A stretch of 64,000 bases of DNA from Rhodococcus pseudokoreensis (lineage in GTDB: Bacteria > Actinomycetota > Actinomycetes > Mycobacteriales > Mycobacteriaceae). Positions 1 through 64,000 of this stretch are shown in pieces. The first letter of the stretch is position 1, and every line of letters starts with the position of its first letter. The notes under the pieces are model-generated. The model was not told the origin of the DNA. It did not search any database and worked only from the letters and a program-made list of their open reading frames with translations. The position numbers and the translations under genes were made by a program. The stretch lies in assembly GCF_017068395.1 (NCBI RefSeq), contig NZ_CP070619.1:5084001-5148000 (forward strand). The letters are read 5' to 3'.

Positions 1-561
1 GACGAGCGCTTCGTCGCCCGACATCACCCCGACCGTAACGAGAAGCAGGCGCGCGAGGCCCTGCTGGACCACCTGCCCGTGGACCCGAGCCGTGTGCACG
101 TCATGGCGCCCTCCGACGGCGGCTTCGGCAACGACGCCACCGCAGTGGCAAACGCCTACCAGGCGCTACTGTGCGCGTACGGGCGCCTGGACAGAACACC
201 TCTGTTCGACATCTGCCTCCTCGGGATGGGCGAGGAAGGTCACGTCGCGTCGATCTTCCCGGACTCACCGGCAGTGCTGGACGAGCAACGTGAAGTGGTG
301 GCGGTGTACAACTGCCCGAAGCCGCCGAGCACCCGCATTTCGCTGACTCTGTCGGCGATCACGCGCTCCCGCGAAGTGTGGCTGATGACTACCGGCGAAA
401 CCAAGGCGTCTGCAGTCGCGACACTGATGGAGGAGGGGTTGACCCCTCAGCAACTTCCGGCAGCGGGGGCGCTGGGTTCGCGCGCGACTCGGGTGTTCCT
501 GGACGCCGCCGCAGCGAGCCGGCTGTCCAGCTGCGAAGACCTCAGCGCCTCGGCGCGCTAA
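1..561 (+). CDS. pgl: 6-phosphogluconolactonase, 5'-truncated by window edge
   Basis: Hydrolyses 6-phosphogluconolactone to 6-phosphogluconate in the oxidative pentose phosphate pathway (cytosol). The reading frame is open from base 1, so the true start lies upstream. The first residues read DERFVARHHPDRNEKQAREA, matching the family's GDERF...D.RN signature. The GMGEEGHVASIFPDSPA segment further on is the other conserved block of the glucosamine-6-phosphate isomerase/lactonase fold. About 186 residues are visible of a usual 240-260. The stop is followed after 41 bases by the F420 gene cofC. A pentose-phosphate gene beside F420 genes suggests, by inference only, that an F420-dependent glucose-6-phosphate dehydrogenase could lie upstream. 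Confidence 0.9.
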   Translation, partial: DERFVARHHPDRNEKQAREALLDHLPVDPSRVHVMAPSDGGFGNDATAVANAYQALLCAYGRLDRTPLFDICLLGMGEEGHVASIFPDSPAVLDEQREVVAVYNCPKPPSTRISLTLSAITRSREVWLMTTGETKASAVATLMEEGLTPQQLPAAGALGSRATRVFLDAAAASRLSSCEDLSASAR

Positions 562-602
562 CTGACGATGTGAAAGACACACCCGAGAATCCGAGTCTTA
601 TA

Positions 603-1514
603 ATGACGAACCCGCATCCAATCGACCTGATAATTCCGGTCAAGTTACTCTCCGAGGCGAAAACACGACTCCGGGGCGCGGCCGACGGCGGTACCGGAAA
701 GATGAACGCGCACAAGAGGCTGGTCTTGGCGATCGTGCTGGACACAGTCTGCGCTGCGCTGCGGGCACGAGCGGTCGACTCGGTGCTCGTCGTCACCGCG
801 GACCCTGTCGTAGCCCGCAGCGTCGAACGCCTGGGTGCACGCGTACTGGGAAACGAGCCAGCCGGGGGAGTAAACGCGGCATTGAACCACGGCGCGGCCC
901 TCTTGGAGCGGGAACGCCCGGCTCGAGTGGTAGGGGCGTTGCCCGCAGATCTTCCGGCGCTTCGACATCGCGAATTGTCCTCATTCATCTCCGCTGCCGC
1001 CGGCAGGCGTGCATTCTGTGCCGACCGGGATGGACAGGGCACCACGTTGCTGCTATCGGCGGCGGGCGAAGGGCTCTTCCCGGCCTTCGGCATCGATTCG
1101 GCGCTCGCTCACCAGGCGTCGGGTGCCATAGTTCTCAAGGGTGAATGGCCTTCGCTGAGGTCGGACGTGGACACCGCTTCCGACCTGCGCACGGTCCGGG
1201 GATTGGGGCTCGGCGCACGTATGGCTACTCTGGGATCGGCGCGCGAGTTCGCATTCTTGGACAAACACGAGGCCGCGATGATCGACTTCGCCCGCCGCTG
1301 GCAGCCCTTCGGTGGCGGAACCGCTGATGACATATTCATTACCTTCGGCGTGCCTCCGTGCCCATACTTCAAGCAATTGACCACACTGTTGTCGTCGAAC
1401 GTGACTCCTGAACTCGCGGAGAGTCAGCGGCAAGAACTACTGCAACAGGCGAAGCTGCGACTTGCCGAAGAGGCTCGGATTATCCGAACTCCTCGATTGC
1501 AGAACCAGCGATGA
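603..1514 (+). CDS. cofC: CofC/FbiD-like phospholactate guanylyltransferase with extra C-terminal domain
   Basis: Probably activates 2-phospho-L-lactate or phosphoenolpyruvate with GTP for F420 biosynthesis. Residues 1-205 carry the family pattern: [14 protein letters not shown] near the start (nucleotide loop), VLVVTADP, and ALPADLPAL (metal-binding acidic segment). The ATG at 603 is chosen because it places the IPVK block near the N-terminus; no strong ribosome site precedes it. After about residue 206 the frame continues for nearly 100 residues ([17 protein letters not shown]...[10 protein letters not shown]). That part resembles the small actinobacterial DUF3263 domain, which is normally a separate protein. 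The family is usually about 210 residues; this protein has 303. The stop overlaps the fbiB start (ATGA), indicating translational coupling. The guanylyltransferase call is firm; the tail assignment is tentative. Confidence 0.8.
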
Positions 1515-2188
1515 AGTCGGCCCCTCAGGCTTCGGAAGACCCGGACCTCCCCGACCACGGTTCTGTCAGCGGACTCCGTGTCCTTCCAGTGACAGGTCTT
1601 CCGGAGTTCCGGCCGGGCGACGACGTTGCCGAACAGATCGCGCATCAGGCGCCTTGGTTGGTTGACAACGACATCGTCGTGATCACGAGCAAGATTGTAT
1701 CCAAGTCGGAGGGCCGAATCGTCGATGCGCCAACAGGAGCTCAGGATCGTGAGGCGTTCCGGGCGCTTCTGGTCGAGCAGGAGGCCGTTCGCGTCGTTGC
1801 CCGCAAGGGGCCAACCGTCATCACCGAGAACCGTCTGGGGATCGTGCAGGCCGCTTCGGGAATCGATGGCTCCAACGTCTTCACACACGAATTAGCACTA
1901 CTGCCAACGAACCCCGATGAGAGCGCGCAGTCGATTCGAACAGGGTTGCAGCAACTGCTCGGTGTCAGCGTGGCGGTGATCATCACGGACACGATGGGCC
2001 GCGCGTGGCGCCGGGGGCAAACCGACGCAGCGATCGGCAGCGCAGGGATCGCGGTCCTCCACGGCTACGCCGGCACCGGGGACGCGCAGGGCAACGTGCT
2101 GGAGGTAACCGAGGTAGCAGTGGCCGACGAACTCGCGGCTGCCGCGATCTGGTCAAAGGCAAGGTGGCGGGAATCCCCGTCGCTGTAG
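1511..2188 (+). CDS. fbiB: FbiB N-terminal half: F420-0:gamma-glutamyl ligase (CofE domain), frameshifted
   Basis: The CofE-type domain adds glutamates to F420-0. Recognisable blocks are [38 protein letters not shown] and [21 protein letters not shown], in the order seen in FbiB. Actinobacterial FbiB is a single protein of about 450 residues with a C-terminal nitroreductase-like domain. Here the frame leaves FbiB at about base 2141-2147: after ADELAAAA it reads IWSKARW and stops at 2188, while the expected DLVKGKV continues in the frame one base away. Restoring one base would give one frame over 1511-2886 (about 458 codons). This is either a real mutation that separates the domains or a sequence error. 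The start overlaps the cofC stop. Confidence 0.8.
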
Positions 2189-2886
2189 TTCGGGGACTGA
2201 AATCATACGACGACGGGTCAGGTGCAGCCGATCTACTGCGTTCCGGTCAAGAGGACTTGTTCTGGCTCGGCACCGCTGAGGCGCTGGCACAGGGCCGCCG
2301 TGAGGCTCAATTGCTGCGACATTCGGTCCGCGCTTTCAGCGGCAGGCCGGTTCACCCAGAGCTGATCACGCAGGCGGTCGCCGAATCCCTGACGGCACCA
2401 ACCCCGCACCACACACGTCCCGTGCGATTTGTATGGCTGCGGTCGCGTGAGGTACGCACGCGACTCCTCGCCGCGATGCGTGAGCAGTGGCGGATCGATC
2501 TGACCGTCGACGGCTTACCCCCGGAACAGTTGGAGCGGCGGATCGCCCGCGGCGACATTTTGTTCGGCGCCCCGGAAGTTATCGTCCCCTTCTGTGTACC
2601 GGACGGCGCCCACGACTACCCGGACGCCCACCGTCGGTGCGCTGAGTCGACGATGTTCACCGTGGCCGTCGGCGCGGCGGTGCAAGGGCTCCTGGTTTCC
2701 CTCGCCGCAAGGGAAGTGGGCAGTTGTTGGATCGGATCCACCATCTTTGCGCCGGAGATCGTCCGCACCGAATTGGGTGTGCCGTCGAACTGGAAGCCGC
2801 TCGGCGCCGTGGCGATCGGCTACCCCACACGACCGCGGCATCTCCGTCCGCCCGCAGATGTCGCGGGTGCGCTCGTAGAATTGTGA
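2164..2886 (+). CDS. fbiB: FbiB C-terminal half: nitroreductase-like FMN domain, out of frame with N-terminal half
   Basis: This is the second half of the split fbiB, starting at [18 protein letters not shown] (from about 2147) and running to 2886. In mycobacterial FbiB this domain binds FMN and reduces dehydro-F420. Visible features are the arginine-rich [17 protein letters not shown] segment (nitroreductase entry motif), [15 protein letters not shown] and a C-terminal [10 protein letters not shown] block. If the frameshift is real, it could be made as a separate polypeptide from GTG 2164 (within KGKV); no good ribosome site is visible there. A short hairpin follows at 2902. Confidence 0.7.
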
Positions 2887-2901
2887 GTTCGCACTAACGC
2901 A

Positions 2902-2921
2902 CTGCCTAACGGCAGCCTTTT
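2902..2921 (+). terminator. Weak hairpin plus T run between convergent genes
   Basis: Arms CTGCC and GGCAG around a TAAC loop are followed by CCTTTT. It lies between the ends of fbiB (+) and the nucleoside hydrolase (-), where an intrinsic terminator is expected. The 5-bp stem makes it marginal. Confidence 0.35.
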
Positions 2922-2952
2922 GCGGTGTCCGCTGCGCCGCCGTTCGGCCTCG

Positions 2953-3909
2953 TCAGGCTTGTGCCACAGCGAGACCCGCAACGCGGGTGAGCACGAGGTC
3001 ACGGAATCGGCCGACATCTAGATCGACAGCCAGACGGGTACCCGGCGCGGCACTCCCTACGGACGCGGTGAGGGAGCTTGACAGCGTGCACACCGTCTGT
3101 CCGCGACCGACACCGACACCGGTCTCTACTTCGACTACCGCGGTCTGCAATCGAACGATCGCCGGGTCGACGATCGCTGCGATCACCAAGGCGTCGTGCA
3201 TGGGCCAGCCGTCCGGCTGAATGTCGCCGTAGCCTCGGATCATCGTTGCGAGGAGTGACCCGGTATGTGACCGCGCCTCGAGTATTGCGAGCGCTGTCTC
3301 GTCCAGGGTCGAACGTCGCGTGACATCGAGTCCCAGCAGCCAGGTTTCGAGGTGTGAACATGCGAAGACACGTTGCGCTGCCTCGGGGTCGGACCAGATG
3401 TTGAATTCCGCAACCGGCGTGATGTTGCCCCGGCCGGTGCTCCCTCCCATGATCACCAGCTTGTCGATCCGGTCGATCAACTCGGGGTGCATGGCGACGA
3501 GCAGGGCGATGTTGGTCAACGGACCGATCGCCGCGATCGTCACGGACCGGGGTGCGGCCTCACGGAGCACCGACGCGAGGAGTCCGACGGCGTGTTCCTC
3601 GGACAACGATCGGGTCGGCGCAGGAAGTTCGACGCCGCCCAGCCCGTTCTCGCCGTGCGGTGACGGCTGGTTGTGCATCCCGATGCGAACGAGCGCGCGC
3701 GTTGCGCCTGCCGCGACCGGAACGTCTTCCCTCCCGAGTGCGCGCAGCAGCCGCAGCGCGTTGTCGGTCGCTTCCTCGACCGGAGCGTTTCCCGCGACCG
3801 TGGTGACGGCAAGCAGATCGACCTCCGGGCTCGTCACCGCCAGCGCCAGCGCCAGCGCATCGTCGATTCCTGGATCTGTATCGATGATCAATCGCACAGG
3901 CGCAGCCAC
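2953..3909 (-). CDS. Inosine-uridine preferring nucleoside hydrolase
   Basis: Hydrolyses the N-glycosidic bond of ribonucleosides for purine or pyrimidine salvage or use as carbon source. The N-terminal DTDPGIDDA (residues 10-18) is the calcium-binding signature of the family. GNAPVEEATDNALRLL, AIGPLTNIALL, VIMGGS..GNITPVAEFN and the C-terminal MHDALVIAAI aspartate block follow in the usual order. At 318 residues it has normal length. The GTG start is preceded by GAGGAGA. It stands alone and points toward fbiB. Substrate range cannot be read from sequence. Confidence 0.9.
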   Translation of the reverse strand: MAAPVRLIIDTDPGIDDALALALAVTSPEVDLLAVTTVAGNAPVEEATDNALRLLRALGREDVPVAAGATRALVRIGMHNQPSPHGENGLGGVELPAPTRSLSEEHAVGLLASVLREAAPRSVTIAAIGPLTNIALLVAMHPELIDRIDKLVIMGGSTGRGNITPVAEFNIWSDPEAAQRVFACSHLETWLLGLDVTRRSTLDETALAILEARSHTGSLLATMIRGYGDIQPDGWPMHDALVIAAIVDPAIVRLQTAVVEVETGVGVGRGQTVCTLSSSLTASVGSAAPGTRLAVDLDVGRFRDLVLTRVAGLAVAQA

Positions 3910-4390
3910 TGTCGGTTCTCCTCAGGCTTCTCGGGGCCGGCAGAATGCGACCCGCATAGAAACGATACAAGATAGTTCGGCGCTCTGCCGCAGAATCTTA
4001 ATCGGCGCCTATGCACGAGATCCAAATGTCGTTGCTCTCGAAGTTACGCATCGTACGGCGCGTAACATAAACGTTTCCACTGCACGAGGCGCCGCAAAGC
4101 ATCCGAGAAGCTCAGATTGCTGGAGCCCGGAATGCGATCGGTCCGGTCGCCGCGCAGACGGGATTCGTGATCTTTCAAGACGTGCTGACAAAATCTTGTG
4201 GGGTCCGGCTGCGGGAGTTGTCTTGTGTCGATCCCAGGTCTGCCGGGGAACTGGCTTGCTCACAGCTGGGCCGTATTCCCCTACTACCGAGCGACACAGT
4301 CTGCTCACCGCCGGCCGGTGCCAAGGTGGTCGAGTCGCAGCCAACAGGGCTGACGGCACCTTGCCTCACTTCGTAGGGAACCACGCCGTG
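3910..4390. other. About 480 bp with no recognisable gene
   Basis: This follows the start of the nucleoside hydrolase and presumably contains its promoter. Open frames on both strands are low-complexity Arg/Ser/Pro reads typical of shadow frames. No conserved block was found. Confidence 0.5.
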
Positions 4391-4634
4391 ACTACCCCAC
4401 ATGCCTTCCCTTTTGGAGCCCACTGCCAGCCCTCCGTCCGGCGAGTCCTCGATGACCTGCGCGCCCGCCTCACGCTGACCCGTCCGCCGCTGGGCGGGGG
4501 ATGGGGACTGGTCTTACGGCGTCCCGGCCAGCTATCTCCGTGGGCTGGGCGACTTCGGCAGGTCTCTCGAAGAGTCATGCGATGGCCGCCTTCATTGGTT
4601 TACGACACGCCGGTCAGATCCGATTCCGATTTAA
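4391..4634 (+). pseudogene. Remnant of epoxide hydrolase N-terminal domain
   Basis: One frame reads PHAFPFG...VLDDLRARLTLTRP (to about 4490). The neighbouring frame continues DGDWSYGVPASYLRGLGDF (4500-4560) and stops at 4632. In the epoxide hydrolase N-terminal (EHN) family the pattern is PF...VLDDLRARL..TRWP...DWSYGVPLDYLRELVDYWR, so the two frames together recreate it with one frameshift. The catalytic alpha/beta hydrolase part is missing. This is a decayed gene fragment; the identification rests on motif recall. Confidence 0.5.
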
Positions 4635-4656
4635 AAATCATCTTCAAGAAGACCTA

Positions 4657-4675
4657 GTGTTGCGAAATGGGACAC
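4657..4675 (-). promoter_or_regulatory. 19-bp AcoR-type motif, copy 1 (upstream of YciI-like gene)
   Basis: On the minus strand it reads GTGTCCCATTTCGCAACAC. It matches four further copies in the window (16253, 16299, 20463, 22274), all of which share TGTCC-N9-ACA. It lies 90 bp upstream of the ATG at 4766, a usual distance for an activator site. Confidence 0.55.
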
Positions 4676-4765
4676 GAGTCACCTCATCCGTACTTCTAAC
4701 CTTCGCAGGTGCGCAATCCGTGTGCATGTTCGGAACCGTTTCTTTCCCCCGCTCGAGGAGTGACC

Positions 4766-5050
4766 ATGGCCTTGTTTGCTGTGATCTGGTCGTATACCAC
4801 CGATGCCTCTGTCAAAGAGGCTGCGCATGCCGAACACCTGATTTTCGTCAAGGATGCCGCTGCCCGAGGCATGCTGCAGGAGGCCGGCGCCTGGGCCGAC
4901 GGCGCCGGAGCCCTACTGGTATTCCAAGCGGCCGGCGAAGACGCTTTGCGTTCCTTGCTTGCGGAGGATCCTTACGTCAAGCAGGGTGTGGTCGTAGAGC
5001 AGCGCATTTACCAATGGAATCCAGTCATAGGCCCTCTCGTCGGCATCTAA
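4766..5050 (+). CDS. YciI-like small protein
   Basis: A 94-residue protein of the YciI/muconolactone-isomerase-like ferredoxin-fold family. It starts MALFAVIWSYTT and contains DAAARGMLQEAGAW and a hydrophobic strand with AGALLVFQAA, followed by DPYVKQGVVVEQRIYQW near the end. The ATG at 4766 is preceded by GAGGAG five bases upstream. Such proteins are often small accessory enzymes or isomerases in catabolic operons; the exact reaction is unknown. The AcoR-type motif 90 bp upstream ties it to the catabolic island. An IS630 remnant follows directly. Confidence 0.75.
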   Translation: MALFAVIWSYTTDASVKEAAHAEHLIFVKDAAARGMLQEAGAWADGAGALLVFQAAGEDALRSLLAEDPYVKQGVVVEQRIYQWNPVIGPLVGI

Positions 5051-5059
5051 TGACAATGC

Positions 5060-5639
5060 GGCCCGCTCAGTCCTTGGTGGCTCGTTGTCGAGGTATCTTC
5101 ACGGTTTTCCTTCGGTAAGTACTTGGTTGGCGGTGTTGGTCTAGACGAACGGCGCACAGCGGGTGCTCCATCCGTTGATGAAGGCGCGGATCTCGGTGTT
5201 CAGCTCCGTGACGGAGCCGCAAAGTCCGCGGTGGATGGCCTGCCGTTCTTATTCCGAACCAACACCTCCACAAGCCCCATCCATGATGCCGGGGCGGGGG
5301 TGAGATGCCATGAATACGAAGACTTTCGGCCGGCCACGCCCGGACTTCGAACTTCTCGTGGGTGGCGTAGTTGTCCGTCACCAGATGCAGCTCTCGCTTC
5401 GGCCGGGCGCCGGCGATGTGTTTGAGGACGAGGAAACCTGACGGTGAAGTCGCGGGCTGCGCAGCTCGGTGACCGTGCCGGTGGTGATGTCCGGGACGGA
5501 GAACAGGGTGAAGGTGCGGTGTCGGGCGTAGTCGTGAGTGTGCTTCCCGCCCGAGCGATCCGCATCGACAGCGTCGGTGTGGTCCGATCCAGGGCCTGAA
5601 TCTGCGATATGTGGTCCACACAAGCACGATTGCGTTCAA
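5060..5639 (-). mobile_element. Degenerate IS630-family transposase remnant
   Basis: Minus-strand frames in sequence give pieces of one IS630-type transposase. These are QIQALDRTTPTLSMR and HDYARHRTFTLFSVPDITTG, then FLVLKHIAGARPKRELHLVTDNYATHEK (containing the catalytic D of the DNYATH motif), then HLTPAPASWMGLVE and a short tail. They are spread over all three frames, so several frameshifts separate them. The N-terminal helix-turn-helix half is missing, and no intact ends or target duplication were recognised. It is inactive and marks past mobile-element activity near the edge of the catabolic island. Confidence 0.75.
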
Positions 5640-5963
5640 CTGCGAACAGTGAGTTTCAAGCCGCGGCAGTAAAGTTACCTCATACTTCTATGACGGTTGA
5701 TCTCTCAACCCACGCTCCCGACTTGTGCTGTAGCTCCCGCGAAGGTGACCGCTGCCAACCCGCACCCTTCCCGCTTGACAAACGACGTCGGAACTGCGGT
5801 GACGGGCATGCCTGCATGTGAAGTCCAGACTTCGAAGTCTCTGCGGTCAAGGCAGATTGGCGCGCGTGCGTCCCCAGGGATATGTTACGCAAGGTTGTAA
5901 GGGGAGCCCGGGTATGCCGTCAGGTCGACCATCTACGCCGCCCATCACCTCGATCCCGCTAGG

Positions 5964-5993
5964 TTGTGTCGTGCATTTTCTCGCTCGACACAA
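5964..5993. promoter_or_regulatory. Inverted repeat TTGTGTCG-N14-CGACACAA
   Basis: Perfect 8-bp arms at 5964-5971 and 5986-5993, eight bases upstream of an 18-bp palindrome. The symmetry and AT-rich context suggest an operator. It differs from the TGTCC-N9-ACA motif. The regulator is unknown; the IclR protein at 14459 is one candidate. Confidence 0.4.
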
Positions 5994-6000
5994 GCCCGAA

Positions 6001-6018
6001 TTTGCTTATATAAGCAAA
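6001..6018. promoter_or_regulatory. Perfect 18-bp palindrome (putative operator)
   Basis: TTTGCTTATATAAGCAAA is its own reverse complement over 18 bases, very AT-rich in a GC-rich region. It is followed by ATTACTCTATTGTGG, which could hold a -10 element. The next genes on this strand are a CoA-transferase remnant (6190) and the aldehyde dehydrogenase (6502). A weaker similar sequence (TACATATATAAGTA) sits before the IclR gene at 14390. Confidence 0.5.
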
Positions 6019-6189
6019 CTATTACTCTATTGTGGTTTTAGAGTTTGGGTGTCATGCTTGCCCTGCGAGGTGTTCCAGGTCACTTTGGGTAGTCGTTTCT
6101 GAAGTGGGTTGCAAGGTGGCCGGACCGTCGGACGGCCCGCTGGCCATCGCCATCGCCATCGCAGCGATTCGATTCCCTACGCCGCAGTA

Positions 6190-6290
6190 GATTTGCGAAC
6201 AGGGAGCGGATGTCGTGAAGGTCGAGTCGCTGGGTGGGCGATGTCAGTCCGGGGTGCCGGCCAAAGGCGTCAGTCAGCAGCGAGTCTGAT
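6190..6290 (+). pseudogene. N-terminal fragment of a CaiB-type (family III) CoA transferase
   Basis: The frame reads CEQGADVVKVESLGG and then, in loosely preserved form, RCQSGVPAKGVSQQ. This corresponds to the LADLGADVVKVE.PGGD...R..GP..GVS block near residue 30-55 of CaiB/BaiF CoA transferases. A stop (TAG) precedes it in frame and another follows at about 6288. Only about 30 residues survive. It may be the scar of a gene once driven from the promoter region around 6000. Confidence 0.5.
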
Positions 6291-6501
6291 GCCTGTAAGT
6301 CTTCAAAACGCGATGAGTGCAGGACTTTTGAGGACCAGAGAGCGAATTTTCCCAATTCCTCTCGACTACAGAACTGCCGAGAACGGTTTTCGTACTGGCA
6401 CGCCTGCCGCACAGCGCGGACGACTGATCAGGCAAGTCAACTCCGCGCCGGGTGGTGAACTTCCAAACCAATTCTGCGCCTACACAGATCGGGGAACAAA
6501 G

Positions 6502-7974
6502 ATGTCCATAAACGTGGACCACCCAGCATTGTCGTCGTCGATCGCCGACGGGAGAACGTTGTTTATCGCAGGTCGATGGAGTACTGCCACCGACACTTTC
6601 GAGCGTGTAGATCCCTCCGATCTCCGCCGCGTGACGGGAATCTACGCTTCGGCAACTCCCGGCAATGTCGAGAGTGCGTATGCGGCCGCCGCCGGTGCTC
6701 AACCAGCGTGGTCCGAGACAACGGCGATTCAGCGGTCGGACTTTCTTCGTTCTGCCGCTGACCTTCTGGAAAGCCGCGTTGACGACGCTGCCCTGACGAT
6801 CACTGCGGACATGGGGAAGGCGATCCGCGACGCACGCGCCGAGGTCCTGCGAGGTGTCGCCATTCTCCGCTACTACGCGGGTGAGATCCTGCAGCCCAGT
6901 GGAGAGACATACCCCAGTGCTGATTCACACACGATGCTGATGACGGTAGAGGAGCCGCTCGGTGTCGTTTGTGCAATCACACCGTGGAACTTCCCCTTCG
7001 CGCTTCCGGCGTGGAAGATCGCGGCGGCAATAGGTTTCGGGAACGCAGTTGTGTGGAAGCCCGCCGAACCGGCCTGCGGATCCGCCGTGTTCCTGACGCG
7101 GATTCTCGCAGAAGCCGGGTTGCCAGCGGGGGTCCTCAATCTGGTGACGGGCAGCGGTAGAAAGCTTTCGGCGGCACTCACCGGGAACGCGCAACTCGCA
7201 GCCTTGACCTTCACCGGTTCGGGTGCAGTCGGGTCGCGACTACGTCAGGCCGTCGCCGATCGCAACGTCAAGGTCCAGCTCGAGCTGGGCGGCAAGAACC
7301 CGTCCATCGTTCTTGCCGACGCCGATGTCGAGGATGCAGCGCTACATATCGTGAAGAGCGCGATGCTCCACACCGGACAGCGCTGCACAGCGACGAGCCG
7401 GGTCTACGCGGACCGCACCGTCGCTCCCAGGCTGCGAGAACTGCTGGTGAAGCACGCCGATGCGCTCGTCGTCGGTGATGCGTACGACGAAGCCACCGAC
7501 GTCGGGCCCCTTGCCTCGGTGGAGCAACGGGACACGGTGGCCGGATACCTGCAACTCGCCCGCGACGAGAACGCCGAGTTCCTGACGGGCAGGGAGTTCG
7601 ATTCCGACACTTGCTATATCGCACCCACCATCCTGACCGGAGTGTCGGAGAAGAGCAGGCTCGTCCGGGAGGAGATCTTCGGACCAGTCGTGACCGTGCA
7701 GGAAGTCGACGGATTCGATGATGCGCTGAAGGTCGCGAACGACACGGACTACGGCTTGTCCTCCGGAGTGTTCACCAGAGACATCGCGACCGCGATGACC
7801 TTCATCCGGCGCACACAATCGGGGTTGGTGCACATCAATCGCGAGACCAGCAGTGTCGAGCCACATGTGCCGTTCGGGGGGCTCAAAGGCTCGAGCAGCA
7901 TGAGCAGAGAACAGGGAAAGGCCGCACGTACCTTCTTCACAACCACCAAGACCGCGTATGTCCGCTGGACCTAG
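6502..7974 (+). CDS. NAD(P)-dependent aldehyde dehydrogenase
   Basis: Oxidises an aldehyde to the acid. The 490-residue length is normal. AITPWNFP and the WKPAEPA cofactor block lie around residues 155-195, LELGGKNP (general-base Glu) around 260, and GQRCTATSRV (catalytic Cys) around 294. EEIFGPVV and PFGGLKGSS follow. The ATG at 6502 is chosen over an upstream open frame because the family N-terminus (LFIAGRWSTATDTFERVDPSD) starts shortly after it; the upstream 130 codons show no homology. It is 102 bases upstream of a BVMO gene. The pair fits oxidation of a semialdehyde arising after lactone opening, as 6-oxohexanoate dehydrogenase does in cyclohexanol degradation; the actual substrate is unknown. 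Confidence 0.9.
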   Translation: MSINVDHPALSSSIADGRTLFIAGRWSTATDTFERVDPSDLRRVTGIYASATPGNVESAYAAAAGAQPAWSETTAIQRSDFLRSAADLLESRVDDAALTITADMGKAIRDARAEVLRGVAILRYYAGEILQPSGETYPSADSHTMLMTVEEPLGVVCAITPWNFPFALPAWKIAAAIGFGNAVVWKPAEPACGSAVFLTRILAEAGLPAGVLNLVTGSGRKLSAALTGNAQLAALTFTGSGAVGSRLRQAVADRNVKVQLELGGKNPSIVLADADVEDAALHIVKSAMLHTGQRCTATSRVYADRTVAPRLRELLVKHADALVVGDAYDEATDVGPLASVEQRDTVAGYLQLARDENAEFLTGREFDSDTCYIAPTILTGVSEKSRLVREEIFGPVVTVQEVDGFDDALKVANDTDYGLSSGVFTRDIATAMTFIRRTQSGLVHINRETSSVEPHVPFGGLKGSSSMSREQGKAARTFFTTTKTAYVRWT

Positions 7975-8076
7975 AAGCCAGGCCGGACGGCCTTCCCGTA
8001 ATCAGCTCATCACAGTCTGCGACACAGAGCGCAATCAACAAACCCCAAGCAACACTCGGTATCAAAGGAGACAACA

Positions 8077-9693
8077 GTGAGCACTGCCGCACCAGCCGTG
8101 ACCGAAGTACTCGACGTTCTCGTCGTAGGAGCAGGATTCGCCGGGCTGTACCAGCTCGAAAATCTGCGGAGTCGAGGGTACTCGGTGAAAGTAGTCGAGG
8201 CGGGTGAGGACCTGGGCGGAATCTGGCACTGGAACCGCTACCCGGGCGCCCGAGTGGACAGCGAAGGTCCCATCTACCAGTTCACGCGCCCCGACCTATG
8301 GGATGAATTCGCGTTCTCCGAGCTCTACCCCGGAGGCGACGAACTGCGCCGCTACTTCAAGTACGTCGACGCGAAGCTCGATCTGAGCAAGGACATCTAC
8401 TACAACACCCGGGTCGATTCCGCCGAGTTCAACGATAAGACGAACACCTGGATCGTGACCGCGGAGAACGGAAGCACTTTCGTCTGCAAGTACTTCGTTC
8501 TCTGCACCGGATTCGCGGCAAAGCCGATCTTCCCGAAGCTCCCGGGAATGGACAGCTTCGCAGGGATCAACCACCACACCGGTTTGTGGCCCGAAGGCGG
8601 AATCGATTTCGCAGGAAAGCGAATCGCCATCATCGGTACCGGCGCCAGCGGTGTGCAGGTCGCTCAGGAGGCGTCGAAGGAAGCCGCACAGCTGACCATC
8701 TTCCAGCGCACCCCCGTTCAGGCGCTCCCGATGCGACAGCGCCAGCTCACCGACGAGGACAACGCGAAGATCAAGTCCGATCTGGCGGACAGATTCAGTC
8801 GTCGTGCGGCGTCATTCTCCGGCTTCGACTTCGACTTCATTCCCAAGTCAGCCCTCGAGGTGAGCGACGAGGAGCGAACCACCACTTACGAGCGACTGTG
8901 GGAGTACGGTTTCGAGTTCTGGCTCGGAACGTACCAAGACGTCTTCGTCGACGATGACGCAAACGACACGGCCTACGAGTTCTGGCGGGACCGGACGCGT
9001 GCCCGGATCAAGGACCCGGTCATCGCCGAGAAGCTGGCGCCGACGACGAAGGCGTACCCCTTCGGCGTGAAGCGCCCCTCGCTGGAGCAGACGTACTACG
9101 ACATCTTCAACCAGGACAACGTGCGTCTCGTCGATCTGCACGAGGACCCGATCGAGACGATCACGCCCACCGGACTGAAGACCACATCGGAAGAGCACGA
9201 GTTCGACATCATCGTCTATGCAACGGGCTTCGATGCCGTCACCGGTGGCCTGACCGCCATCGACATTCGCGGCACCGACGGTACGTTGCTCAGGGACAAG
9301 TGGTCGAACGGTGTGCGGGCAAACCTCGGGGTCGCAACGGCAGGATTCCCCAACCTGCTGTTCCTCTACGGACCACTGAGCCCGTCGGGCTTCTGCAACG
9401 GGCCAAGCTGCGCCGAGATCCAAGGTGACCTCATCGTCGACACCATCGACTACATGCGGGACAACGGATTGAACCGTATCGAGTCCGAGGCGGACGCGGA
9501 TGCTGCCTGGTCCGATCACGTCGCCGAGCTGACGACCGCGGCGCTCTACGACAAAGCCGACTCCTGGTACATGGGTGCCAACGTCCCGGGTAAACCGCGG
9601 CAGTTGCTGAACTACCCCGGTGGTCTTCCCCTCTACCTGGCCAAGTGGGACGAGATCGTGTGTGCGGGATACAAGGGCTTCACGCTTTCCTGA
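8077..9693 (+). CDS. Baeyer-Villiger monooxygenase 1 (type I, FAD/NADPH)
   Basis: Inserts oxygen next to a ketone carbonyl to form an ester or lactone. All fingerprints are present: FAD-binding VVGAGFAG (G18-G23), GGIWHWNRYPGARVD (about 47-61), the BVMO signature FAGINHHTGLWP (F161-W171), NADPH-binding IIGTGASG (about 185-192) and YATGFDAVTGG (about 385-395). The length (538) matches cyclohexanone/cyclopentadecanone-type enzymes. The GTG start has AAAGGAG at 8064-8070. It lies between an aldehyde dehydrogenase and an esterase, a classical cyclic-ketone degradation layout. A second BVMO at 26309 is a close paralogue. Both share an unusual NGPSCAEIQGD/NGPTCAEVQGE block. The natural ketone is not deducible. 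Confidence 0.93.
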   Translation: MSTAAPAVTEVLDVLVVGAGFAGLYQLENLRSRGYSVKVVEAGEDLGGIWHWNRYPGARVDSEGPIYQFTRPDLWDEFAFSELYPGGDELRRYFKYVDAKLDLSKDIYYNTRVDSAEFNDKTNTWIVTAENGSTFVCKYFVLCTGFAAKPIFPKLPGMDSFAGINHHTGLWPEGGIDFAGKRIAIIGTGASGVQVAQEASKEAAQLTIFQRTPVQALPMRQRQLTDEDNAKIKSDLADRFSRRAASFSGFDFDFIPKSALEVSDEERTTTYERLWEYGFEFWLGTYQDVFVDDDANDTAYEFWRDRTRARIKDPVIAEKLAPTTKAYPFGVKRPSLEQTYYDIFNQDNVRLVDLHEDPIETITPTGLKTTSEEHEFDIIVYATGFDAVTGGLTAIDIRGTDGTLLRDKWSNGVRANLGVATAGFPNLLFLYGPLSPSGFCNGPSCAEIQGDLIVDTIDYMRDNGLNRIESEADADAAWSDHVAELTTAALYDKADSWYMGANVPGKPRQLLNYPGGLPLYLAKWDEIVCAGYKGFTLS

Positions 9694-9738
9694 ACAGTCA
9701 ATTTGCCTCCCTCGATTAGTGATGAAAGTGAGCAACAC

Positions 9739-10644
9739 GTGTCCGTGAGCAAAGAATCCCTGTTCCTCAACGACCTGTACGCTTCGTGGCTTACCCGGTC
9801 CGAAGGAATGGACCTCGCCAGTCAGCGAGATATGTTCGAAGAGTGGCATCTTCCGACCATCGAACCCATCGACGTCACCTATGAGGAAGTGACAGCCAAC
9901 GGTGTGCCGGCAACTTGGGCGAAGCCTCTGGGGGCCGCCGAGGACCGCGTGATCGTCTTTACCCACGGTGGCGGGTTCGTGACAGGTTCACGGTTCTCAC
10001 ACCGCAAGCTCGCGGCACACCTCGCCAAACTGGCGGGTGTTCACGCCCTGATCGTGGACTATCGGCTCGCGCCGGAGCACAAGCACCCGGCCCAACTCGA
10101 AGACTGCATGGCCGTCCACAAGTGGCTCCGCACGCAAGGTTACAAGGCGGAGTACACGGCGACTGTCGGCGACTCGGCGGGTGCCAACCTCGCGATCTCG
10201 ACAGCGTTCGAACTCGCGAGCTTGGAACTTCCCACTCCGGCTGCCGTCGTCACGCTTTCGCCGTGGCTGGATATGGAGATCAAGGGGTTGACGGTCGAAT
10301 CGAACGACGCGGTCGACGTATTGGCCAAGAGGGCGGTTCTGGAAATGATGCGGGAGATGTTTCTCTCAGAACCCGCAGATGCAACGGACCCGCGGGCGAA
10401 CCCACTGCTCAACGACTTCACCGATTTCCCTCCGGTGTACGTATCGGTCGGAGGCTATGAGACGCTGCTGGACGACTCACGTCGGTTGGCCGAATTGATC
10501 GAGAAGGTGAGCGGCGAGGTCGTGCTCGACGTGGTCGATGAGCAACAGCATGTATTTCACTTCAACGCGGGGCGGGCGCCCGAGGCCGATCACGCGTTGA
10601 GCCGGATTGCCCGGTGGCTGCGACCCAAGTTGGGTCTCGTCTGA
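9739..10644 (+). CDS. Alpha/beta hydrolase of the hormone-sensitive-lipase family
   Basis: Ester or lactone hydrolase. The oxyanion-hole motif HGGG is at residues 76-79 and the nucleophile motif GDSAG at 144-148. Candidate acid and base residues follow in GGYETLLDDSRRL and EQQHVFHF. The frame is open from 9703 (TTG), but GTG 9739, preceded by AAGTGAG, is the more likely start. It is 45 bases after the BVMO stop, so the two are probably cotranscribed. The neighbourhood suggests it cleaves the BVMO product. Confidence 0.85.
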   Translation: MSVSKESLFLNDLYASWLTRSEGMDLASQRDMFEEWHLPTIEPIDVTYEEVTANGVPATWAKPLGAAEDRVIVFTHGGGFVTGSRFSHRKLAAHLAKLAGVHALIVDYRLAPEHKHPAQLEDCMAVHKWLRTQGYKAEYTATVGDSAGANLAISTAFELASLELPTPAAVVTLSPWLDMEIKGLTVESNDAVDVLAKRAVLEMMREMFLSEPADATDPRANPLLNDFTDFPPVYVSVGGYETLLDDSRRLAELIEKVSGEVVLDVVDEQQHVFHFNAGRAPEADHALSRIARWLRPKLGLV

Positions 10645-10651
10645 ACTCTGC

Positions 10652-10670
10652 CATACGCAGCGTGCGTATG
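10652..10670. promoter_or_regulatory. Inverted repeat CATACGCA-GCG-TGCGTATG
   Basis: Perfect 8-bp arms separated by three bases lie just after the hydrolase stop and 144 bases before the crotonase start. It could be an operator or a small RNA hairpin. No T run follows, which argues against a classical terminator. Confidence 0.35.
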
Positions 10671-10813
10671 AACGCGAAGGTGCTCGGCGGCAGGAGGTGA
10701 AGGTGTTCGTCGGCGGCGGTCTACACGGGTCTGGACCGACGACGAGTTCGTTCGCGTGTCGGTCGGGCACCAGTCGAACGATCGATCCGCAGTGAAGCGA
10801 GGGAGATACACCC

Positions 10814-11614
10814 ATGGATGGTCCAATCCTCGTCCAACGCGACGGGTTCATCGAGGCATGGACGATTAATCGACCCGCGCAGAGCAATCCCATTTCCGGG
10901 ATGGACGTTGTGGACGCATTGGTCGCCTGCGTCGATGCCGTCAACGCCGACTACGGCGCGCGAGCTGTCATCGTCACCGGCGCCGGAGCGACGTTTTCCG
11001 CCGGCGGCAACGTCAAGGACATGGCGAATCGTCGCGGATTGTTCGGGGGGAAGCCTCACGAACAACGGGATGGCTACAGAGCTGGGATACAACGGATTCC
11101 GCGAATCATGTACAACTGCGACGTGCCTCTCATCGCAGCGGTGAACGGTCCCGCAATCGGTGCCGGATGCGACCTCGCCCTCATGTGCGACCTCCGCATT
11201 GCCAGCGAAACGGCATTCTTTGCAGAGAGCTTCGTCAAGCTCGGAATCATCCCGGGTGACGGTGGCGCGTGGCTGCTACCCAAGGCCGTCGGGATGGCGC
11301 GGGCCGCAGAGGTGATATTGACGGGCGACCGTGTCGACGCGATGAAGACACTCGAGTGGGGATTGGTCTCCAGTGTCGTTGCGCCGGAGACGCTGCTCGA
11401 CGAAGCTCGCGCGCTCGCCGGCCGGGTGGCCGCCAATCCGCCACACACGGTACGGATGGCCAAGAGGCTCCTCCGCGAGGGGCAGCACCAAAGCCTCGAC
11501 AGTCTCCTCGAATTGTCCGCTGCCATGCAGGCGCTGGTTCAGCAGACGACCGATCACACCGAGGCGGTCAACGCCTTCATGGAGAAGAGAACTGCCGCCT
11601 TCACCGGCGAGTGA
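10814..11614 (+). CDS. Enoyl-CoA hydratase/isomerase (crotonase) family protein
   Basis: A 266-residue crotonase that hydrates or isomerises enoyl-CoA in beta-oxidation-like routes. VIVTGAGATFSAGGNVKD (about 53-70) supplies one oxyanion-hole NH, and AVNGPAIGAGCDLALMCDLRIA (about 110-131) the other. The catalytic position in FVKLGIIPGDGGAWLLPK carries D in GDGG, as in some hydratases. The start is preceded by GAGGGAGA. It ends at a strong hairpin and converges with two acyl-CoA dehydrogenases. The specific enoyl-CoA is unknown. Confidence 0.9.
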   Translation: MDGPILVQRDGFIEAWTINRPAQSNPISGMDVVDALVACVDAVNADYGARAVIVTGAGATFSAGGNVKDMANRRGLFGGKPHEQRDGYRAGIQRIPRIMYNCDVPLIAAVNGPAIGAGCDLALMCDLRIASETAFFAESFVKLGIIPGDGGAWLLPKAVGMARAAEVILTGDRVDAMKTLEWGLVSSVVAPETLLDEARALAGRVAANPPHTVRMAKRLLREGQHQSLDSLLELSAAMQALVQQTTDHTEAVNAFMEKRTAAFTGE

Positions 11615-11630
11615 CGTGCCCGAGAACCGA

Positions 11631-11670
11631 AGAACTCCGTGGATGCGAATTGATGCTTCCACGGAGTTCT
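11631..11670. terminator. Hairpin between convergent genes
   Basis: Perfect 13-bp arms, AGAACTCCGTGGA (11631-11643) and TCCACGGAGTTCT (11658-11670), with a 14-base loop. It lies between the crotonase (+) and the acyl-CoA dehydrogenase (-) stops, so it can serve both. There is only a short pyrimidine run after it. Confidence 0.7.
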
Positions 11671-11722
11671 CCCTTCAGTTCTGCTCGCGAAACTGGTGTT
11701 AGTTCTGGTAGCGCCTGGCACT

Positions 11723-12751
11723 TCAGCGGGTGATGAGGCCCCAGATATTTTCGCATCCTGCTTCGAGTGCGGCGGTGGTCAAGATCTCGTCCCAGTAGTG
11801 GACGGATCCGAATTCCGAGCGCCACGCCAGTGCGGGTTTGGTGAATTCGTGCAGCCTGTGCTCGCGGGTGGTGCCGATCGCCCCGTGTACCTGGTGGGCG
11901 TTACGGACGATGACCGATGCCGCGTGTCCGACGCACGACCGGGCGACGGCAATCGGGAGTTCGAGGTTCTCACTCGACCACTGTGTGCGGACCGCTTCCG
12001 TCAGTGCTGCTTCGGTCGCTGTTCGGGCGAGGGAACCTTCGGCGGCCATATCGGCCACCAGGTTCTGCACGGCTTGAAACCTGGCCAGGGGGCGTCCGAA
12101 TTGCACTCGTTCGGTGGTGTGGGCGACGGAGAGATCGAGGATGCGGTCGAGGGCGGCACACGCCTGCAGCGCCCGGATGAGGGCGCCCCGTAGAAAAAGT
12201 TGTCGGATCACCGAGTCCGACACTGCGGTGCCCGACAATGCGATCGTGTCAGCGGATACGACGTCGCGGGGTTCGTCGGCGAGGTTGGACCCGGAGGTGA
12301 TGTCGAAGACTGTTGTCTCGAGGTCGGCGACGACGTACGTGTCGTTCTTCCGCCAGACCGTGACGATCTTGTCTACCTGGGACGCCCACGGCACGCCGCG
12401 GGCGACGCCGTTCTCGTCGAGTACGCATGCGGTGAGGCGCGCATTGTCCATCGGTAGACCGGCCTCTTCGAGGAGCCAACCGGCGAGCAGGTCGTGTTCG
12501 GCGAGGGGAATCCGGACTCGGTGCGACGCCGCGGCGCGCAAGAGTTGCGCTGCCTCGTACCAACCTGCGCCGCTGCCGCCGGTCTCTTCGCGGCCGGTCA
12601 GCCGGGCGAGACCCAGTTCGTCGAGTTGTGCCCACAGTGCAAGATCGCACGTGGCGATACCGTTCTCGGGCCCGTTCCGTTCCCGGTGATCGGAAAAGAC
12701 TGCGGACATCATGTCGGTCAGGTTCGCGTCGACCGTGGTTGGTGCGTGCAT
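11723..12751 (-). CDS. Acyl-CoA dehydrogenase family protein (short member)
   Basis: FAD enzyme that introduces a double bond into an acyl-CoA. The 342-residue protein has the C-terminal helical domain with RVQFGRPLARFQAVQNLVAD (residues about 220-240) and HQVHGAIGTTREHRLHEF (about 285-302). Its N-terminal and middle domains are divergent and short. It overlaps the stop of the upstream 381-residue dehydrogenase by ATGA. Such pairs often form heteromeric alpha/beta dehydrogenases in actinobacteria (as in FadE pairs for sterol side chains), with only one subunit carrying the catalytic base. That pairing is an inference here. Confidence 0.88.
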   Translation of the reverse strand: MHAPTTVDANLTDMMSAVFSDHRERNGPENGIATCDLALWAQLDELGLARLTGREETGGSGAGWYEAAQLLRAAASHRVRIPLAEHDLLAGWLLEEAGLPMDNARLTACVLDENGVARGVPWASQVDKIVTVWRKNDTYVVADLETTVFDITSGSNLADEPRDVVSADTIALSGTAVSDSVIRQLFLRGALIRALQACAALDRILDLSVAHTTERVQFGRPLARFQAVQNLVADMAAEGSLARTATEAALTEAVRTQWSSENLELPIAVARSCVGHAASVIVRNAHQVHGAIGTTREHRLHEFTKPALAWRSEFGSVHYWDEILTTAALEAGCENIWGLITR

Positions 12752-13896
12752 CAGCGCATCCCCAATCCCCGCGCGATCACGCCGCGCAGAACTTCGTTGG
12801 TGCCGCCCCGGAGAGTAAATCCCGGGCGTTGGACGATGGCGTCCTCGAGCATCGAGGCGTAACGAGTAGGCGAAGATTCATCGGTGAGGAGGTCGGCAAA
12901 GTCGGCTACGTCGCCTTCGGTGGACGTCCCGAGGACCTTGACCACGGCGGCGGCGGTGTCGGCGGGTTCGTGGCACTCGAGTGCGCCCGCCACTGCAGTC
13001 GACATGTGGTGCAGCCCGGCGATCCGTCCGAGATACCGGCCCAGATTCGAATGCCGCGGCAAGGTTCCCTGCTTCATCTGTTCGGCCGTCTCGGCGCGCA
13101 GGACGAATGTCGACAGGAATCGCTCCGGGCCGCTGCGTTCGAAGCTGAGTTCCGAGGTGACCTGCTGCCACCCGTTGTTGATGGTGCCGAAGACCATCTC
13201 GTCCACGACGAGGACCTCGTCGAGGAGGACCTCGTTGAAGTGGTGCTGCCCGTTCATCGACACGATCGGTCTGATGCCGACTCCGGGGGCGCGCAGATCG
13301 ACGATGAACTGGCTGAGGCCGTCGTGCCGGTGCGCCGGATCGAGTGGGGCGGTGCGGGCAAGGCAGATGAACGCGTCAGCGCGATGAGCACCGGAGGTCC
13401 AGACCTTGACTCCGGTAATGGACCACCCTCCGGCCACGCGGGTGGCCTTTGTGCGCACACTGGCCAAATCGGACCCGGAATCCGGCTCGCTCATACCGAT
13501 ACCGAAATAGCATTCTCCGCGCGTGATCGCCGGCAAGAATTTGTGCTTCTGGACTTCGGTGCCGTACTTCAGCAGCGACGGGACGATCTGCCGGTCGGCG
13601 ATCCAGTGGGCGGCGACGGGGGCGCCAGCGGCGAGCAACTCTTCGGTGACGACGAACCGTTCGAGGTGGCGGCGGCCGTGGCCGCCGTACTCGGCCGGCA
13701 CGGTCATGCCGAGCCATCCGCGGGCGGCCAATGCACGTGTGAAGTCTTCGTCCCAGCCGGTCAACCAGGAGTCGACCTGTCGGCCGATCTTGCCTTCACT
13801 GAGTTGCTCGGCAAGAAACTCACGGACTTCGGTCCGCAAGTCGTCCATGGCGTGTGGGTCACTGGAGACCGGGGGCACCAGTCTGAGGTTGGTCAT
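12751..13896 (-). CDS. Acyl-CoA dehydrogenase
   Basis: A 381-residue full-length acyl-CoA dehydrogenase. GWLGMTVPAEYGGHGR lies near the N-terminus, GIGMSEPDSGSDLASVRTKA is the FAD/substrate block of the middle domain, and SITGVKVWTSGAHRAD follows. FTLRGGTNEVLRGVIARGLG is the C-terminal FAD-interface block. It is translationally coupled to the shorter dehydrogenase downstream, and together they probably form one complex. A CoA-transferase remnant lies immediately upstream on the same strand, suggesting an older transferase-dehydrogenase operon whose first gene has decayed. Confidence 0.92.
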   Translation of the reverse strand: MTNLRLVPPVSSDPHAMDDLRTEVREFLAEQLSEGKIGRQVDSWLTGWDEDFTRALAARGWLGMTVPAEYGGHGRRHLERFVVTEELLAAGAPVAAHWIADRQIVPSLLKYGTEVQKHKFLPAITRGECYFGIGMSEPDSGSDLASVRTKATRVAGGWSITGVKVWTSGAHRADAFICLARTAPLDPAHRHDGLSQFIVDLRAPGVGIRPIVSMNGQHHFNEVLLDEVLVVDEMVFGTINNGWQQVTSELSFERSGPERFLSTFVLRAETAEQMKQGTLPRHSNLGRYLGRIAGLHHMSTAVAGALECHEPADTAAAVVKVLGTSTEGDVADFADLLTDESSPTRYASMLEDAIVQRPGFTLRGGTNEVLRGVIARGLGMR

Positions 13897-13910
13897 GATG
13901 GTTCTTCCAT

Positions 13911-14330
13911 TCAGGAGGAGGTGGCCTGAGGCGAGGTCGCCGTCACGACGGATGCATCGGCCAGCGCATGGACGCGGTCGGCGGAGTAACCGAGATCTTC
14001 GAGGATCGTGAAGGTGTCCTCACCGAGCAGGGGAGGGTGTCGGCTGAGCGAAATCGGTGTGCGCGACATCGCGAACGGAGTGCGGGTGGCGTGATACTCG
14101 CCTTCGGTGGGGTGTTCACGCTTGGTGATCAATCCCTGGTCCAGGACGTAGGCGTTCTCGTGTGCGTGGGCGAGATCGAGTAGGTCGGACGCGGGAATTC
14201 CCTGTGTCTGACACAAGTCCAACCAACCCGCGTGGTCCGGCTGGGGACGGCCTCACGGATCGCCGAGAGAAGTTCGCCCATGCGGGTGTGGCGGTCGTCC
14301 ACCGAGGCGTAGCGGGGGTTGTTCACCAGA
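13911..14330 (-). pseudogene. C-terminal fragment of a CaiB-type CoA transferase, frameshifted
   Basis: The minus strand reads VNNPRYASVDDRHTRMGELL (about 14326-14245), loses frame near 14225, and resumes as WLDLCQTQGIPASDLLDLAH...PTEGEYHATRTPFAMSRTP...HPPLLGEDTFTILEDLGYS to 13911. Together these form the C-terminal third of a family III CoA transferase. The N-terminal two-thirds are absent; beyond 14330 is the promoter region of the divergent iclR-type gene. The fragment is 15 bases upstream of the dehydrogenase start. It probably activated the substrate of the two dehydrogenases before decay. Confidence 0.75.
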
Positions 14331-14389
14331 CAGGAAGCACTTCAAGGACTATGTCAGCCGGAGCAGGTTTCCGCAATAAAAGAGTTGAA

Positions 14390-14403
14390 TACATATATAA
14401 GTA
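14390..14403. promoter_or_regulatory. AT-rich imperfect palindrome before the IclR gene
   Basis: TACATATATAAGTA is nearly palindromic and resembles the centre of the 18-bp palindrome at 6001. It is about 56 bases upstream of the IclR start, where autoregulatory sites of this family usually sit. It could equally be simply the promoter -10 region. Confidence 0.3.
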
Positions 14404-14458
14404 AGATAGAGTGGTGGTGACCGCTCGGATGGAGCAGTGCCCGTAGGGAGAATGTGCC

Positions 14459-15217
14459 GTGATGCAACCAGAGGACGCCCTCAATGTTCGAGGCCGCAGT
14501 CGCCATCGAACCGTGGACCGCATTGCTGCGATTCTCGAGCTCGTAGCCCGATCCCGCACCGGACTCACCTTGAGTGGGATGGCCAAAGAGCTCGACGCGC
14601 CGATCAGTTCGACGCAAGGTCTCGTCAACGGCCTCGTTGCGACGGGTTATCTCGAGGAGCACGAGCGACGGTACTCGCTCGGCAGTGCCCCGTATCTACT
14701 CAACCGCCTCGCTGGGCGGCAGCCCGTCTCGACGGTCACGCACGCCGACCTCGAAGACGTCCACGCGAGTTCCGGCTTGACGACCGTGCTGTCGATCGCC
14801 GTCGGTCCGAACATCTTCTACGTCGACTACTGCTCTTCCGACCCACGGTTCGCGTACCTCGCCGAGAACTACGTGAGGCGATCGCTCATCCGTACCTCCG
14901 GCGGCTGGATACTGCTTGCCGGGATGGAGAAGCGTGACCTCTGGGCGTACATCCAGTCTCTGCCCGACGAGGATCGCGACACTGTCGAGCGGTTCTTCGC
15001 TGCCCTGCCGGAGATCGAACAGACCGGAATCTGCGCCTCCCCCAACGAGTCGACGGACGGCGACGGTGTCTCGGTCGCGGTTCGTGAGAACGGCAAGACC
15101 GTCGCCGCCGTCGGTGTCATCGCACCACACACCGTGATCACGAAGGAACGCGACAGGCTGGTCGCGCTCTTGGAGCAAGGTGCCCGGAGTTGGTCCGATC
15201 GCAGCGTACGACCGTAA
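14459..15217 (+). CDS. IclR-family transcriptional regulator
   Basis: A 252-residue regulator. The N-terminal winged helix (RTVDRIAAILELVARSRTGL, then MAKELDAPISSTQGLVNGLVATGYLEE) is followed by an effector-binding domain of about 170 residues (SIAVGPNIFYVDYC..., GGWILLAGM, GVSVAVRENGKTVAAVGV). The GTG at 14459 has GGGAG eight bases upstream; ATG 14462 is an alternative. It is divergent from the dehydrogenase pair and CoA-transferase remnant, so it probably controls them and perhaps the BVMO 1 cluster. The ligand is unknown. Confidence 0.9.
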   Translation: MMQPEDALNVRGRSRHRTVDRIAAILELVARSRTGLTLSGMAKELDAPISSTQGLVNGLVATGYLEEHERRYSLGSAPYLLNRLAGRQPVSTVTHADLEDVHASSGLTTVLSIAVGPNIFYVDYCSSDPRFAYLAENYVRRSLIRTSGGWILLAGMEKRDLWAYIQSLPDEDRDTVERFFAALPEIEQTGICASPNESTDGDGVSVAVRENGKTVAAVGVIAPHTVITKERDRLVALLEQGARSWSDRSVRP

Positions 15218-15241
15218 TGCAGCCGACCCGGGGCACCGTGG

Positions 15242-16174
15242 TCAGCCGGAGAACTGCTTGCCGAGGAATTCGACGACGGCACCGTGCAGTTCAGCGCTGC
15301 GCGGAATGGCACCGGTCATCCAGTACACGGCATGGACAAGGCCTTCATACAGTTCGACCTGCACGGGGACGCCCTGGTCGGCCAACCTCCGGCCGTAGTC
15401 CACGCCCTCGTCCCGAGTGACCTCGTATTCGTTGAGCAACAGCAGAGTGGAGGGAAGCCCGGACAGATCCGCGGCCTTGGCCGGGGAGGCATACGGATTC
15501 TCGGCGTCTTCCGGGGTGGCCAGGTACTGCTCCCAGAACCAGTCGATGGCTGCCGTGGTGACCAAGTACCCCTCGGCGTTCTCCTCGCGCGACGGGAATC
15601 GTGCCGTGCCGTCGATGACCGGATAGATCAATACCTGAGCGCGCAGTGCCGGGGCGCCGGTGTCGCGTGCCCGGAGGGCTGTGACCGCGGCCAGGTTGCC
15701 TCCGGCGCTGTCACCCATGACGGCTACGCGCGTGCCGTCGCCACCGAAGTCGGCTGCGTGCTCGACGACCCAGTTCAGTCCGGCGAACGCATCTTCGGGT
15801 GCGGCAGGAAACTTGTGCTCGGGAGCCAGCCGGTAACTCAGTGCAGCCACGACGACTTTCGCATCGGCGGCGAGTGCGCGACATGGCTGCTCGGTGACGT
15901 CGAGGCTGCCGGCGACCCAGCCACCGCCGTGGATGTACACCACGATCGGCAGAGGTGTTTCGGACTCCGGGATGTAGAGACGCACTGCCTGGTCGCCACC
16001 GGGGCCGGGGTAGACCGTGTCGACGACACGAGCGACGTCCGCCTTCGGTGCCTGGAGGCCGCTGAAGGACTCGACGACCTCACGGACTTCAGCAATGCTC
16101 ATCTGCTCGAACGACTTCAGTCCCTGCTCGTTCAAAGTATCTATCAAATTCTTGACCGCAGGATCGAGTGCCAT
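15242..16174 (-). CDS. Alpha/beta hydrolase of the hormone-sensitive-lipase family (esterase)
   Basis: A 310-residue esterase. HGGGW (82-86) supplies the oxyanion hole and GDSAGG (154-159) holds the nucleophilic Ser. The C-terminal LVHAVYWMTGAIP carries the likely catalytic His. The start MALDPAVKNL at 16174 is preceded by AAGGAG; a five-codon longer start (MKENT) overlaps that ribosome site and is less likely. It is divergent from another hydrolase at 16401 and shares a promoter region with two copies of the TGTCC-N9-ACA motif. It may hydrolyse esters or lactones made by a BVMO. Confidence 0.9.
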   Translation of the reverse strand: MALDPAVKNLIDTLNEQGLKSFEQMSIAEVREVVESFSGLQAPKADVARVVDTVYPGPGGDQAVRLYIPESETPLPIVVYIHGGGWVAGSLDVTEQPCRALAADAKVVVAALSYRLAPEHKFPAAPEDAFAGLNWVVEHAADFGGDGTRVAVMGDSAGGNLAAVTALRARDTGAPALRAQVLIYPVIDGTARFPSREENAEGYLVTTAAIDWFWEQYLATPEDAENPYASPAKAADLSGLPSTLLLLNEYEVTRDEGVDYGRRLADQGVPVQVELYEGLVHAVYWMTGAIPRSAELHGAVVEFLGKQFSG

Positions 16175-16252
16175 GGTGTTCTCCTTCATGTCATGAGCAA
16201 GTCTGTTCAGCCGGCAGGTGGAGCCACACTATGGGTGCGTTCGGCGCGGGGA

Positions 16253-16317
16253 GTGTCCGAAAATCACACACGCATCCGCCCCCCGGTGTTACAGGCGTGT
16301 GTTTCACAATCGGACAC
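16253..16317. promoter_or_regulatory. Two AcoR-type motifs in a divergent promoter (copies 2 and 3)
   Basis: Copy 2 is GTGTCCGAAAATCACACAC (16253-16271, plus strand). Copy 3 is GTGTCCGATTGTGAAACAC (16299-16317, minus strand). They face each other 27 bases apart, so the whole region is a large imperfect inverted repeat. It lies 79 bases from the esterase start (-) and 83 from the hydrolase start (+). Paired sites are expected for an AcoR-like dimeric activator that binds cooperatively. Confidence 0.6.
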
Positions 16318-16400
16318 GCCGACGCCCTGCGGTTCTAGTTTGATTCGGAGTGATCAACAGACGGCTGGAATTTCAGCGTCGCCGACAGAGAGGAACGGCA

Positions 16401-17144
16401 GTGAACGCGATTGCAGCGATCGAAGGAAGCGGTGACCATCGGGTCCTGGTGTTGCACGGCTGGGCGCTGGACAGCAGCGTATGGCTCACCGCCCGAGCCC
16501 GGACGGATCAGTCCCGCTTCACCTACGCGTACCTCGACTTTCCAGGATACGGGGTCAACCGGCCCGAAGCACCGGCCGACGGAATCGACGGGATGGCCGC
16601 GGTCGCCCTCGACGCCGCCGATCAGCTCGGATGGTCGACCTTTTCCGTTCTCGGACATTCGATGGGGGGCACCACAGCGCTTCGGGTGGCGACCCTCGCA
16701 CCTGAACGCGTGACCTCGGTCGTCGCACTGACGCCCGTCTCCCCGGCAGGTACCCCTCTCGACGAAGCGACCTACGGTTCCTTCGCCGGGGCCTGGGCAG
16801 ACCCGGGTGCAGCCATCCGTGGCGCACTGGCACCACACATCGACGAGACAGATCTGAAGAACCTCGTCGACCGCAACCGCTCGACGATGGACCAGGCAAC
16901 CTGGGAGTCCTACCTGAAGAACTGGACCAGTCCCGACTTCCTCGACCAGATGGGCACCTACGAAGGGCCTACCACCCTGATCGTGGGTGAGAGCGACCCG
17001 TTCGTCACCGCCGAGTACCTCGGGGACACGTTGGCGGCCTTGAAGAACGGGAACCTGAAGACCGTTCGGGGCAAAGCCGGGCACTACCCCATGGTGGAGA
17101 ACGCTCCGGAGACGGTGGCGTTGTCGGAGCAATCTCTGTACTGA
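16401..17144 (+). CDS. Alpha/beta-fold hydrolase
   Basis: A 247-residue hydrolase. LVLHGWALDSSVW carries the HG oxyanion motif (residues 17-29), GHSMGG (85-90) has the nucleophilic Ser, LIVGESDPFVT likely the acid, and GKAGHYPMVENAP the catalytic His. GTG 16401 with GAGAGGA upstream is preferred to the longer open frame from 16350, which has no family homology. It forms an operon with the Dabb protein at 17216 and is governed by the twin motif at 16253-16317. Family members cleave esters, lactones or C-C bonds; the substrate is unknown. Confidence 0.88.
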   Translation: MNAIAAIEGSGDHRVLVLHGWALDSSVWLTARARTDQSRFTYAYLDFPGYGVNRPEAPADGIDGMAAVALDAADQLGWSTFSVLGHSMGGTTALRVATLAPERVTSVVALTPVSPAGTPLDEATYGSFAGAWADPGAAIRGALAPHIDETDLKNLVDRNRSTMDQATWESYLKNWTSPDFLDQMGTYEGPTTLIVGESDPFVTAEYLGDTLAALKNGNLKTVRGKAGHYPMVENAPETVALSEQSLY

Positions 17145-17215
17145 TCTGACCGGGAACGCAATCCGGGTTCCGACCATGCCACGTTCGAATCACGAATCCA
17201 GGGAGGATTCTCACC

Positions 17216-17518
17216 ATGTTGAATCACGTTGTGACATTCAAATGGAAGCAGGACGTCAGTGACGAGCACATTGAGTCCTTTCACGAAGCTCTGAGCGCAG
17301 TCTCGGAGAAGATTCCGGAGGTCGTGGAATACCGTTACGGAAGGGATCTGGCCCTCAAGCCCGGCAGCGGCGACTACGCAATCTCCGCGACCTTCGAAGA
17401 CGTTCCCGACTTTCGCACATACCTGGCACATCCCGATCATGTGCGCCTCGTCCAGGAATTCATCTCGGTGATGGCCGAATCGTATTCGTCCGTTCAGATC
17501 GAATTCGCCTCGCGATAG
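17216..17518 (+). CDS. Dabb (stress-responsive alpha/beta barrel) domain protein
   Basis: A 100-residue single-domain protein beginning MLNHVVTFKWKQDVSDEHIE, with VEYRYGRDLALKPGSGDYAI and HPDHVRLVQEF. This is the typical Dabb pattern (dimeric ferredoxin-like barrel). The start is preceded by AGGGAGG. It follows the hydrolase by 71 bases and ends at a strong terminator, so it is the last gene of that short operon. Dabb proteins include cyclases and small ligand-binding enzymes; no reaction can be assigned. Confidence 0.85.
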   Translation: MLNHVVTFKWKQDVSDEHIESFHEALSAVSEKIPEVVEYRYGRDLALKPGSGDYAISATFEDVPDFRTYLAHPDHVRLVQEFISVMAESYSSVQIEFASR

Positions 17519-17521
17519 GCG

Positions 17522-17558
17522 CGACCGGACCGTCGTTCGTCGAACGACGGTCCGGTCG
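17522..17558 (+). terminator. Strong hairpin after the Dabb gene
   Basis: Perfect 16-bp GC-rich arms (CGACCGGACCGTCGTT and its complement) with a five-base loop, starting four bases after the Dabb stop. No long T run follows, as is common for actinobacterial hairpin terminators. Confidence 0.75.
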
Positions 17559-17561
17559 ACA

Positions 17562-18518
17562 GTGTCGCTCGTTTCCGAAAGTTGTGATCCAGTGGTGAGT
17601 GTCGAACACACCGGGCAGGCCCCGTCACGTGGTGCCCTGAGCCGTCCCGTCTCGGTGCGTGACGACGCGGCTGCGTGGGTGGAGGCGTGGCCGGATGCCC
17701 GAATACTTCGCGTGAACGGTCGCGGTCAGGTCCGGCTTGTCGACAGACAACTGATGCTGGAACCGGCCGCCGACCTCTACTCCGAGCCTCCCGCGCGCGC
17801 CGTGCTGCTCGGCGTCTGTGGCACGGTTCACGAGTGGGCGGTGCGGGACGAGTTCCTCGCTGACAATTCCTCTGCGGGAACCAAGGTCGAACTCGGTGAC
17901 CTGCGCTCACACGGAGCACTCCTCGATGCTGCTGACGCCGACCGGTATGTCACAGCGTTGGCATTGCTGACGTGGCAGGACGACGCCCATTTCTGCGCGC
18001 GGGATGGGGCGCCGACAACGATCACCTCGGGTGGTTGGATGGGCGTGTGCACGGCGTGCGGCCGGGAGGAATATCCGCGTACCGATCCCGCGATCATTTG
18101 TCTGGTGCACGACGGGGCAGACCGAGTACTGCTGGCGCGTCAGGCGAACTGGCCGGCACGGAACTTCTCGACGCTGGCGGGCTTCGTCGAGGCGGGCGAG
18201 TCTCTGGAAAGCTGTGTGGCACGGGAAGTTGCGGAGGAGGTCGGTCTCCTCGTCTCCGACGTGGTCTACGTCGGAAGTCAGCCCTGGCCCTTCCCGCGCT
18301 CCCTCATGCTCGGATTCCATGCCACGGCAGATCCCCGAGACGAGCTCGTCTTCATGGATGGCGAGATCGGCGAAGCTCACTGGTGCACCCGCGCGGAGGT
18401 ACGGGAGGCTCTGGCTGCAGGGGATTGGACGAGCTCGGCGGATGCGCACGTGTTGTTGCCCGGCGCAGTCTCGATTGCGAGGCGCATGCTCGAGGCCTGG
18501 GCGCGAGCCAGTGATTGA
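17562..18518 (+). CDS. nudC: NudC-like NADH pyrophosphatase (Nudix), degenerate zinc site
   Basis: Hydrolyses NADH/NAD or decaps NAD-RNA. The Nudix box GFVEAGESLESCVAREVAEE is complete. It is followed by the family hallmark SQPWPFPRSLM. The zinc ribbon before it normally has four cysteines; here it reads FCARDG...CTACG, so the second cysteine is Asp and only three remain. At 318 residues it has normal length. The frame begins at GTG 17562, only four bases after the hairpin; GTG 17592 or 17595 is a plausible later start because no ribosome site is clear. It stands alone and converges with the AcoR-like gene. Confidence 0.82.
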   Translation: MSLVSESCDPVVSVEHTGQAPSRGALSRPVSVRDDAAAWVEAWPDARILRVNGRGQVRLVDRQLMLEPAADLYSEPPARAVLLGVCGTVHEWAVRDEFLADNSSAGTKVELGDLRSHGALLDAADADRYVTALALLTWQDDAHFCARDGAPTTITSGGWMGVCTACGREEYPRTDPAIICLVHDGADRVLLARQANWPARNFSTLAGFVEAGESLESCVAREVAEEVGLLVSDVVYVGSQPWPFPRSLMLGFHATADPRDELVFMDGEIGEAHWCTRAEVREALAAGDWTSSADAHVLLPGAVSIARRMLEAWARASD

Positions 18519-18558
18519 CACTCTGTCTCGATCGGCACGGTCCCCTCCTCGACTGGCA

Positions 18559-20385
18559 CTACTGCGGAAGGAACCGGCTTCCGTCGATTCCCAGGGCACG
18601 CATTTTGCGGTAGAGGGTGGAGCGAGCTACCCCCAGGCGTTGCGCAGCCAGTAGTTTGTTGCCGTCGGTCTCGACGAGTGCCCTGAGCAACGCGTCACGC
18701 TCCGCCAATTCGAGTGAGGTCGAGGCATTTCGGCGGCGTAGATCACCGTCGCGGTATCCGTCGGGCAGATGCTGCACTCCGATGTCGGAGCCCATCGAAC
18801 GCAGGAGCGAGGACGCCAGAACCGATTCGAGCTCTCTGACATTTCCCGGCCAGTCCCGCGCGACCAGCAGTTGCAGAGCAGTGGGTTGCAGTCGCAGGCC
18901 GGTGCGGTCCGGGGAGTGCTTACGTAGTAGGGCGACACTGATGTCGGCGATATCTTCGGACCGATGTCGCAGTGGATCGATCTCTATGCGGCGCATGAAG
19001 TGATCGCACAGTCGACCGGCGGGGCCTTGACGGATCCCTTCGCCGGCGGTGGCAATGATGTGAGCGCGATTGTCGACGGCCTCGCTGAGGATCGCGCAGA
19101 CGTTGGAGACCAGTTGTTCCGGCAGGAGATCGAGATGCCGGATGATGAGGGCTCCGTCGACCTTGTTCCAATTGACCAGTCCGGCAATCCACGCGACGGG
19201 GTCGACGGAGGCGGTACCAGCGTCGAACACGGTGAAATGGCCGTCGGCATCCTGCATCCGGTGGAGGGCGCTCGCGGCAAAGAACTTGCCGGCGCCGGGT
19301 TCTCCGGTGACGAGCACAGGTGCGTCGATCGCGACGAGTCGCTCGAGTTCGGTCTGCAGTCGCTTCGTCGACAAACTGCGGCCGGGAACCTTGACAGTCT
19401 CCGTGCGTCTTTCGACGGTGGAGGCCGACGCCAATTGACGGGCGGGCGACTTCTTCGTATCGCGGGGATGTGGCCGCATCTCGATGACGATGCCCGCCGG
19501 CGTTCGGGAGTCTCCGACTCTGCGTGCAGTTGCGGAAACCGTGACGTTGTCGGCGAGTCTGACTTCCCCGATGAACTCGTCGCGGCCGGCCAGCATTCGG
19601 CATGCCCAATCCCACAAGAGCGCCTGGTCGGACGTGTCGATGATCTGCGCGGCCATCGGAGTGGTCATGATGACATCTTGATTCAAGGACACCACTGCAG
19701 AGGAGCCGCGTCGAGAGGCCTGCAGGAAGGACTGGAGAAGCAGTTGCTCGCGATCGGAGGACTCGGCGTAGAGACGCGACTGAATTTCGCGAACGGCTGA
19801 TTGCGCCAGGGCACCCATCAGCGCGTTGGAGTCCGACAGGTTGGAAGTGATGTCGAGGATCCCCTCCACTGTGCGGGTGATCGGATGGATGATAGGAACA
19901 CCGACGCACGCCAGGCTTTGCAGCGCCTCACGGAAGTGCTCACCACCGCTGACTTGGAACGGTCGTCGCTCCTCCAACGCGGTGCCGATCCCGTTGGTGC
20001 CGGTGTCCTCCTCGGCATAGCGGAAGCCGGGTGCCACGTAGGCGCGGTCCAAACGCGCTCGCAACCCTGCGTCGCCCGCCCTGCGGTCGACGATCTGAGC
20101 GGCGGAATCGGCCAGCAGGATGGTCGCGGGCGCGTCCTGCAGGTGTAGGACGAGGTTGTCGATCACGGGATCGGCGGCTCTCCTCAACCGGCTGTCACGA
20201 TCCACGTCCGGCGTGTAGGGAAGGTCGCCGTCGCCGGCCGAGACGCCGATAACTTCACACCGCCGCCATGACGCCTCGATCTCGGGTCGGAGGGTGCTCA
20301 ACTCCTGGCTCTCTCGTGATGGCGCTGATATCCAGAATCGTTCACGTTCGTTCAATGGCTCGCGGCCCGCCTTGTCGATACTCAT
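18559..20385 (-). CDS. AcoR-like transcriptional activator (GAF, degenerate AAA+, Fis HTH)
   Basis: A 608-residue activator. An N-terminal GAF-type sensor includes EEDTGTNGIGTALEERRPFQ and GVPIIHPITRTVEGILDI. A degenerate AAA+ domain carries LVTGEPGAGKFFAASALH (Walker A) and WPGNVRELESVL. The C-terminal Fis-type helix-turn-helix contains KLLAAQRLGVARSTLYRKMR. The sigma54-contacting GAFTGA loop is absent, as in actinobacterial AcoR-like proteins thought to act with ordinary sigma factors. ATG 20385 follows AAGG; GTG 20391 is the alternative. A motif copy lies 78 bases upstream (20463), so autoregulation is likely. It is the natural candidate to bind the TGTCC-N9-ACA sites of the island. Confidence 0.9.
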   Translation of the reverse strand: MSIDKAGREPLNERERFWISAPSRESQELSTLRPEIEASWRRCEVIGVSAGDGDLPYTPDVDRDSRLRRAADPVIDNLVLHLQDAPATILLADSAAQIVDRRAGDAGLRARLDRAYVAPGFRYAEEDTGTNGIGTALEERRPFQVSGGEHFREALQSLACVGVPIIHPITRTVEGILDITSNLSDSNALMGALAQSAVREIQSRLYAESSDREQLLLQSFLQASRRGSSAVVSLNQDVIMTTPMAAQIIDTSDQALLWDWACRMLAGRDEFIGEVRLADNVTVSATARRVGDSRTPAGIVIEMRPHPRDTKKSPARQLASASTVERRTETVKVPGRSLSTKRLQTELERLVAIDAPVLVTGEPGAGKFFAASALHRMQDADGHFTVFDAGTASVDPVAWIAGLVNWNKVDGALIIRHLDLLPEQLVSNVCAILSEAVDNRAHIIATAGEGIRQGPAGRLCDHFMRRIEIDPLRHRSEDIADISVALLRKHSPDRTGLRLQPTALQLLVARDWPGNVRELESVLASSLLRSMGSDIGVQHLPDGYRDGDLRRRNASTSLELAERDALLRALVETDGNKLLAAQRLGVARSTLYRKMRALGIDGSRFLPQ

Positions 20386-20462
20386 AGCCACCTTACATCA
20401 CTGGTCAGGGGATTTTCCGAGCTGACCCTCCCCCAAATGTAACCTGGCTCACATCTTTGGGT

Positions 20463-20481
20463 GTGTCCCGTTTTGCTACAG
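20463..20481 (+). promoter_or_regulatory. AcoR-type motif, copy 4 (upstream of the activator gene)
   Basis: GTGTCCCGTTTTGCTACAG. It lies upstream of the AcoR-like gene (start 20385, minus strand) and overlaps the last codons of the acyl-CoA synthetase. This suggests autoregulation of the activator. Confidence 0.5.
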
Positions 20482-22122
20482 TCCGCTCGCTGTACCGGAC
20501 CTGGTGGGAATGACTGCAACGTTGTGGTCGACACCATCGGAGACTGTGCTCGCCTGGTCTGTCGATGCGGGCTGACCTGTGTTTTCCCGATGCCGTCGTC
20601 TGATGTCGGCTTTGTCGATCTTGCCCATTGCAGTCTTGGGGATCTCATCGACTCTCACGAAACGATCGGGCAGCCAGAACCGGGGGAGGGTTGTCGCCAG
20701 GAACGTCCGAAGCTCCTCGTCGGTCACGTCGGCGTCCAGCCGGAGCCACGCGAGGGGGCGTTCCTGCCATGTGTCGTCCGGCACGGCGATGACGGCGGCC
20801 TCCGAGACAGCAGGATGAAGCATGAGCGCATTCTCGAGGTCCACCGAGGAAATCCATTCCCCACCGCTCTTGACGAGGTCCTTTTCGCGGTCTTTGATCT
20901 GCAGGCCGGCATCTGGGTGAACGGTCGCCACATCGCCGGTGCGCAGCCAGCCGTCTCGAAAGCTGTCCGGCGTTCGTGGATCGTCCAGGTATTCCCGGGC
21001 GACCCACGGCGAACGTACTTCCAGTTCGCCGACGGTCTGACCATCCCAGTGTTGCGGTGAGCCGGATTCGTCCACGACGCGGAGCTCGAACAACGGCAGT
21101 GGCCTGCCCTGCATCGAGCCGCCGGGGGAGAACGTGCCCATCGGAGATGTCTCGGTCATTCCCCATCCATTTACGACGCGGGCGCCTTGCTCAGCCCACC
21201 ACCGCGCCAGCGCGACCGGCGGCACCTGCCCTCCGAGCCACATCGTCTTCAGCTCCGAGAGGTCGTAGCCACAGTTACGGCGTAGGTGCTCGTCGCGCAT
21301 GAGGGCGGCGACCGTCGGCGAGCCGACGAAGGTGTCGGGCCGTTCGCCATGGATCAAGTCCAGGAACCGCTCGGGTGTGGGGTGCGGTCCGGGCAGCACC
21401 AGACGTGCGCCCTGGAGCGCCGCCGCGTAGGGGACACCCCAGCCGTTGACGTGCGACATCTGGGTGGCGAGCAGGTAGGCCCGCTCCGCGTCGATCTCGA
21501 CTCCGCCCTTGGTGCTGATCGCCATGGCGTGGAGCACGATGCTCCGGTGGCTGTAGACGACGCCCTTGGGCAACCCGGTCGTGCCCGAGGTGAAGCAGAT
21601 CGACGCCGCAGTGTTTTCGTCGACCTCCTGGAAGGACCCGAGGGTGCATGCACGTGAAACGAACTGATCATAGGGAATGACCTGGTCGAAGCCATCGATC
21701 GCACCGGGTTGGCCCACAACGACGAGGTGCCGAACCGTGGGAATCCGACCACGCATCGCCTCTACCAACGGGAGAAGATCCTCGTCGACGATCAGAACCT
21801 CATCTGAAACATGGTTGATCGTATAGGCCATGTGTTCGACCGGCATGCGGTGATTTACCGTGTGCAGGACGGCCCCGAGCGCTGGGACCGCGAAGTATGC
21901 CGCCAGGTGCTGACGGGTATTCCACGCCATGGTTGCGATTCGGGACCCGCGTTTCACGCCGATCGATGCGAGCGCACCGGCCAGATCCCTCACGTCGGAG
22001 ACCAGGTCCCGGTATGTGAAACTGCGAACCCCGTCCGAAGTCCAGGCCGTGTTGATCCGAGCGCCATTCACGTTCTCGGCGCGCCACAGCAGCCTCGCCA
22101 CCGACAATTGACTACTCATCAT
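20476..22122 (-). CDS. Fatty-acid-type acyl-CoA synthetase (AMP-binding)
   Basis: Activates a carboxylic acid with ATP and CoA. FTSGTTGLPKGVVYSHRS (about residue 185) is the AMP-binding signature. GWGMTETSPMG, DGWLRTGDVATVHPDAGLQIKDREKDLVKSGGEWISSVDLE and the C-terminal PKTAMGKIDK (catalytic Lys) are all present. The length of 548 is normal for medium- or long-chain ligases. ATG 22122 is favoured; GTG 22134 is possible. It lies immediately upstream of the activator gene and is divergent from the SMP-30 gene, with an AcoR-type motif in the shared promoter. It would feed hydrolysis products into beta-oxidation. Confidence 0.9.
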   Translation of the reverse strand: MMSSQLSVARLLWRAENVNGARINTAWTSDGVRSFTYRDLVSDVRDLAGALASIGVKRGSRIATMAWNTRQHLAAYFAVPALGAVLHTVNHRMPVEHMAYTINHVSDEVLIVDEDLLPLVEAMRGRIPTVRHLVVVGQPGAIDGFDQVIPYDQFVSRACTLGSFQEVDENTAASICFTSGTTGLPKGVVYSHRSIVLHAMAISTKGGVEIDAERAYLLATQMSHVNGWGVPYAAALQGARLVLPGPHPTPERFLDLIHGERPDTFVGSPTVAALMRDEHLRRNCGYDLSELKTMWLGGQVPPVALARWWAEQGARVVNGWGMTETSPMGTFSPGGSMQGRPLPLFELRVVDESGSPQHWDGQTVGELEVRSPWVAREYLDDPRTPDSFRDGWLRTGDVATVHPDAGLQIKDREKDLVKSGGEWISSVDLENALMLHPAVSEAAVIAVPDDTWQERPLAWLRLDADVTDEELRTFLATTLPRFWLPDRFVRVDEIPKTAMGKIDKADIRRRHRENTGQPASTDQASTVSDGVDHNVAVIPTRSGTASGL

Positions 22123-22273
22123 GAGCCCATCCACCGGTCCTACCGCCTTTCATCAGATCGCTCCAAGTCGGGTCCTCGATGGATGCCAACTCTGCGACCA
22201 CGTAATAGGCCGATCCTGTACCCCCCGTCAGGCACAAGGTGTCCTATAACGAGTCATCCCTTGCCCCAACGTG

Positions 22274-22292
22274 GTGTTGCATTTTCGGACAT
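22274..22292 (-). promoter_or_regulatory. AcoR-type motif, copy 5 (acyl-CoA synthetase/SMP-30 divergent promoter)
   Basis: The minus strand reads ATGTCCGAAAATGCAACAC. It lies 90 bases upstream of the SMP-30 ATG and about 150 upstream of the acyl-CoA synthetase start. Confidence 0.55.
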
Positions 22293-22382
22293 CCGTTTGA
22301 TCACTCAGCCGACAACAGTGGTGGAAACCGCGGGTTTGAAATGCCGAGCCCGAAACGACTCCAAATCTAAAGGGGCACAACC

Positions 22383-23282
22383 ATGACCGAATACACGCTG
22401 CGAACCATTGTCGACGGCTACTCGTACCTCGAGGGCCCCCGCTGGCATGACGGACGTCTCTGGTTTGCGGACTTCTACACCCACACCGTGAATGCCGTGA
22501 ACGCCGACGGCAGCATCGAACTTGTCGCGACGGTCCCGCACCAACCCTCTGGGCTCGGTTGGCTGCCGGACGGGCGGCTGCTGATCGTGTCGATGAAGGA
22601 CCGCAAGGTGCTGCGTCAAGAGTCGGACGGCACACTCGTCGAGCATGCCGACATCCGCAACCTATGCGGTGGCCACGCCAACGACATGGTCGTGGACGCC
22701 CAGGGAAGGGCCTACGTGGGCAACTTCGGATTCGACCTCATGGGTGGGGCGCCACACGAGCACACAACTGTCGTCCTCGTCGACACCGACGGAAGCGCCT
22801 CGATCGTCGCCGACGGACTGTCATTCCCCAACGGCATGGTCATCACTCCCGATGGTTCAACCCTGCTGGTCAACGAATTGTTCGGCAATCGGATCTCGGC
22901 ATTCGACATCCACCCGGACGGCACGCTCGGCGAGCGAATCGAATGGGCCGGCTACGGAGATCTCGGTGCCGAGCCGGACGTCGGCACACGACTCGAGGCC
23001 GCCACGATCGTGCCCGACGGTCTGACCCTGGACGCCGAAGGCGCCGTGTGGATTGCCGATGCCGGGAACAACCGAGCGGTGCGGATCGCCAAGGGCGGCG
23101 AAATCCTCGACGAGGTCAGCACCGCACCCGACGGGGTGTTCGCCGTCGCGCTCGGCGGCGACGACGGGCGCACCCTGTTCTTGTGCGTCGCACCGAATTT
23201 CGACGAGACCGAACGCACCGCAACCCGGCTGGGGCGCATGCTCGCCACCGAAGTGGACGTACCACACGCCGGCCGCCCCTGA
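22383..23282 (+). CDS. SMP-30/gluconolactonase-family lactonase
   Basis: A six-bladed beta-propeller metal hydrolase of 299 residues. YLEGPRWHDGRLWFAD (metal-ligand Glu near residue 17), HANDMVVDAQGRAYVGNFG, FPNGMVITPDGSTLLVNE (ligand Asn) and GAVWIADAGNNRAVRI (ligand Asp) mark successive blades. It follows AAAGGGG and starts at ATG 22383. It heads an operon with the flavoprotein and crotonase genes. In an island with two BVMOs, lactone hydrolysis is the obvious role, though the family also includes sugar lactonases. Confidence 0.88.
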   Translation: MTEYTLRTIVDGYSYLEGPRWHDGRLWFADFYTHTVNAVNADGSIELVATVPHQPSGLGWLPDGRLLIVSMKDRKVLRQESDGTLVEHADIRNLCGGHANDMVVDAQGRAYVGNFGFDLMGGAPHEHTTVVLVDTDGSASIVADGLSFPNGMVITPDGSTLLVNELFGNRISAFDIHPDGTLGERIEWAGYGDLGAEPDVGTRLEAATIVPDGLTLDAEGAVWIADAGNNRAVRIAKGGEILDEVSTAPDGVFAVALGGDDGRTLFLCVAPNFDETERTATRLGRMLATEVDVPHAGRP

Positions 23283-23349
23283 CCCTCCGGATCCCGCGGC
23301 GGAACCGTCTCCCACAGCGGGTCCGGCGTTGTTCTCACATTTCAACTGA

Positions 23350-25247
<1,898 letters not shown>

Positions 25248-25499
25248 CGTCGCTGAGACATAGCTGTGATGTCCACTCGCGGAATACGGGTAGCACCTTT
25301 CATCGTCACTGCCTACCGGCCAATGAAATCCCATCAGTGTCGACGAGCCCACGGTTGGCCAATCGGTGTGATCGGGACAGTTCGCAGTCCGATGGCCGCG
25401 TGAACCCGGCGCTTCTCTCTTGCGGTCGAGGGTGCTGGTTCGGGGGGTGCCCGCCGAGATCATCACCGCACCTGCACGGCCGGCCAACTGAACGACGGC
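25248..25499. other. Short degenerate stretch before the ACAD remnant
   Basis: No coding block is recognised on either strand. Confidence 0.4.
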
Positions 25500-25890
25500 T
25501 GCGCAGGTGGAAGAAACCGGTACTCGTTCATATAGCCCTGCCGCCTCGGACTTCGACGCAGTGGGCGATCACGTCGTTCTGCACCTGCGAGAAACACGAT
25601 TCGGCATTGGCATTGGCAGCGTCAATTGGCGTCAACTCAGCGCCCACGTGGGCAATTGCGTACTGATCGATGAATGCTCGGGCGACTTCGATCCGAGTAA
25701 CGAGATCGGCGAGGGGCAACCCATTGTGCTGAAACTGACCGATCGAATGACCAAAAGCTTTGTGGTTCTTGATTTATACCACGGTCTCGTCGAGGGTCTG
25801 CGCTGCGCGGTCGAGGTTGCCGATGGCGCACCCGAGTCGCTCGTGTTGCGAGTACGTCATCAGGTGGAAGAAGCCCTTCACATCGGATCG
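25500..25890 (-). pseudogene. Acyl-CoA dehydrogenase remnant (C-terminal half)
   Basis: The minus strand reads GFFHLMTYSQHERLGCAIGN and LDRAAQTLDETVV, then a TAA at 25774-25776 replaces a codon. In the same frame follow IKNHKAFGHSIGQFQHNGLP, LADLVTRIEVARAFIDQ and SCFSQVQNDVIAHCVEVRGG. A frameshift then leads to GYMNEYRF. This order is the C-terminal helical domain of long-chain acyl-CoA dehydrogenases. The N-terminal domains and the true end are gone. It is a decayed member of the island's beta-oxidation set. Confidence 0.8.
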
Positions 25891-26166
25891 CAGCGAGCAC
25901 CTCGCCACTCCATAACCTCGGGAGCCGACGCTGTTCTGCTCCTCACTGTGCGTAGGACAGGGGGACGGTGCCACGCCGTCGGCGCGGATGCCGACACCGG
26001 AGCCGGGCGCCACGCTCAACGTGCAGAGTTGTGCAGGAGTAACCGGACTCCTACAGGCCGTTCTTCCGGTCAACAAATGTTGCTGCAGTTGAATGGTGGA
26101 TGCCGGTGATGAACTGACCGTTCGCCACGCGAGGCATGCGTGCACGTGTGCCCGCCGCCCGTCGCG
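25891..26166. other. Intergenic stretch, no gene seen
   Basis: Frames here do not show the N-terminal part of the dehydrogenase remnant or any other conserved block. Confidence 0.4.
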
Positions 26167-26237
26167 TGTCCGGTGGATCGATATCGGACAGTCCCGGGTT
26201 CTCGAACGGCCCTAGCGTATGTGATGTCGGTCATACG
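26167..26237. promoter_or_regulatory. Two inverted repeats upstream of BVMO 2
   Basis: TGTCCG-N12-CGGACA (26167-26190) and CGTATG-N10-CATACG (26216-26237) lie 72-142 bases upstream of the BVMO 2 ATG. The first has the TGTCC half of the AcoR-type motif on both strands. The second is symmetric but unrelated. They are likely operators controlling BVMO 2. Confidence 0.4.
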
Positions 26238-26308
26238 AACGGACCGGTTTGGCACACATCGATCTGCTCCTCGGCGCGGGTCCCAGGCATTTCACTCAAG
26301 GAGGCAGC

Positions 26309-27946
26309 ATGACCACGGCATCGATCGATCCGAGGGAGCTCGACGAGACGAACGGCGTCTTGGACGTTCTCGTAGTCGGAGGCGGCTTCGCTGGTCTGTA
26401 TCAACTCGATCAACTTCGTTCACGCGGATTTTCGGTGAAGGTCGTTGAAGCCGGTGACTCGCTTGGGGGCATCTGGTACTGGAATTGCTACCCGGGCGCT
26501 CGAACCGACAGCACCGGGCAGATCTATCAGTACTCACGCGAGGACCTCTGGAAGGACTGGAGTTACGACGAGCTTTACCCGTCATGGTCCGGTGTGCGCG
26601 ACTATTTTGCCTATGTCGACCGCAAGCTCGATCTGTCTCGAGACATCATCTTCAGTACCCGGGTGACGTCTGCGGACTTCGACGGCGAGCGAAACCAATG
26701 GACAGTGCGCACCGACACGGGCCGGATGCTGCGTGCCAGGTCTGTAGTGATCTGCACTGGATTCGGCGCCAAGCCGCACATTCCCAGCATCAACGGGCTC
26801 AACAGCTTTGCAGGCGAATCCCACCACACCGCGTTGTGGCCCCAAGAAGGTCTGGACATGGCCGGCAAACGCGTGGGGATCATCGGCACCGGGTCGAGCG
26901 GCGTTCAGGTCACCCAGGAGGCCGCCGCGGACGCCGAACAGATCACCATCTTCCAGCGGACACCCAACCTTGCGCTTCCGATGCGGCAGCAACAGTTGAC
27001 AGGCCAGCTCAAAGAGAAGCTGAAGGAAAACCTTCCCGAGCGATTCGCCCAGCGCCGGAGGTCGTTTGCCGGGTTCGACATGGACTTCATCCCGAAGAGC
27101 GTGTTCGAAGTCTCGGACGAGGAGCGAGCTGACACCTACGAACGGATGTGGGCTACCGGCGGTTTCGAACTGTGGCTCGCCAACTATCAAGACATCTTGC
27201 TCGATGAACGCGCGAACCGCATCATGTACGACTTCTGGCGCAACAAGGTCCGTCAGCGCGTCACCGATCCGGTCAAGGCTGAGAAGCTTGCCCCGATGGA
27301 TCCGCCCCATCCGTTCGGGACGAAGCGACCCTCGCTGGAGCAGAACTTCTATGATGTGGTGAACCAGGACAACGTCGACATCGTCGATGTGAACGAGGAT
27401 CCGATCGAGCGGATCACCCCGGCGGGTGTCCAGACCAAGTCCGGTCTGCACGAGTTCGACATCCTGGTGTTCGCGACTGGTTTCGACGCGAACCGCGGTG
27501 GCATCACGTCGATCGATATCCGAGGAACCAATGATCAACTTTTGAGCCACAAGTGGTCCGAGCGGCTCGATACCTTCATGGGACTCACCACTGCGGGATT
27601 CCCCAACCTGATGTTCGTGTACGGCCCGCAGAGCCCAGCCGGATTCTGCAACGGGCCCACGTGCGCGGAGGTACAGGGAGAGATCGTTGTCGACTTCCTG
27701 ACCCACGTTCGCGACGGCGGATACCAGCGGTTCGAGACCAGCGAGGACGCTGAGCAATCATGGACGGCGCACGTGGAGGAAGTCTTCCACATGTCGCTCT
27801 TTCCGCGGGCCAAGTCTTGGTATCACGGGGCAAATATTCCCGGTAAACCGAGCCAGATGCTCAACTACTCCGGCGGCCTACCTTCCTACTTCGACCACTG
27901 GGAGGAAAACGTCGCGGCCGGGTACAAGGCATTCACACTGTCCTGA
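26309..27946 (+). CDS. Baeyer-Villiger monooxygenase 2 (paralogue of BVMO 1)
   Basis: A 545-residue type I BVMO. VVGGGFAG (FAD), GGIWYWNCYPGARTD, the signature FAGESHHTALWP (F167-W177), IIGTGSSG (NADPH) and FATGFDANRGG are all present. It aligns with BVMO 1 (8077) without large gaps, including FDMDFIPKSVFEVSDEER versus FDFDFIPKSALEVSDEER, so they are close paralogues. The usual Arg in WNRYPG is Cys60 here (TGC, one base from CGC). ATG 26309 has AAGGAGG upstream; a longer frame from 26249 is disfavoured. It is monocistronic as far as can be seen. Confidence 0.93.
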   Translation: MTTASIDPRELDETNGVLDVLVVGGGFAGLYQLDQLRSRGFSVKVVEAGDSLGGIWYWNCYPGARTDSTGQIYQYSREDLWKDWSYDELYPSWSGVRDYFAYVDRKLDLSRDIIFSTRVTSADFDGERNQWTVRTDTGRMLRARSVVICTGFGAKPHIPSINGLNSFAGESHHTALWPQEGLDMAGKRVGIIGTGSSGVQVTQEAAADAEQITIFQRTPNLALPMRQQQLTGQLKEKLKENLPERFAQRRRSFAGFDMDFIPKSVFEVSDEERADTYERMWATGGFELWLANYQDILLDERANRIMYDFWRNKVRQRVTDPVKAEKLAPMDPPHPFGTKRPSLEQNFYDVVNQDNVDIVDVNEDPIERITPAGVQTKSGLHEFDILVFATGFDANRGGITSIDIRGTNDQLLSHKWSERLDTFMGLTTAGFPNLMFVYGPQSPAGFCNGPTCAEVQGEIVVDFLTHVRDGGYQRFETSEDAEQSWTAHVEEVFHMSLFPRAKSWYHGANIPGKPSQMLNYSGGLPSYFDHWEENVAAGYKAFTLS

Positions 27947-27949
27947 TGA

Positions 27950-28490
27950 CGCGCGCGAGTCGTCGGCCTGACAACCGTCCGGCGGCCGCTCGTCGACAAT
28001 GGCCCCAAAGCGGTGCACCTGCTGGGCGGCGGCCTGTTGCAGCACTTGTTGCGAGTGTCGCAGGGTGAGTATCAGAGGGTGGCGCGGGAGTCGATCTAGC
28101 CGGAGGAGAACATCCTGCAGAGCCGGGGGAGGCGTCCCGTGGAGTGGTGGGGTTTGAAGTCGCACGCCAATATGGTCGCCGGCGTGTTCCACACGATCAT
28201 CGACCAGCCCGGCCCCGCCACCGCCGCCTCCACGTGGACGAGGTCCGATAGCGCCCTTTGGGTCGTTCCGACACGACAAGAATCCGGCACGGTTCACGGT
28301 GTTGTGACCACCACGCCCCCGAACGGACCCCGCAACCATGACCGGAAGCGTCCAGAACGAGGAAGGACAGACAGCGCGGTGGCCGCTGATGCTCAATCAT
28401 CTATGGAAATCTGCACCGTACGATCACACGGTGTGGTGGTCGACGACCGGCAATACGTGACCTCGGACGAGTCCTTTCGCGTCCCGGCGA
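27950..28490. other. About 540 bp with no recognised gene
   Basis: One plus-strand frame reads LLQHLLRVSQGEYQRVARES, then a stop, then WWGLKSHANMVAGVFHTIID. This looks protein-like but I cannot assign it to a family. A minus-strand open frame over the same bases is of low complexity. It may be another decayed gene between the island and the stress operon. Confidence 0.4.
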
Positions 28491-28491
28491 T

Positions 28492-28536
28492 CTACTGTTC
28501 TGACCCCGGACCGCCGGTCCGGGGTCAGAGCAGTAG
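28492..28536 (-). terminator. Very strong hairpin at the end of the stress operon
   Basis: Arms of 21 bases (28492-28512 and 28516-28536) pair with one G-T wobble around a three-base loop. The stop codon of the DUF1931 gene (28525-28527) lies inside the stem. It is the only strong terminator seen in the whole minus-strand stress cluster and so probably ends a ten-gene transcript. Confidence 0.8.
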
Positions 28537-28974
28537 ATGGAAGATGTCGAAGGCGACGTTCCATTCGGCGGTGCCGGGGTTCTTACGGTCCGGCTCGACC
28601 GTGACGAAGGTATGTGCCAGCGCCACGCTCAGGCCTCCGGCGATCAGCGGCAGTCGCTGCTCGGTCTGCTCGGAGAGGGCCATGTCCAACGGTGGCCGGG
28701 CCGTCAGTTGATCGAGCAGAGGTTGTAGTTCGATCTCCTCGTCCAGTTTCTCGAACCGGTGAATGCTCTCCTGCAGTCCTTTGGTGATCGGCAGGTCCCA
28801 CGGTTCGATCACGTCCCGCAAGTTTGCCTTTGCCGAGGCCTTGCCGATGAGGATCAAGTCGTAGATCTTGTCGTCGATGAAATCGGTATAGCGCTTGAGA
28901 TCGTTCCGGTCGACCTGCAGGCCGGCCGCTGCCCGGAAGAACCGCTGGAATTTCACGGTGCCCATCACTGGCAT
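28525..28974 (-). CDS. DUF1931 family protein (histone-fold-like)
   Basis: A 149-residue DUF1931 protein, recognised from KFQRFFRAAAGLQVDRNDLK, DVIEPWDLPITKGLQESIHRF and LPLIAGGLSVALAHTF. Family members are reported to have a histone-like fold as a single chain; function is unknown. The ATG at 28974 (MPVMGTVKF) has GAGAGGAG nine bases upstream; an earlier open frame is not homologous. It is four bases after the flavoprotein stop and is the last gene of the stress operon. Its stop codon is embedded in the terminator stem. Confidence 0.85.
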   Translation of the reverse strand: MPVMGTVKFQRFFRAAAGLQVDRNDLKRYTDFIDDKIYDLILIGKASAKANLRDVIEPWDLPITKGLQESIHRFEKLDEEIELQPLLDQLTARPPLDMALSEQTEQRLPLIAGGLSVALAHTFVTVEPDRKNPGTAEWNVAFDIFHLLL

Positions 28975-28978
28975 GTCG

Positions 28979-30709
28979 TCAGCTCCTCTCGAAGTATTCA
29001 TGGATTTGGCGGACCGCCATCGCTCCTTCACCGACAGCGGATGCGACCCGTTTCACCGAGCCGCTGCGGACGTCGCCCGCCGCGAACAGACCCGGCCGGC
29101 TGGTTTCGAGCGTCCTCGACACCTGGGCGCCGATCCGCCGCCGGTTGCCGTCCCCTCGGGCGTGGACCGCGTCCACGCCCGTGAGGACGAAGCCGTGGTC
29201 GTCGAGCGCGATCGCGTCGGCCAGCCACCCGGTGTGCGGCATCGCCCCGATGAAGACGAACAGGGCGTGCACCCGGATCGTGCCCTGTTCCCCCGTGTGA
29301 TTGTCCTCGACCACAATCTCTTCGAGGTACTTCTCACCGTGAACTTCGCGGATCTCGGTGTGCCGGTGCACGGTCACCCGGGGATGGCGCTCGATCTGGT
29401 CGACCAGGTACCGGGACATGCTCTTTCCGAGGTCACCGCCGCGGATGAGCAGGTGAACGTGGGAAACATGGTCCGCGAGAAAAACGGTGGCCTGTCCGGC
29501 GGAGTTTCCGCCACCGACGATTGCCACCGGGTCGGTGCCGCACATCCGCGCTTCCTGATGGGTCGCGGCGTAGTACACGCTCGTCCCCTCCAGTGCCTCG
29601 ATCCCCGGAACCGTCAACTTGCGATACCGCGCCCCGGTGGCGAGCACGACGGCCCGGCCGTGGACCGCGCCGCCGTCCGCCAGCCGGAGCACATGGTTCC
29701 CGTCCTCGGATCCCAGACCGGTCACCTCCGCCGACACCAGGATGCGGGCGCCGAACTTCCCGGCCTGGAGCACGGCCCGCTCGGCCAATTCGGAGCCGGA
29801 GATCCCGGCCGGAAAGCCCAGGTAGTTCTCGATCCGGGAGGAGGTACTCGCCTGGCCGCCGGAGGCGATCGACTCCAGCGTCACCGTGTTCAACCCGTCG
29901 GAGGCGCCGTACACGGACGCGGCCAGACCGGCCGGTCCCGCACCTACCACGACGAGATCGCATACGTCCTGGGCTGCGTCGGGGACCGAGTCCGGGACCG
30001 GAAGCCCGACGATGCGGGCGAGTTCGGCATTCGTCGGATTGCGCAGCACCTTCTCGCCGTGCCAGATCACGACGGGAGTGTCCTCGGGGGCGACGTCCAG
30101 GCTGCGTAGCAGCTGCTCCGCCCGTTCATCCTGCTCCAGATCGATCCATCTGTGGGGCAGTCGGTTTCGCATCGCGAACTCGCGAAGCCGCAACGTGTCC
30201 GGGGAATAGCAGGAGCCGATGATCCGGAACCCCGAACCGAGCCCGATCAGCAGGTGCCGGCGCACCAGGTAGGCGCGCAGGATCAGATCGCTGAGCACGG
30301 GATCGTGGGCAACGAGTTCGCGCACCCGCTCGGCTGGGACGACGAGCACCTCGCCGTCTTCGATCGCCTCGGCGGTGAAGAACGCCACCTGGCCTTCCAG
30401 CAGTCCGAGCTCGCCCAGGAAGCGGCCGGGACCGTGCAGTCGCAGTATCCGGCGTTCGCCGTCCCCGGCGCCCTCGTCGACGACCGCGACCTTGCCGGAA
30501 AGGATGACGAAGAAGTCGTTGCTGTGCTCGCCCTCTCGGATCAGAACCTCGCCGGCGCGAACCGATCGACGCGTGCCACCGGTCTCGAGCGTTGCGACCT
30601 GGTCGTCCGTCAGCCGCGGGAATGCTCCGACCGCATCCGGAGTCTCGTCGTCGACCGACGGAACGTCGCCGACGGGTGTGGCGTCCTCAGACGAAGTTCT
30701 GGTCGACAT
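28979..30709 (-). CDS. cNMP-binding domain fused to a thioredoxin-reductase-like FAD oxidoreductase
   Basis: A 576-residue protein of three parts. Residues about 20-135 form a cyclic-nucleotide-binding-like beta roll (GEVLIREGEHSNDFFVILSG..., HGPGRFLGELGLLEG). Residues about 155-230 are a short thioredoxin-like segment (IIGSCYSPDTLRLREFAMRN). The remainder is a TrxR-like flavoprotein (VVVGAGPAGLAASVYGASDG, ATGARYRKLTVPG, VAIVGGGNSAGQATVFLADH, GLFAAGDVRSG). The CxxC disulfide that should precede the GGGNSAG motif is absent (YYAATHQEARMCG). It therefore cannot be a normal thioredoxin reductase, although a thioredoxin gene sits two genes upstream. The start overlaps the UBP zinc-finger gene. Confidence 0.88.
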   Translation of the reverse strand: MSTRTSSEDATPVGDVPSVDDETPDAVGAFPRLTDDQVATLETGGTRRSVRAGEVLIREGEHSNDFFVILSGKVAVVDEGAGDGERRILRLHGPGRFLGELGLLEGQVAFFTAEAIEDGEVLVVPAERVRELVAHDPVLSDLILRAYLVRRHLLIGLGSGFRIIGSCYSPDTLRLREFAMRNRLPHRWIDLEQDERAEQLLRSLDVAPEDTPVVIWHGEKVLRNPTNAELARIVGLPVPDSVPDAAQDVCDLVVVGAGPAGLAASVYGASDGLNTVTLESIASGGQASTSSRIENYLGFPAGISGSELAERAVLQAGKFGARILVSAEVTGLGSEDGNHVLRLADGGAVHGRAVVLATGARYRKLTVPGIEALEGTSVYYAATHQEARMCGTDPVAIVGGGNSAGQATVFLADHVSHVHLLIRGGDLGKSMSRYLVDQIERHPRVTVHRHTEIREVHGEKYLEEIVVEDNHTGEQGTIRVHALFVFIGAMPHTGWLADAIALDDHGFVLTGVDAVHARGDGNRRRIGAQVSRTLETSRPGLFAAGDVRSGSVKRVASAVGEGAMAVRQIHEYFERS

Positions 30710-30953
30710 AACACCAGCGCCAATCTTCACCGGGTTCCATCGACTGGACGATCGGATGGCCGATGGTGTGAGCGTGCGCGCTCGCGTGCTTGCCCGGCGA
30801 GGAGTCGCAGCAACCGACGTGTCCGCACGTCAGGCAGAGCCTCAGATGCACCCACGGGGTGCCGAGGCGAAGACATTCCTCGCAACCCTGCGGGGTCCGG
30901 GGCACCACGGCCCGGATCGCGGTCACGTGCGGATCCGCATGGACAAAGGTCAT
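30687..30953 (-). CDS. UBP-type zinc-finger protein
   Basis: An 88-residue protein made almost only of a UBP zinc finger: CEECLRLGTPWVHLRLCLTCGHVGCCDSS, then HASAHAHTIGHPIVQSMEPG and WRWCYVDQ. The Cys and His ligands are all present. ATG 30953 has AAGGAGG six bases upstream and overlaps the thioredoxin stop (ATGA). Its own stop lies inside the flavoprotein gene. In actinobacteria it is commonly found beside the cNMP/TrxR-like flavoprotein. Bacteria without ubiquitin may use it to bind C-termini of other proteins; this is unproven. Confidence 0.88.
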   Translation of the reverse strand: MTFVHADPHVTAIRAVVPRTPQGCEECLRLGTPWVHLRLCLTCGHVGCCDSSPGKHASAHAHTIGHPIVQSMEPGEDWRWCYVDQNFV

Positions 30954-31402
30954 GACTTCGCCTCCTTGCCTGCATTTTCCGAGAGTGCCTGATCGAGCCA
31001 CGTGCGCAGCTGGGGTACCGGAGCTGCGCCCGCCTGCCGAGCGAGGACCTCACCCCGGTCCATCACCAGCAGAGTCGGCACGGCGCGGACGGTGAACCGT
31101 TCGGCCGTCTGGGGAGCAACATCCACGTCGACCTTGACCAGCTTGATCTGACCTGCGCGTTCCCTGGCGAGCTGCTCGAGCGCCGGACTGACCATGCGGC
31201 ACGGGCCGCACCACGTCGCCCACAGGTCGACGAGCACAGGCACCGAGGACTTCTCGGCGACCTCTGCGAAGTCGTCGTCCCCTGCCGAGGCGATCCACGG
31301 CAGCGGCTCGTGGCAGTTCCCGCAGCGCGGTCGTCCTTCCCCGACCGCCGGCACCTTGTTGACCTTGCCGCAGTTCGGGCACCTCACCTTGACGGATCCC
31401 AT
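30950..31402 (-). CDS. trxC: Thioredoxin with N-terminal zinc ribbon (TrxC/Trx2 type)
   Basis: A 150-residue thioredoxin. The N-terminal zinc ribbon uses C8, C11, C27 and C30 (CPNCG, CGNC). The thioredoxin fold carries the active site WCGPC (64-68) and the cis-Pro segment VRAVPTLLVM. The extra zinc ribbon is typical of Trx2, which in E. coli is oxidative-stress inducible. It lies between clpB and the UBP zinc finger with 16-base and overlapping spacing, so it is part of the stress transcript. The start MGSVKVRC is chosen; upstream codons are non-homologous. Confidence 0.93.
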   Translation of the reverse strand: MGSVKVRCPNCGKVNKVPAVGEGRPRCGNCHEPLPWIASAGDDDFAEVAEKSSVPVLVDLWATWCGPCRMVSPALEQLARERAGQIKLVKVDVDVAPQTAERFTVRAVPTLLVMDRGEVLARQAGAAPVPQLRTWLDQALSENAGKEAKS

Positions 31403-31418
31403 GACCAGACACCTCTTC

Positions 31419-34052
31419 TCAGGCCGCCGCGACGGCGGGTTCGGCGTACGCGACGGCGAGCTCGCCGCCGTCCACCGTGACAGCGATGGTGCCACCTGGT
31501 TCGATCTCGCCGCGCAACAGCGCGCGACCGATCTTCGTTTCGACCTCGTGGGCGATGTACCGCCGTAGCGGCCGCGCACCGTAGACCGGGTCGAAACCGT
31601 GTTCGGCGATGAGCCGGCGTGCTTCCGGGGTGATATCCAGGTGTATCTGGCGCTCCGACAACCTGTTCCGAAGATCGGTGAGCTGCAGCTCGACGATGTG
31701 CTCGATCTGGGGCAGCGTGAGCGGAGTGAACAACACGATGTCATCGACCCGGTTGAGGAACTCGGGACGGAAGTGCCCGCGCAGCTCCGCCAGCACCCGC
31801 TCCCGGGCGTCCGGCTTGATCTCGCCGTCGGCTGTGACTCCGTCGAGGAGATGCTGGGATCCGATGTTGGAGGTCATGATGATCACCGTGTTCCGGAAAT
31901 CGACTTGTCTCCCCTGAGAATCGGTGATCCGGCCATCATCGAGCACCTGCAGCAGGGTATTGAAGACGTCGGCGTGGGCCTTCTCGATCTCGTCGAAGAG
32001 CACCACGGAGTACGGCTTGCGGCGTACCGCCTCGGTGAGCTGGCCGCCCTCGTCGTACCCGACGTACCCGGGGGGCGCACCGATGAGCCTGCTCACCGTG
32101 TGCCGCTCCTGGTATTCGCTCATGTCCAGGCGCACCATGTTGTCTTCGCTGTCGAAGAGGGCACTGGCCAGCGTCTTTGCGAGCTCGGTCTTTCCCACGC
32201 CCGTCGGGCCCAGGAAGATGAACGAACCGATCGGCCGGCGCGGATCACGGATACCGGACCTCGCCCGGATCACCGCGTCTGCGACCAGTTGCACGGCCTC
32301 GTCCTGACCGACGACCCTCTCGTGCAGAATCTCGTCGAGCTTCAACAGCTTCTCCCGCTCGCCTTCCTGCAGCCGGGCGACCGGGATACCCGTCCATGCG
32401 GCCACGATCTCTGCGATCTCGTCTTCGGTGACCACTTCACGCAGCAACGGATTCTGTCCCTGCCTGGTGGCCAGTTGCTCCTCCGCCGCCGCGAGCCTGC
32501 GTTCCAACTCGGTGATCTCGCCGTATCGCAACTCGGCGGCCCGATTGAGGTCGTAGTTACGCTCCGCCTCCTCGGCCTCGTGGCGCAATCGTTCCAGCTC
32601 TCCCCGCAGCTCCTGCACCCGCCGGATCGCCTGCCGCTCCGCCTCCCACTGAGCGTGCCGGGCGTCGGCCTCGGCCCGTAGATCGGCCAGCTCCTTACGC
32701 AGCTCGTCGAGGCGCGTCTTGCTGGCCGCGTCCGTTTCCTTGGACAGCGCGGCCTCTTCGATCTCCAGCCGGGTCACCTTCCGGGTGAGCTCGTCGAGTT
32801 CGGCGGGCATCGAATCGATTTCGGTGCGTAGCCGGGCACACGCCTCGTCCACCAGATCGATCGCCTTGTCCGGAAGGAAGCGGTCGGTGATGTACCGGTG
32901 CGAGAGGGTCACGGCGGCCACCAGTGCGCCGTCCTGAATCTTCACGCCGTGAAACACCTCGAGGCGTTCTCGAAGTCCGCGCAGAATCGAGATCGCATCC
33001 TCGGCGCTGGGCTCGTCGACGAGAACGGTCTGGAAGCGACGCTCCAGTGCGGCATCGGATTCGATGTGCTTGCGATACTCGTCGAGAGTGGTGGCACCGA
33101 TCATGTGCAGTTCGCCGCGGGCGAGCATCGGCTTGAGCATGTTGCCGGCGTCGAGAGATCCCTCGCCGCCGACTGATCCCGCACCGACCACTGTGTGTAA
33201 CTCGTCGACGAACAACAGGATGTGCCCCTCGGCCGCCTTTACCTCGGACAGCACCGCCTGCAGTCGCTCCTCGAACTCGCCGCGGTACTTCGCGCCGGCC
33301 ACCAGGGAACCCATGTCGAGCGAGAAGATCGTCTTGTCGCGCAGGCCCTCGGGCACGTCGCCGCGGACGATCCGCTGGGCGAGGCCCTCGACGATCGCGG
33401 TCTTGCCGACGCCGGGGTCGCCGATCAGCACCGGATTGTTCTTCGTCTTCCGGCTCAGGATCTGCGTTACCCTGCGGATCTCGGCATCTCGGCCGATGAC
33501 CGGATCGAGTTTGCCTGCCCGACCCTCGGAGACGAGGTCGCGTCCGTACTTCTCCAGAGCCTCGTACGCCCCCTCCGGGGTCGCCGAGGTGACGCGTTGA
33601 TTGCCGCGCACTTTCGTCAGCGCCGTGAGGAAGGCCTCTCGTGTGACCCCATGACTGGCGAGGACCCGCCCCGCCGCACTGGCCGACCCCTCCTCGGAGA
33701 GGGCCATCACGAGATGCTCCACCGACACGTAGGAATCCTTGAGTCGCTTCGCCTCCCGCTCCGCGGCGTCGAGCAGCTTGGCCAAACGCTGGGTGATCAT
33801 CACCTGACCGGGCGTCGCGCCGGGGCCGCTGACCTTCGGCCTGCGCGACAGTTCACGTTCCAGGTCGGATCGCAGGGCATCGACGTTCGCGCCGGCCTGC
33901 TCAAGCAGTCGGGGGACCAACCCTTCCTGCTGATCGACCAACGCGAGCAGCAGGTGCTCTCCGTCGACCTCGGTGTGACCCATTCTGGTCGCGACGTTCT
34001 GGGCTTCCTGCAGGGCTTCTCGTGACTTTTCAGTCAGGCTGCCGGTGTCCAT
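31419..34052 (-). CDS. clpB: ATP-dependent disaggregase ClpB
   Basis: An 877-residue Hsp100 that resolubilises aggregates with DnaK. The N-domain (repeat of [20 protein letters not shown] type) spans about 1-150. The first AAA+ domain has GDPGVGKT (about 206). The long coiled-coil M-domain (about 410-530) is present, and it distinguishes ClpB from ClpA/C. The second AAA+ domain has [15 protein letters not shown] (about 610). The C-terminal region ends [11 protein letters not shown]. It follows cbpM with an overlap. Placement in a dnaK operon suggests dedicated co-production of the bichaperone system. It may be a second copy beside a housekeeping clpB elsewhere. Confidence 0.97.
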
Positions 34053-34363
34053 GGGGGTGTCCTCCTTCTGCGGGAAGCTGCTTCGAGTTTCTCGATTCGA
34101 TCCAGCAGATCGAGCACGAGCCCGATTGCCGAGTAGTTCAGGCCCAGACCGGTCCGCAGCCGTTGGATACGGGCGGCGTGGGCCACTTCGGATGGTTCGA
34201 ACGACATCTCGCCGCCGGCGTCGCGGCGTGCGTCGAGCAGGCCGAGAGCCACAAGCTTTCGTGCCAGATCCGGGTGCAGACCGGTACGTTGTGCGAAGGC
34301 ATCGGGCGACAACCCGGTACGGCGAACCAATACGTACTGGGTGACCGGGGTCGGGGTGCTCAT
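34034..34363 (-). CDS. cbpM: Chaperone modulator CbpM (MerR-like helix-turn-helix)
   Basis: A 109-residue protein with [22 protein letters not shown] and [30 protein letters not shown], the usual CbpM/HspR-like pattern. CbpM binds the J-domain of CbpA-type DnaJ and inhibits it; HspR relatives bind DNA. The start overlaps the dnaJ stop (ATGA) and the end overlaps clpB. No HAIR-type inverted repeat (CTTGAGT-N7-ACTCAAG) was seen upstream of the operon. This favours a DnaJ-modulator role over HspR-type repression, but it does not exclude DNA binding. Confidence 0.85.
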
Positions 34364-35286
34364 TTCTCTTTCCTCGGATCGAAGTTCGATTCGGCGGCCA
34401 ACTGCTCGAACAGCTCGCGTTCGCGTGCTGTCGGTTTCGACGGCACCATCACCTTGATCTCGGCGTAGAGGTTGCCGTTGGCGCCCCGCGGATTGGGCAT
34501 TCCCTCCCCGCGCAGTCGCAGCTTCCTTCCCGTCGACGAGCCTGGTACCACTTTGACTTTCGCCTCGCCACCCGGGGTGGGAACGACGACGCTCGCCCCC
34601 AGTGCCGCCTCCCACGGCGATACGGGCAGATCGACGTAGATGTCCCGGCCTCGTACCCGGAACCGGGAATGCGGCTTGATCCGCACCACGAGGTACAGAT
34701 CCCCGTGCGGCGCGTCGCCGTTGCTCCGGCCACCTTGCCCGGCCAGCCGGATTCTCTGGCCGTCCAGGACACCGGCCGGAATGTCGACGTCGTACTGGCG
34801 TCCGTCCAATCGGAGAGTGCGTTTGCCACCCCGATACGCCTCTTCCAGGGTCAATTCCAGTTCCGCTTCCTGATCGGCGCCGGGAATCGGCCCGTACCCG
34901 CCACCGCCGCCGAACATCTGCCCGAAGAGGTCCTCGAAGTCGACGGCGCCCTCGCCACCGAATCCTTGACCGAAGTGCACCCTTCTGCCTCCGCCACCGC
35001 CGCCGTACCCACCGCCGCCGTACCCACCGGCGCTTGCCCGGACCCGTTCGTCGTAGTCCTCGGGCACACGCCGGAAGTCGTCACCGAATCGGTCGTAGCG
35101 TTTCCGGGTGTCCGGGTCGGACAACACCTGGTAGGCCTCGTTGGCCTCCTTGAACTTGTCCTCCGCAGTGGGGTCCTTGTTCACGTCGGGGTGGTACTTG
35201 CGGGCCAGCTTGCGGTAGGCCTGCTGGATTTCGTCGGTGCCGGCGCCCCGCGGGACCCCGAGCACTTCGTAGTAGTCACGCGCCAT
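34360..35286 (-). CDS. DnaJ/CbpA-like co-chaperone without zinc finger
   Basis: A 308-residue type II J-protein. The J-domain (1-70) has HPD at 32-34. A glycine-rich linker (about 88-105) and a Phe/Gly-rich stretch are followed directly by the C-terminal substrate-binding domains ([40 protein letters not shown]). The four CxxCxGxG repeats of classical DnaJ are missing, which matches CbpA. It is six bases after grpE and overlaps cbpM, consistent with CbpA-CbpM pairing. Confidence 0.93.
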
Positions 35287-35292
35287 CGGTGC

Positions 35293-35817
35293 TCACCCCT
35301 CGGGGCGGCTGACTACCACCGCGGCGGGACGCAACTGCCGCCCGTCCTCTCCATAGCCCGGGCGCAAGACCTCGATCACGGTCCCGGAGGGAACGTCGGG
35401 TTGGGCCACCACACTGACCACTTCGTGGAGCTCCGGGGAGAACGGCACACCGACCTCGTCGTGGCGCTCGAAGCCGAACCGTGACAGCACCTGCACCGCC
35501 TGATCCCGGATCGCCTTCACACCCTCGACGACGGTCTGAGGATCGCTGCCCGCATGGGCCAGCGCAAGCTCCAAATTGTCCAGTACCGGCAGCCACGCCG
35601 CGGAAACCTTCGCCACCTCCGCGGCGCGTTCACGATCCAGATCCTTGGCATACCGCTTGCGCAGGTTGTCCAGATCTGCGAGGGCCCTGCGCCAGCGGTC
35701 CTCGAGTTGAGCCAACTCGGCCCCCGTGTCGGTGCGATCCGGCGCCGTCTCGGTCTGATCCCCGTCGGTAGCGTCGGTAGCGGGCTCGGTCGTCGAATGA
35801 TCTGCAGACCTTTCCAT
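35293..35817 (-). CDS. grpE: GrpE nucleotide-exchange factor
   Basis: A 174-residue GrpE. An N-terminal acidic region leads into a long helix (AELAQLEDRWRRALADLDNLRKRYAKDLDRE). The C-terminal beta domain has the signature VQVLSRFGFERHDEVGVPFSP and PSGTVIEVLRPGY. It releases ADP from DnaK. It is eight bases after dnaK and six before dnaJ. Confidence 0.95.
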   Translation of the reverse strand: MERSADHSTTEPATDATDGDQTETAPDRTDTGAELAQLEDRWRRALADLDNLRKRYAKDLDRERAAEVAKVSAAWLPVLDNLELALAHAGSDPQTVVEGVKAIRDQAVQVLSRFGFERHDEVGVPFSPELHEVVSVVAQPDVPSGTVIEVLRPGYGEDGRQLRPAAVVVSRPEG

Positions 35818-35825
35818 CGTGTGCC

Positions 35826-37706
35826 TCAGCTTCGATCGAATTCGGCGTCGATCACGTCGTCGTCATCCGACGACGCAGCGTCTGCGCCGCCGGCCTGGTG
35901 TCCGTCGCCGCCGTCCTGGACCGGCGCGAGCCCGTAGAGCAACTGCTGGAGCTCCGAGGTCAGTGGCTCTACCTCCGCGGGTGAAGCACCGTCTTTCACG
36001 GCCTTCCTGGCGTCGGCGATCAGCATCTCGGCCCGCGCCTTGTCGTGCGGTGGCGCACTGTCACCGAGTTCGGCGAGTCGCCGTTCCACTTGATATGCAA
36101 CCGAATCGAGCGCGTTGCGTGCGTCGACCGCCTTGCGCAGCGCCTCGTCCTCACCCCGATTCTGTTCGGCCTCGGCGAGCATGCGTTCGACCTCACTCTG
36201 GTCAAGGTTGCCCTGCTCACTGATCGTGATGCTCTGCTCCTTGCCGGTGTCCTTGTCGCGGGCGGTGACGTTGAGGATGCCGTTGGCGTCGATATCGAAA
36301 GTGACTTCAACTTGGGCCTCGCCGCGTGGCGCGGGACGGATGTCTTCCAGCCGGAACCGGCCGAGCACCCGGTTGTCGGCGGCCCGTTCGCGTTCGCCCT
36401 GCAGCACCACGACGTCCACGGCGGACTGATTGTCTTCCGCCGTGGAGAACACTTCGCTGCGCCGGGCCGGGATCGTCGTGTTGCGCTCGATGATCTTGGT
36501 CATCACCCCGCCCTGCGTCTCGACGCCGAGGGACAGCGGGGTGACATCGAGTAACAGCACATCGGAGACCTCGCCCTTGAGCACGCCCGCCTGGACTGCG
36601 GCACCGAGCGCCACGACCTCGTCCGGGTTGACGCCCATGTGGGGGTCCTTACCGCCGGTGAGCCGGCGAACCAGCGCCTGCACCGCCGGAATACGTGTCG
36701 AACCACCGACCAGGATCACCTCGTCGATGTCGTTGGCGGTGACCTTGGCGTCACTCATCGCCTGCTTCACGGGGTCGAGGCAGCGTTCCACCAGATCCGC
36801 CGTCAGATCCTCGAACTTCGATCGCATGATCGTGGTGGTGAGGTGCTTGGGACCGTTCGCGTCTGCGGTGACGAAGGGCAAGTTGACCTGGGCCTGGGTG
36901 ACCGAGGACAACTCGACCTTGGCTTTCTCCGCGGCCTCGAAGAGGCGCTGCAACGCCTGCGCATCCTTGCGCAGATCGATATTCTCCGCACGCTGGAATT
37001 CGTCGGCGAGGTAGTCCACCAGGCGTCGGTCGAAGTCGTCGCCGCCGAGGTGGGAATCGCCGGCCGTGGAACGAACCTCGACCACTCCCTCGCCGACATC
37101 GAGCAGGCTCACATCGAAGGTGCCGCCGCCGAGGTCGAAGACCAGTACGGTTTCGTGGGTCTGCTTGTCCATGCCGTACGCCAGTGCCGCAGCGGTCGGT
37201 TCGTTGATAATCCGCAGAACCTCGAGGCCTGCGATCCGGCCGGCGTCTTTGGTGGCGTTGCGCTGCGCGTCGTTGAAGTAGGCCGGAACGGTGATGACCG
37301 CTTCCTTGACCTTCTCACCGAGGAACTTGCTCGCGTCGTCGACGAGCTTGCGCAGCACGAGGGCACTGATCTCCTCCGGCGCGTACTTCTTTCCCCGCAC
37401 GTCGAATCGGGCCTCACCGTTGTCACCCGGCACGACGTCGAAGCTGACCGCTTTGGCCTCCTCGGAGATCTCGTCGTAATGACGTCCGATGAAGCGTTTC
37501 GCCGAATAGATCGTGCCCTTCGGATTCAAGATCGCCTGCCGTCGGGCAAGCTGACCCACCAGGCGCTCGCCGCTCTCGGTGAACGCCACCACCGACGGCG
37601 TCGTCCGCGCTCCCTCGACGTTGGAGATCACCACCGGCTCGCCGCCTTGCCAGCTTGCGATGACCGAGTTGGTGGTGCCCAGGTCTATCCCCACAGCAGT
37701 CGCCAT
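35826..37706 (-). CDS. dnaK: Molecular chaperone DnaK
   Basis: A 626-residue Hsp70. The actin-like ATPase domain starts [18 protein letters not shown] and contains [20 protein letters not shown] and [14 protein letters not shown]. The substrate-binding domain has [20 protein letters not shown]. The C-terminal lid ends in [11 protein letters not shown], replacing the EEVDAEVVD-type tail of housekeeping copies. This suggests a second, accessory DnaK. The start is three bases after the general stress protein stop, so the transcript begins further upstream. Confidence 0.97.
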
Positions 37707-37709
37707 GAC

Positions 37710-38213
37710 TCATTCCTTTCGATCGGTCCGGCCGGTGAGCAAGCGGACGGCTTCGTCCGCGACCTCGACATCGGCGAGGACTTCGTAGTGACGTGGTTGT
37801 AATGACTGGATTGAGGTGAAGTCGCGCCGGCCGCCCTGCAGCGCATACATGAGCAGGCCGAGTAGAGCGCCGACAACGGCACCGAATACCAACCCGTAGA
37901 AGGCGAGCGCGAGGCCCGTGAGCAGAGGCTGGACCCAGTCGAGTAACCCGAAGATCCAGCCGAACAGCGCACCCGTCAGCGCGCCCGCGGCGGCGCCGCG
38001 CAGAGCGGCCCAGCCGTAGTTCAATCGGCCGACGATCTGCTCGACCAGCTCGATATCGCGACCGACGATGGCCAGATTGTCTACCGTGAAATGTTGGTCG
38101 GAGAGATAGTCGACGGCGCTTTCAGCGTCGGCGTAGTTGTCGAACGTTGCAATTACCTGGCGTGCAGGTTGGTGTGGACTTACGGCGGAGGTTCCGCCAC
38201 TGGACTCTGACAT
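37710..38213 (-). CDS. General stress protein 17M-like, glycine-zipper membrane protein
   Basis: A 167-residue protein. The N-terminal part (VIATFDNYADAESAVDYLSDQHFTVDNLAIVG) matches the general stress protein 17M-like domain. It is followed by glycine-spaced hydrophobic segments (AALRGAAAGALTGALFGWIF, LALAFYGLVFGAVVGALLGL) that could insert into the membrane. It ends YEVLADVEVADEAVRLL. The MSESSGG start at 38213 is preceded by a purine-rich AGGGGG; the longer frame to 38288 is unsupported. It is the first gene of the stress operon, three bases before dnaK. Confidence 0.8.
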   Translation of the reverse strand: MSESSGGTSAVSPHQPARQVIATFDNYADAESAVDYLSDQHFTVDNLAIVGRDIELVEQIVGRLNYGWAALRGAAAGALTGALFGWIFGLLDWVQPLLTGLALAFYGLVFGAVVGALLGLLMYALQGGRRDFTSIQSLQPRHYEVLADVEVADEAVRLLTGRTDRKE

Positions 38214-38914
38214 CACGCCCCCTGGGCGTCGATGATGTGGGGTGCGCCGAGCCCGCGGGTACCGGTTCGGCTCCGGTCGGTCGGTCAACGGGTCGAGCTC
38301 ACGGACGGCTCATCCGCAATGAGAATCTTCATCCGCCTGTGGGCATACGAAAAAACCGGGGGTCGGTGGCGACCACACCCAGTCCGGTGCGGGCGCGAAC
38401 AAAACTCCCGATACAGAGCATTCTCGCAGCCGACACGTTGTGTCACAAGGTTCCGGTAAGTCCAAAGTAGGACGGCGATTCCATCCTAGCAGGACAGTCT
38501 CCGGAATCGTGAAAAGACAGCTGCTTCATCCTCACGTAGAGGATCAGGCCCCCGACGGTGGGCTCTAATTACTTGGCGCAGAATCGAACAGCGGCGAAAT
38601 CTACTTTTCAGCTGTTGGATCAGCCCATTCGGTGGAGTCAACAAACTCTGATTTCTCTGTACGGCAACCGAATCGGGCCTAAACGTGGCCTAAACGGGGG
38701 ATCTGGTTTGAAAGTGAAAGTAGTACAACAATATACGACTCGTCGCCGTCGCAGTTGAGAAACGCCACTGTAATCGTCGATGTAGATTTCTATTGGGTAT
38801 GTGACGCGGGTCGGGAGTCGCGGACCACGGGAGGAGGCAGGGGTATGTTGATCGGGTGGGCCCACTCGCAGTAGGTGCATGTAGTAGACCGATGTCGTAC
38901 GGGACCGGTCGCTG
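38214..38914. other. 700-bp divergent promoter region of the stress operon and htrA
   Basis: No convincing gene was seen. It contains GACAC-GTT-GTGTC (38432-38444) and an AT-rich stretch near 38700-38730. No HAIR element or clear CIRCE element was found by eye. It must hold the promoters for the ten-gene operon (-) and the HtrA-like gene (+). Confidence 0.6.
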
Positions 38915-39931
38915 ATGCGCGTTCCGTCGACCGTACGTTCCTCGATCTGGGTGCCGCTGGTCGCGATCGTGGCCCTCCTCCTCACAGGATGCGGCGCCTC
39001 GGCTCCCACCACCTCGACGCCCTCAGCCGGGCCCGCCGTAGACCTGCCGGCACTGGTCCGGCAGGTGGAGGCCTCGGTCGTCACCGTGCTCACCGAGTCC
39101 GGCGTGGGCAGCGGCATCGTCTACAAGACCGACGGCGCCATCGTCACCAACGCCCACGTGATCGAGGGTGCCCGGCAGGTGAGTGTGGCCTTCGCGGACG
39201 GGCAACAGGTGTCCGCGAACGTGCGGGCCGTCGATCGCGTGACCGACGTCGCGGTCCTTCAAGTGAACCGCACGGATCTGACTGCGGCGACGTTCGAGAC
39301 AGCGCTGCCAGAGGTCGGCGCGCTCGCCGTAGTCGTGGGCAGTCCGCTGGGGTTCGAAGCCACGGTCACCTCGGGCATCATCTCAGGACTGCACCGCCGG
39401 ATCCCCGGGTCGGCCTCCACCGGGGCGCCGCTGGTAGACCTGATCCAGACCGACGCCGCGATCTCGCCGGGTAACTCCGGGGGTGCGCTGATCGACGGCC
39501 AAGGCCGGGTCGTGGGGATGAGCCAGGCCTACATTCCCCCGTCGGCGGGTGCGGTGGCTCTGGGCTTCGCCATCCCCGCGGCGAACGTCGTCGACATCGC
39601 GGACCAGCTGCTGGCCTCCGGAACCGCCCAGCATGCGTACGTCGGCATTCAGCCCGGCACACTGACCCCGCAGATCGGCGAACAACTGGCAGTCGACCGC
39701 ACCAGCGGTGTCGTCGTCCTCGATGTCGTCCCGCTCGGTCCGGCAGCGACCGCGGGTATCCGCCCCGGCGATGTCATCACCGCGGTCAACGGCCACGACA
39801 CCGAGTCGGCGGAGGACTTCATCGCGGCGATCCGTGCCGTCGACCCCGGCGATCGAGTCGAACTGACCGTGCTCCGCGGTGGCGAGACCCAGCAGATCTC
39901 GGTTACCGTGACAGACCGCCCCGCCGGCTGA
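38915..39931 (+). CDS. HtrA/DegP-like serine protease lipoprotein with PDZ domain
   Basis: A 338-residue secreted protease. The N-terminal signal ends in the lipobox LLTGC (Cys26), so it is anchored outside the membrane. The trypsin-like domain has the catalytic triad His81 (TNAHVI), Asp111 (TDVAVL) and Ser188 (GNSGG). One PDZ domain follows (GVVVLDVVPLGPAATAGIRPGDVITAVNGH). It degrades or refolds misfolded extracytoplasmic proteins. It is divergent from the cytoplasmic stress operon, which suggests shared heat or envelope stress control; the promoter is not resolved. Confidence 0.93.
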   Translation: MRVPSTVRSSIWVPLVAIVALLLTGCGASAPTTSTPSAGPAVDLPALVRQVEASVVTVLTESGVGSGIVYKTDGAIVTNAHVIEGARQVSVAFADGQQVSANVRAVDRVTDVAVLQVNRTDLTAATFETALPEVGALAVVVGSPLGFEATVTSGIISGLHRRIPGSASTGAPLVDLIQTDAAISPGNSGGALIDGQGRVVGMSQAYIPPSAGAVALGFAIPAANVVDIADQLLASGTAQHAYVGIQPGTLTPQIGEQLAVDRTSGVVVLDVVPLGPAATAGIRPGDVITAVNGHDTESAEDFIAAIRAVDPGDRVELTVLRGGETQQISVTVTDRPAG

Positions 39932-40149
39932 ACGACGATTCCAAGCGCGACCGAAACGCGCGTGGACGGAATCGGTGCTGCGGCCCGGCGCGTTGCGTTG
40001 GCTAGCCGATTGTAGTCGTGTCGACGATGCATCCTCGGCCGCTCATGGTGTCTACGGGATAGAGGCGGCGGAGATCCGCGGCGGCGCTGTAGTGGACTCG
40101 CACGCACTGGCTGGAGTTTGGGGGCAGACCGAGCGGGTACGCGAAGGCG

Positions 40150-41241
40150 GTGAACGAGCACCTGCAGGGAGTGCAATCCAGTGCCGCGGGTGAGCAGGTC
40201 TCGGTGCTGTTCATCGCGGATCCGGGCACGCCTGCGGCTCTCGCGGAACGCATCGCGGAGTACCTGCCGCAACGCCTGCAGAGCCGTGATCGCCCCGGGC
40301 GCCGGTGGACGACGTGCGTGCGCCGAAAACCGTACCTCCCCGACGAGCAAGCAGACTTCGCAGATGTCATCGACACCGTCGATCCGTCCTCCGAGGCGGA
40401 GGACATCGTCGTGTACCTCACCGATCTACCACACCGCGAGAACACCCTGCCGGTGGTGGCCGACGTCAGCGCCCACCACCTCTTCGCGCTCATCTCCGTC
40501 CCCGGGGTGGGCGGCGTCTACATCGAGCGCCGCGTCCGCACCGTCACCGAACTCGCGATCGCCTGCGTCCTCGGTGAACCGGAACTCATCCCCCCCGGCG
40601 CGGCGCGACGGTTCCGGTCCGCGCAGATTGAGGACGGTATCCGGTACTTCGCGCCCTCGGGGCTGCGGCGGCTGCGGCTGCTGTCGGGAATGGTGCGGGC
40701 CAACCGGCCGTGGCGACTGGTCACCGGACTGTCGAAGGTCCTCGTCGGCGCGTTCGCCACGGGTGCGATCGCCCTGGCCACCGACACGATCTGGTTGTTC
40801 GCCGACACGATGGGTCCATGGCGTATGGGTGCGGCGACGATCCTGTCGATCGTGGCGATGATTCTCTGGCTGATCCTCGACCACGAACTCTGGGAGCGGC
40901 CGAAGTCGCCGACGGAACGCGATCGATCGGTGCTGTACAACACCGCGACCGTGGCCACCCTGGTCATCGGCGTCGTCATCCTCCACGTGGCCCTGTTCTG
41001 CCTGCTCCTGTTCACCACGTGCCTCGCTCTTCCCCCGGAACTGCTGTCCCCCGTTCTCGGGCGCGCGGTGAACTTCTCCGACTACCTCACGCTCACCTGG
41101 CTGCTGGCGTCCATCGCAACCGTCGGTGGGGCCCTCGGGTCGGGTCTCGAGGACGACGCCGCCGTCAAGGAGGCGGCATACGGGGTCCGGCAGCGGCAAC
41201 GCATCGAGGAGACCAAGAATCGGTCGAACGAGGTGAGATGA
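40150..41241 (+). CDS. Uncharacterised membrane protein with N-terminal soluble domain
   Basis: A 363-residue protein. Residues 1-190 are soluble, with alternating strands and helices (VSVLFIADPGTPAALAERIAEYL, EDIVVYLTDLPHR, FALISVPGVGGVYIERRVRTV). There are then four predicted membrane segments at about 194-218, 227-246, 266-290 and 312-332, with a charged cytoplasmic tail. The start is GTG 40150. I do not recognise a family. Its position after htrA and the stress operon suggests, but does not show, a stress-related role. Confidence 0.65.
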   Translation: MNEHLQGVQSSAAGEQVSVLFIADPGTPAALAERIAEYLPQRLQSRDRPGRRWTTCVRRKPYLPDEQADFADVIDTVDPSSEAEDIVVYLTDLPHRENTLPVVADVSAHHLFALISVPGVGGVYIERRVRTVTELAIACVLGEPELIPPGAARRFRSAQIEDGIRYFAPSGLRRLRLLSGMVRANRPWRLVTGLSKVLVGAFATGAIALATDTIWLFADTMGPWRMGAATILSIVAMILWLILDHELWERPKSPTERDRSVLYNTATVATLVIGVVILHVALFCLLLFTTCLALPPELLSPVLGRAVNFSDYLTLTWLLASIATVGGALGSGLEDDAAVKEAAYGVRQRQRIEETKNRSNEVR

Positions 41242-41562
41242 TCGCGGCCCGCGAAGCGTACAACCCGGCATCCGGCGAGCCTTGTGGTCAGCCGTTCCAG
41301 CACGGCACCTCGCTGGGTGAGAACGCCGCGTCCGAGTCGGACCGCGGGCACACAGGTGAGCGCAACAGGCCCATGGGTGAACACCTCATCAGGCCTCGAG
41401 GAAAGGTGTGGTGTCATTCCCGCCTCTCTCCGGCGCGGACGTGCACCGACGGATTAGACACTGGCGGCGTCGGTAGGACGTCCACCTCTGCGGTACGCGG
41501 GTGTCCGGATTCGCTACCGATCCGTACCGAAAATCGTTGACGGAGCACCGCACACGTGCAAC
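41242..41562. other. 320 bp without a gene
   Basis: A short unassigned open frame is present but has no conserved block. It probably holds the arsR-type promoter. Confidence 0.5.
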
Positions 41563-41582
41563 ACTGAACTGTATGGTTCAGT
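41563..41582. promoter_or_regulatory. Operator-like palindrome overlapping the ArsR start codon
   Basis: ACTGAAC-TGTATG-GTTCAGT has perfect 7-bp arms, and the ATG of the regulator (41573) lies in the spacer. A repressor bound here would block its own transcription or translation start. The mRNA may be leaderless or nearly so. Confidence 0.6.
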
Positions 41583-41905
41583 ATTCGGTTCTCGACGCCA
41601 CATTCGCCGCTTTGGCAGACCCCACACGGCGTGGGATCCTCCGCCGGCTCGGCGACGGCGCCTGCTCGATCAGCGACCTCGCCGAACTCTTCGAGATGAC
41701 GCTCACCGGCATCAAGAAGCACGTGCGGCTACTCGAAGACGCGGGGATGGTCGTGACCGAGAAACGTGGCCGGGTGCGGTACTGCATGTTGGGGACCAAT
41801 TCCCTCGAACGCGAGGTGGCCTGGATCCGCGACTACCAGCTGTCGCTCGAAGGGCGCCTGGACCGTCTGGACGAATTCCTCAACCGAACGGAAGGCACGT
41901 CATGA
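41573..41905 (+). CDS. ArsR-family helix-turn-helix regulator
   Basis: A 110-residue regulator. ATFAALADPTRRGILRRLGDGACSISDLAELFEMTLTGIKKHVRLLEDAGMVVTEKRGR is a complete winged-helix ArsR domain. No metal-binding cysteine motif (CxC on helix 3) is present. This fits the non-metal subgroup that is coupled to SRPBCC/AHSA1 genes. The stop overlaps the AHSA1 start (ATGA). A palindrome over its own start codon indicates autorepression. The ligand is unknown. Confidence 0.92.
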   Translation: MVQYSVLDATFAALADPTRRGILRRLGDGACSISDLAELFEMTLTGIKKHVRLLEDAGMVVTEKRGRVRYCMLGTNSLEREVAWIRDYQLSLEGRLDRLDEFLNRTEGTS

Positions 41906-42390
41906 GCACCTCGCAGACTCCCACGACCTCCACCGTCTCGACGCCGACGGACCGGGAAATCCACGTCGAACGCGTCTTCAACGCCCCACGCGACCGCGTG
42001 TGGGCCGCCTTCACCAGACCGGAACTTCTCGCCCAGTAGTGGGGTCGCGGAAACGAACTCGACGTCGAACGCTGGGAATTCGAGCGCGGCGGGCACTGGC
42101 GCTTCGTCGAACACGCGGACGGCGACGCACACGGATTCGAGGGCAGGTTCCGGGAGATCACCCCGGAAGAGCGCCTGGTGTACACATTCGAATGGGACGG
42201 CATGCCCGGACACGTCATCGTCGAGAACAACACCTACACCGACCTCGGCGACGGACGCACCAAACTGTCCGTCGTCAGCCAGTTCCACACCCCCGAAGAA
42301 CGCGACGGCATGCTGCAGACCGGCATGGAAAGCGGCATGAATGAAAGCTACGCGGCACTGGATGCAGTTCTGGCGCAGACGAGCTGGTAG
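41902..42390 (+). pseudogene. AHSA1/SRPBCC-domain protein with an in-frame amber codon
   Basis: Frame 41902-42390 encodes a 163-codon SRPBCC protein (VERVFNAPRDRVWAAFTRPELLAQ, WWGRG-type block, FTPEERLVYTFEWDGMPGH, TKLSVVSQFHTPEERDGML). At codon 46 (42037-42039) the expected Trp of QWWG is TAG; TGG to TAG is a single base change. Everything else is intact, so the defect is recent, an error, or read through. It is translationally coupled to the ArsR regulator. SRPBCC proteins bind small hydrophobic ligands. Confidence 0.85.
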
Positions 42391-42398
42391 TTCGCCGA

Positions 42399-43568
42399 CT
42401 ATTCGACCAGCACGCAGCGGGCTCCGCTGAAGATGGTGGGCATGCATTTGTTGCAGTGGATGCACAGTGACCGGGTGCCGGATTCGGACCGGATGCGGTT
42501 CACCAGGTCGGGTTCGCGCAGCAGGGCCCGGGCCATGGCGACGAATTCGAAGCCCTCCGCCATGGCGGTGTCCATCCCCGCCCGGTCGGTGACCCCGCCG
42601 AGCAGGACGAGCGGCAGCGTCACCGCAGCACGGATCTGGCGGGCGTGCTCGAGCATGAACAGGTCGCGGTAGGGGTAGGCGTGGATCATCGACTTCCCGG
42701 CCAACTGGACGCCGAGGCGGACCGGTTGCGGCATGGCGTCCGCGAACTCGCGGACCGGCGCGTCGCCCTTGAACAAATACATCGGATTGAGAAGTGAACT
42801 GCCCATGGTGAGTTCGAGGGCGTCGACGCTGCCGTCGAGCTCCAGCATCATGGCCACCTGGATGGCCTCGTCGAGCCAGAAGCCGCCGGGGACGCCGTCG
42901 TCCATGTTGAGTTTGGCGAGGATCGCGACCCGGCCGCCGACGGCGTCGCGCACGGTGCGGGCGACGTCGCGCACCACCCGGGCCCGGTTCTCGAGCGATC
43001 CGCCGTAGGAATCTTTGCGACGGTTCAGTTTCGGACTGAGAAATGAACTGGCGAAGTAGTTGTGGCCGAAGTGGATCTCGACCGCGTCGAAGCCGGACTC
43101 GACCGCCAGCCGTGCCGCGGTGCCGTGGGCGGCGGTGATCCTGCTGATGTCGGCGGCCGTGGCGCTGCGGATCATCCGCATACTCAGCGGATTGAAGGAT
43201 CGCGAGGGCGCGAGCGCGGGCAGTCCGGTGGACTTCTCGTTGGCGACGGGTCCGGCGTGACCGAGTTGGGCGGACGCGGCCGCACCCTCGGCGTGGATGG
43301 CGTCGGTGAGTCTGCGCAGCCCGGGTACCGCGTCCGGACGCATCCACAACTGCCTGCGTTCGGTGCGGCCCTCGGGGGCGACGGCGCAATAGGCCACCGT
43401 CGACATCCCGACGCCGCCGGCCGCGGGCCGGCGGTGGAACTCGATCAGTTCGTCGGTGACCAGGGCGTCGGGCGTGCGGCCCTCGAACGTGGCGGATTTG
43501 ATGATGCGGTTGCGTAACGTGATGGGGCCCAACGTGGCCGGAGCGAAAACGTCTGGATGTGTGGTCAT
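42399..43568 (-). CDS. NADH:flavin oxidoreductase, Old Yellow Enzyme family
   Basis: A 389-residue FMN enzyme reducing activated C=C bonds. It starts FAPATLGPITLRNRIIKSATFEGR and contains QLGHAGPVA, FDAVEIHFGHNYFASSFLSPKLNRRKDSYGGSLENR and the late LLGGVTDRAGMDTAMAEGFEFVAMARALLREPDL. A cysteine-rich CIHCNKC near the C-terminus resembles the iron-sulfur ligand region of larger 2,4-dienoyl-CoA reductases. The last domain of those enzymes is missing. The ATG at 43568 has GGAGA just upstream. It lies 138 bases after the permease terminator. Confidence 0.88.
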   Translation of the reverse strand: MTTHPDVFAPATLGPITLRNRIIKSATFEGRTPDALVTDELIEFHRRPAAGGVGMSTVAYCAVAPEGRTERRQLWMRPDAVPGLRRLTDAIHAEGAAASAQLGHAGPVANEKSTGLPALAPSRSFNPLSMRMIRSATAADISRITAAHGTAARLAVESGFDAVEIHFGHNYFASSFLSPKLNRRKDSYGGSLENRARVVRDVARTVRDAVGGRVAILAKLNMDDGVPGGFWLDEAIQVAMMLELDGSVDALELTMGSSLLNPMYLFKGDAPVREFADAMPQPVRLGVQLAGKSMIHAYPYRDLFMLEHARQIRAAVTLPLVLLGGVTDRAGMDTAMAEGFEFVAMARALLREPDLVNRIRSESGTRSLCIHCNKCMPTIFSGARCVLVE

Positions 43569-43660
43569 TCTCCGGCCCTTCGTCGTGTGCGCTCGACGGT
43601 AGGTCACGGGGCGGTTCGACGACCGGATTGTGTCCGCTCAGCGGGAGACACCGCCGCAGC

Positions 43661-43689
43661 CTCACGGACGACCCCTCGACGTCCGTGAG
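43661..43689 (-). terminator. Hairpin after the permease gene
   Basis: Perfect 10-bp arms CTCACGGACG and CGTCCGTGAG with a nine-base loop, 16 bases beyond the permease stop. Confidence 0.6.
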
Positions 43690-43705
43690 ACCGCGGAGCG
43701 ACGTC

Positions 43706-45130
43706 TCAGCCGACGGTCTCGGGTGTCTTCTCCGGCTCGGCACCGGTGGCCGCGCCGCGTTGCCTGCGCCCGAGCACCCAGCAGGCCAGCGTGATCGCGC
43801 ACGTAAAGGTGAGCGTCGCGAACAGCTGGTTGCGCGCCGCGTCGTCGAACAGGGCGAGCACCGCGACCGCGGCCAGCAGCGCGAGGGCGACGTACGACAG
43901 GTACGGGAAACCCCACATCTTCAGCGGCAGATCCGTCCGGCCCGACTTCTCGGCGCGCCGCCGCAGCACGATCTGCGAGACGGCGACGAACGTCCACAAC
44001 ACCAGGATCGTCGAGCCCACCGCATTGAGCAGCAGCGGAAGAACACGATCGGGGGCGAGGTAGTTGAGGACGACGGTGACGAAACCGAACGCCACCGACG
44101 CCAGCACCGCCACACGGGGAACACCGTTGCCCGACACCCGGCCGAACACCTTCGCGGCGGCGCCGCGTTCGGACAGCGAGTAGATCATCCGGGAACCGCT
44201 GAACAGCATGGCGTTCAACGACGACAGCAGCGCGATGACCACGACGACGGTCATGACGGCGCCGGCGCCCGGCACGTGTGCGGCGTTGAGGACGGCGACG
44301 AACGGACCCGTCGCGAGTTCGCCCGCGGTCCACGGCAGCACCGTCACCATGATCAGGACGGAACCGATGTAGAACACCAGGATCCGCCACACGATGGACC
44401 GCACCGCGCGGCTCACGTTGCGCCGCGGATCCGACGTCTCGGCGGCCGCGATGGCCATCACCTCGGTGCCGCCGAACGCGAAGACCACGATCAGCAGGCC
44501 CGCCGCGATGCCGGTGACACCGGTGGGGGCGAACCCGCCGTGGCCGGTGAGGTTCGACAGGCCCGGGGTGCCGAAACTCGGGACCCAGCCGAGGATCATT
44601 GCGCAGCCGACCGCCAGGAACACGACGATCGCCACGATCTTCAGTGCGGCGAACCAGAATTCGAACTCACCGAACCGGGAGACGCCCGCCAGGTTCACCG
44701 CGGTCAGCACACTCATGTACGCCAGGGCCGCCACCCATTGCGGCACCGCCGGGATGGATGCGGCGGTGATCGCCGCCGCCGCGGTCGCTTCCGCGGCGAC
44801 GACGATGACGACCTGCACCCAGTAGAGCCAGCCGATGGTCCGGCCGGCGATCGGGCCCATCGCCTTCTCGGCGTGCACGGAGAACGCGCCGCTGTCGGGG
44901 TCGGCGGCCACCATCTCGCCCATCATCCGCATGACGAGGACGACGAGGAACCCGGCGATGAGGAACGAGACGAGGACGGCGGGCCCAGCGACGGCGATGC
45001 CCGCACCGGAGCCGACGAACAGTCCGGCACCGATCGCACCGCCCAGACTCATCATCACCAGCTGACGCGGTTTCATCGCCTGCTGCAGGCGCGTGGTGGA
45101 CGCGGGTGGTGGGTCGTGAACTGTGTTCAT
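43706..45130 (-). CDS. Amino acid permease (APC superfamily)
   Basis: A 474-residue transporter with about 12 membrane segments. It begins RQLVMMSLGGAIGAGLFVGSG, the APC substrate/helix-1 motif, and includes AFSVHAEKAMG and AFGGTEVMAIAAAETSDPRRN. It takes up an amino acid with protons; which one is uncertain (GABA, aromatic, D-alanine/serine relatives). The ATG at 45130 is preceded by GGGAGA. It is 16 bases after the dehydrogenase gene, so uptake and deamination are probably coupled in one operon. Confidence 0.9.
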   Translation of the reverse strand: MNTVHDPPPASTTRLQQAMKPRQLVMMSLGGAIGAGLFVGSGAGIAVAGPAVLVSFLIAGFLVVLVMRMMGEMVAADPDSGAFSVHAEKAMGPIAGRTIGWLYWVQVVIVVAAEATAAAAITAASIPAVPQWVAALAYMSVLTAVNLAGVSRFGEFEFWFAALKIVAIVVFLAVGCAMILGWVPSFGTPGLSNLTGHGGFAPTGVTGIAAGLLIVVFAFGGTEVMAIAAAETSDPRRNVSRAVRSIVWRILVFYIGSVLIMVTVLPWTAGELATGPFVAVLNAAHVPGAGAVMTVVVVIALLSSLNAMLFSGSRMIYSLSERGAAAKVFGRVSGNGVPRVAVLASVAFGFVTVVLNYLAPDRVLPLLLNAVGSTILVLWTFVAVSQIVLRRRAEKSGRTDLPLKMWGFPYLSYVALALLAAVAVLALFDDAARNQLFATLTFTCAITLACWVLGRRQRGAATGAEPEKTPETVG

Positions 45131-45146
45131 GGGGTCTCCCGTGCCG

Positions 45147-46373
45147 TCAGACGAGCTGATCGAGTGCGATCTCGAACGCGGTACCGGCGATCCCGGTCGG
45201 CTGCGAAGAACGGGCGAAGCAGCGCTCGAGCGCCGTCGCGACGGTGGCGGAGACGTCACCGAAGATCGCCTCGTCCGACACCTCGACGTCGCCCTCCATC
45301 AGCAGCGCGAACGCCCGGGCCATGCCGCAGTTGGCGATGAAGTCGGGGACGACGGCGACGCTCTTGTCGGCGTACTCGTAGGTGGGGCCGTAGAAGATCT
45401 CGTCGTCCGCGAACGGCACGTTGGCGCCGCTCGCGACCACTTCGAGGCCACCTTCGATCAACCGGTCGACCTGCTCGCGGGTCACCAGACGCGACGCGGC
45501 GCAGGGCAGGAAGATCTCGGCGCCGGAACCCCAGATCGTCTCGTCGATCTCCTCGAACGGCACCATGCCGGGGGCGCGGAGTTCGTTGCCCTCCTTCGCC
45601 AGGAACAGCGCGCGGATCTGTTCGAAGTCGTAGCCGTCGGTGTTCGACAGCCCGCCGTTGCGGTCGAGGATCCCGACGATCCGGGCACCCGACTGCGCCA
45701 GGTAGTACGCGGCCGCGGCGCCGACGTTGCCCCAGCCCTGCATGATGACCCGCTTGCCTGCCAGTTCTCCGCCGTACACGCGGTAGTAGTGCCGCACCGA
45801 TTCGGCGACGCCCCAGCCGGTGATCAGGTCGGACACCGTGTACTTGGCCTGCGGATCGGGCGTGAACCGCGCATCCTCGACGACCTTCGCGACACCCAGC
45901 CGCAGCTGCCCGACCCGCTGCACCCGCTCCCGGTCGCTGGCCGCGAAGTGCCCGTTGACGACGCCTTCCTGCGGATGCCACAGCCCGTAGCTCTCGGTGA
46001 TCGGCACGACCTCGGCCATCTCGTCGACGTTCAGGTCGCCGCCGGTGCCGTAGTACGACTTGAGCAGCGGGGTCACGGCCTTGAACCAGCGGCGCAGCAC
46101 CTCGTCCTTGCGCGGGTCGGTCGGGTCGAAGTCGATGCCCGACTTCGCGCCGCCGATGGCAGGACCCGAGACGGTGAACTTGACCTCCATGGTCTTCGCG
46201 AGCGATTCCACCTCGCGCCGATCGAGACCGCGACGCATCCGGGTGCCGCCGCCGGCAGCGCCGCCGCGTAGCGAGTTGATCACCGTCCACCCGCGGGCGG
46301 AGGTCTCCGTGTCGTGCCACTCGAAGACGATCTCGGGGGCCTTCTCTTCGAATCGGGTGAGCAGATTCTTCAT
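45147..46373 (-). CDS. Glu/Leu/Phe/Val dehydrogenase
   Basis: A 408-residue amino acid dehydrogenase converting an amino acid to its 2-oxo acid with NAD(P). GPAIGGAKSGIDFDP has the catalytic Lys. Further blocks are GTGGDLNVDEMAEV, VIMQGWGNVGAAAAYYLAQSG (Rossmann GxGxxG), VVASGANVPF and VVPDFIANCG. The early RGWTVINSLRGGAAGGGTRM block matches the leucine/valine/glutamate family, not PheDH alone. It is the first gene of an operon with the amino-acid permease. The Lrp regulator is upstream on the same strand, 205 bases away, and probably controls it. Confidence 0.92.
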   Translation of the reverse strand: MKNLLTRFEEKAPEIVFEWHDTETSARGWTVINSLRGGAAGGGTRMRRGLDRREVESLAKTMEVKFTVSGPAIGGAKSGIDFDPTDPRKDEVLRRWFKAVTPLLKSYYGTGGDLNVDEMAEVVPITESYGLWHPQEGVVNGHFAASDRERVQRVGQLRLGVAKVVEDARFTPDPQAKYTVSDLITGWGVAESVRHYYRVYGGELAGKRVIMQGWGNVGAAAAYYLAQSGARIVGILDRNGGLSNTDGYDFEQIRALFLAKEGNELRAPGMVPFEEIDETIWGSGAEIFLPCAASRLVTREQVDRLIEGGLEVVASGANVPFADDEIFYGPTYEYADKSVAVVPDFIANCGMARAFALLMEGDVEVSDEAIFGDVSATVATALERCFARSSQPTGIAGTAFEIALDQLV

Positions 46374-46578
46374 GGCTTCTCTCGGTTTCTCGACTGCCGG
46401 ACTCGGGGCGATCCGGTCGGAATCCGGCCGGTACCCGCGCTGTTACGGCGATCACTGTGGTGGCCGCCACTCGTGCGCCGCAACCGGGCGGCCGGCAGGT
46501 AGCCGCGGTGAACACCACCGGGAAAGAAGTTCCAGAATTTTCTATTCAGTTTGTGCAGCAGAGCCGGTGATCGTGGTG

Positions 46579-47106
46579 CTAATCCGGTTCCGCGGGCGTC
46601 GTGCGGTAGGCCGGGGCCTTCGCCGAACGCGGTCGGTCCAGCGTCCGCAGCAGGGGCATCGACCGGTAGGGGACGATCACCGACAGCACCATCACGCTGG
46701 TGGATCGTGCGACGACGCTCGACTTGTTCAGGTCGATCAGGGTCTGCTGCAGCCCTAGATGGGAACCGGCGGCGATACGGCACAGGATGTCCCCGGAACC
46801 GGTGGTCGCGAACGCCTCGAGCACCCCGGGGATCGATTCGAGTTCCGAGGTCACCGAGTCGAGTGCGCCCTGCGCCGTCTCCAGCGTGACGAACGCCTGC
46901 ACGTCGAACCCCGCGGCGGCGATGTCGAGGCGCGGCTCGTATCCGGCGATCACGCCCGACTCCTCCAGTTTGCGCACCCGAGCCTGGACGGTGGCCCGCG
47001 CCACCTTGAGCCGGCGCGACAGTTCCAGCACGCCGGCCTTCGGGTCGTCGTGCATGGCGTCGAGGAGGGCGAAGTCGAGTTCGTCCAACTGCACAGCGTC
47101 CTTCAT
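46579..47106 (-). CDS. Lrp/AsnC-family regulator
   Basis: A 175-residue regulator. The N-terminal winged helix-turn-helix LDELDFALLDAMHDDPKAGVLELSRRLKVARATVQARVRKLEESGVI is followed by the RAM ligand domain (AFVTLETAQGALDSVTSELES, GSGDILCRIAA). It may respond to an amino acid. It is divergent from the HPPD gene (tyrosine catabolism) and upstream of the dehydrogenase/permease genes, so it is well placed to control amino acid use in both directions. Confidence 0.92.
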   Translation of the reverse strand: MKDAVQLDELDFALLDAMHDDPKAGVLELSRRLKVARATVQARVRKLEESGVIAGYEPRLDIAAAGFDVQAFVTLETAQGALDSVTSELESIPGVLEAFATTGSGDILCRIAAGSHLGLQQTLIDLNKSSVVARSTSVMVLSVIVPYRSMPLLRTLDRPRSAKAPAYRTTPAEPD

Positions 47107-47136
47107 GGCCAGACCTCTCCGAGCGAATTCAACTAG

Positions 47137-47164
47137 TCCGACTGTATAAGAAATGTGACTCGGA
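47137..47164. promoter_or_regulatory. Inverted repeat in the lrp/hpd divergent promoter
   Basis: TCCGA (47137-47141) and TCGGA (47160-47164) with an AT-rich 18-base spacer (centre CTGTATAAGAAATGTGAC). Weak evidence for an Lrp-type site. Confidence 0.25.
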
Positions 47165-47218
47165 GGCCGCCGAAGGTGGCAGTGCGGCTAGGTTCTGCTG
47201 GCTCGGTTGCCTACGTGA

Positions 47219-48493
<1,275 letters not shown>

Positions 48494-48561
48494 GCGAGAG
48501 CCGATGAGCGGGTGCGGCGACTTTCCCGCGGGATCGGTGCCGTCGAGAATACGATGACGCC

Positions 48562-50109
48562 ATGAGCCCTACCGAGGCAGTGGTGGCCGGGGCCGGGCCG
48601 ACCGGTCTCACGCTCGCTCTGGAACTGGCGCGGCGTGGCGTCGAGGTGCGGATCCTCGACAAGTCGCCCGAGCCGTTCGCGGGTTCGCGCGGAAAGGGAT
48701 TGACCGCGCGCAGCCAGGAGGTGATGGACGATCTCGGCATCGTCGACGACGTCGAAGCGGCCGGGTTCCGTCACCTCCCCAGCCGGGTCGCGGTCCGCGG
48801 ACAGGTGGTGAGCGACGGCGACCCGCACGCGGACCTGAGCCCCACGCCCGATCGGCCCTACGACAGCGGGCTGATGATCCCGCAGTGGCAGACCGAGCGG
48901 ATTCTGCGAGAACGGCTCTCGGAGTTCGGGATCGACGTGGAGCGTGGCGTCGAGGTGGTCGGATTCGAGCAGACCACCGACAAGGTGACGGTCCGGCTCG
49001 CCGGCGGCGGGACCATCATCGCGCGCTACCTCGTCGGCTGCGACGGCGGGCGCAGCGCGGTGCGCAAGGCGCTCGGAGTGTCGTTCGAGGGAACGGGCGG
49101 CATCGAGGGCATGCTTCTCGGCGACGTGGCCGTCGACGGTCTGGTCCCCGATCGCTGGTACCAGTGGACGCACCCCGAGAAGGGATTCGTCGCGTTGTGC
49201 CCGTTCCGCGGCATCAACTCCTGGCAGTTCCAGGGGGTGCCGTTCGCGGACTTCGACGAGCAGGGGAACCTGCCCGCGCCGTCGCTGGACTACTTCCAGC
49301 GCGTTCTCGACGACGTCGCCTGCGATCCCGGCGTGCGACTGTCCGCGCCGACGTGGCTGTCCACCTGGCATGTGAACGTGCGCATGGTGGACCGTTTCCG
49401 CGACGGCCGGGTGTTCCTCGCCGGGGACGCCGCGCACGTGCATCCACCCGCCGGCGGGCTCGGGATGAACACCGGAATCCAGGACGCCTACAACCTCGGC
49501 TGGAAACTCGCGCTCGTCCTGGCCGGGTCCGCGGATCCGTCGCTCCTCGACACGTATCAGGAGGAGCGGTTTCCGCTCGCCCGCTGGACGCTCGGGGTGA
49601 GCAGCGAGGGCCTGCAGAAGGTGGCCGCCAGCCTCGGGCAGGAGGACTCGCAGGGCCTGGGCGTCGCGGTCACCGAGGACGGCCAGCAACTCGGTTTCGG
49701 CTACCCGTGGAGTTCGCTGTCCCGGGACGGGGACGTGACGACGGGCGTCCGTGCCGGTGACCGCGCACCCGACGCGCCGTGCCTGAGCCCGGACGGCACC
49801 CCGCTGCGACTGTTCGACGTCTTCCGCGGGACGCACTTCACGGTTCTCGGGTTCGACGGCGGGCCCCGGCACGCCCTGCAGACCCTGGCCGAAGACGCGC
49901 CCGACGACGTGAAATACGTGGTGGTGGGTGATTCCCGCGGCCCCGGCGTGGACGTCGTCGACGACCGCGGTTTCGCGCGTAGCGCCTACGGGCCACACGG
50001 TGGCACGCTGGTGGTGGTGCGCCCCGACGGTTACGTCGCGCTCACCGCCCCGGCCACCGCGACCGACGACGTCATCGACTACCTCGGCTGCCTGGTGGGG
50101 AGATCGTGA
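48562..50109 (+). CDS. FAD-dependent aromatic monooxygenase (group A)
   Basis: A 515-residue flavoprotein hydroxylase. AVVAGAGPTGLTLALELARRG (GxGxxG), the DG motif in YLVGCDGGRSAVRK, and the GD motif in GRVFLAGDAAHVHPPAGGLGMNTGIQDAYNLGWKLA (about 288) are clear. A C-terminal thioredoxin-like extension (FRGTHFTVLGFDGGP) matches the phenol-hydroxylase/MhpA type. It probably hydroxylates a phenolic or indole-like ring. It follows hpd in the same direction with 68 bases between them, so aromatic amino acid catabolites are attractive substrates. Confidence 0.9.
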   Translation: MSPTEAVVAGAGPTGLTLALELARRGVEVRILDKSPEPFAGSRGKGLTARSQEVMDDLGIVDDVEAAGFRHLPSRVAVRGQVVSDGDPHADLSPTPDRPYDSGLMIPQWQTERILRERLSEFGIDVERGVEVVGFEQTTDKVTVRLAGGGTIIARYLVGCDGGRSAVRKALGVSFEGTGGIEGMLLGDVAVDGLVPDRWYQWTHPEKGFVALCPFRGINSWQFQGVPFADFDEQGNLPAPSLDYFQRVLDDVACDPGVRLSAPTWLSTWHVNVRMVDRFRDGRVFLAGDAAHVHPPAGGLGMNTGIQDAYNLGWKLALVLAGSADPSLLDTYQEERFPLARWTLGVSSEGLQKVAASLGQEDSQGLGVAVTEDGQQLGFGYPWSSLSRDGDVTTGVRAGDRAPDAPCLSPDGTPLRLFDVFRGTHFTVLGFDGGPRHALQTLAEDAPDDVKYVVVGDSRGPGVDVVDDRGFARSAYGPHGGTLVVVRPDGYVALTAPATATDDVIDYLGCLVGRS

Positions 50110-50123
50110 CGAAAGGCTGAACG

Positions 50124-52499
50124 ATGCGTCACAAGGACGAGGAACTCGACTACGACGAGGCCGACCTGGAGGTCGGGCACCCGAAGGATCATGCGGCCGG
50201 GCCGACCGCTGTCGCGGTGTCGATGAAACGCGCGCTCGAACAGATGGGTGTGGTCCGCACCGCCGAGACGTTGCTGCGGCTGAACCAGGCCGAGGGCTTC
50301 GACTGCATGAGTTGCGCGTGGCCCGACCCCGACCCGGGGCACCGCCACGCCGCGGAGTTCTGCGAGAACGGCGCCAAGGCGGTGGCGGAGGAGGCGACGC
50401 GGGACCGGGCGACCCCCGAATTCTTCGCCCGCCACAGTATCGCCGAACTCGACTGCCACAGCGAGCACTGGCTGGGGCAGCAGGGCCGGATCACCCATCC
50501 GATGGTGAAGCGGCCCGGCGAAACCCACTACGAGCCCATCGAATGGGACGAGGCCTTCGCGCTGATCGGCGACCAGCTGAACGCCCTGGACAGTCCCGAC
50601 GAGGCGATCTTCTACACCTCCGGCCGGGCGTCCAACGAGGCCGCGTTCGCGTACCAGCTGTTCGTCCGCGCGTTCGGGACGAACAATCTGCCCGACTGTT
50701 CCAACATGTGCCACGAATCGACCAGCATCGCGCTGCAGGAGTCGATCGGCATCGGCAAGGCCAGCGTCACGATGGACGACGTGTATCAGGCGAAACTGAT
50801 TGTCCTGCAGGGTCAGAACCCGGGAACGAACCATCCGCGGATGCTGTCGGCGCTGGAGAAGGCCAAGCAGAACGGCGCGAAGATCCTGTCGATCAATCCG
50901 CTGCGCGAGGCGGGGCTCGTCAACTTCAAGAATCCGCAGACACCCCGCGGCATGGTGGGTCCCGGCACCGACCTGTCCGACCTGCATCTGCCCATCGCGC
51001 TGAACGGCGACCTCGCCCTCCTCCAGGCGTTCGGATCACTGCTCGTCGAATGGGACGCCCTCGACCACGAATTCATCGACCGGCACACGATCGGGTTCGA
51101 GTTGTGGAAGCAGCACGTCACCGATCTCGACTGGGACGTCGTCACCCGGACGACCGAACTGTCGCGGGAACAGATCACCGACGCGGCCCTGCTGCTGCGG
51201 GATTCCGATGCCACCGTGTTCTGCTGGGCGATGGGGCTCACCCAGCACCACAACTCGGTGGCGATCGTCAAGGAAGTCGCCAATATCGCTTTCGCGCAGG
51301 GCAACATCGGGAAACCCGGCGCCGGGCTGCTGCCGGTGCGCGGGCACTCGAACGTGCAGGGCGACCGCACGATGGGGATCTGGGAGCGTCCGCCGCGGCA
51401 TTTCCTGGATGCGCTCGCGAAGGAGTTCGACTTCGACCCGCCGCGCGAGAACGGCTACGACACCGTCGATTCGATCCGGGCCATGCGCGACGGCAAGGCC
51501 CACTTCTTCCTCGGGCTGGGCGGCAACTTCGTCCAGGCGGCCCCGGACACCGACGTCACCGCCGCCGCCCTGCGCAAGACCCGGATGACGGTCCACGTCT
51601 CGACGAAGATCAACCGCTCGCATCTCGTGTGCGGTGACACGGCCCTGATCCTGCCGACGCGGGGACGCACCGAGCAGGACGTCCAGGCCGGTGGGCCGCA
51701 GTTCATTTCCGTCGAGGACTCGGTGTGCTCGGTTCATGCCTCCCGGGGTCCGCTGAAACCCGCAAGTCCCCAACTCGATTCGGAGGTGGGTATTGTCACG
51801 CGCATCGCCGAGGCGACGATCGGCGACCGCTACGGCATCGAGTGGAAGAAGATGCGGGACGACTACGCGAACATCCGCCTGCACATCTCGCGGGTGGTGC
51901 CCGGATGCGAAGGGTACGAGGTGAACGTCCGCAAGCCGGGCGGGTTCGTCCTTCCGCACCCGCCGCGCGACTCCCGGACGTTCCCCACCCACTCGGGGCG
52001 CGCCGAATTCGCGGTGTCCCCGATCGACGTGCTGCAGGTGCCCCCGCGGCACGTGATCCTGCAGACGATCCGCAGCCACGACCAGTTCAACACCACGATC
52101 TACGGGCTCAGCGATCGGTACCGCGGCATCGAGGGCGGGCGCCGCGTGATCTTCCTGCACCACGACGACATCGCGGCCCTCGGGTTCGACGACGGCGACA
52201 TGGTCGACCTCTTCACCCACTGGGACGGCGACGACCGCGTCCGCTGCGCCCACGACTTTCGGATCGTCGAATACGACACCCCCCGGGGCTCCGCCGCCGC
52301 CTACTACCCGGAGACCAATCCGCTGGTGCCGCTCGATTCCACGGCGACCGGCAGCAACTGCCCCACCTCGAAGTCCGTCGTCGTCTCCCTGGAGCATGCA
52401 GGCAAGTACAGCGCCGAATGCCCACCCGGGGCGGGTCAGGACGAGGTCGGATCGGACCAGGTCCACAAGTCGCACCCCCAGCCGGAGCACCTCTCCTGA
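50124..52499 (+). CDS. FdhF/YdeP-family molybdopterin oxidoreductase
   Basis: A 791-residue molybdopterin-dependent oxidoreductase of the YdeP type. Possible iron-sulfur ligands C61, C64 and C80 (CMSCAWPDP, then FCENGAKAVAEEAT) are near the N-terminus. The molybdopterin-binding core has YTSGRASNEAAFAYQLFVRA, GTNNLPDCSNMCHESTSIAL, HSNVQGDRTMGI and HVSTKINRSHLV. E. coli YdeP is linked to acid resistance; substrates are unknown. It starts 14 bases after the monooxygenase stop. A tandem hairpin repeat follows within two bases of its stop. Confidence 0.88.
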   Translation: MRHKDEELDYDEADLEVGHPKDHAAGPTAVAVSMKRALEQMGVVRTAETLLRLNQAEGFDCMSCAWPDPDPGHRHAAEFCENGAKAVAEEATRDRATPEFFARHSIAELDCHSEHWLGQQGRITHPMVKRPGETHYEPIEWDEAFALIGDQLNALDSPDEAIFYTSGRASNEAAFAYQLFVRAFGTNNLPDCSNMCHESTSIALQESIGIGKASVTMDDVYQAKLIVLQGQNPGTNHPRMLSALEKAKQNGAKILSINPLREAGLVNFKNPQTPRGMVGPGTDLSDLHLPIALNGDLALLQAFGSLLVEWDALDHEFIDRHTIGFELWKQHVTDLDWDVVTRTTELSREQITDAALLLRDSDATVFCWAMGLTQHHNSVAIVKEVANIAFAQGNIGKPGAGLLPVRGHSNVQGDRTMGIWERPPRHFLDALAKEFDFDPPRENGYDTVDSIRAMRDGKAHFFLGLGGNFVQAAPDTDVTAAALRKTRMTVHVSTKINRSHLVCGDTALILPTRGRTEQDVQAGGPQFISVEDSVCSVHASRGPLKPASPQLDSEVGIVTRIAEATIGDRYGIEWKKMRDDYANIRLHISRVVPGCEGYEVNVRKPGGFVLPHPPRDSRTFPTHSGRAEFAVSPIDVLQVPPRHVILQTIRSHDQFNTTIYGLSDRYRGIEGGRRVIFLHHDDIAALGFDDGDMVDLFTHWDGDDRVRCAHDFRIVEYDTPRGSAAAYYPETNPLVPLDSTATGSNCPTSKSVVVSLEHAGKYSAECPPGAGQDEVGSDQVHKSHPQPEHLS

Positions 52500-52500
52500 C

Positions 52501-52588
52501 GTGAGTGGCAAAGTATGCCCCGGCACGCTTTCCCACTCACCTGCCCAGGTGAGTGGCAAAGTGTGCTCGGGCACGCATTCCCACTCAC
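52501..52588. repeat. Tandem pair of 40-bp palindromic (REP-like) hairpins
   Basis: Two 40-base units, 52501-52540 and 52549-52588, both start GTGAGTGGCAAAGT and end CCCACTCAC, and each folds on itself. They differ at only five positions, all in the inner part. The pair lies between the oxidoreductase (+) and a membrane protein (-), so it may also act as a two-way terminator. The conserved ends with variable centre are typical of repetitive extragenic palindromes. Confidence 0.85.
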
Positions 52589-52606
52589 GTACGCGGGAGA
52601 TCCGGG

Positions 52607-53374
52607 TCAGCCCCTGTCCCGGTCACGCAGGTAGGCAGCCAGCGGTGCGTGGCGTTGTATGCGTGACAGGGCGATTCGCCGTGCCACCACCCACATCAGC
52701 GCGGAGATGACGACGGCGAGGACGACGCACAACGCGAAGTCCGCGGTGCCCATCCGCGTGTGCACGTCGTCCGGACGCACGAGGTGCCACAGCACGACCG
52801 GGACGACGGCGATGGCCGCCGAGAACGCGGGGAACACCCCGTACGGCACCACCAGCAGGATCATCCACCGGACGACGACGGTGCGCCACCGGGCACGTTG
52901 TTCCCATCGCCACCGCAGCGGCCGCTGGTGATACGGGAAGTACACCCCGACCAGGCTCGACCCGGCGAGCGCACCGAACGGGCACAGCGCCACCGCAACC
53001 ACCACGACCGCGGTGAACAGCCAGTCCTGGTCGGCGAAACCCACCGCGATCGCGATGGTCGCGCAGATCGGGGCGATCAGCATCCACAGCGCCACCGCCT
53101 TCGCGCCGAGCATCGCACCCAGCGCGTCCCGGTCGTCGAGTGCGGCGAGAACCCGCTCGCGATCCGGCGCCAGCACGTTGGTGGCGGTGACGTCGGCGTA
53201 CATCCAGCCGGCCAGCGCCAACGCGAAACCCGACGGCCCGGTCCACTCGAACAACCAGCTCCGCGGCAGCAGGAACCAGGCCCCGATCATCAGGACGGCA
53301 TTGAACACAACGGTCGCGAGCGTGTCTGCCGGGTTGCGCCAGATTCTGATCCACTCCGCACGAAGAGCGGCCAT
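52607..53374 (-). CDS. Uncharacterised membrane protein (possible ABC-2 permease-like)
   Basis: A 255-residue protein with about six hydrophobic segments (LATVVFNAVLMIGAWFLL, ALWMLIAPICATIAIAVG, LFTAVVVVAVALCPFGALAG, WMILLVVPYGVFPAFSAAIAVVPVVLW and others). The N-terminal MAALRAEWIRIWRNPADTL resembles ABC-2-type permeases. No ATPase gene is adjacent. The start at 53374 is preferred by homology pattern, but no ribosome site is clear. Function is unassigned. Confidence 0.65.
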   Translation of the reverse strand: MAALRAEWIRIWRNPADTLATVVFNAVLMIGAWFLLPRSWLFEWTGPSGFALALAGWMYADVTATNVLAPDRERVLAALDDRDALGAMLGAKAVALWMLIAPICATIAIAVGFADQDWLFTAVVVVAVALCPFGALAGSSLVGVYFPYHQRPLRWRWEQRARWRTVVVRWMILLVVPYGVFPAFSAAIAVVPVVLWHLVRPDDVHTRMGTADFALCVVLAVVISALMWVVARRIALSRIQRHAPLAAYLRDRDRG

Positions 53375-53554
53375 GCCATTCAGCGTAAGGCGTCGGGCAT
53401 GCCGCCGGAGCGTGTCGGCAGGATCCCGGACGAACGATCCCATGGCCGGGTGTCCCGAGTCTCACTCGGATCCGCTCGTGACCCCCACCACTTGATTTTA
53501 AAGATAATACATAATAGTTTTGCGCGACAAGGTGGCGATGGAGAGGGCTTGACT

Positions 53555-54964
53555 GTGGCGCAGAAACGCGAGTTACCCGTTCGGCGGGGGACCCCCAAGA
53601 GTGCGAAGAAGGTCGGAGCGGCCGTCGTCGTCGGAACCACATTGGAGTGGTTCGACTTCTACCTGTACGCATCGATGGCGGCACTGGTGTTCGGCAAAGT
53701 GTTCTTCCCGTCGGCGAATTCGTCGGCCAGCACGCTCGCGGCGTTCTCCACGTTCGCGGTCGGATTCCTGGCCCGGCCGTTGGGTGGCGTCCTGTTCGGA
53801 ATTCTGGGTGACCGCATCGGTCGCAAGGCGGTGCTGTCGATCAGCCTGCTGATCATGGGTATCGCGTCGGGGCTCATCGGACTCGTGCCCTCATACGCGG
53901 CGATCGGTGTGGCGGCGCCGGCGCTGCTGATCATCCTGCGGATCCTGCAAGGCTTCGGTGCGAGCGCCGAACTGGGCAGTGCCATCACGGCGGTGTACGA
54001 GCATGCCGACGAGAAGAGCAAGGGCAAATACGCCGCGTACCCGGTGATGGGCGCACAGATCGGCCTGCTGGCGGCGTCGCTCGCGGTCGCGGGGATCACG
54101 AGCCTCGACGACGAAGCCCTGTACACCTGGGGATGGCGGGTGCCGTTCGTCGCGAGTTTCGCGATCGTCATCGTGGGCTACTGGATTCGCCGAACGATGC
54201 CCGAGTCGGAGGAATTCGAACGCGTGGCAACCGAGGCGCGGCAACGCAAGGGCCTCGACGTCCTGCGAGATCTGTTGCGCGGCAACTGGCGTGGCCTTCT
54301 CGTGGTCGCGGCCGTGTACGGCGGGTACTCCGCCATCTCGTACACCTTCAAGACGTTCTCGCTGTCCTACCTCGCGGAATTTCAGGGCGTGGCGAAGAAC
54401 GTCGGCGCCCTCGGGGTGACGTTCGCGAGCATCGCGGCGATCGCCGCGTGTCCGCTCATCGGGCGACTGTCCGACCGCGTGGACATCCGCAGGGTCATGA
54501 TCGGCGGCGCGATCGGGGTCGCATTGATGGCCTTCCCGGCGTTCTGGCTGTTCGACACGGGCCGATCCCCGCTCATCTGGGGTGTCATGGTCGTGACCAC
54601 GGGTGTCCTGGCACCGATGATCATGGTCGCGGCGAGCCCGTACATGGCCCGGCAGTTCCCCACCGAGTTGCGCGCGTCGGGCATCGGCACGGGCCGTGAG
54701 GTCAGCGGCGCCGCCGCGGGAGGCCTGGCCCCGATTCTCGCGTTGACCATGGTCACCGTGTCGCCCACGCACTCGACGTGGGGTGTATCGCTGCTGATCA
54801 TCGGGTGCGCGGTGCTGGTGATCGGCGGCGGGCTGTTCGATCAGTCCCGTCGGCTGACACGCGACGCGAACGTACCGGCGGAGGCCCTGGATCCCGCAAC
54901 CTCGCCGGTCCCGGCGCCGATTGGGGACACTGTCGTGGCGCACCAGGATGCACAGCGAGCGTAG
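53555..54964 (+). CDS. MFS transporter, metabolite:H+ symporter (MHS) family
   Basis: A 469-residue, 12-helix major facilitator. GTTLEWFDFYLYASMAALVFGKVFFP is the MHS family's first helix. GILGDRIGRKAVLSIS is the conserved loop 2-3 motif, and LRILQGFGASAELGSAITAVYEHA the helix-4 block. MHS members take up organic acids such as shikimate, ketoglutarate, proline-betaine or dicarboxylates. GTG 53555 (or TTG 53549) follows GGAGAGGG. It is 20 bases upstream of the LuxR-type gene, suggesting uptake linked to the downstream carboxylase-like operon. Confidence 0.9.
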   Translation: MAQKRELPVRRGTPKSAKKVGAAVVVGTTLEWFDFYLYASMAALVFGKVFFPSANSSASTLAAFSTFAVGFLARPLGGVLFGILGDRIGRKAVLSISLLIMGIASGLIGLVPSYAAIGVAAPALLIILRILQGFGASAELGSAITAVYEHADEKSKGKYAAYPVMGAQIGLLAASLAVAGITSLDDEALYTWGWRVPFVASFAIVIVGYWIRRTMPESEEFERVATEARQRKGLDVLRDLLRGNWRGLLVVAAVYGGYSAISYTFKTFSLSYLAEFQGVAKNVGALGVTFASIAAIAACPLIGRLSDRVDIRRVMIGGAIGVALMAFPAFWLFDTGRSPLIWGVMVVTTGVLAPMIMVAASPYMARQFPTELRASGIGTGREVSGAAAGGLAPILALTMVTVSPTHSTWGVSLLIIGCAVLVIGGGLFDQSRRLTRDANVPAEALDPATSPVPAPIGDTVVAHQDAQRA

Positions 54965-54983
54965 GCCACCGAGGGAGTCGAAG

Positions 54984-56093
54984 ATGCGCAACTCGTCGAG
55001 CCGGCAGAACGGTGCCGCGGTGCAGGATGCGGTCGCCGCGATCGCCCACGACGTGGGCGTGCTGCTGGACCGCGATCTCAGCGCTCCGCAGCCGACGGGC
55101 GCATGCTCCGACCGGCAGACGCTGGGTCGGCTGTGGGACCTCGTGACCGCGGAGATGCTGCGCGCGATCGGCGATCGCGGCTCGTCGTCGGACGTCCTCA
55201 CTTCCCTGACGGAGATGCTCGGCCGCATACGCGAGGCGGAGGCGGCGGTGGCACGGTGGGGGCCGACCGACCCCGCAGAAGTGCTTGCCAGGGTGCAGTC
55301 GGCGCTGGCACGGGTCGGCGACGCGCAGACCGTCGACGCGCTGCTGGCGCGGGCTCCCGAGGCGGTGTGCAGCCTCGGCTTCGATCGTGCGCTGCTGTCG
55401 ACGGTGGATGGGGCGTGGCGGTTGCACTCGATGCATGTCGTCCGGGACCCGCGCTGGGCGGAGGAGATCGTCGCGGTGGGCAGGGAGAACCCGCCGGTGC
55501 TCGACCGCACGCTCGTCGAGAACGACACGGTGACCGGCGCCCGCGCGACGCTCGTCCACGAGGTGCAGGACAACCCGCGCGTCAACCGCCCACTCGCCGA
55601 GATCACCAAGTCTTCGTCGTACGGCATCGCGCCGCTGGTGGTCGAAGGCGACGTCGTCGGCCTGGTGCACGGCGACTGCTATCACCAGCAACGCAATCTC
55701 ACGGCCGTCGATCAGGCGCTGTTATCGACGTTCGCGGAGGGAATGAGTCAGAACCTGTCGAGAGTCACTGTGTTGGAGGGGCTTACAGCCGTGCGCACGC
55801 AGCTGGACGGGCTCGGACGCTGGAACAAGGCCACCGCACCGGGGGTGGCGAAGTCCGTCGCGCTCGGACGCGACGACGATTCCGTCCTCACTCGCCGGGA
55901 GGTGCAGATCGTCCGACTCATGGCGGACGGCGACTCCAACGGCAGGATCGCCCGGAGACTGGTCATCTCCGAGGGGACCGTCAAAACCCACATCACCCGG
56001 ATCCTGCGCAAGCTGGGCGCATCCAATCGGGCCGAGGCCGTGTCGATCTGGCTGCGCAACGCCGACCGCACGCACACTGCACCGCAAGGCTGA
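54984..56093 (+). CDS. GAF-LuxR transcriptional regulator
   Basis: A 369-residue protein. The central GAF-like sensor has LLARAPEAVCSLGFDRALLSTVDGAWRLHSMHV and VVEGDVVGLVHGDCY. The C-terminal LuxR helix-turn-helix is LTRREVQIVRLMADGDSNGRIARRLVISEGTVKTHITRILRKLGASNRAEAV (about 310-360). Such proteins activate catabolic operons upon ligand binding. ATG 54984 follows GAGGGAG. It sits between the transporter and the HyuA-like gene; an inverted repeat at 56106-56123 is a candidate binding site. Confidence 0.9.
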   Translation: MRNSSSRQNGAAVQDAVAAIAHDVGVLLDRDLSAPQPTGACSDRQTLGRLWDLVTAEMLRAIGDRGSSSDVLTSLTEMLGRIREAEAAVARWGPTDPAEVLARVQSALARVGDAQTVDALLARAPEAVCSLGFDRALLSTVDGAWRLHSMHVVRDPRWAEEIVAVGRENPPVLDRTLVENDTVTGARATLVHEVQDNPRVNRPLAEITKSSSYGIAPLVVEGDVVGLVHGDCYHQQRNLTAVDQALLSTFAEGMSQNLSRVTVLEGLTAVRTQLDGLGRWNKATAPGVAKSVALGRDDDSVLTRREVQIVRLMADGDSNGRIARRLVISEGTVKTHITRILRKLGASNRAEAVSIWLRNADRTHTAPQG

Positions 56094-56105
56094 CACCAGC
56101 CGAAA

Positions 56106-56123
56106 GTCGTACGAAACTACGAC
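56106..56123. promoter_or_regulatory. Inverted repeat GTCGTA-N6-TACGAC before the carboxylase-like operon
   Basis: Perfect 6-bp arms 13 bases after the LuxR-type stop and 111 bases before the HyuA-like start. Candidate operator for the neighbouring LuxR-type protein. A second small hairpin (CCGCAC...GTGCGG, 56139-56155) follows. Confidence 0.4.
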
Positions 56124-56233
56124 CTCCGTCAGATGTTCCCGCACCCTCCGTGCGGAAGAGTGACTCACGACACAAACGAGTGGCGCAGACCCACTGCGCA
56201 CGTCACTGAAGCACACCGCACGGAGGCCGAGAT

Positions 56234-58300
56234 ATGACGCAGAGTGAGCGGGCAGCCGACTGGATAGTCGGCATCGACGTCGGGGGCACCTTCACCGATA
56301 TCATTGCGCTCAACCGTAAGACGGGTGAGACCCGCGACGGCAAGGTGCTGTCGACCCTCCAGCAGGAGGAGGGGGTGCTGCTGAGCATCGAGGCGATCGG
56401 CGTCGAGATCCCGGACGTCGCCGAGATCGTCCACGGGCACACGGTGGGCATCAACGCCCTGCTCAGCCGGACCGGCGAGCGCACCGGCCTGATCGCGACC
56501 CGCGGTCACCGGGATCTCCTGGACATCGGTCGTATGCACCGCGAGTTCGGTGACCGGTTCTACGACCCCACCTGGCTGCGGCCGCACCAGGAACGACCGA
56601 TCGTGCAGCGCGAGTCGCGCTTCGGGATCCCGGAGCGACTGCGGTACGACGGTTCCGAGTTGTTGCCGTTGGACGAGAACGCCGTTCGCGAGGCCGCACG
56701 TGCGCTCGCGGGCCAGGGCGCGAAGTCGGTGGCCGTGTGCCTGATGAACTCGTACACCAACCCCGACCACGAGCGGCGAGCGGCCCAGATCGTCGCAGAA
56801 GAGTTGCCGGACGCCTACATTCAGACCTCGGCGCTCTACCCGGTGACCAAGGAGCACGAGCGCACCACCACGGTGGCCCTCGACGCCTACGTGGGCCCGG
56901 CAGTGGTCGGCTACCTCGACCGTCTGATGAACGAGCTGTCCGAGCGCAATTACGCCGGGACGCTGTGGATCATGATGATGAACGGCGGCGTCGCGACGTT
57001 CGCCGACGCGGGCCGCGCCCCGGTGTTCCAGCTGGTCTCCGGTCCGGTCGGCGGCGTGAGCGGCAGCGTCAAGCTCGCCAACGAGAGCGGCTCGCCGAAC
57101 CTGCTGACCATCGACGTCGGCGGCACGAGCACCGACGTCGCGGCCATCGTGCACGGCAAGACGCCGCTCACCGATCTGTGGACACTGGAAACCGGACTCA
57201 CACTGACGATGCCGCTCGTCGATGTCGAAAGTGTCGGTTCGGGCGCCGGTAGCCTGATCCTGCCCAACACGCTCGGCAACGTGGCGGTCGGTCCGGCGTC
57301 GGCCGGATCGAATCCCGGACCGGTGTGTTACCAGCGCGGCGGTGTCGAACCCACCCTCACCGACGCGTGCGCGGCGCTCGGGGTCCTGCAACCGGACCTG
57401 TTCGCCAACGGCTCCATCCGACTCGACGTCGACGCGTCGCTCGAGGCCCTGCGGAAGACCGGCGAGCAGTGGGGCATGACGGCCCTCGAACTCGCGTCGG
57501 CCGCCTACGAGGTGGCCTGTGAGGACATCGCCGCGAAGGTCCGCACGATCTCGGTCTACCGAGGTCTCGACGTCCGCGAGTTCGCCTTGCAGCCCTCCGG
57601 TTCGGCGGGCCCGATGCTCGCCGACCGCGTCGGGCAGATCCTCGGCCTGGACAAGGTGATCGTGCCGCGCAATCCGGGCCAGTTCTCGGCTCTGGGACTG
57701 CTGCGCAGCGACCTGATGGTCACCCGGGCGCAGTCGATCATGACCCCGCTCGCACCGGAGAGTGCCGAGGCGATCGAGGCCGCGTTCGCCGCATTGCAGG
57801 ATCGGATCCGCGGCGAACTCGCCGGCCAGGGTGCCGACGTGGATCGAATCCGCTTCGAGCGGGCGGTTTTCGCGATGTACCGCGGCCAGACGTGGGACAA
57901 CCGGATGCCCATCCACACAGGAGCTCTCACCGCCGACACAGTGACCGATCTGGTGCCGCAGTTCCACGACTTCTACCGGGAATCCTACGGTTTCGCGGCG
58001 ACCGAGATCCCCGTGGTGATCTCGACGGTGGAGGTGACGGCCATCATCCCGCGCGAACAGCACAAGTCCGATCTCACCCCCGACGACGGGGAGGCGTTCC
58101 TCCGCACGGCGGAGATCACGTTGCCGGGAACGACCGAGCAGGTCGAGGTCGCCATCCACGTCCGCGAGCGCCTCGAACCCTTCCAGCGGGTGCCGGGCCC
58201 CGCCCTCGTCGCCGAGAAATTCGCGACCACCCTCGTCCTTCCGGGCCGGACGGCCTACGTGGACGGCGACCTGAATCTCATCATCGAGCCGCAGAGCTGA
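56234..58300 (+). CDS. HyuA-like subunit of an ATP-dependent hydantoinase/ketone carboxylase
   Basis: A 688-residue HyuA homologue. The N-terminal ASKHA ATPase block VGIDVGGTFTDIIALN, the internal VSGPVGGVSGSVKLAN and LLTIDVGGTSTDVAAIVHG, and the HALDQPSGSAGP-type block FALQPSGSAGPMLADRVG are present. Members hydrolyse hydantoins or phosphorylate ketones (acetone and acetophenone carboxylases). The gene order HyuA-HyuB-small zinc ribbon resembles carboxylases, not simple hydantoinases. It is ten bases upstream of the HyuB gene. Substrate unknown. Confidence 0.9.
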   Translation: MTQSERAADWIVGIDVGGTFTDIIALNRKTGETRDGKVLSTLQQEEGVLLSIEAIGVEIPDVAEIVHGHTVGINALLSRTGERTGLIATRGHRDLLDIGRMHREFGDRFYDPTWLRPHQERPIVQRESRFGIPERLRYDGSELLPLDENAVREAARALAGQGAKSVAVCLMNSYTNPDHERRAAQIVAEELPDAYIQTSALYPVTKEHERTTTVALDAYVGPAVVGYLDRLMNELSERNYAGTLWIMMMNGGVATFADAGRAPVFQLVSGPVGGVSGSVKLANESGSPNLLTIDVGGTSTDVAAIVHGKTPLTDLWTLETGLTLTMPLVDVESVGSGAGSLILPNTLGNVAVGPASAGSNPGPVCYQRGGVEPTLTDACAALGVLQPDLFANGSIRLDVDASLEALRKTGEQWGMTALELASAAYEVACEDIAAKVRTISVYRGLDVREFALQPSGSAGPMLADRVGQILGLDKVIVPRNPGQFSALGLLRSDLMVTRAQSIMTPLAPESAEAIEAAFAALQDRIRGELAGQGADVDRIRFERAVFAMYRGQTWDNRMPIHTGALTADTVTDLVPQFHDFYRESYGFAATEIPVVISTVEVTAIIPREQHKSDLTPDDGEAFLRTAEITLPGTTEQVEVAIHVRERLEPFQRVPGPALVAEKFATTLVLPGRTAYVDGDLNLIIEPQS

Positions 58301-58310
58301 GGAGCAGACC

Positions 58311-60230
58311 ATGACGATCACCACCCCCGACGCAGGCCCCGCGGTCGACGTCGAACTCGACATCCTCCGGTACGGCCTCACCGAGGTCGCCCGGGAAATG
58401 CTCGACTCGCTGATGCGCAGCGCCTTCTCCCCGGTCTGCCGCGACATCCTGGACTGCACCAGCGCCATTCACATGCGCACCGACGACGGCTGGGAAACCG
58501 TCGCGCTGTGGGAGGGCTGCATGCAGCACGCGTTCACCGCCCCGCACATCGCGAATTTCGTGATGGACGACTGGGACGTCGACAGCATGCAACCCGGAGA
58601 CGTCATCTTCGTCAACGACCCGTGGCGCGGCACCATCCACCAGTCGGACGTCAATCTGCTCCGGCCCGTATTCGTCGACGGCCGAGTGGAATTCCTGCTG
58701 CACTCGACATCTCACCTCGTCGACCTCGGCGGGGCGATCCCGGGTGGCTTCTCCAACGGCACCCAGACGCATTTCGAGGAGCAGCTGAAGCTGCCGCCGA
58801 CACTGCTGTACGCCAACGACGTTCCTGTGCGGCCGCTGTTCAACTTCATCCTGGAGAACAACCGGGTGCCGCAACTCGTGCTCGGGGACCTGCGGGCCCT
58901 GCACGGCTGCCTGGTGGTCGGTGAGCGCCAGCTCCAGGCCCTGATCGCCCGCGGCGGACTGGAAAAGGTCCGCGCGGCCGGTCGTTACGCCATCGAAGCC
59001 ACCGAGGCCAGCATGCGGCGCGGCATCGCGAGCATCCCGGACGGCGACTACACCGCCGAGGACTTCCTCGACGAGGACGGCGTCACCGACGAGCCGATTC
59101 CGGTCAACGTGACCGTGAAGGTGCGCGGCGATTCCATGGAGATCGATTTCTCCGGCTCGGGTCGGCAGCCGCTGGGCAACTGCGGCACCGCCTGGTGCGA
59201 GGCTTCCCGCTGCATCGAAGCGGTCAAGTTGATGGTCGACCCGTCGACCCCGGTCAACAGCGGCACGCTGCGGCCGATCGAGACCTTGCTGCCCTCGGGC
59301 AGCGTGGTGCAGGTGCTGCCGCCGTCGAGTTGCTCCAACCACGCCGACATCGGCGCGCGGGGCATCAACGTGGTGACGCAGGCGCTGAGCCAGGCCATGG
59401 ACGAGGCATTCGCCTGTGACACAGGCACTGCCGTTGTCGTCAGCCTCGGCGGCATCGACACAAGGCCCGGCCACGAAGGCACGCCGTGGGGTGCGTTCGC
59501 GCTCGCAGGCGGCGGCTGGGGCGGCACCTGGAAGGACGACGGCGTCTCCTTCTGCGTGATCCCGATCGGCAACTGCCGGACGTCGGTACAGGAGCACGTC
59601 GAGATCGAGAGCCCGCTCGTCATCGTCCAGCACGAGATGGTGATCGATACCGCCGGCGCCGGCGAGTTCCGTGGCGGTCTCGGCTCGGTCTACTCGATCT
59701 TCGCCGAGTCCGACACGATGGTCACCATCACCGCCGACCGGGTCCGCCTCGGCGCACCGGGCTCGAACGGAGGTGGCGCAGGCTCGCCCGCCTTCGGCTG
59801 GTACATCGAAAACTTCGATCTCGCCGAGCACGTCGACCCCCTCGATCTGCGTGGGGCCGAACCGCTGTTCGGCATGTTCGACGAACAGGGCAGACCGGAC
59901 CCGAACAACGGCGAGTTCGGACGCGGTGCCCGCTATCAGACCGGCAAGTTCTCCGGGCTGATCCTCAAAGCAGGCGACGCACTCCGCTTCGTCATCGGCG
60001 GTGGCGGCGGCTGGGGTGACCCTCTGGAACGCGTCCCGGCGAAGGTGCTGCAGGACGTCCGCAGCGGACTCGTCAGCCCCGAGTTCGCGGCCGACGCGCA
60101 CGGTGTCGTGATCGCGAACGGTGACATCGACGCCGCCGCCACCACCGCACGACGCGCACAGCTGGCCGCCGAGCGCGAACAGGGCCGCTGGAGTGTGCCG
60201 GTGGCCAACCCCCGCAACTGGAATCTCTGA
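58311..60230 (+). CDS. HyuB-like subunit of an ATP-dependent hydantoinase/ketone carboxylase
   Basis: A 639-residue HyuB homologue. FSPVCRDILDCTSAIHM, DVIFVNDPWRGTIHQSDVNLLRPVF (metal and active-site block), LHSTSHLVDLGGAIPGG, LEKVRAAGRYAIEATEASMRRGI and RGGLGSVYSIFAESDTMVTITADRV follow the family order. With HyuA it would form the catalytic core. Ribosome site GAGGAG precedes the ATG. It is the middle gene of the operon. Confidence 0.9.
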   Translation: MTITTPDAGPAVDVELDILRYGLTEVAREMLDSLMRSAFSPVCRDILDCTSAIHMRTDDGWETVALWEGCMQHAFTAPHIANFVMDDWDVDSMQPGDVIFVNDPWRGTIHQSDVNLLRPVFVDGRVEFLLHSTSHLVDLGGAIPGGFSNGTQTHFEEQLKLPPTLLYANDVPVRPLFNFILENNRVPQLVLGDLRALHGCLVVGERQLQALIARGGLEKVRAAGRYAIEATEASMRRGIASIPDGDYTAEDFLDEDGVTDEPIPVNVTVKVRGDSMEIDFSGSGRQPLGNCGTAWCEASRCIEAVKLMVDPSTPVNSGTLRPIETLLPSGSVVQVLPPSSCSNHADIGARGINVVTQALSQAMDEAFACDTGTAVVVSLGGIDTRPGHEGTPWGAFALAGGGWGGTWKDDGVSFCVIPIGNCRTSVQEHVEIESPLVIVQHEMVIDTAGAGEFRGGLGSVYSIFAESDTMVTITADRVRLGAPGSNGGGAGSPAFGWYIENFDLAEHVDPLDLRGAEPLFGMFDEQGRPDPNNGEFGRGARYQTGKFSGLILKAGDALRFVIGGGGGWGDPLERVPAKVLQDVRSGLVSPEFAADAHGVVIANGDIDAAATTARRAQLAAEREQGRWSVPVANPRNWNL

Positions 60231-60243
60231 GAAAGGAAACCCC

Positions 60244-60504
60244 ATGGCTGTCGACCGGCTACTGTTCCCCCGCCCCGAGACCGACCGTGTCTACGTCGAA
60301 CGCACCGCCGTCGACGGTGCTTGCCCGTCCTGCGGCGCAACGAGTCTCGCCCGCTACCCCGTGGCGAACCATCTCGGCCCCCGCATGGTCGTCAAGTGTC
60401 AGGAGTGCTTTCACCACGTGTCGGTGACAGTTCCGGAGCCGGAGGACAACTGGCCCGCGTGGCGTTCGCCGGCACGCGACTGGCCGGCATCCCGCGTCGG
60501 ATAG
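60244..60504 (+). CDS. Small zinc-ribbon subunit (acetone/acetophenone carboxylase gamma-like)
   Basis: An 86-residue protein with two CxxC pairs, CPSCG (about 28-32) and CQECF (about 55-59). They are spaced as in small zinc-binding subunits of acetone and acetophenone carboxylases (AcxC/ApcB type). It follows the HyuB gene by 13 bases with AAAGGAAA. Position and metal motif suggest it completes a three-subunit enzyme. The match to gamma subunits is by organisation and motif, not by detailed alignment. Confidence 0.7.
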   Translation: MAVDRLLFPRPETDRVYVERTAVDGACPSCGATSLARYPVANHLGPRMVVKCQECFHHVSVTVPEPEDNWPAWRSPARDWPASRVG

Positions 60505-60541
60505 ATCGCCACCACCTCATCTGCTCGGAAGAAGGACGGAA

Positions 60542-61306
60542 ATGTCAGGATTACTCGACGGGAAAGTAGTACTCGTCACCGGCGCTGCGGGAGGGATCGG
60601 GCGCGCGACGTCCCTGCTGGCGGCGAAGGAAGGCGCCTGGGTCGCGGCGACCGACGTGTCCGAGAAGGGCGTCGGGGCGACGGTAGAACTCGTGCGCGCT
60701 GCCGGCGGCGAGGCGATCGCGCTTCCCGCCGACCTCACGGTCGGAGCCTCCGTGGACGCGATGGTCGCCGCGGCCGTGGACCATTACGGCCGCCTGGACG
60801 GCGCGTTCAACAACGCCGGGGTAAGCGGCGGGCAGATAGGCCAGGGAGGCAGATCCGTTGCCGAGTGGGACGAGGAGGCGTTCGACCGCGCGGTCGCGGT
60901 GAACCTCAAGGGCGTATGGCTCTGTATGCGCGCGCAGTTGAAGCAGATGGTGGCGCAGGGTGGGGGCGCCATCGTGAACACGGCGTCGCTCGCGGGCCTC
61001 ACCGGCTTCAAGACCACGGCTGGATATGCGGCGGCCAAACACGGCGTCGTCGGCCTGACCAAGACTGCCGCAATCGAATACGCGCCGACGATCAGGATCA
61101 ACGCGGTGTGCCCGGGCTACACCGACACCGATCTGATGAAGGACGCCAAGCGCCGCAGCGGGGCCACCATCATGGCCCGAATTCCCTTCGGCGCCCTCGC
61201 CCAGCCCGACGACATCGCCGAGATGGCGTGCTGGCTCCTCTCCGATCGCGCCGGCTACGCAACCGGCGGTTCGTTCGTCGTCGACGGCGGATACATGGCG
61301 GGATAG
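60542..61306 (+). CDS. Short-chain dehydrogenase/reductase (SDR)
   Basis: A 254-residue classical SDR. VLVTGAAGGIGRA (TGxxxGxG, residues 10-22), FNNAGVSGG, the catalytic Ser in VNTASLAG and YAAAKHG (YxxxK, about 161-165) are present. It ends ATGGSFVVDGGYMAG. It oxidises or reduces a hydroxyl/keto group with NAD(P). It is 37 bases after the small subunit gene. With the aldehyde dehydrogenase that follows, it could make or process the carboxylase substrate. Confidence 0.95.
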   Translation: MSGLLDGKVVLVTGAAGGIGRATSLLAAKEGAWVAATDVSEKGVGATVELVRAAGGEAIALPADLTVGASVDAMVAAAVDHYGRLDGAFNNAGVSGGQIGQGGRSVAEWDEEAFDRAVAVNLKGVWLCMRAQLKQMVAQGGGAIVNTASLAGLTGFKTTAGYAAAKHGVVGLTKTAAIEYAPTIRINAVCPGYTDTDLMKDAKRRSGATIMARIPFGALAQPDDIAEMACWLLSDRAGYATGGSFVVDGGYMAG

Positions 61307-61413
61307 CCGCGCAAACACAGGTAAGAACATAATATATTGAGTATGGTGTGTCCTTGTCCGGCGTCGAGCCGTGCAAGACGCCGTGCGAGATCGAGAGACA
61401 GAGGTTCATTGTC

Positions 61414-62877
61414 ATGACCGCAGTGATAGTCGACGCCGAATGCCACATCGGGGGGCGGTGGCTGGCGGGTGAGGGGGAGCCGTTCGCCTCGGTCGACCCG
61501 TCGACGGGCCGGCAGTTGGCGCTGACCCCGGCGACGAGCGGCAGGCAGGTCGCGGCGGCGGTGTCCGCGGCGCGGGAGGCGTTCGACGGCGGCGCGTGGA
61601 GTCGCCTCACACCGGGTGAACGGGGTGTCCTGCTGCACCGGTTGGCGGATCTGCTCGAGCGGGACCGGGACCGTATCGTCGACCTCGCCGCCACCGAGAT
61701 CGGCACCCCGGTCAGCAGCGCCGCGACGTTGCACGTGGATCTGCCGGTGCGGTTCTTCCGGTGGTTCGCCGATGCCGCCGCCCGCGGACCGCGAGAAGGC
61801 TACGAGCAGCCGCTGCCACTGCACCACGACCCGATCACCTCGAGCAGCCTGCTGGTGCGGGATCCGGCCGGGGTGGTCGCCGCGATCGTCGCCTACAACG
61901 TTCCGGTGATGATGTGCGCCTACAAACTCGGACCCGCGCTGGCGTCGGGGTGCTCGACGGTCCTGGTCACCTCACCGAAGGCGGTGCTGCTCACGGCGGC
62001 GATCGTGCGGCTGATCGAGGAGGCGGGATTCCCGCCGGGTGCGGTCAATCTGGTGTTCGGCCCGCCGGAGGTGACCGCGCAGGTGGTCGCCGCCCCGGAG
62101 GTCGACATGGTGACGTTCACCGGGTCCGCCGCCGTCGGCAGCAAGATCCTCACCCTTGCCGCTCCGACGCTGAAGAAGGTCGTTCTCGAACTCGGCGGCA
62201 AGTCCCCGAACATCGTGTTGCCGGGCACCGACCTCGCGGCGGCGGTGCCGGCGTCGGCGTTGCGGTTCACCCGCAACAGTGGTCAGGCGTGTGGGGCGAC
62301 GACCCGCACCCTGGTGCCCCACGCAGTGTTCGACGAGTACGTCGAACGATCGGGGCAGTTCCTGCAGAGCCTGACGGTCGGTGATCCGCATCTGCCGGGC
62401 ACGGTGCTGGGGCCGCTGATCACCGCCGAGCATCGGATGAACGTGGAGGGGTTCCTGGCGCGGGCCGTGGAACGCGGTGCCCGGGTGCCGGTCGGTGGCG
62501 GCCGGCCTGCCGGTCTCGACGACGGATTCTTCCTGGAGCCGACCCTGGTGACCGGGGTGACGAACGAGGCGGAGATCGCGCAGGAGGAACTGTTCGCCCC
62601 GGTCGCGGTGGTGATGCCGTACACCGATCTGGACGAGGCGGTGCGGATGGCGAACGGTGTCCGATACGCCCTCAACGCCAACGTGTGGGGCCCGACTGCG
62701 GAGGCGTTGGCGTTCGCGCGTCGGCTGCGGTCGGGGACCGTCACCATCAACGGTGGCGGTGGGATGCGGGCCGACGCCCCGTGGGGCGGTCCCGGGCACA
62801 GCGGCATCGGCCGCGAGGGCGGCGAGGAAGGCCTGCGCGAGTTCTTCGAAGTCAAACACCTCCAGTGGCCCCTGTAA
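61414..62877 (+). CDS. Aldehyde dehydrogenase
   Basis: A 487-residue NAD(P)-dependent aldehyde dehydrogenase. VVAAIVAYNVPVMMCAYKLG replaces the usual PWNFP motif with AYNVP. LELGGKSPN (about 258) and GQACGATTR (catalytic Cys, about 291) are present. The ATG at 61414 is preferred to a longer frame from 61348, which has no homology. It is 107 bases after the SDR; an AT-rich stretch at 61325-61345 may be a separate promoter. Confidence 0.9.
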   Translation: MTAVIVDAECHIGGRWLAGEGEPFASVDPSTGRQLALTPATSGRQVAAAVSAAREAFDGGAWSRLTPGERGVLLHRLADLLERDRDRIVDLAATEIGTPVSSAATLHVDLPVRFFRWFADAAARGPREGYEQPLPLHHDPITSSSLLVRDPAGVVAAIVAYNVPVMMCAYKLGPALASGCSTVLVTSPKAVLLTAAIVRLIEEAGFPPGAVNLVFGPPEVTAQVVAAPEVDMVTFTGSAAVGSKILTLAAPTLKKVVLELGGKSPNIVLPGTDLAAAVPASALRFTRNSGQACGATTRTLVPHAVFDEYVERSGQFLQSLTVGDPHLPGTVLGPLITAEHRMNVEGFLARAVERGARVPVGGGRPAGLDDGFFLEPTLVTGVTNEAEIAQEELFAPVAVVMPYTDLDEAVRMANGVRYALNANVWGPTAEALAFARRLRSGTVTINGGGGMRADAPWGGPGHSGIGREGGEEGLREFFEVKHLQWPL

Positions 62878-62926
62878 CCGCACCGACGTCAAGAACCCAG
62901 CAACAGAAACGAAGAGGACGAACCTG

Positions 62927-64000
62927 ATGCCAACAATTGTCGAACACCTCGCGGATTTCGCCGCCGCCGCCGACGGGCGGTCACTTCCCGAGGACGTGGT
63001 TTCCGAGTCCAAGCGCATTCTGCTGGACACCCTCGGCTGCGCGGTCGCGTCGCTCGGCGACGCGGGTGCGCAACGAGGGGTCGAGTACGGCCGGTTCCTG
63101 GGCGGTTCGGAAGGCTCGGCGTCGATCCTCGGGACGGGCACGAAGACGTCGGTGCCAGGCGCGGCGTTTGCCAACGCCGAACTGGTCAACGCGCTCGACC
63201 AGGACGCGGTGCTGCCGCCCGGCCACGTGACGCCGTACGTCGTCCCCGGTGCGCTGGCGACCGCCGAGGCCCTGCACTCCTCGGGTGAGCGGCTGCTCAC
63301 GGCGATAGCGGTCGCGCACGAGATGTCGTACCGCATCGGCAAGGCCACCGACTATCTGCGCGACATCAAAGACGGCGTGGTCACCATCCCCAAGGTCATC
63401 GGCTACAGCAGCACGCTGTTCGGTGCCGCGGCCGCGATCGGCGTCGTCAAGGGATTCTCCGGCGAGACGCTGGCCGATGCGCTCGGCATCATGGGCTCGA
63501 CGATGCCCACCAACACCCAGCGCGCGTGGATGATGCACGCGCCGTCCACCACCATCAAATACCAGCTCGCAGGGGGTATGGCCCTGTCCGCGGTGACGGC
63601 CGCGAACCTGGCCGAACTCGGGCACACCGGCGACCGCCAGACGCTCGACGACCGCGAGTACGGCTTCCCCCGGTTCATCGGGACCTCGCGGTGGGAGCCG
63701 GCGCCGATCACGGCAGGCTTGGGGACGGACTGGACCTTCACCCCGTTCCAGTCGTTCAAGCCCTATCCCCACTGCCGGGTGATGCACGCGCTGTTCGACG
63801 CCCTCACCGAGATCGTCGAGGCCAACGACCTCGCGCCCGGCGAGATCGACGCCATCGACGCCTGGGGTGAGAGCTTCGTGATGCAGCCGGTGTGGGTCAA
63901 CGAGACCATCCGCAATCCGCGCGACGCCCAGTTCAGCATGACCCACGGCCTCGCCCTCGCCGCCCACCGGATTCCGCCCGGAAAGGACTGGCAGACACAG
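62927..64000 (+). CDS. MmgE/PrpD-family protein (2-methylcitrate dehydratase-like), 3'-truncated
   Basis: The frame is open to the window end; 358 residues are visible. VSESKRILLDTLGCAVASLGD near the start and SIGMSTMPTNTQ-like, HAPSTTIKYQLAGGMALSA and WTFTPFQSFKPYPHCRVMHALFDALTE blocks match MmgE/PrpD. Members dehydrate 2-methylcitrate or act on other hydroxyacids such as itaconate-related or aconitate-type compounds. The ATG follows GAAGAGG. It continues the carboxylase-like operon and may act on the carboxylated product. Confidence 0.88.
   Translation, partial: MPTIVEHLADFAAAADGRSLPEDVVSESKRILLDTLGCAVASLGDAGAQRGVEYGRFLGGSEGSASILGTGTKTSVPGAAFANAELVNALDQDAVLPPGHVTPYVVPGALATAEALHSSGERLLTAIAVAHEMSYRIGKATDYLRDIKDGVVTIPKVIGYSSTLFGAAAAIGVVKGFSGETLADALGIMGSTMPTNTQRAWMMHAPSTTIKYQLAGGMALSAVTAANLAELGHTGDRQTLDDREYGFPRFIGTSRWEPAPITAGLGTDWTFTPFQSFKPYPHCRVMHALFDALTEIVEANDLAPGEIDAIDAWGESFVMQPVWVNETIRNPRDAQFSMTHGLALAAHRIPPGKDWQTQ

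Follow-up and report, generated by a model that had tools for sequence, protein, structure and literature searches.

Upstream of several genes in a catabolic island of Rhodococcus pseudokoreensis, a 19-bp stretch built on TGTCC-N9-ACA recurs, and the same island encodes an AcoR-like regulator (encoded at 18559; Table 1). Which protein reads these repeats, and how would it act? Classical sigma54-dependent regulators act from a remote enhancer. Actinobacteria, although reported to be without sigma54, still carry numerous AcoR-like regulators next to catabolic monooxygenases, and the mode of action of these proteins is little known. We therefore analysed the repeats in the whole 64-kb stretch of DNA that holds the island (the window), in related islands and across the regulator family. 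An IclR-type regulator gene, at 14459, also lies in the island.

Table 1. Predicted operators, -10-like elements and genes of the island.
Feature	Position	Strand	Remarks
Predicted operator before YciI-like gene, GTGTTGCGAAATGGGACAC (read towards gene)	4657..4675	+	motif search, sister islands, matrix
-10-like TAACCT	4697..4702	+	22 nt past YciI-operator core; TACCCT in two sister islands
YCII-domain (YciI-like) protein	4766..5050	+	PF03795, 36.8 bits (cut-off 24)
HSL-type alpha/beta hydrolase (LipP1 family), left divergent gene	15242..16174	-	inferred start codon
-10-like TAGTGT	16226..16231	-	22 nt past left-hydrolase operator core
Predicted operator before left hydrolase, GTGTGTGATTTTCGGACAC	16253..16271	-	sister-island conservation; independent matrix 13.9
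Predicted operator before right hydrolase, GTGTTTCACAATCGGACAC	16299..16317	+	sister-island conservation
-10-like TAGTTT, right hydrolase	16336..16341	+	offset 19; exception to 22-nt rule
Alpha/beta hydrolase, right divergent gene	16401..17144	+	inferred start codon
AcoR-like regulator gene	18559..20391	-	GAF, degenerate AAA+ without GAFTGA, Fis-type HTH_8; helix GVARSTLYRK
-10-like TACATT	20436..20441	-	22 nt past regulator-gene operator core; kept in 5/5 sister islands
Predicted operator before regulator gene itself, CTGTAGCAAAACGGGACAC	20463..20481	-	overlaps 3' end of acyl-CoA synthetase frame
AMP-binding acyl-CoA synthetase	20476..22122	-	inferred start codon; frame 20476-22134
Weaker predicted operator before acyl-CoA synthetase, core TGACTCGTTATAGGACA	22239..22257	-	scores 12.3 and 13.9
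Predicted operator before SMP-30, GTGTTGCATTTTCGGACAT	22274..22292	+	sister-island conservation
-10-like AACAGT (weak)	22314..22319	+	22 nt past SMP-30 operator core
SMP-30/gluconolactonase-like gene	22383..23282	+	followed by NMO (23365-24351) and crotonase (24348-25247)
Sixth predicted operator, before BVMO 2, GTGGATCGATATCGGACAG	26173..26191	+	sister islands; independent matrix 16.4
-10-like TAGCGT	26213..26218	+	22 nt past BVMO 2 operator core
BVMO 2 gene	26309..27946	+	

Motif copies in the window

The initial annotation had listed five intergenic copies of the motif. All five carry TGTCC-N9-ACA exactly, at the positions and on the strands that it gave, with the additional G in four of them, and each copy, read towards its gene, ends on the gene side with GGACA. 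Two details needed revision: the copy before the regulator gene is not fully intergenic, since it overlaps the last bases of the frame 20476-22134 (minus), and the copy at 22274-22292, assigned to the SMP-30/acyl-CoA synthetase pair, fits SMP-30 in its orientation but not the acyl-CoA synthetase, which is preceded by a separate, weaker site (22240-22256). A weaker site before BVMO 2 (26174-26190) was absent from that list. The BVMO 1 promoter, described as having no clear copy, indeed contained no site scoring at least 10 in the full matrix list.

The exact core occurred six times in the window, whereas shuffled sequences contained 1.69 on average (sd 1.38), and this count was equalled or passed in 2 of 100 window shuffles; the sixth match (27355-27371, minus) lies within the BVMO 2 gene. 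When the additional G was included and one mismatch allowed, there were 18 matches against 15.5 expected, so this loose pattern is useless alone. Scatter of copies over the genome, which had been held to speak against a regulon, was half borne out for the eight-base core (160 matches vs 121 in the reversed control) and less so for the fuller motif (20 vs 8). The core by itself is weak evidence, and comparison decides. The perfect palindrome TGTCC-N7-GGACA, tried as a genome-wide marker, was rejected as not useful alone because it marked 7 places vs 11 in the reversed control. One AcoR-like gene is flanked by two of these seven places.

Conservation in sister islands and other loci

Operator sites recur across five sister islands. 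The right-hydrolase operator is identical in all five; the left-hydrolase operator (5/5) has altered bases in island G010, and the regulator-gene operator (5/5) has one change there, with differing DNA upstream of it. The spacing between the paired hydrolase sites varies, although both sites are preserved. Among the four islands holding the respective segment, place or gene, the SMP-30 operator is identical, the BVMO 2 operator is unchanged, and the YciI operator is present, differing by one or two bases in G026 and in G010. The weaker acyl-CoA synthetase operator was found in 4/4, with one change in G004, and loci L049 (11.9) and L120 (18.0) have a site at the corresponding position.

A matrix that holds no window site, some of whose training sites had first been found via a matrix that did, scored four of the five copies at 29.7, 25.8, 23.3 and 22.4, above the best score among 60 Markov surrogate windows (20.8), with the YciI operator at the top of the scan (29.7). 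The left-hydrolase and BVMO 2 sites, as well as the acyl-CoA synthetase site, scored within noise. Other loci showed a similar gene set together with operator sites; the BVMO matches in this tblastn comparison are matches to BVMO 1.

Promoter geometry

A -10-like NANNNT element starts exactly 22 nt past the operator in 15 of 21 subgroup promoters (window 5/7, outside 10/14, with the remaining 4/14 outside sites failing), compared with a largest value of 7 in 1500 shuffles; the scans that supplied these 21 sites used matrices trained in part on window sites. Two sites below the cut-off of 13 (L049 7022 and window 22239) were included manually, as they precede the acyl-CoA synthetase gene; without both, the count is 14/19. 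L050, which nearly duplicates L049, was left out, as was the L049 hydrolase pair (identical to the window's), and L052 and L053, which have other operator types, were not used. Within the window, the acyl-CoA synthetase site had no -10-like element at offset 22, and the right-hydrolase element, displaced in the window, is at offset 22 in G010. In the wider family, 15 of 29 sites had a -10-like element at offsets 20-23 (largest shuffle value 5 in 2000).

Because the -10-like element begins 22 nt beyond it, the operator would lie near -51 to -35, and it is predicted to overlap or replace the -35 box about 40 bp from the start; its stricter half faces the regulated gene. An anchor is provided by prmA of Rhodococcus BCP1, which has a palindrome covering -35 and whose transcript start has been mapped (PMC4428276). 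Carried by homology to RHA1, that start falls on the 35th base past the operator, and this base is a C, in agreement with the published start (PMC4428276); equal arithmetic on the R. aetherivorans BW2 plasmid gives the 32nd base, a T, which limits the accuracy of the anchor to about 3 nt. The prmA promoters compared were those of RHA1 and 15 other loci. The pattern CAGATC-N16-18-TTGTAT was discarded as a finder of the BCP1 prmA promoter, its matches (in 10 of 28 genomes) being none of them prmA-promoter-like.

Taken as chance similarity among promoters, the repeats would explain why the core is barely enriched genome-wide and the one-mismatch pattern is not enriched in the window; conservation, the independent matrix, the common orientation and the fixed -10 distance all argue against this explanation, which we regard as very improbable.

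Domain composition of the regulator

The 18559 protein matched the Pfam domains GAF (PF01590, 34.3 bits), Sigma54_activ_2, AAA_lid_14 and Fis-type HTH_8 (PF02954, 38.4 bits), with GAF and HTH_8 each above cut-off. It shares the order GAF, AAA+, AAA lid, Fis-type HTH with AcoR and other sigma54-dependent enhancer-binding proteins, but differs from them as follows. A GAFTGA-like word was found neither in this protein nor in any of the 87 frames of the family, a set from which near copies had not been removed, whereas 51 of 56 control frames had one (72 loci of other phyla, with a usable frame in 56). Its Walker A reads GEPGAGKF, which lacks an intact GK[ST]; the family frames had GK[ST] in 8 cases, another residue in 45 and no match to the pattern in 34. 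The sigma54 DNA-binding domain PF04552 had no match in this genome, compared with matches in 4 of 14 control genomes. Because no sigma54 domain was found and GAFTGA is absent, the 18559 regulator cannot act in the manner of a classical sigma54-dependent AcoR. The position of the window operator beside the -10, rather than at a remote enhancer, is a further difference from that type.

The best NCBIfam match was the DhaR model, at 137.2 bits far below the cut-off of 551. DhaR, TyrR and HupR are enhancer-binding-protein paralogs that have lost sigma54 use and work with sigma70 (PMC3162934); GAFTGA is lost both there and in the 18559 family. The 18559 family is set apart by a different pathway, many paralogs per actinobacterial genome and the fixed -10 distance.

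Probable operators of related regulators

Related palindromes precede AcoR-like regulators in the order and class samples. Once near copies were removed, 68 of 87 upstream regions were kept (including those of the window regulator and one ortholog), and GTCTC-N5-GAGAC was the commonest of 14336 half-site/spacer combinations, present in 31 of them. TGTCT-N7 (18 regions) and TGTCC-N7 (9) each peak at their own spacing; because GC-rich half-sites rank high too (e.g., CGGCG-N7 in 27), TGTCC-N7 is prominent only relative to the same half-site at other spacings.

At a score of at least 8.0, sites were found in 29 of the 68 regions (39 had none), and in 26 of these the two halves agree in having C or T. 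Operator base 5 was T in 17/17 regulators with an RA helix and C in 8/9 with an RS helix (Fisher p 5.8e-6), a covariation that the tree traces to only two changes of helix and that includes, in L077, a base change without a matching helix change. The Fisher test did not include three RS-helix loci with unlike halves (L062, L105 and L100), and the picture was noisier at a cut-off of 7.5. The 18559 regulator conforms, with its RS helix and TGTCC operators. The RHA1 prm regulator has an RA helix and an operator of GTCTC type. Mycobacterial MimR and the Fis-family regulator encoded beside prmABCD are among the closest known systems. In Rhodococcus, a Fis-family regulator gene adjoins prmABCD and, as predicted for the BVMO island, a palindrome covers the -35 region before a monooxygenase operon (PMC4428276). 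The prm system differs from the window in its T at operator base 5, its symmetric operator and its propane instead of BVMO pathway.

These data bear on two further explanations. The sites could belong to a repressor or to the IclR-type regulator encoded in the island, and activation cannot be deduced from promoter geometry alone; yet the operator precedes the -10-like element and does not cover it, and in other genera this operator type accompanies AcoR-like regulators, whose recognition helix the base follows, which makes such an assignment quite unlikely. Alternatively, the sites might be bound mainly by a paralogous AcoR-like regulator, or be shared among several. Seven other AcoR-like genes in this genome reach E 1e-60, and one of them (G000:C6:8056136) is 46% identical and has an RS helix, so cross-binding is possible; same-type sites surround this paralog, and genome G027 has sites identical to the hydrolase pair, yet its closest regulator is only 46% identical. 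Against this, one site precedes the 18559 gene in all six islands, and the sites occupy the islands that carry 18559 orthologs; RHA1 (G005) has one such ortholog. We consider binding mainly by paralogs unlikely, although less so than the repressor or IclR assignment.

Predicted regulon and mechanism

Predicted sites stand before the regulator gene and several island genes, the arrangement of an autoregulated local regulon. The AcoR-type regulon that the initial annotation had proposed under the 18559 protein is supported by the presence of the operator type before AcoR-like regulators of other genera, by the tracking of base 5 with the helix and by the similar gene set that accompanies the sites in other loci. 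Its scope, given as hydrolysis and acid activation, stands in content but not as a limit, as BVMO 2 probably belongs to the regulon too. The sites are thus very probably operators of the 18559 protein, which would govern an autoregulated regulon as a class II-like activator of sigma70-type promoters.

For binding, activation rather than repression, polymerase contact, inducer and substrate, we infer the following model. The GAF domain would sense a pathway-related ketone, ester or acid. A dimer of the Fis-type HTH would bind a 17-bp imperfect palindrome, approximately TGTnnS-N5-SGGACA, whose stricter half lies gene-side and which, centred near -43, would stand in for the -35 box. The inducer-sensing regulator would then act in the manner of a class II activator, assisting initiation by ordinary sigma70-type RNA polymerase, and would switch on its own gene, both divergent hydrolases, the SMP-30/NMO/crotonase operon, the acyl-CoA synthetase, the YciI-like protein and BVMO 2.

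Implications

A literature search, with subscription papers mostly beyond reach, found no description of this operator for BVMO regulators. The readable operator, fixed -10 distance and helix-base rule make the mechanism of the regulator directly testable, and such promoters may serve as promoters or sensors for BVMO and alkane monooxygenase pathways in biocatalysis. We lean slightly towards a wider reading, in which former enhancer-binding proteins, now acting at ordinary promoters in class II mode, would make up a large branch in Actinobacteria that spans the class and perhaps the phylum. These proteins would share a TGTCY-N7-RGACA frame near -43, with one helix residue setting specificity (R-A for T, R-S for C); the distal half would be relaxed in the BVMO subgroup because polymerase contact holds only the gene-proximal half. 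If this is true, the regulons of hundreds of unstudied catabolic regulators would be predictable from sequence.

Probable operator sites in the window and in sister islands

The island very probably constitutes a regulon under its own AcoR-like regulator, as the initial annotation proposed; our analysis supports this reading and amends it with a sixth promoter, a common site orientation and a sigma70-type mechanism. All five TGTCC-N9-ACA copies claimed earlier are present as described. The core had six exact matches in the 64-kb window versus 1.69 expected, a number reached by 2 of 100 shuffles, and the window copy number alone is only modestly unusual. Across the 9.87-Mb genome, the core matched 160 times versus 121 in the reversed control, and the fuller pattern TGTNNSNNWNYSGGACA matched 20 times (19 places) versus 8, with five of the 19 places being window sites. 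Coordinate arithmetic puts five of the remaining 14 places no more than 15 kb from a further AcoR-like regulator gene, with approximately 0.3 expected; two of these five are neighbours.

The island was found in five genomes of the same genus, with regulator identities of 93–98%, and every site was retained wherever its place exists (see table). The two hydrolase sites are nearly constant, although their start-to-start spacing ranges between 31 and 48. The most diverged island (genome G010) has different DNA upstream of the regulator operator, with the operator and a -10-like TACATT still there.

Read towards the gene, all five window sites carry GGACA at the gene-side end, so in the intergenic region of the divergent hydrolases each member of the site pair points to its own gene. 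Matrix scans added a site before BVMO 2 and, in agreement with the earlier remark that the BVMO 1 promoter lacks a clear copy, found none scoring at least 10 there. The BVMO 2 promoter also carries an extra upstream TGTCCG half (TGTCTG in genome G008), as if a stronger distal half had been shifted by 7 bp.

Positions of operators and neighbouring features
Feature	Position (strand)	Sequence	Remark
YciI site	4657-4675	TGTCC-N9-ACA	in 4/4 sister islands holding that place
Hydrolase site	16253-16271	TGTCC-N9-ACA	in 5/5 sister islands
Hydrolase site	16299-16317	TGTCC-N9-ACA	in 5/5 sister islands
Regulator site	20463-20481	TGTCC-N9-ACA	in 5/5 sister islands
SMP-30 site	22274-22292	TGTCC-N9-ACA	in 4/4 sister islands
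Weaker site, oriented for acyl-CoA synthetase	22239-22257		kept in 4/4 sister islands
Sixth site, before BVMO 2	26173-26191	GTGGATCGATATCGGACAG	unchanged in 4/4 sister islands with BVMO 2
Displaced upstream half plus gene-side half, BVMO 2 promoter	26167-26190	TGTCCG-N12-CGGACA	
Further matrix match, outside island	41501-41519 (-)	CGGTAGCGAATCCGGACAC	score 16-17, within surrogate-hit range
AcoR-like regulator	18559-20391 (-)		
F420 cofactor genes adjoining island	1-3000		by eye
Insertion-sequence transposase remnant-like stretch, between YciI and aldehyde dehydrogenase genes	5067-5639		by eye
Second BVMO-hydrolase pair (locus L051, same genome)	C6 8047000-8066900		beside the 46% identical paralogous regulator

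Operator type across the regulator family

Among 68 non-redundant regions upstream of AcoR-like regulators (genus, order and class samples), GTCTC-N5-GAGAC was the commonest of 14336 half-site/spacer combinations (31 regions; mean 1.3). TGTCT-N7 occurred in 18 regions and TGTCC-N7 in nine, each peaking at its own spacing; GC-rich half-sites reached up to 27 regions, which we put down to base composition. These counts point to a general operator of approximately TGTCY-N7-RGACA, and the window sites belong to its TGTCC type, the distal half being relaxed. The operator is not universal, as 29 of the 68 regions reach the score used.

With sites picked blind to base 5, this base followed the regulator helix: T in 17/17 cases with R-A and C in 8/9 with R-S (p 5.8e-6). 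On the tree the helix changes twice, each time with a matching base change; the base changes once more at locus L077 with no helix change, so there is little independent evidence for covariation. Identified later, the RHA1 prmA regulator agrees (SRATIYRK helix, GTCTC operator). GTCTC-N5-GAGAC is intact in 14 of 16 Rhodococcus prmA promoters (L235-L249, L251) and differs by one base in L245 and L248.

Sigma factor and promoter geometry

Domains recognised in the window regulator are GAF, AAA+ lid and HTH_8; the match to the Sigma54_activat profile is restricted to the first third, and Walker A reads GEPGAGKF. No GAFTGA-like word occurs in this protein or in any of the 87 family frames; 51 of the 56 control frames taken from other phyla contain one. 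The genome gave no match to the sigma54 DNA-binding domain, and Actinobacteria have been reported to lack sigma54 (PMC3162934, PMC12316311). For DhaR, TyrR and HupR, the same loss of the GAFTGA element is reported together with use of sigma70 (PMC3162934, PMC12316311). Together, the altered AAA+ motifs, the lack of a sigma54 match and these reported cases indicate that the regulator, judged by its sequence, is an AcoR-family descendant and not a sigma54 activator.

TAnnnT lies 20–23 nt past the operator, on the regulator side, in 15 of 29 family operators; in 2000 shuffles, no four-offset window exceeded five. In the BVMO subgroup, NANNNT stands exactly at offset 22 in 15 of 21 promoters (5/7 within the window, 10/14 outside; mean per offset 0.83, shuffle maximum 7). 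With the -10 hexamer placed by convention at -12 to -7, the operator would span -51 to -35. Published data on Rhodococcus BCP1 served as an outside check: its prmA transcript is reported to begin 55 bp ahead of the start codon, at a C; a palindrome covers the -35 region, and a gene for a Fis-family regulator is adjacent (PMC4428276). Carried over to the RHA1 prmA promoter, this start falls on the 35th base past the operator, a C; in R. aetherivorans BW2 it falls on the 32nd, a T. We are less confident in the details of activation than in the regulon and its regulator.

Related loci and predicted pathway

Loci whose regulators are approximately 44–46% identical hold a similar gene set. L049 and L050 have acyl-CoA synthetase, SMP-30, NMO, crotonase and acyl-CoA dehydrogenase, and BVMO; R. 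aetherivorans pN1 has a similar set by annotation, where the BVMO carries the name NAD(P)/FAD-dependent oxidoreductase; the set is also found in Gordonia hydrophobica, with NMO and acyl-CoA dehydrogenase unmatched by tblastn. Sets differ in L051 (BVMO, hydrolase, aldehyde dehydrogenase), Pseudonocardia L118 (BVMO and SMP-30 unmatched) and Rhodococcus DMU1 (without SMP-30). Matrix hits of at least 13 in L049, L050, L051 and L120 precede such genes with the stricter half gene-side; a few carry GAGACA or GGAACA in that half, and one L051 hit scores nearly equally on both strands. In L051, a second BVMO-hydrolase pair shares 67–68% identity with the window BVMO 1 and the adjacent gene and has an operator-like site (score 15.4), whereas BVMO 1 itself has none. 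Two Rhodococcus plasmids (L215, L218) carry a 92–93% identical regulator near cofC, cofH and F420 ligase, and near nucleoside hydrolase and aldehyde dehydrogenase genes.

Any assignment of inducer and substrate is tentative. Judging from the protein families, the BVMO would produce an ester or lactone, which the hydrolases and SMP-30 would open, and aldehyde dehydrogenase and acyl-CoA synthetase would then lead the products into beta-oxidation.
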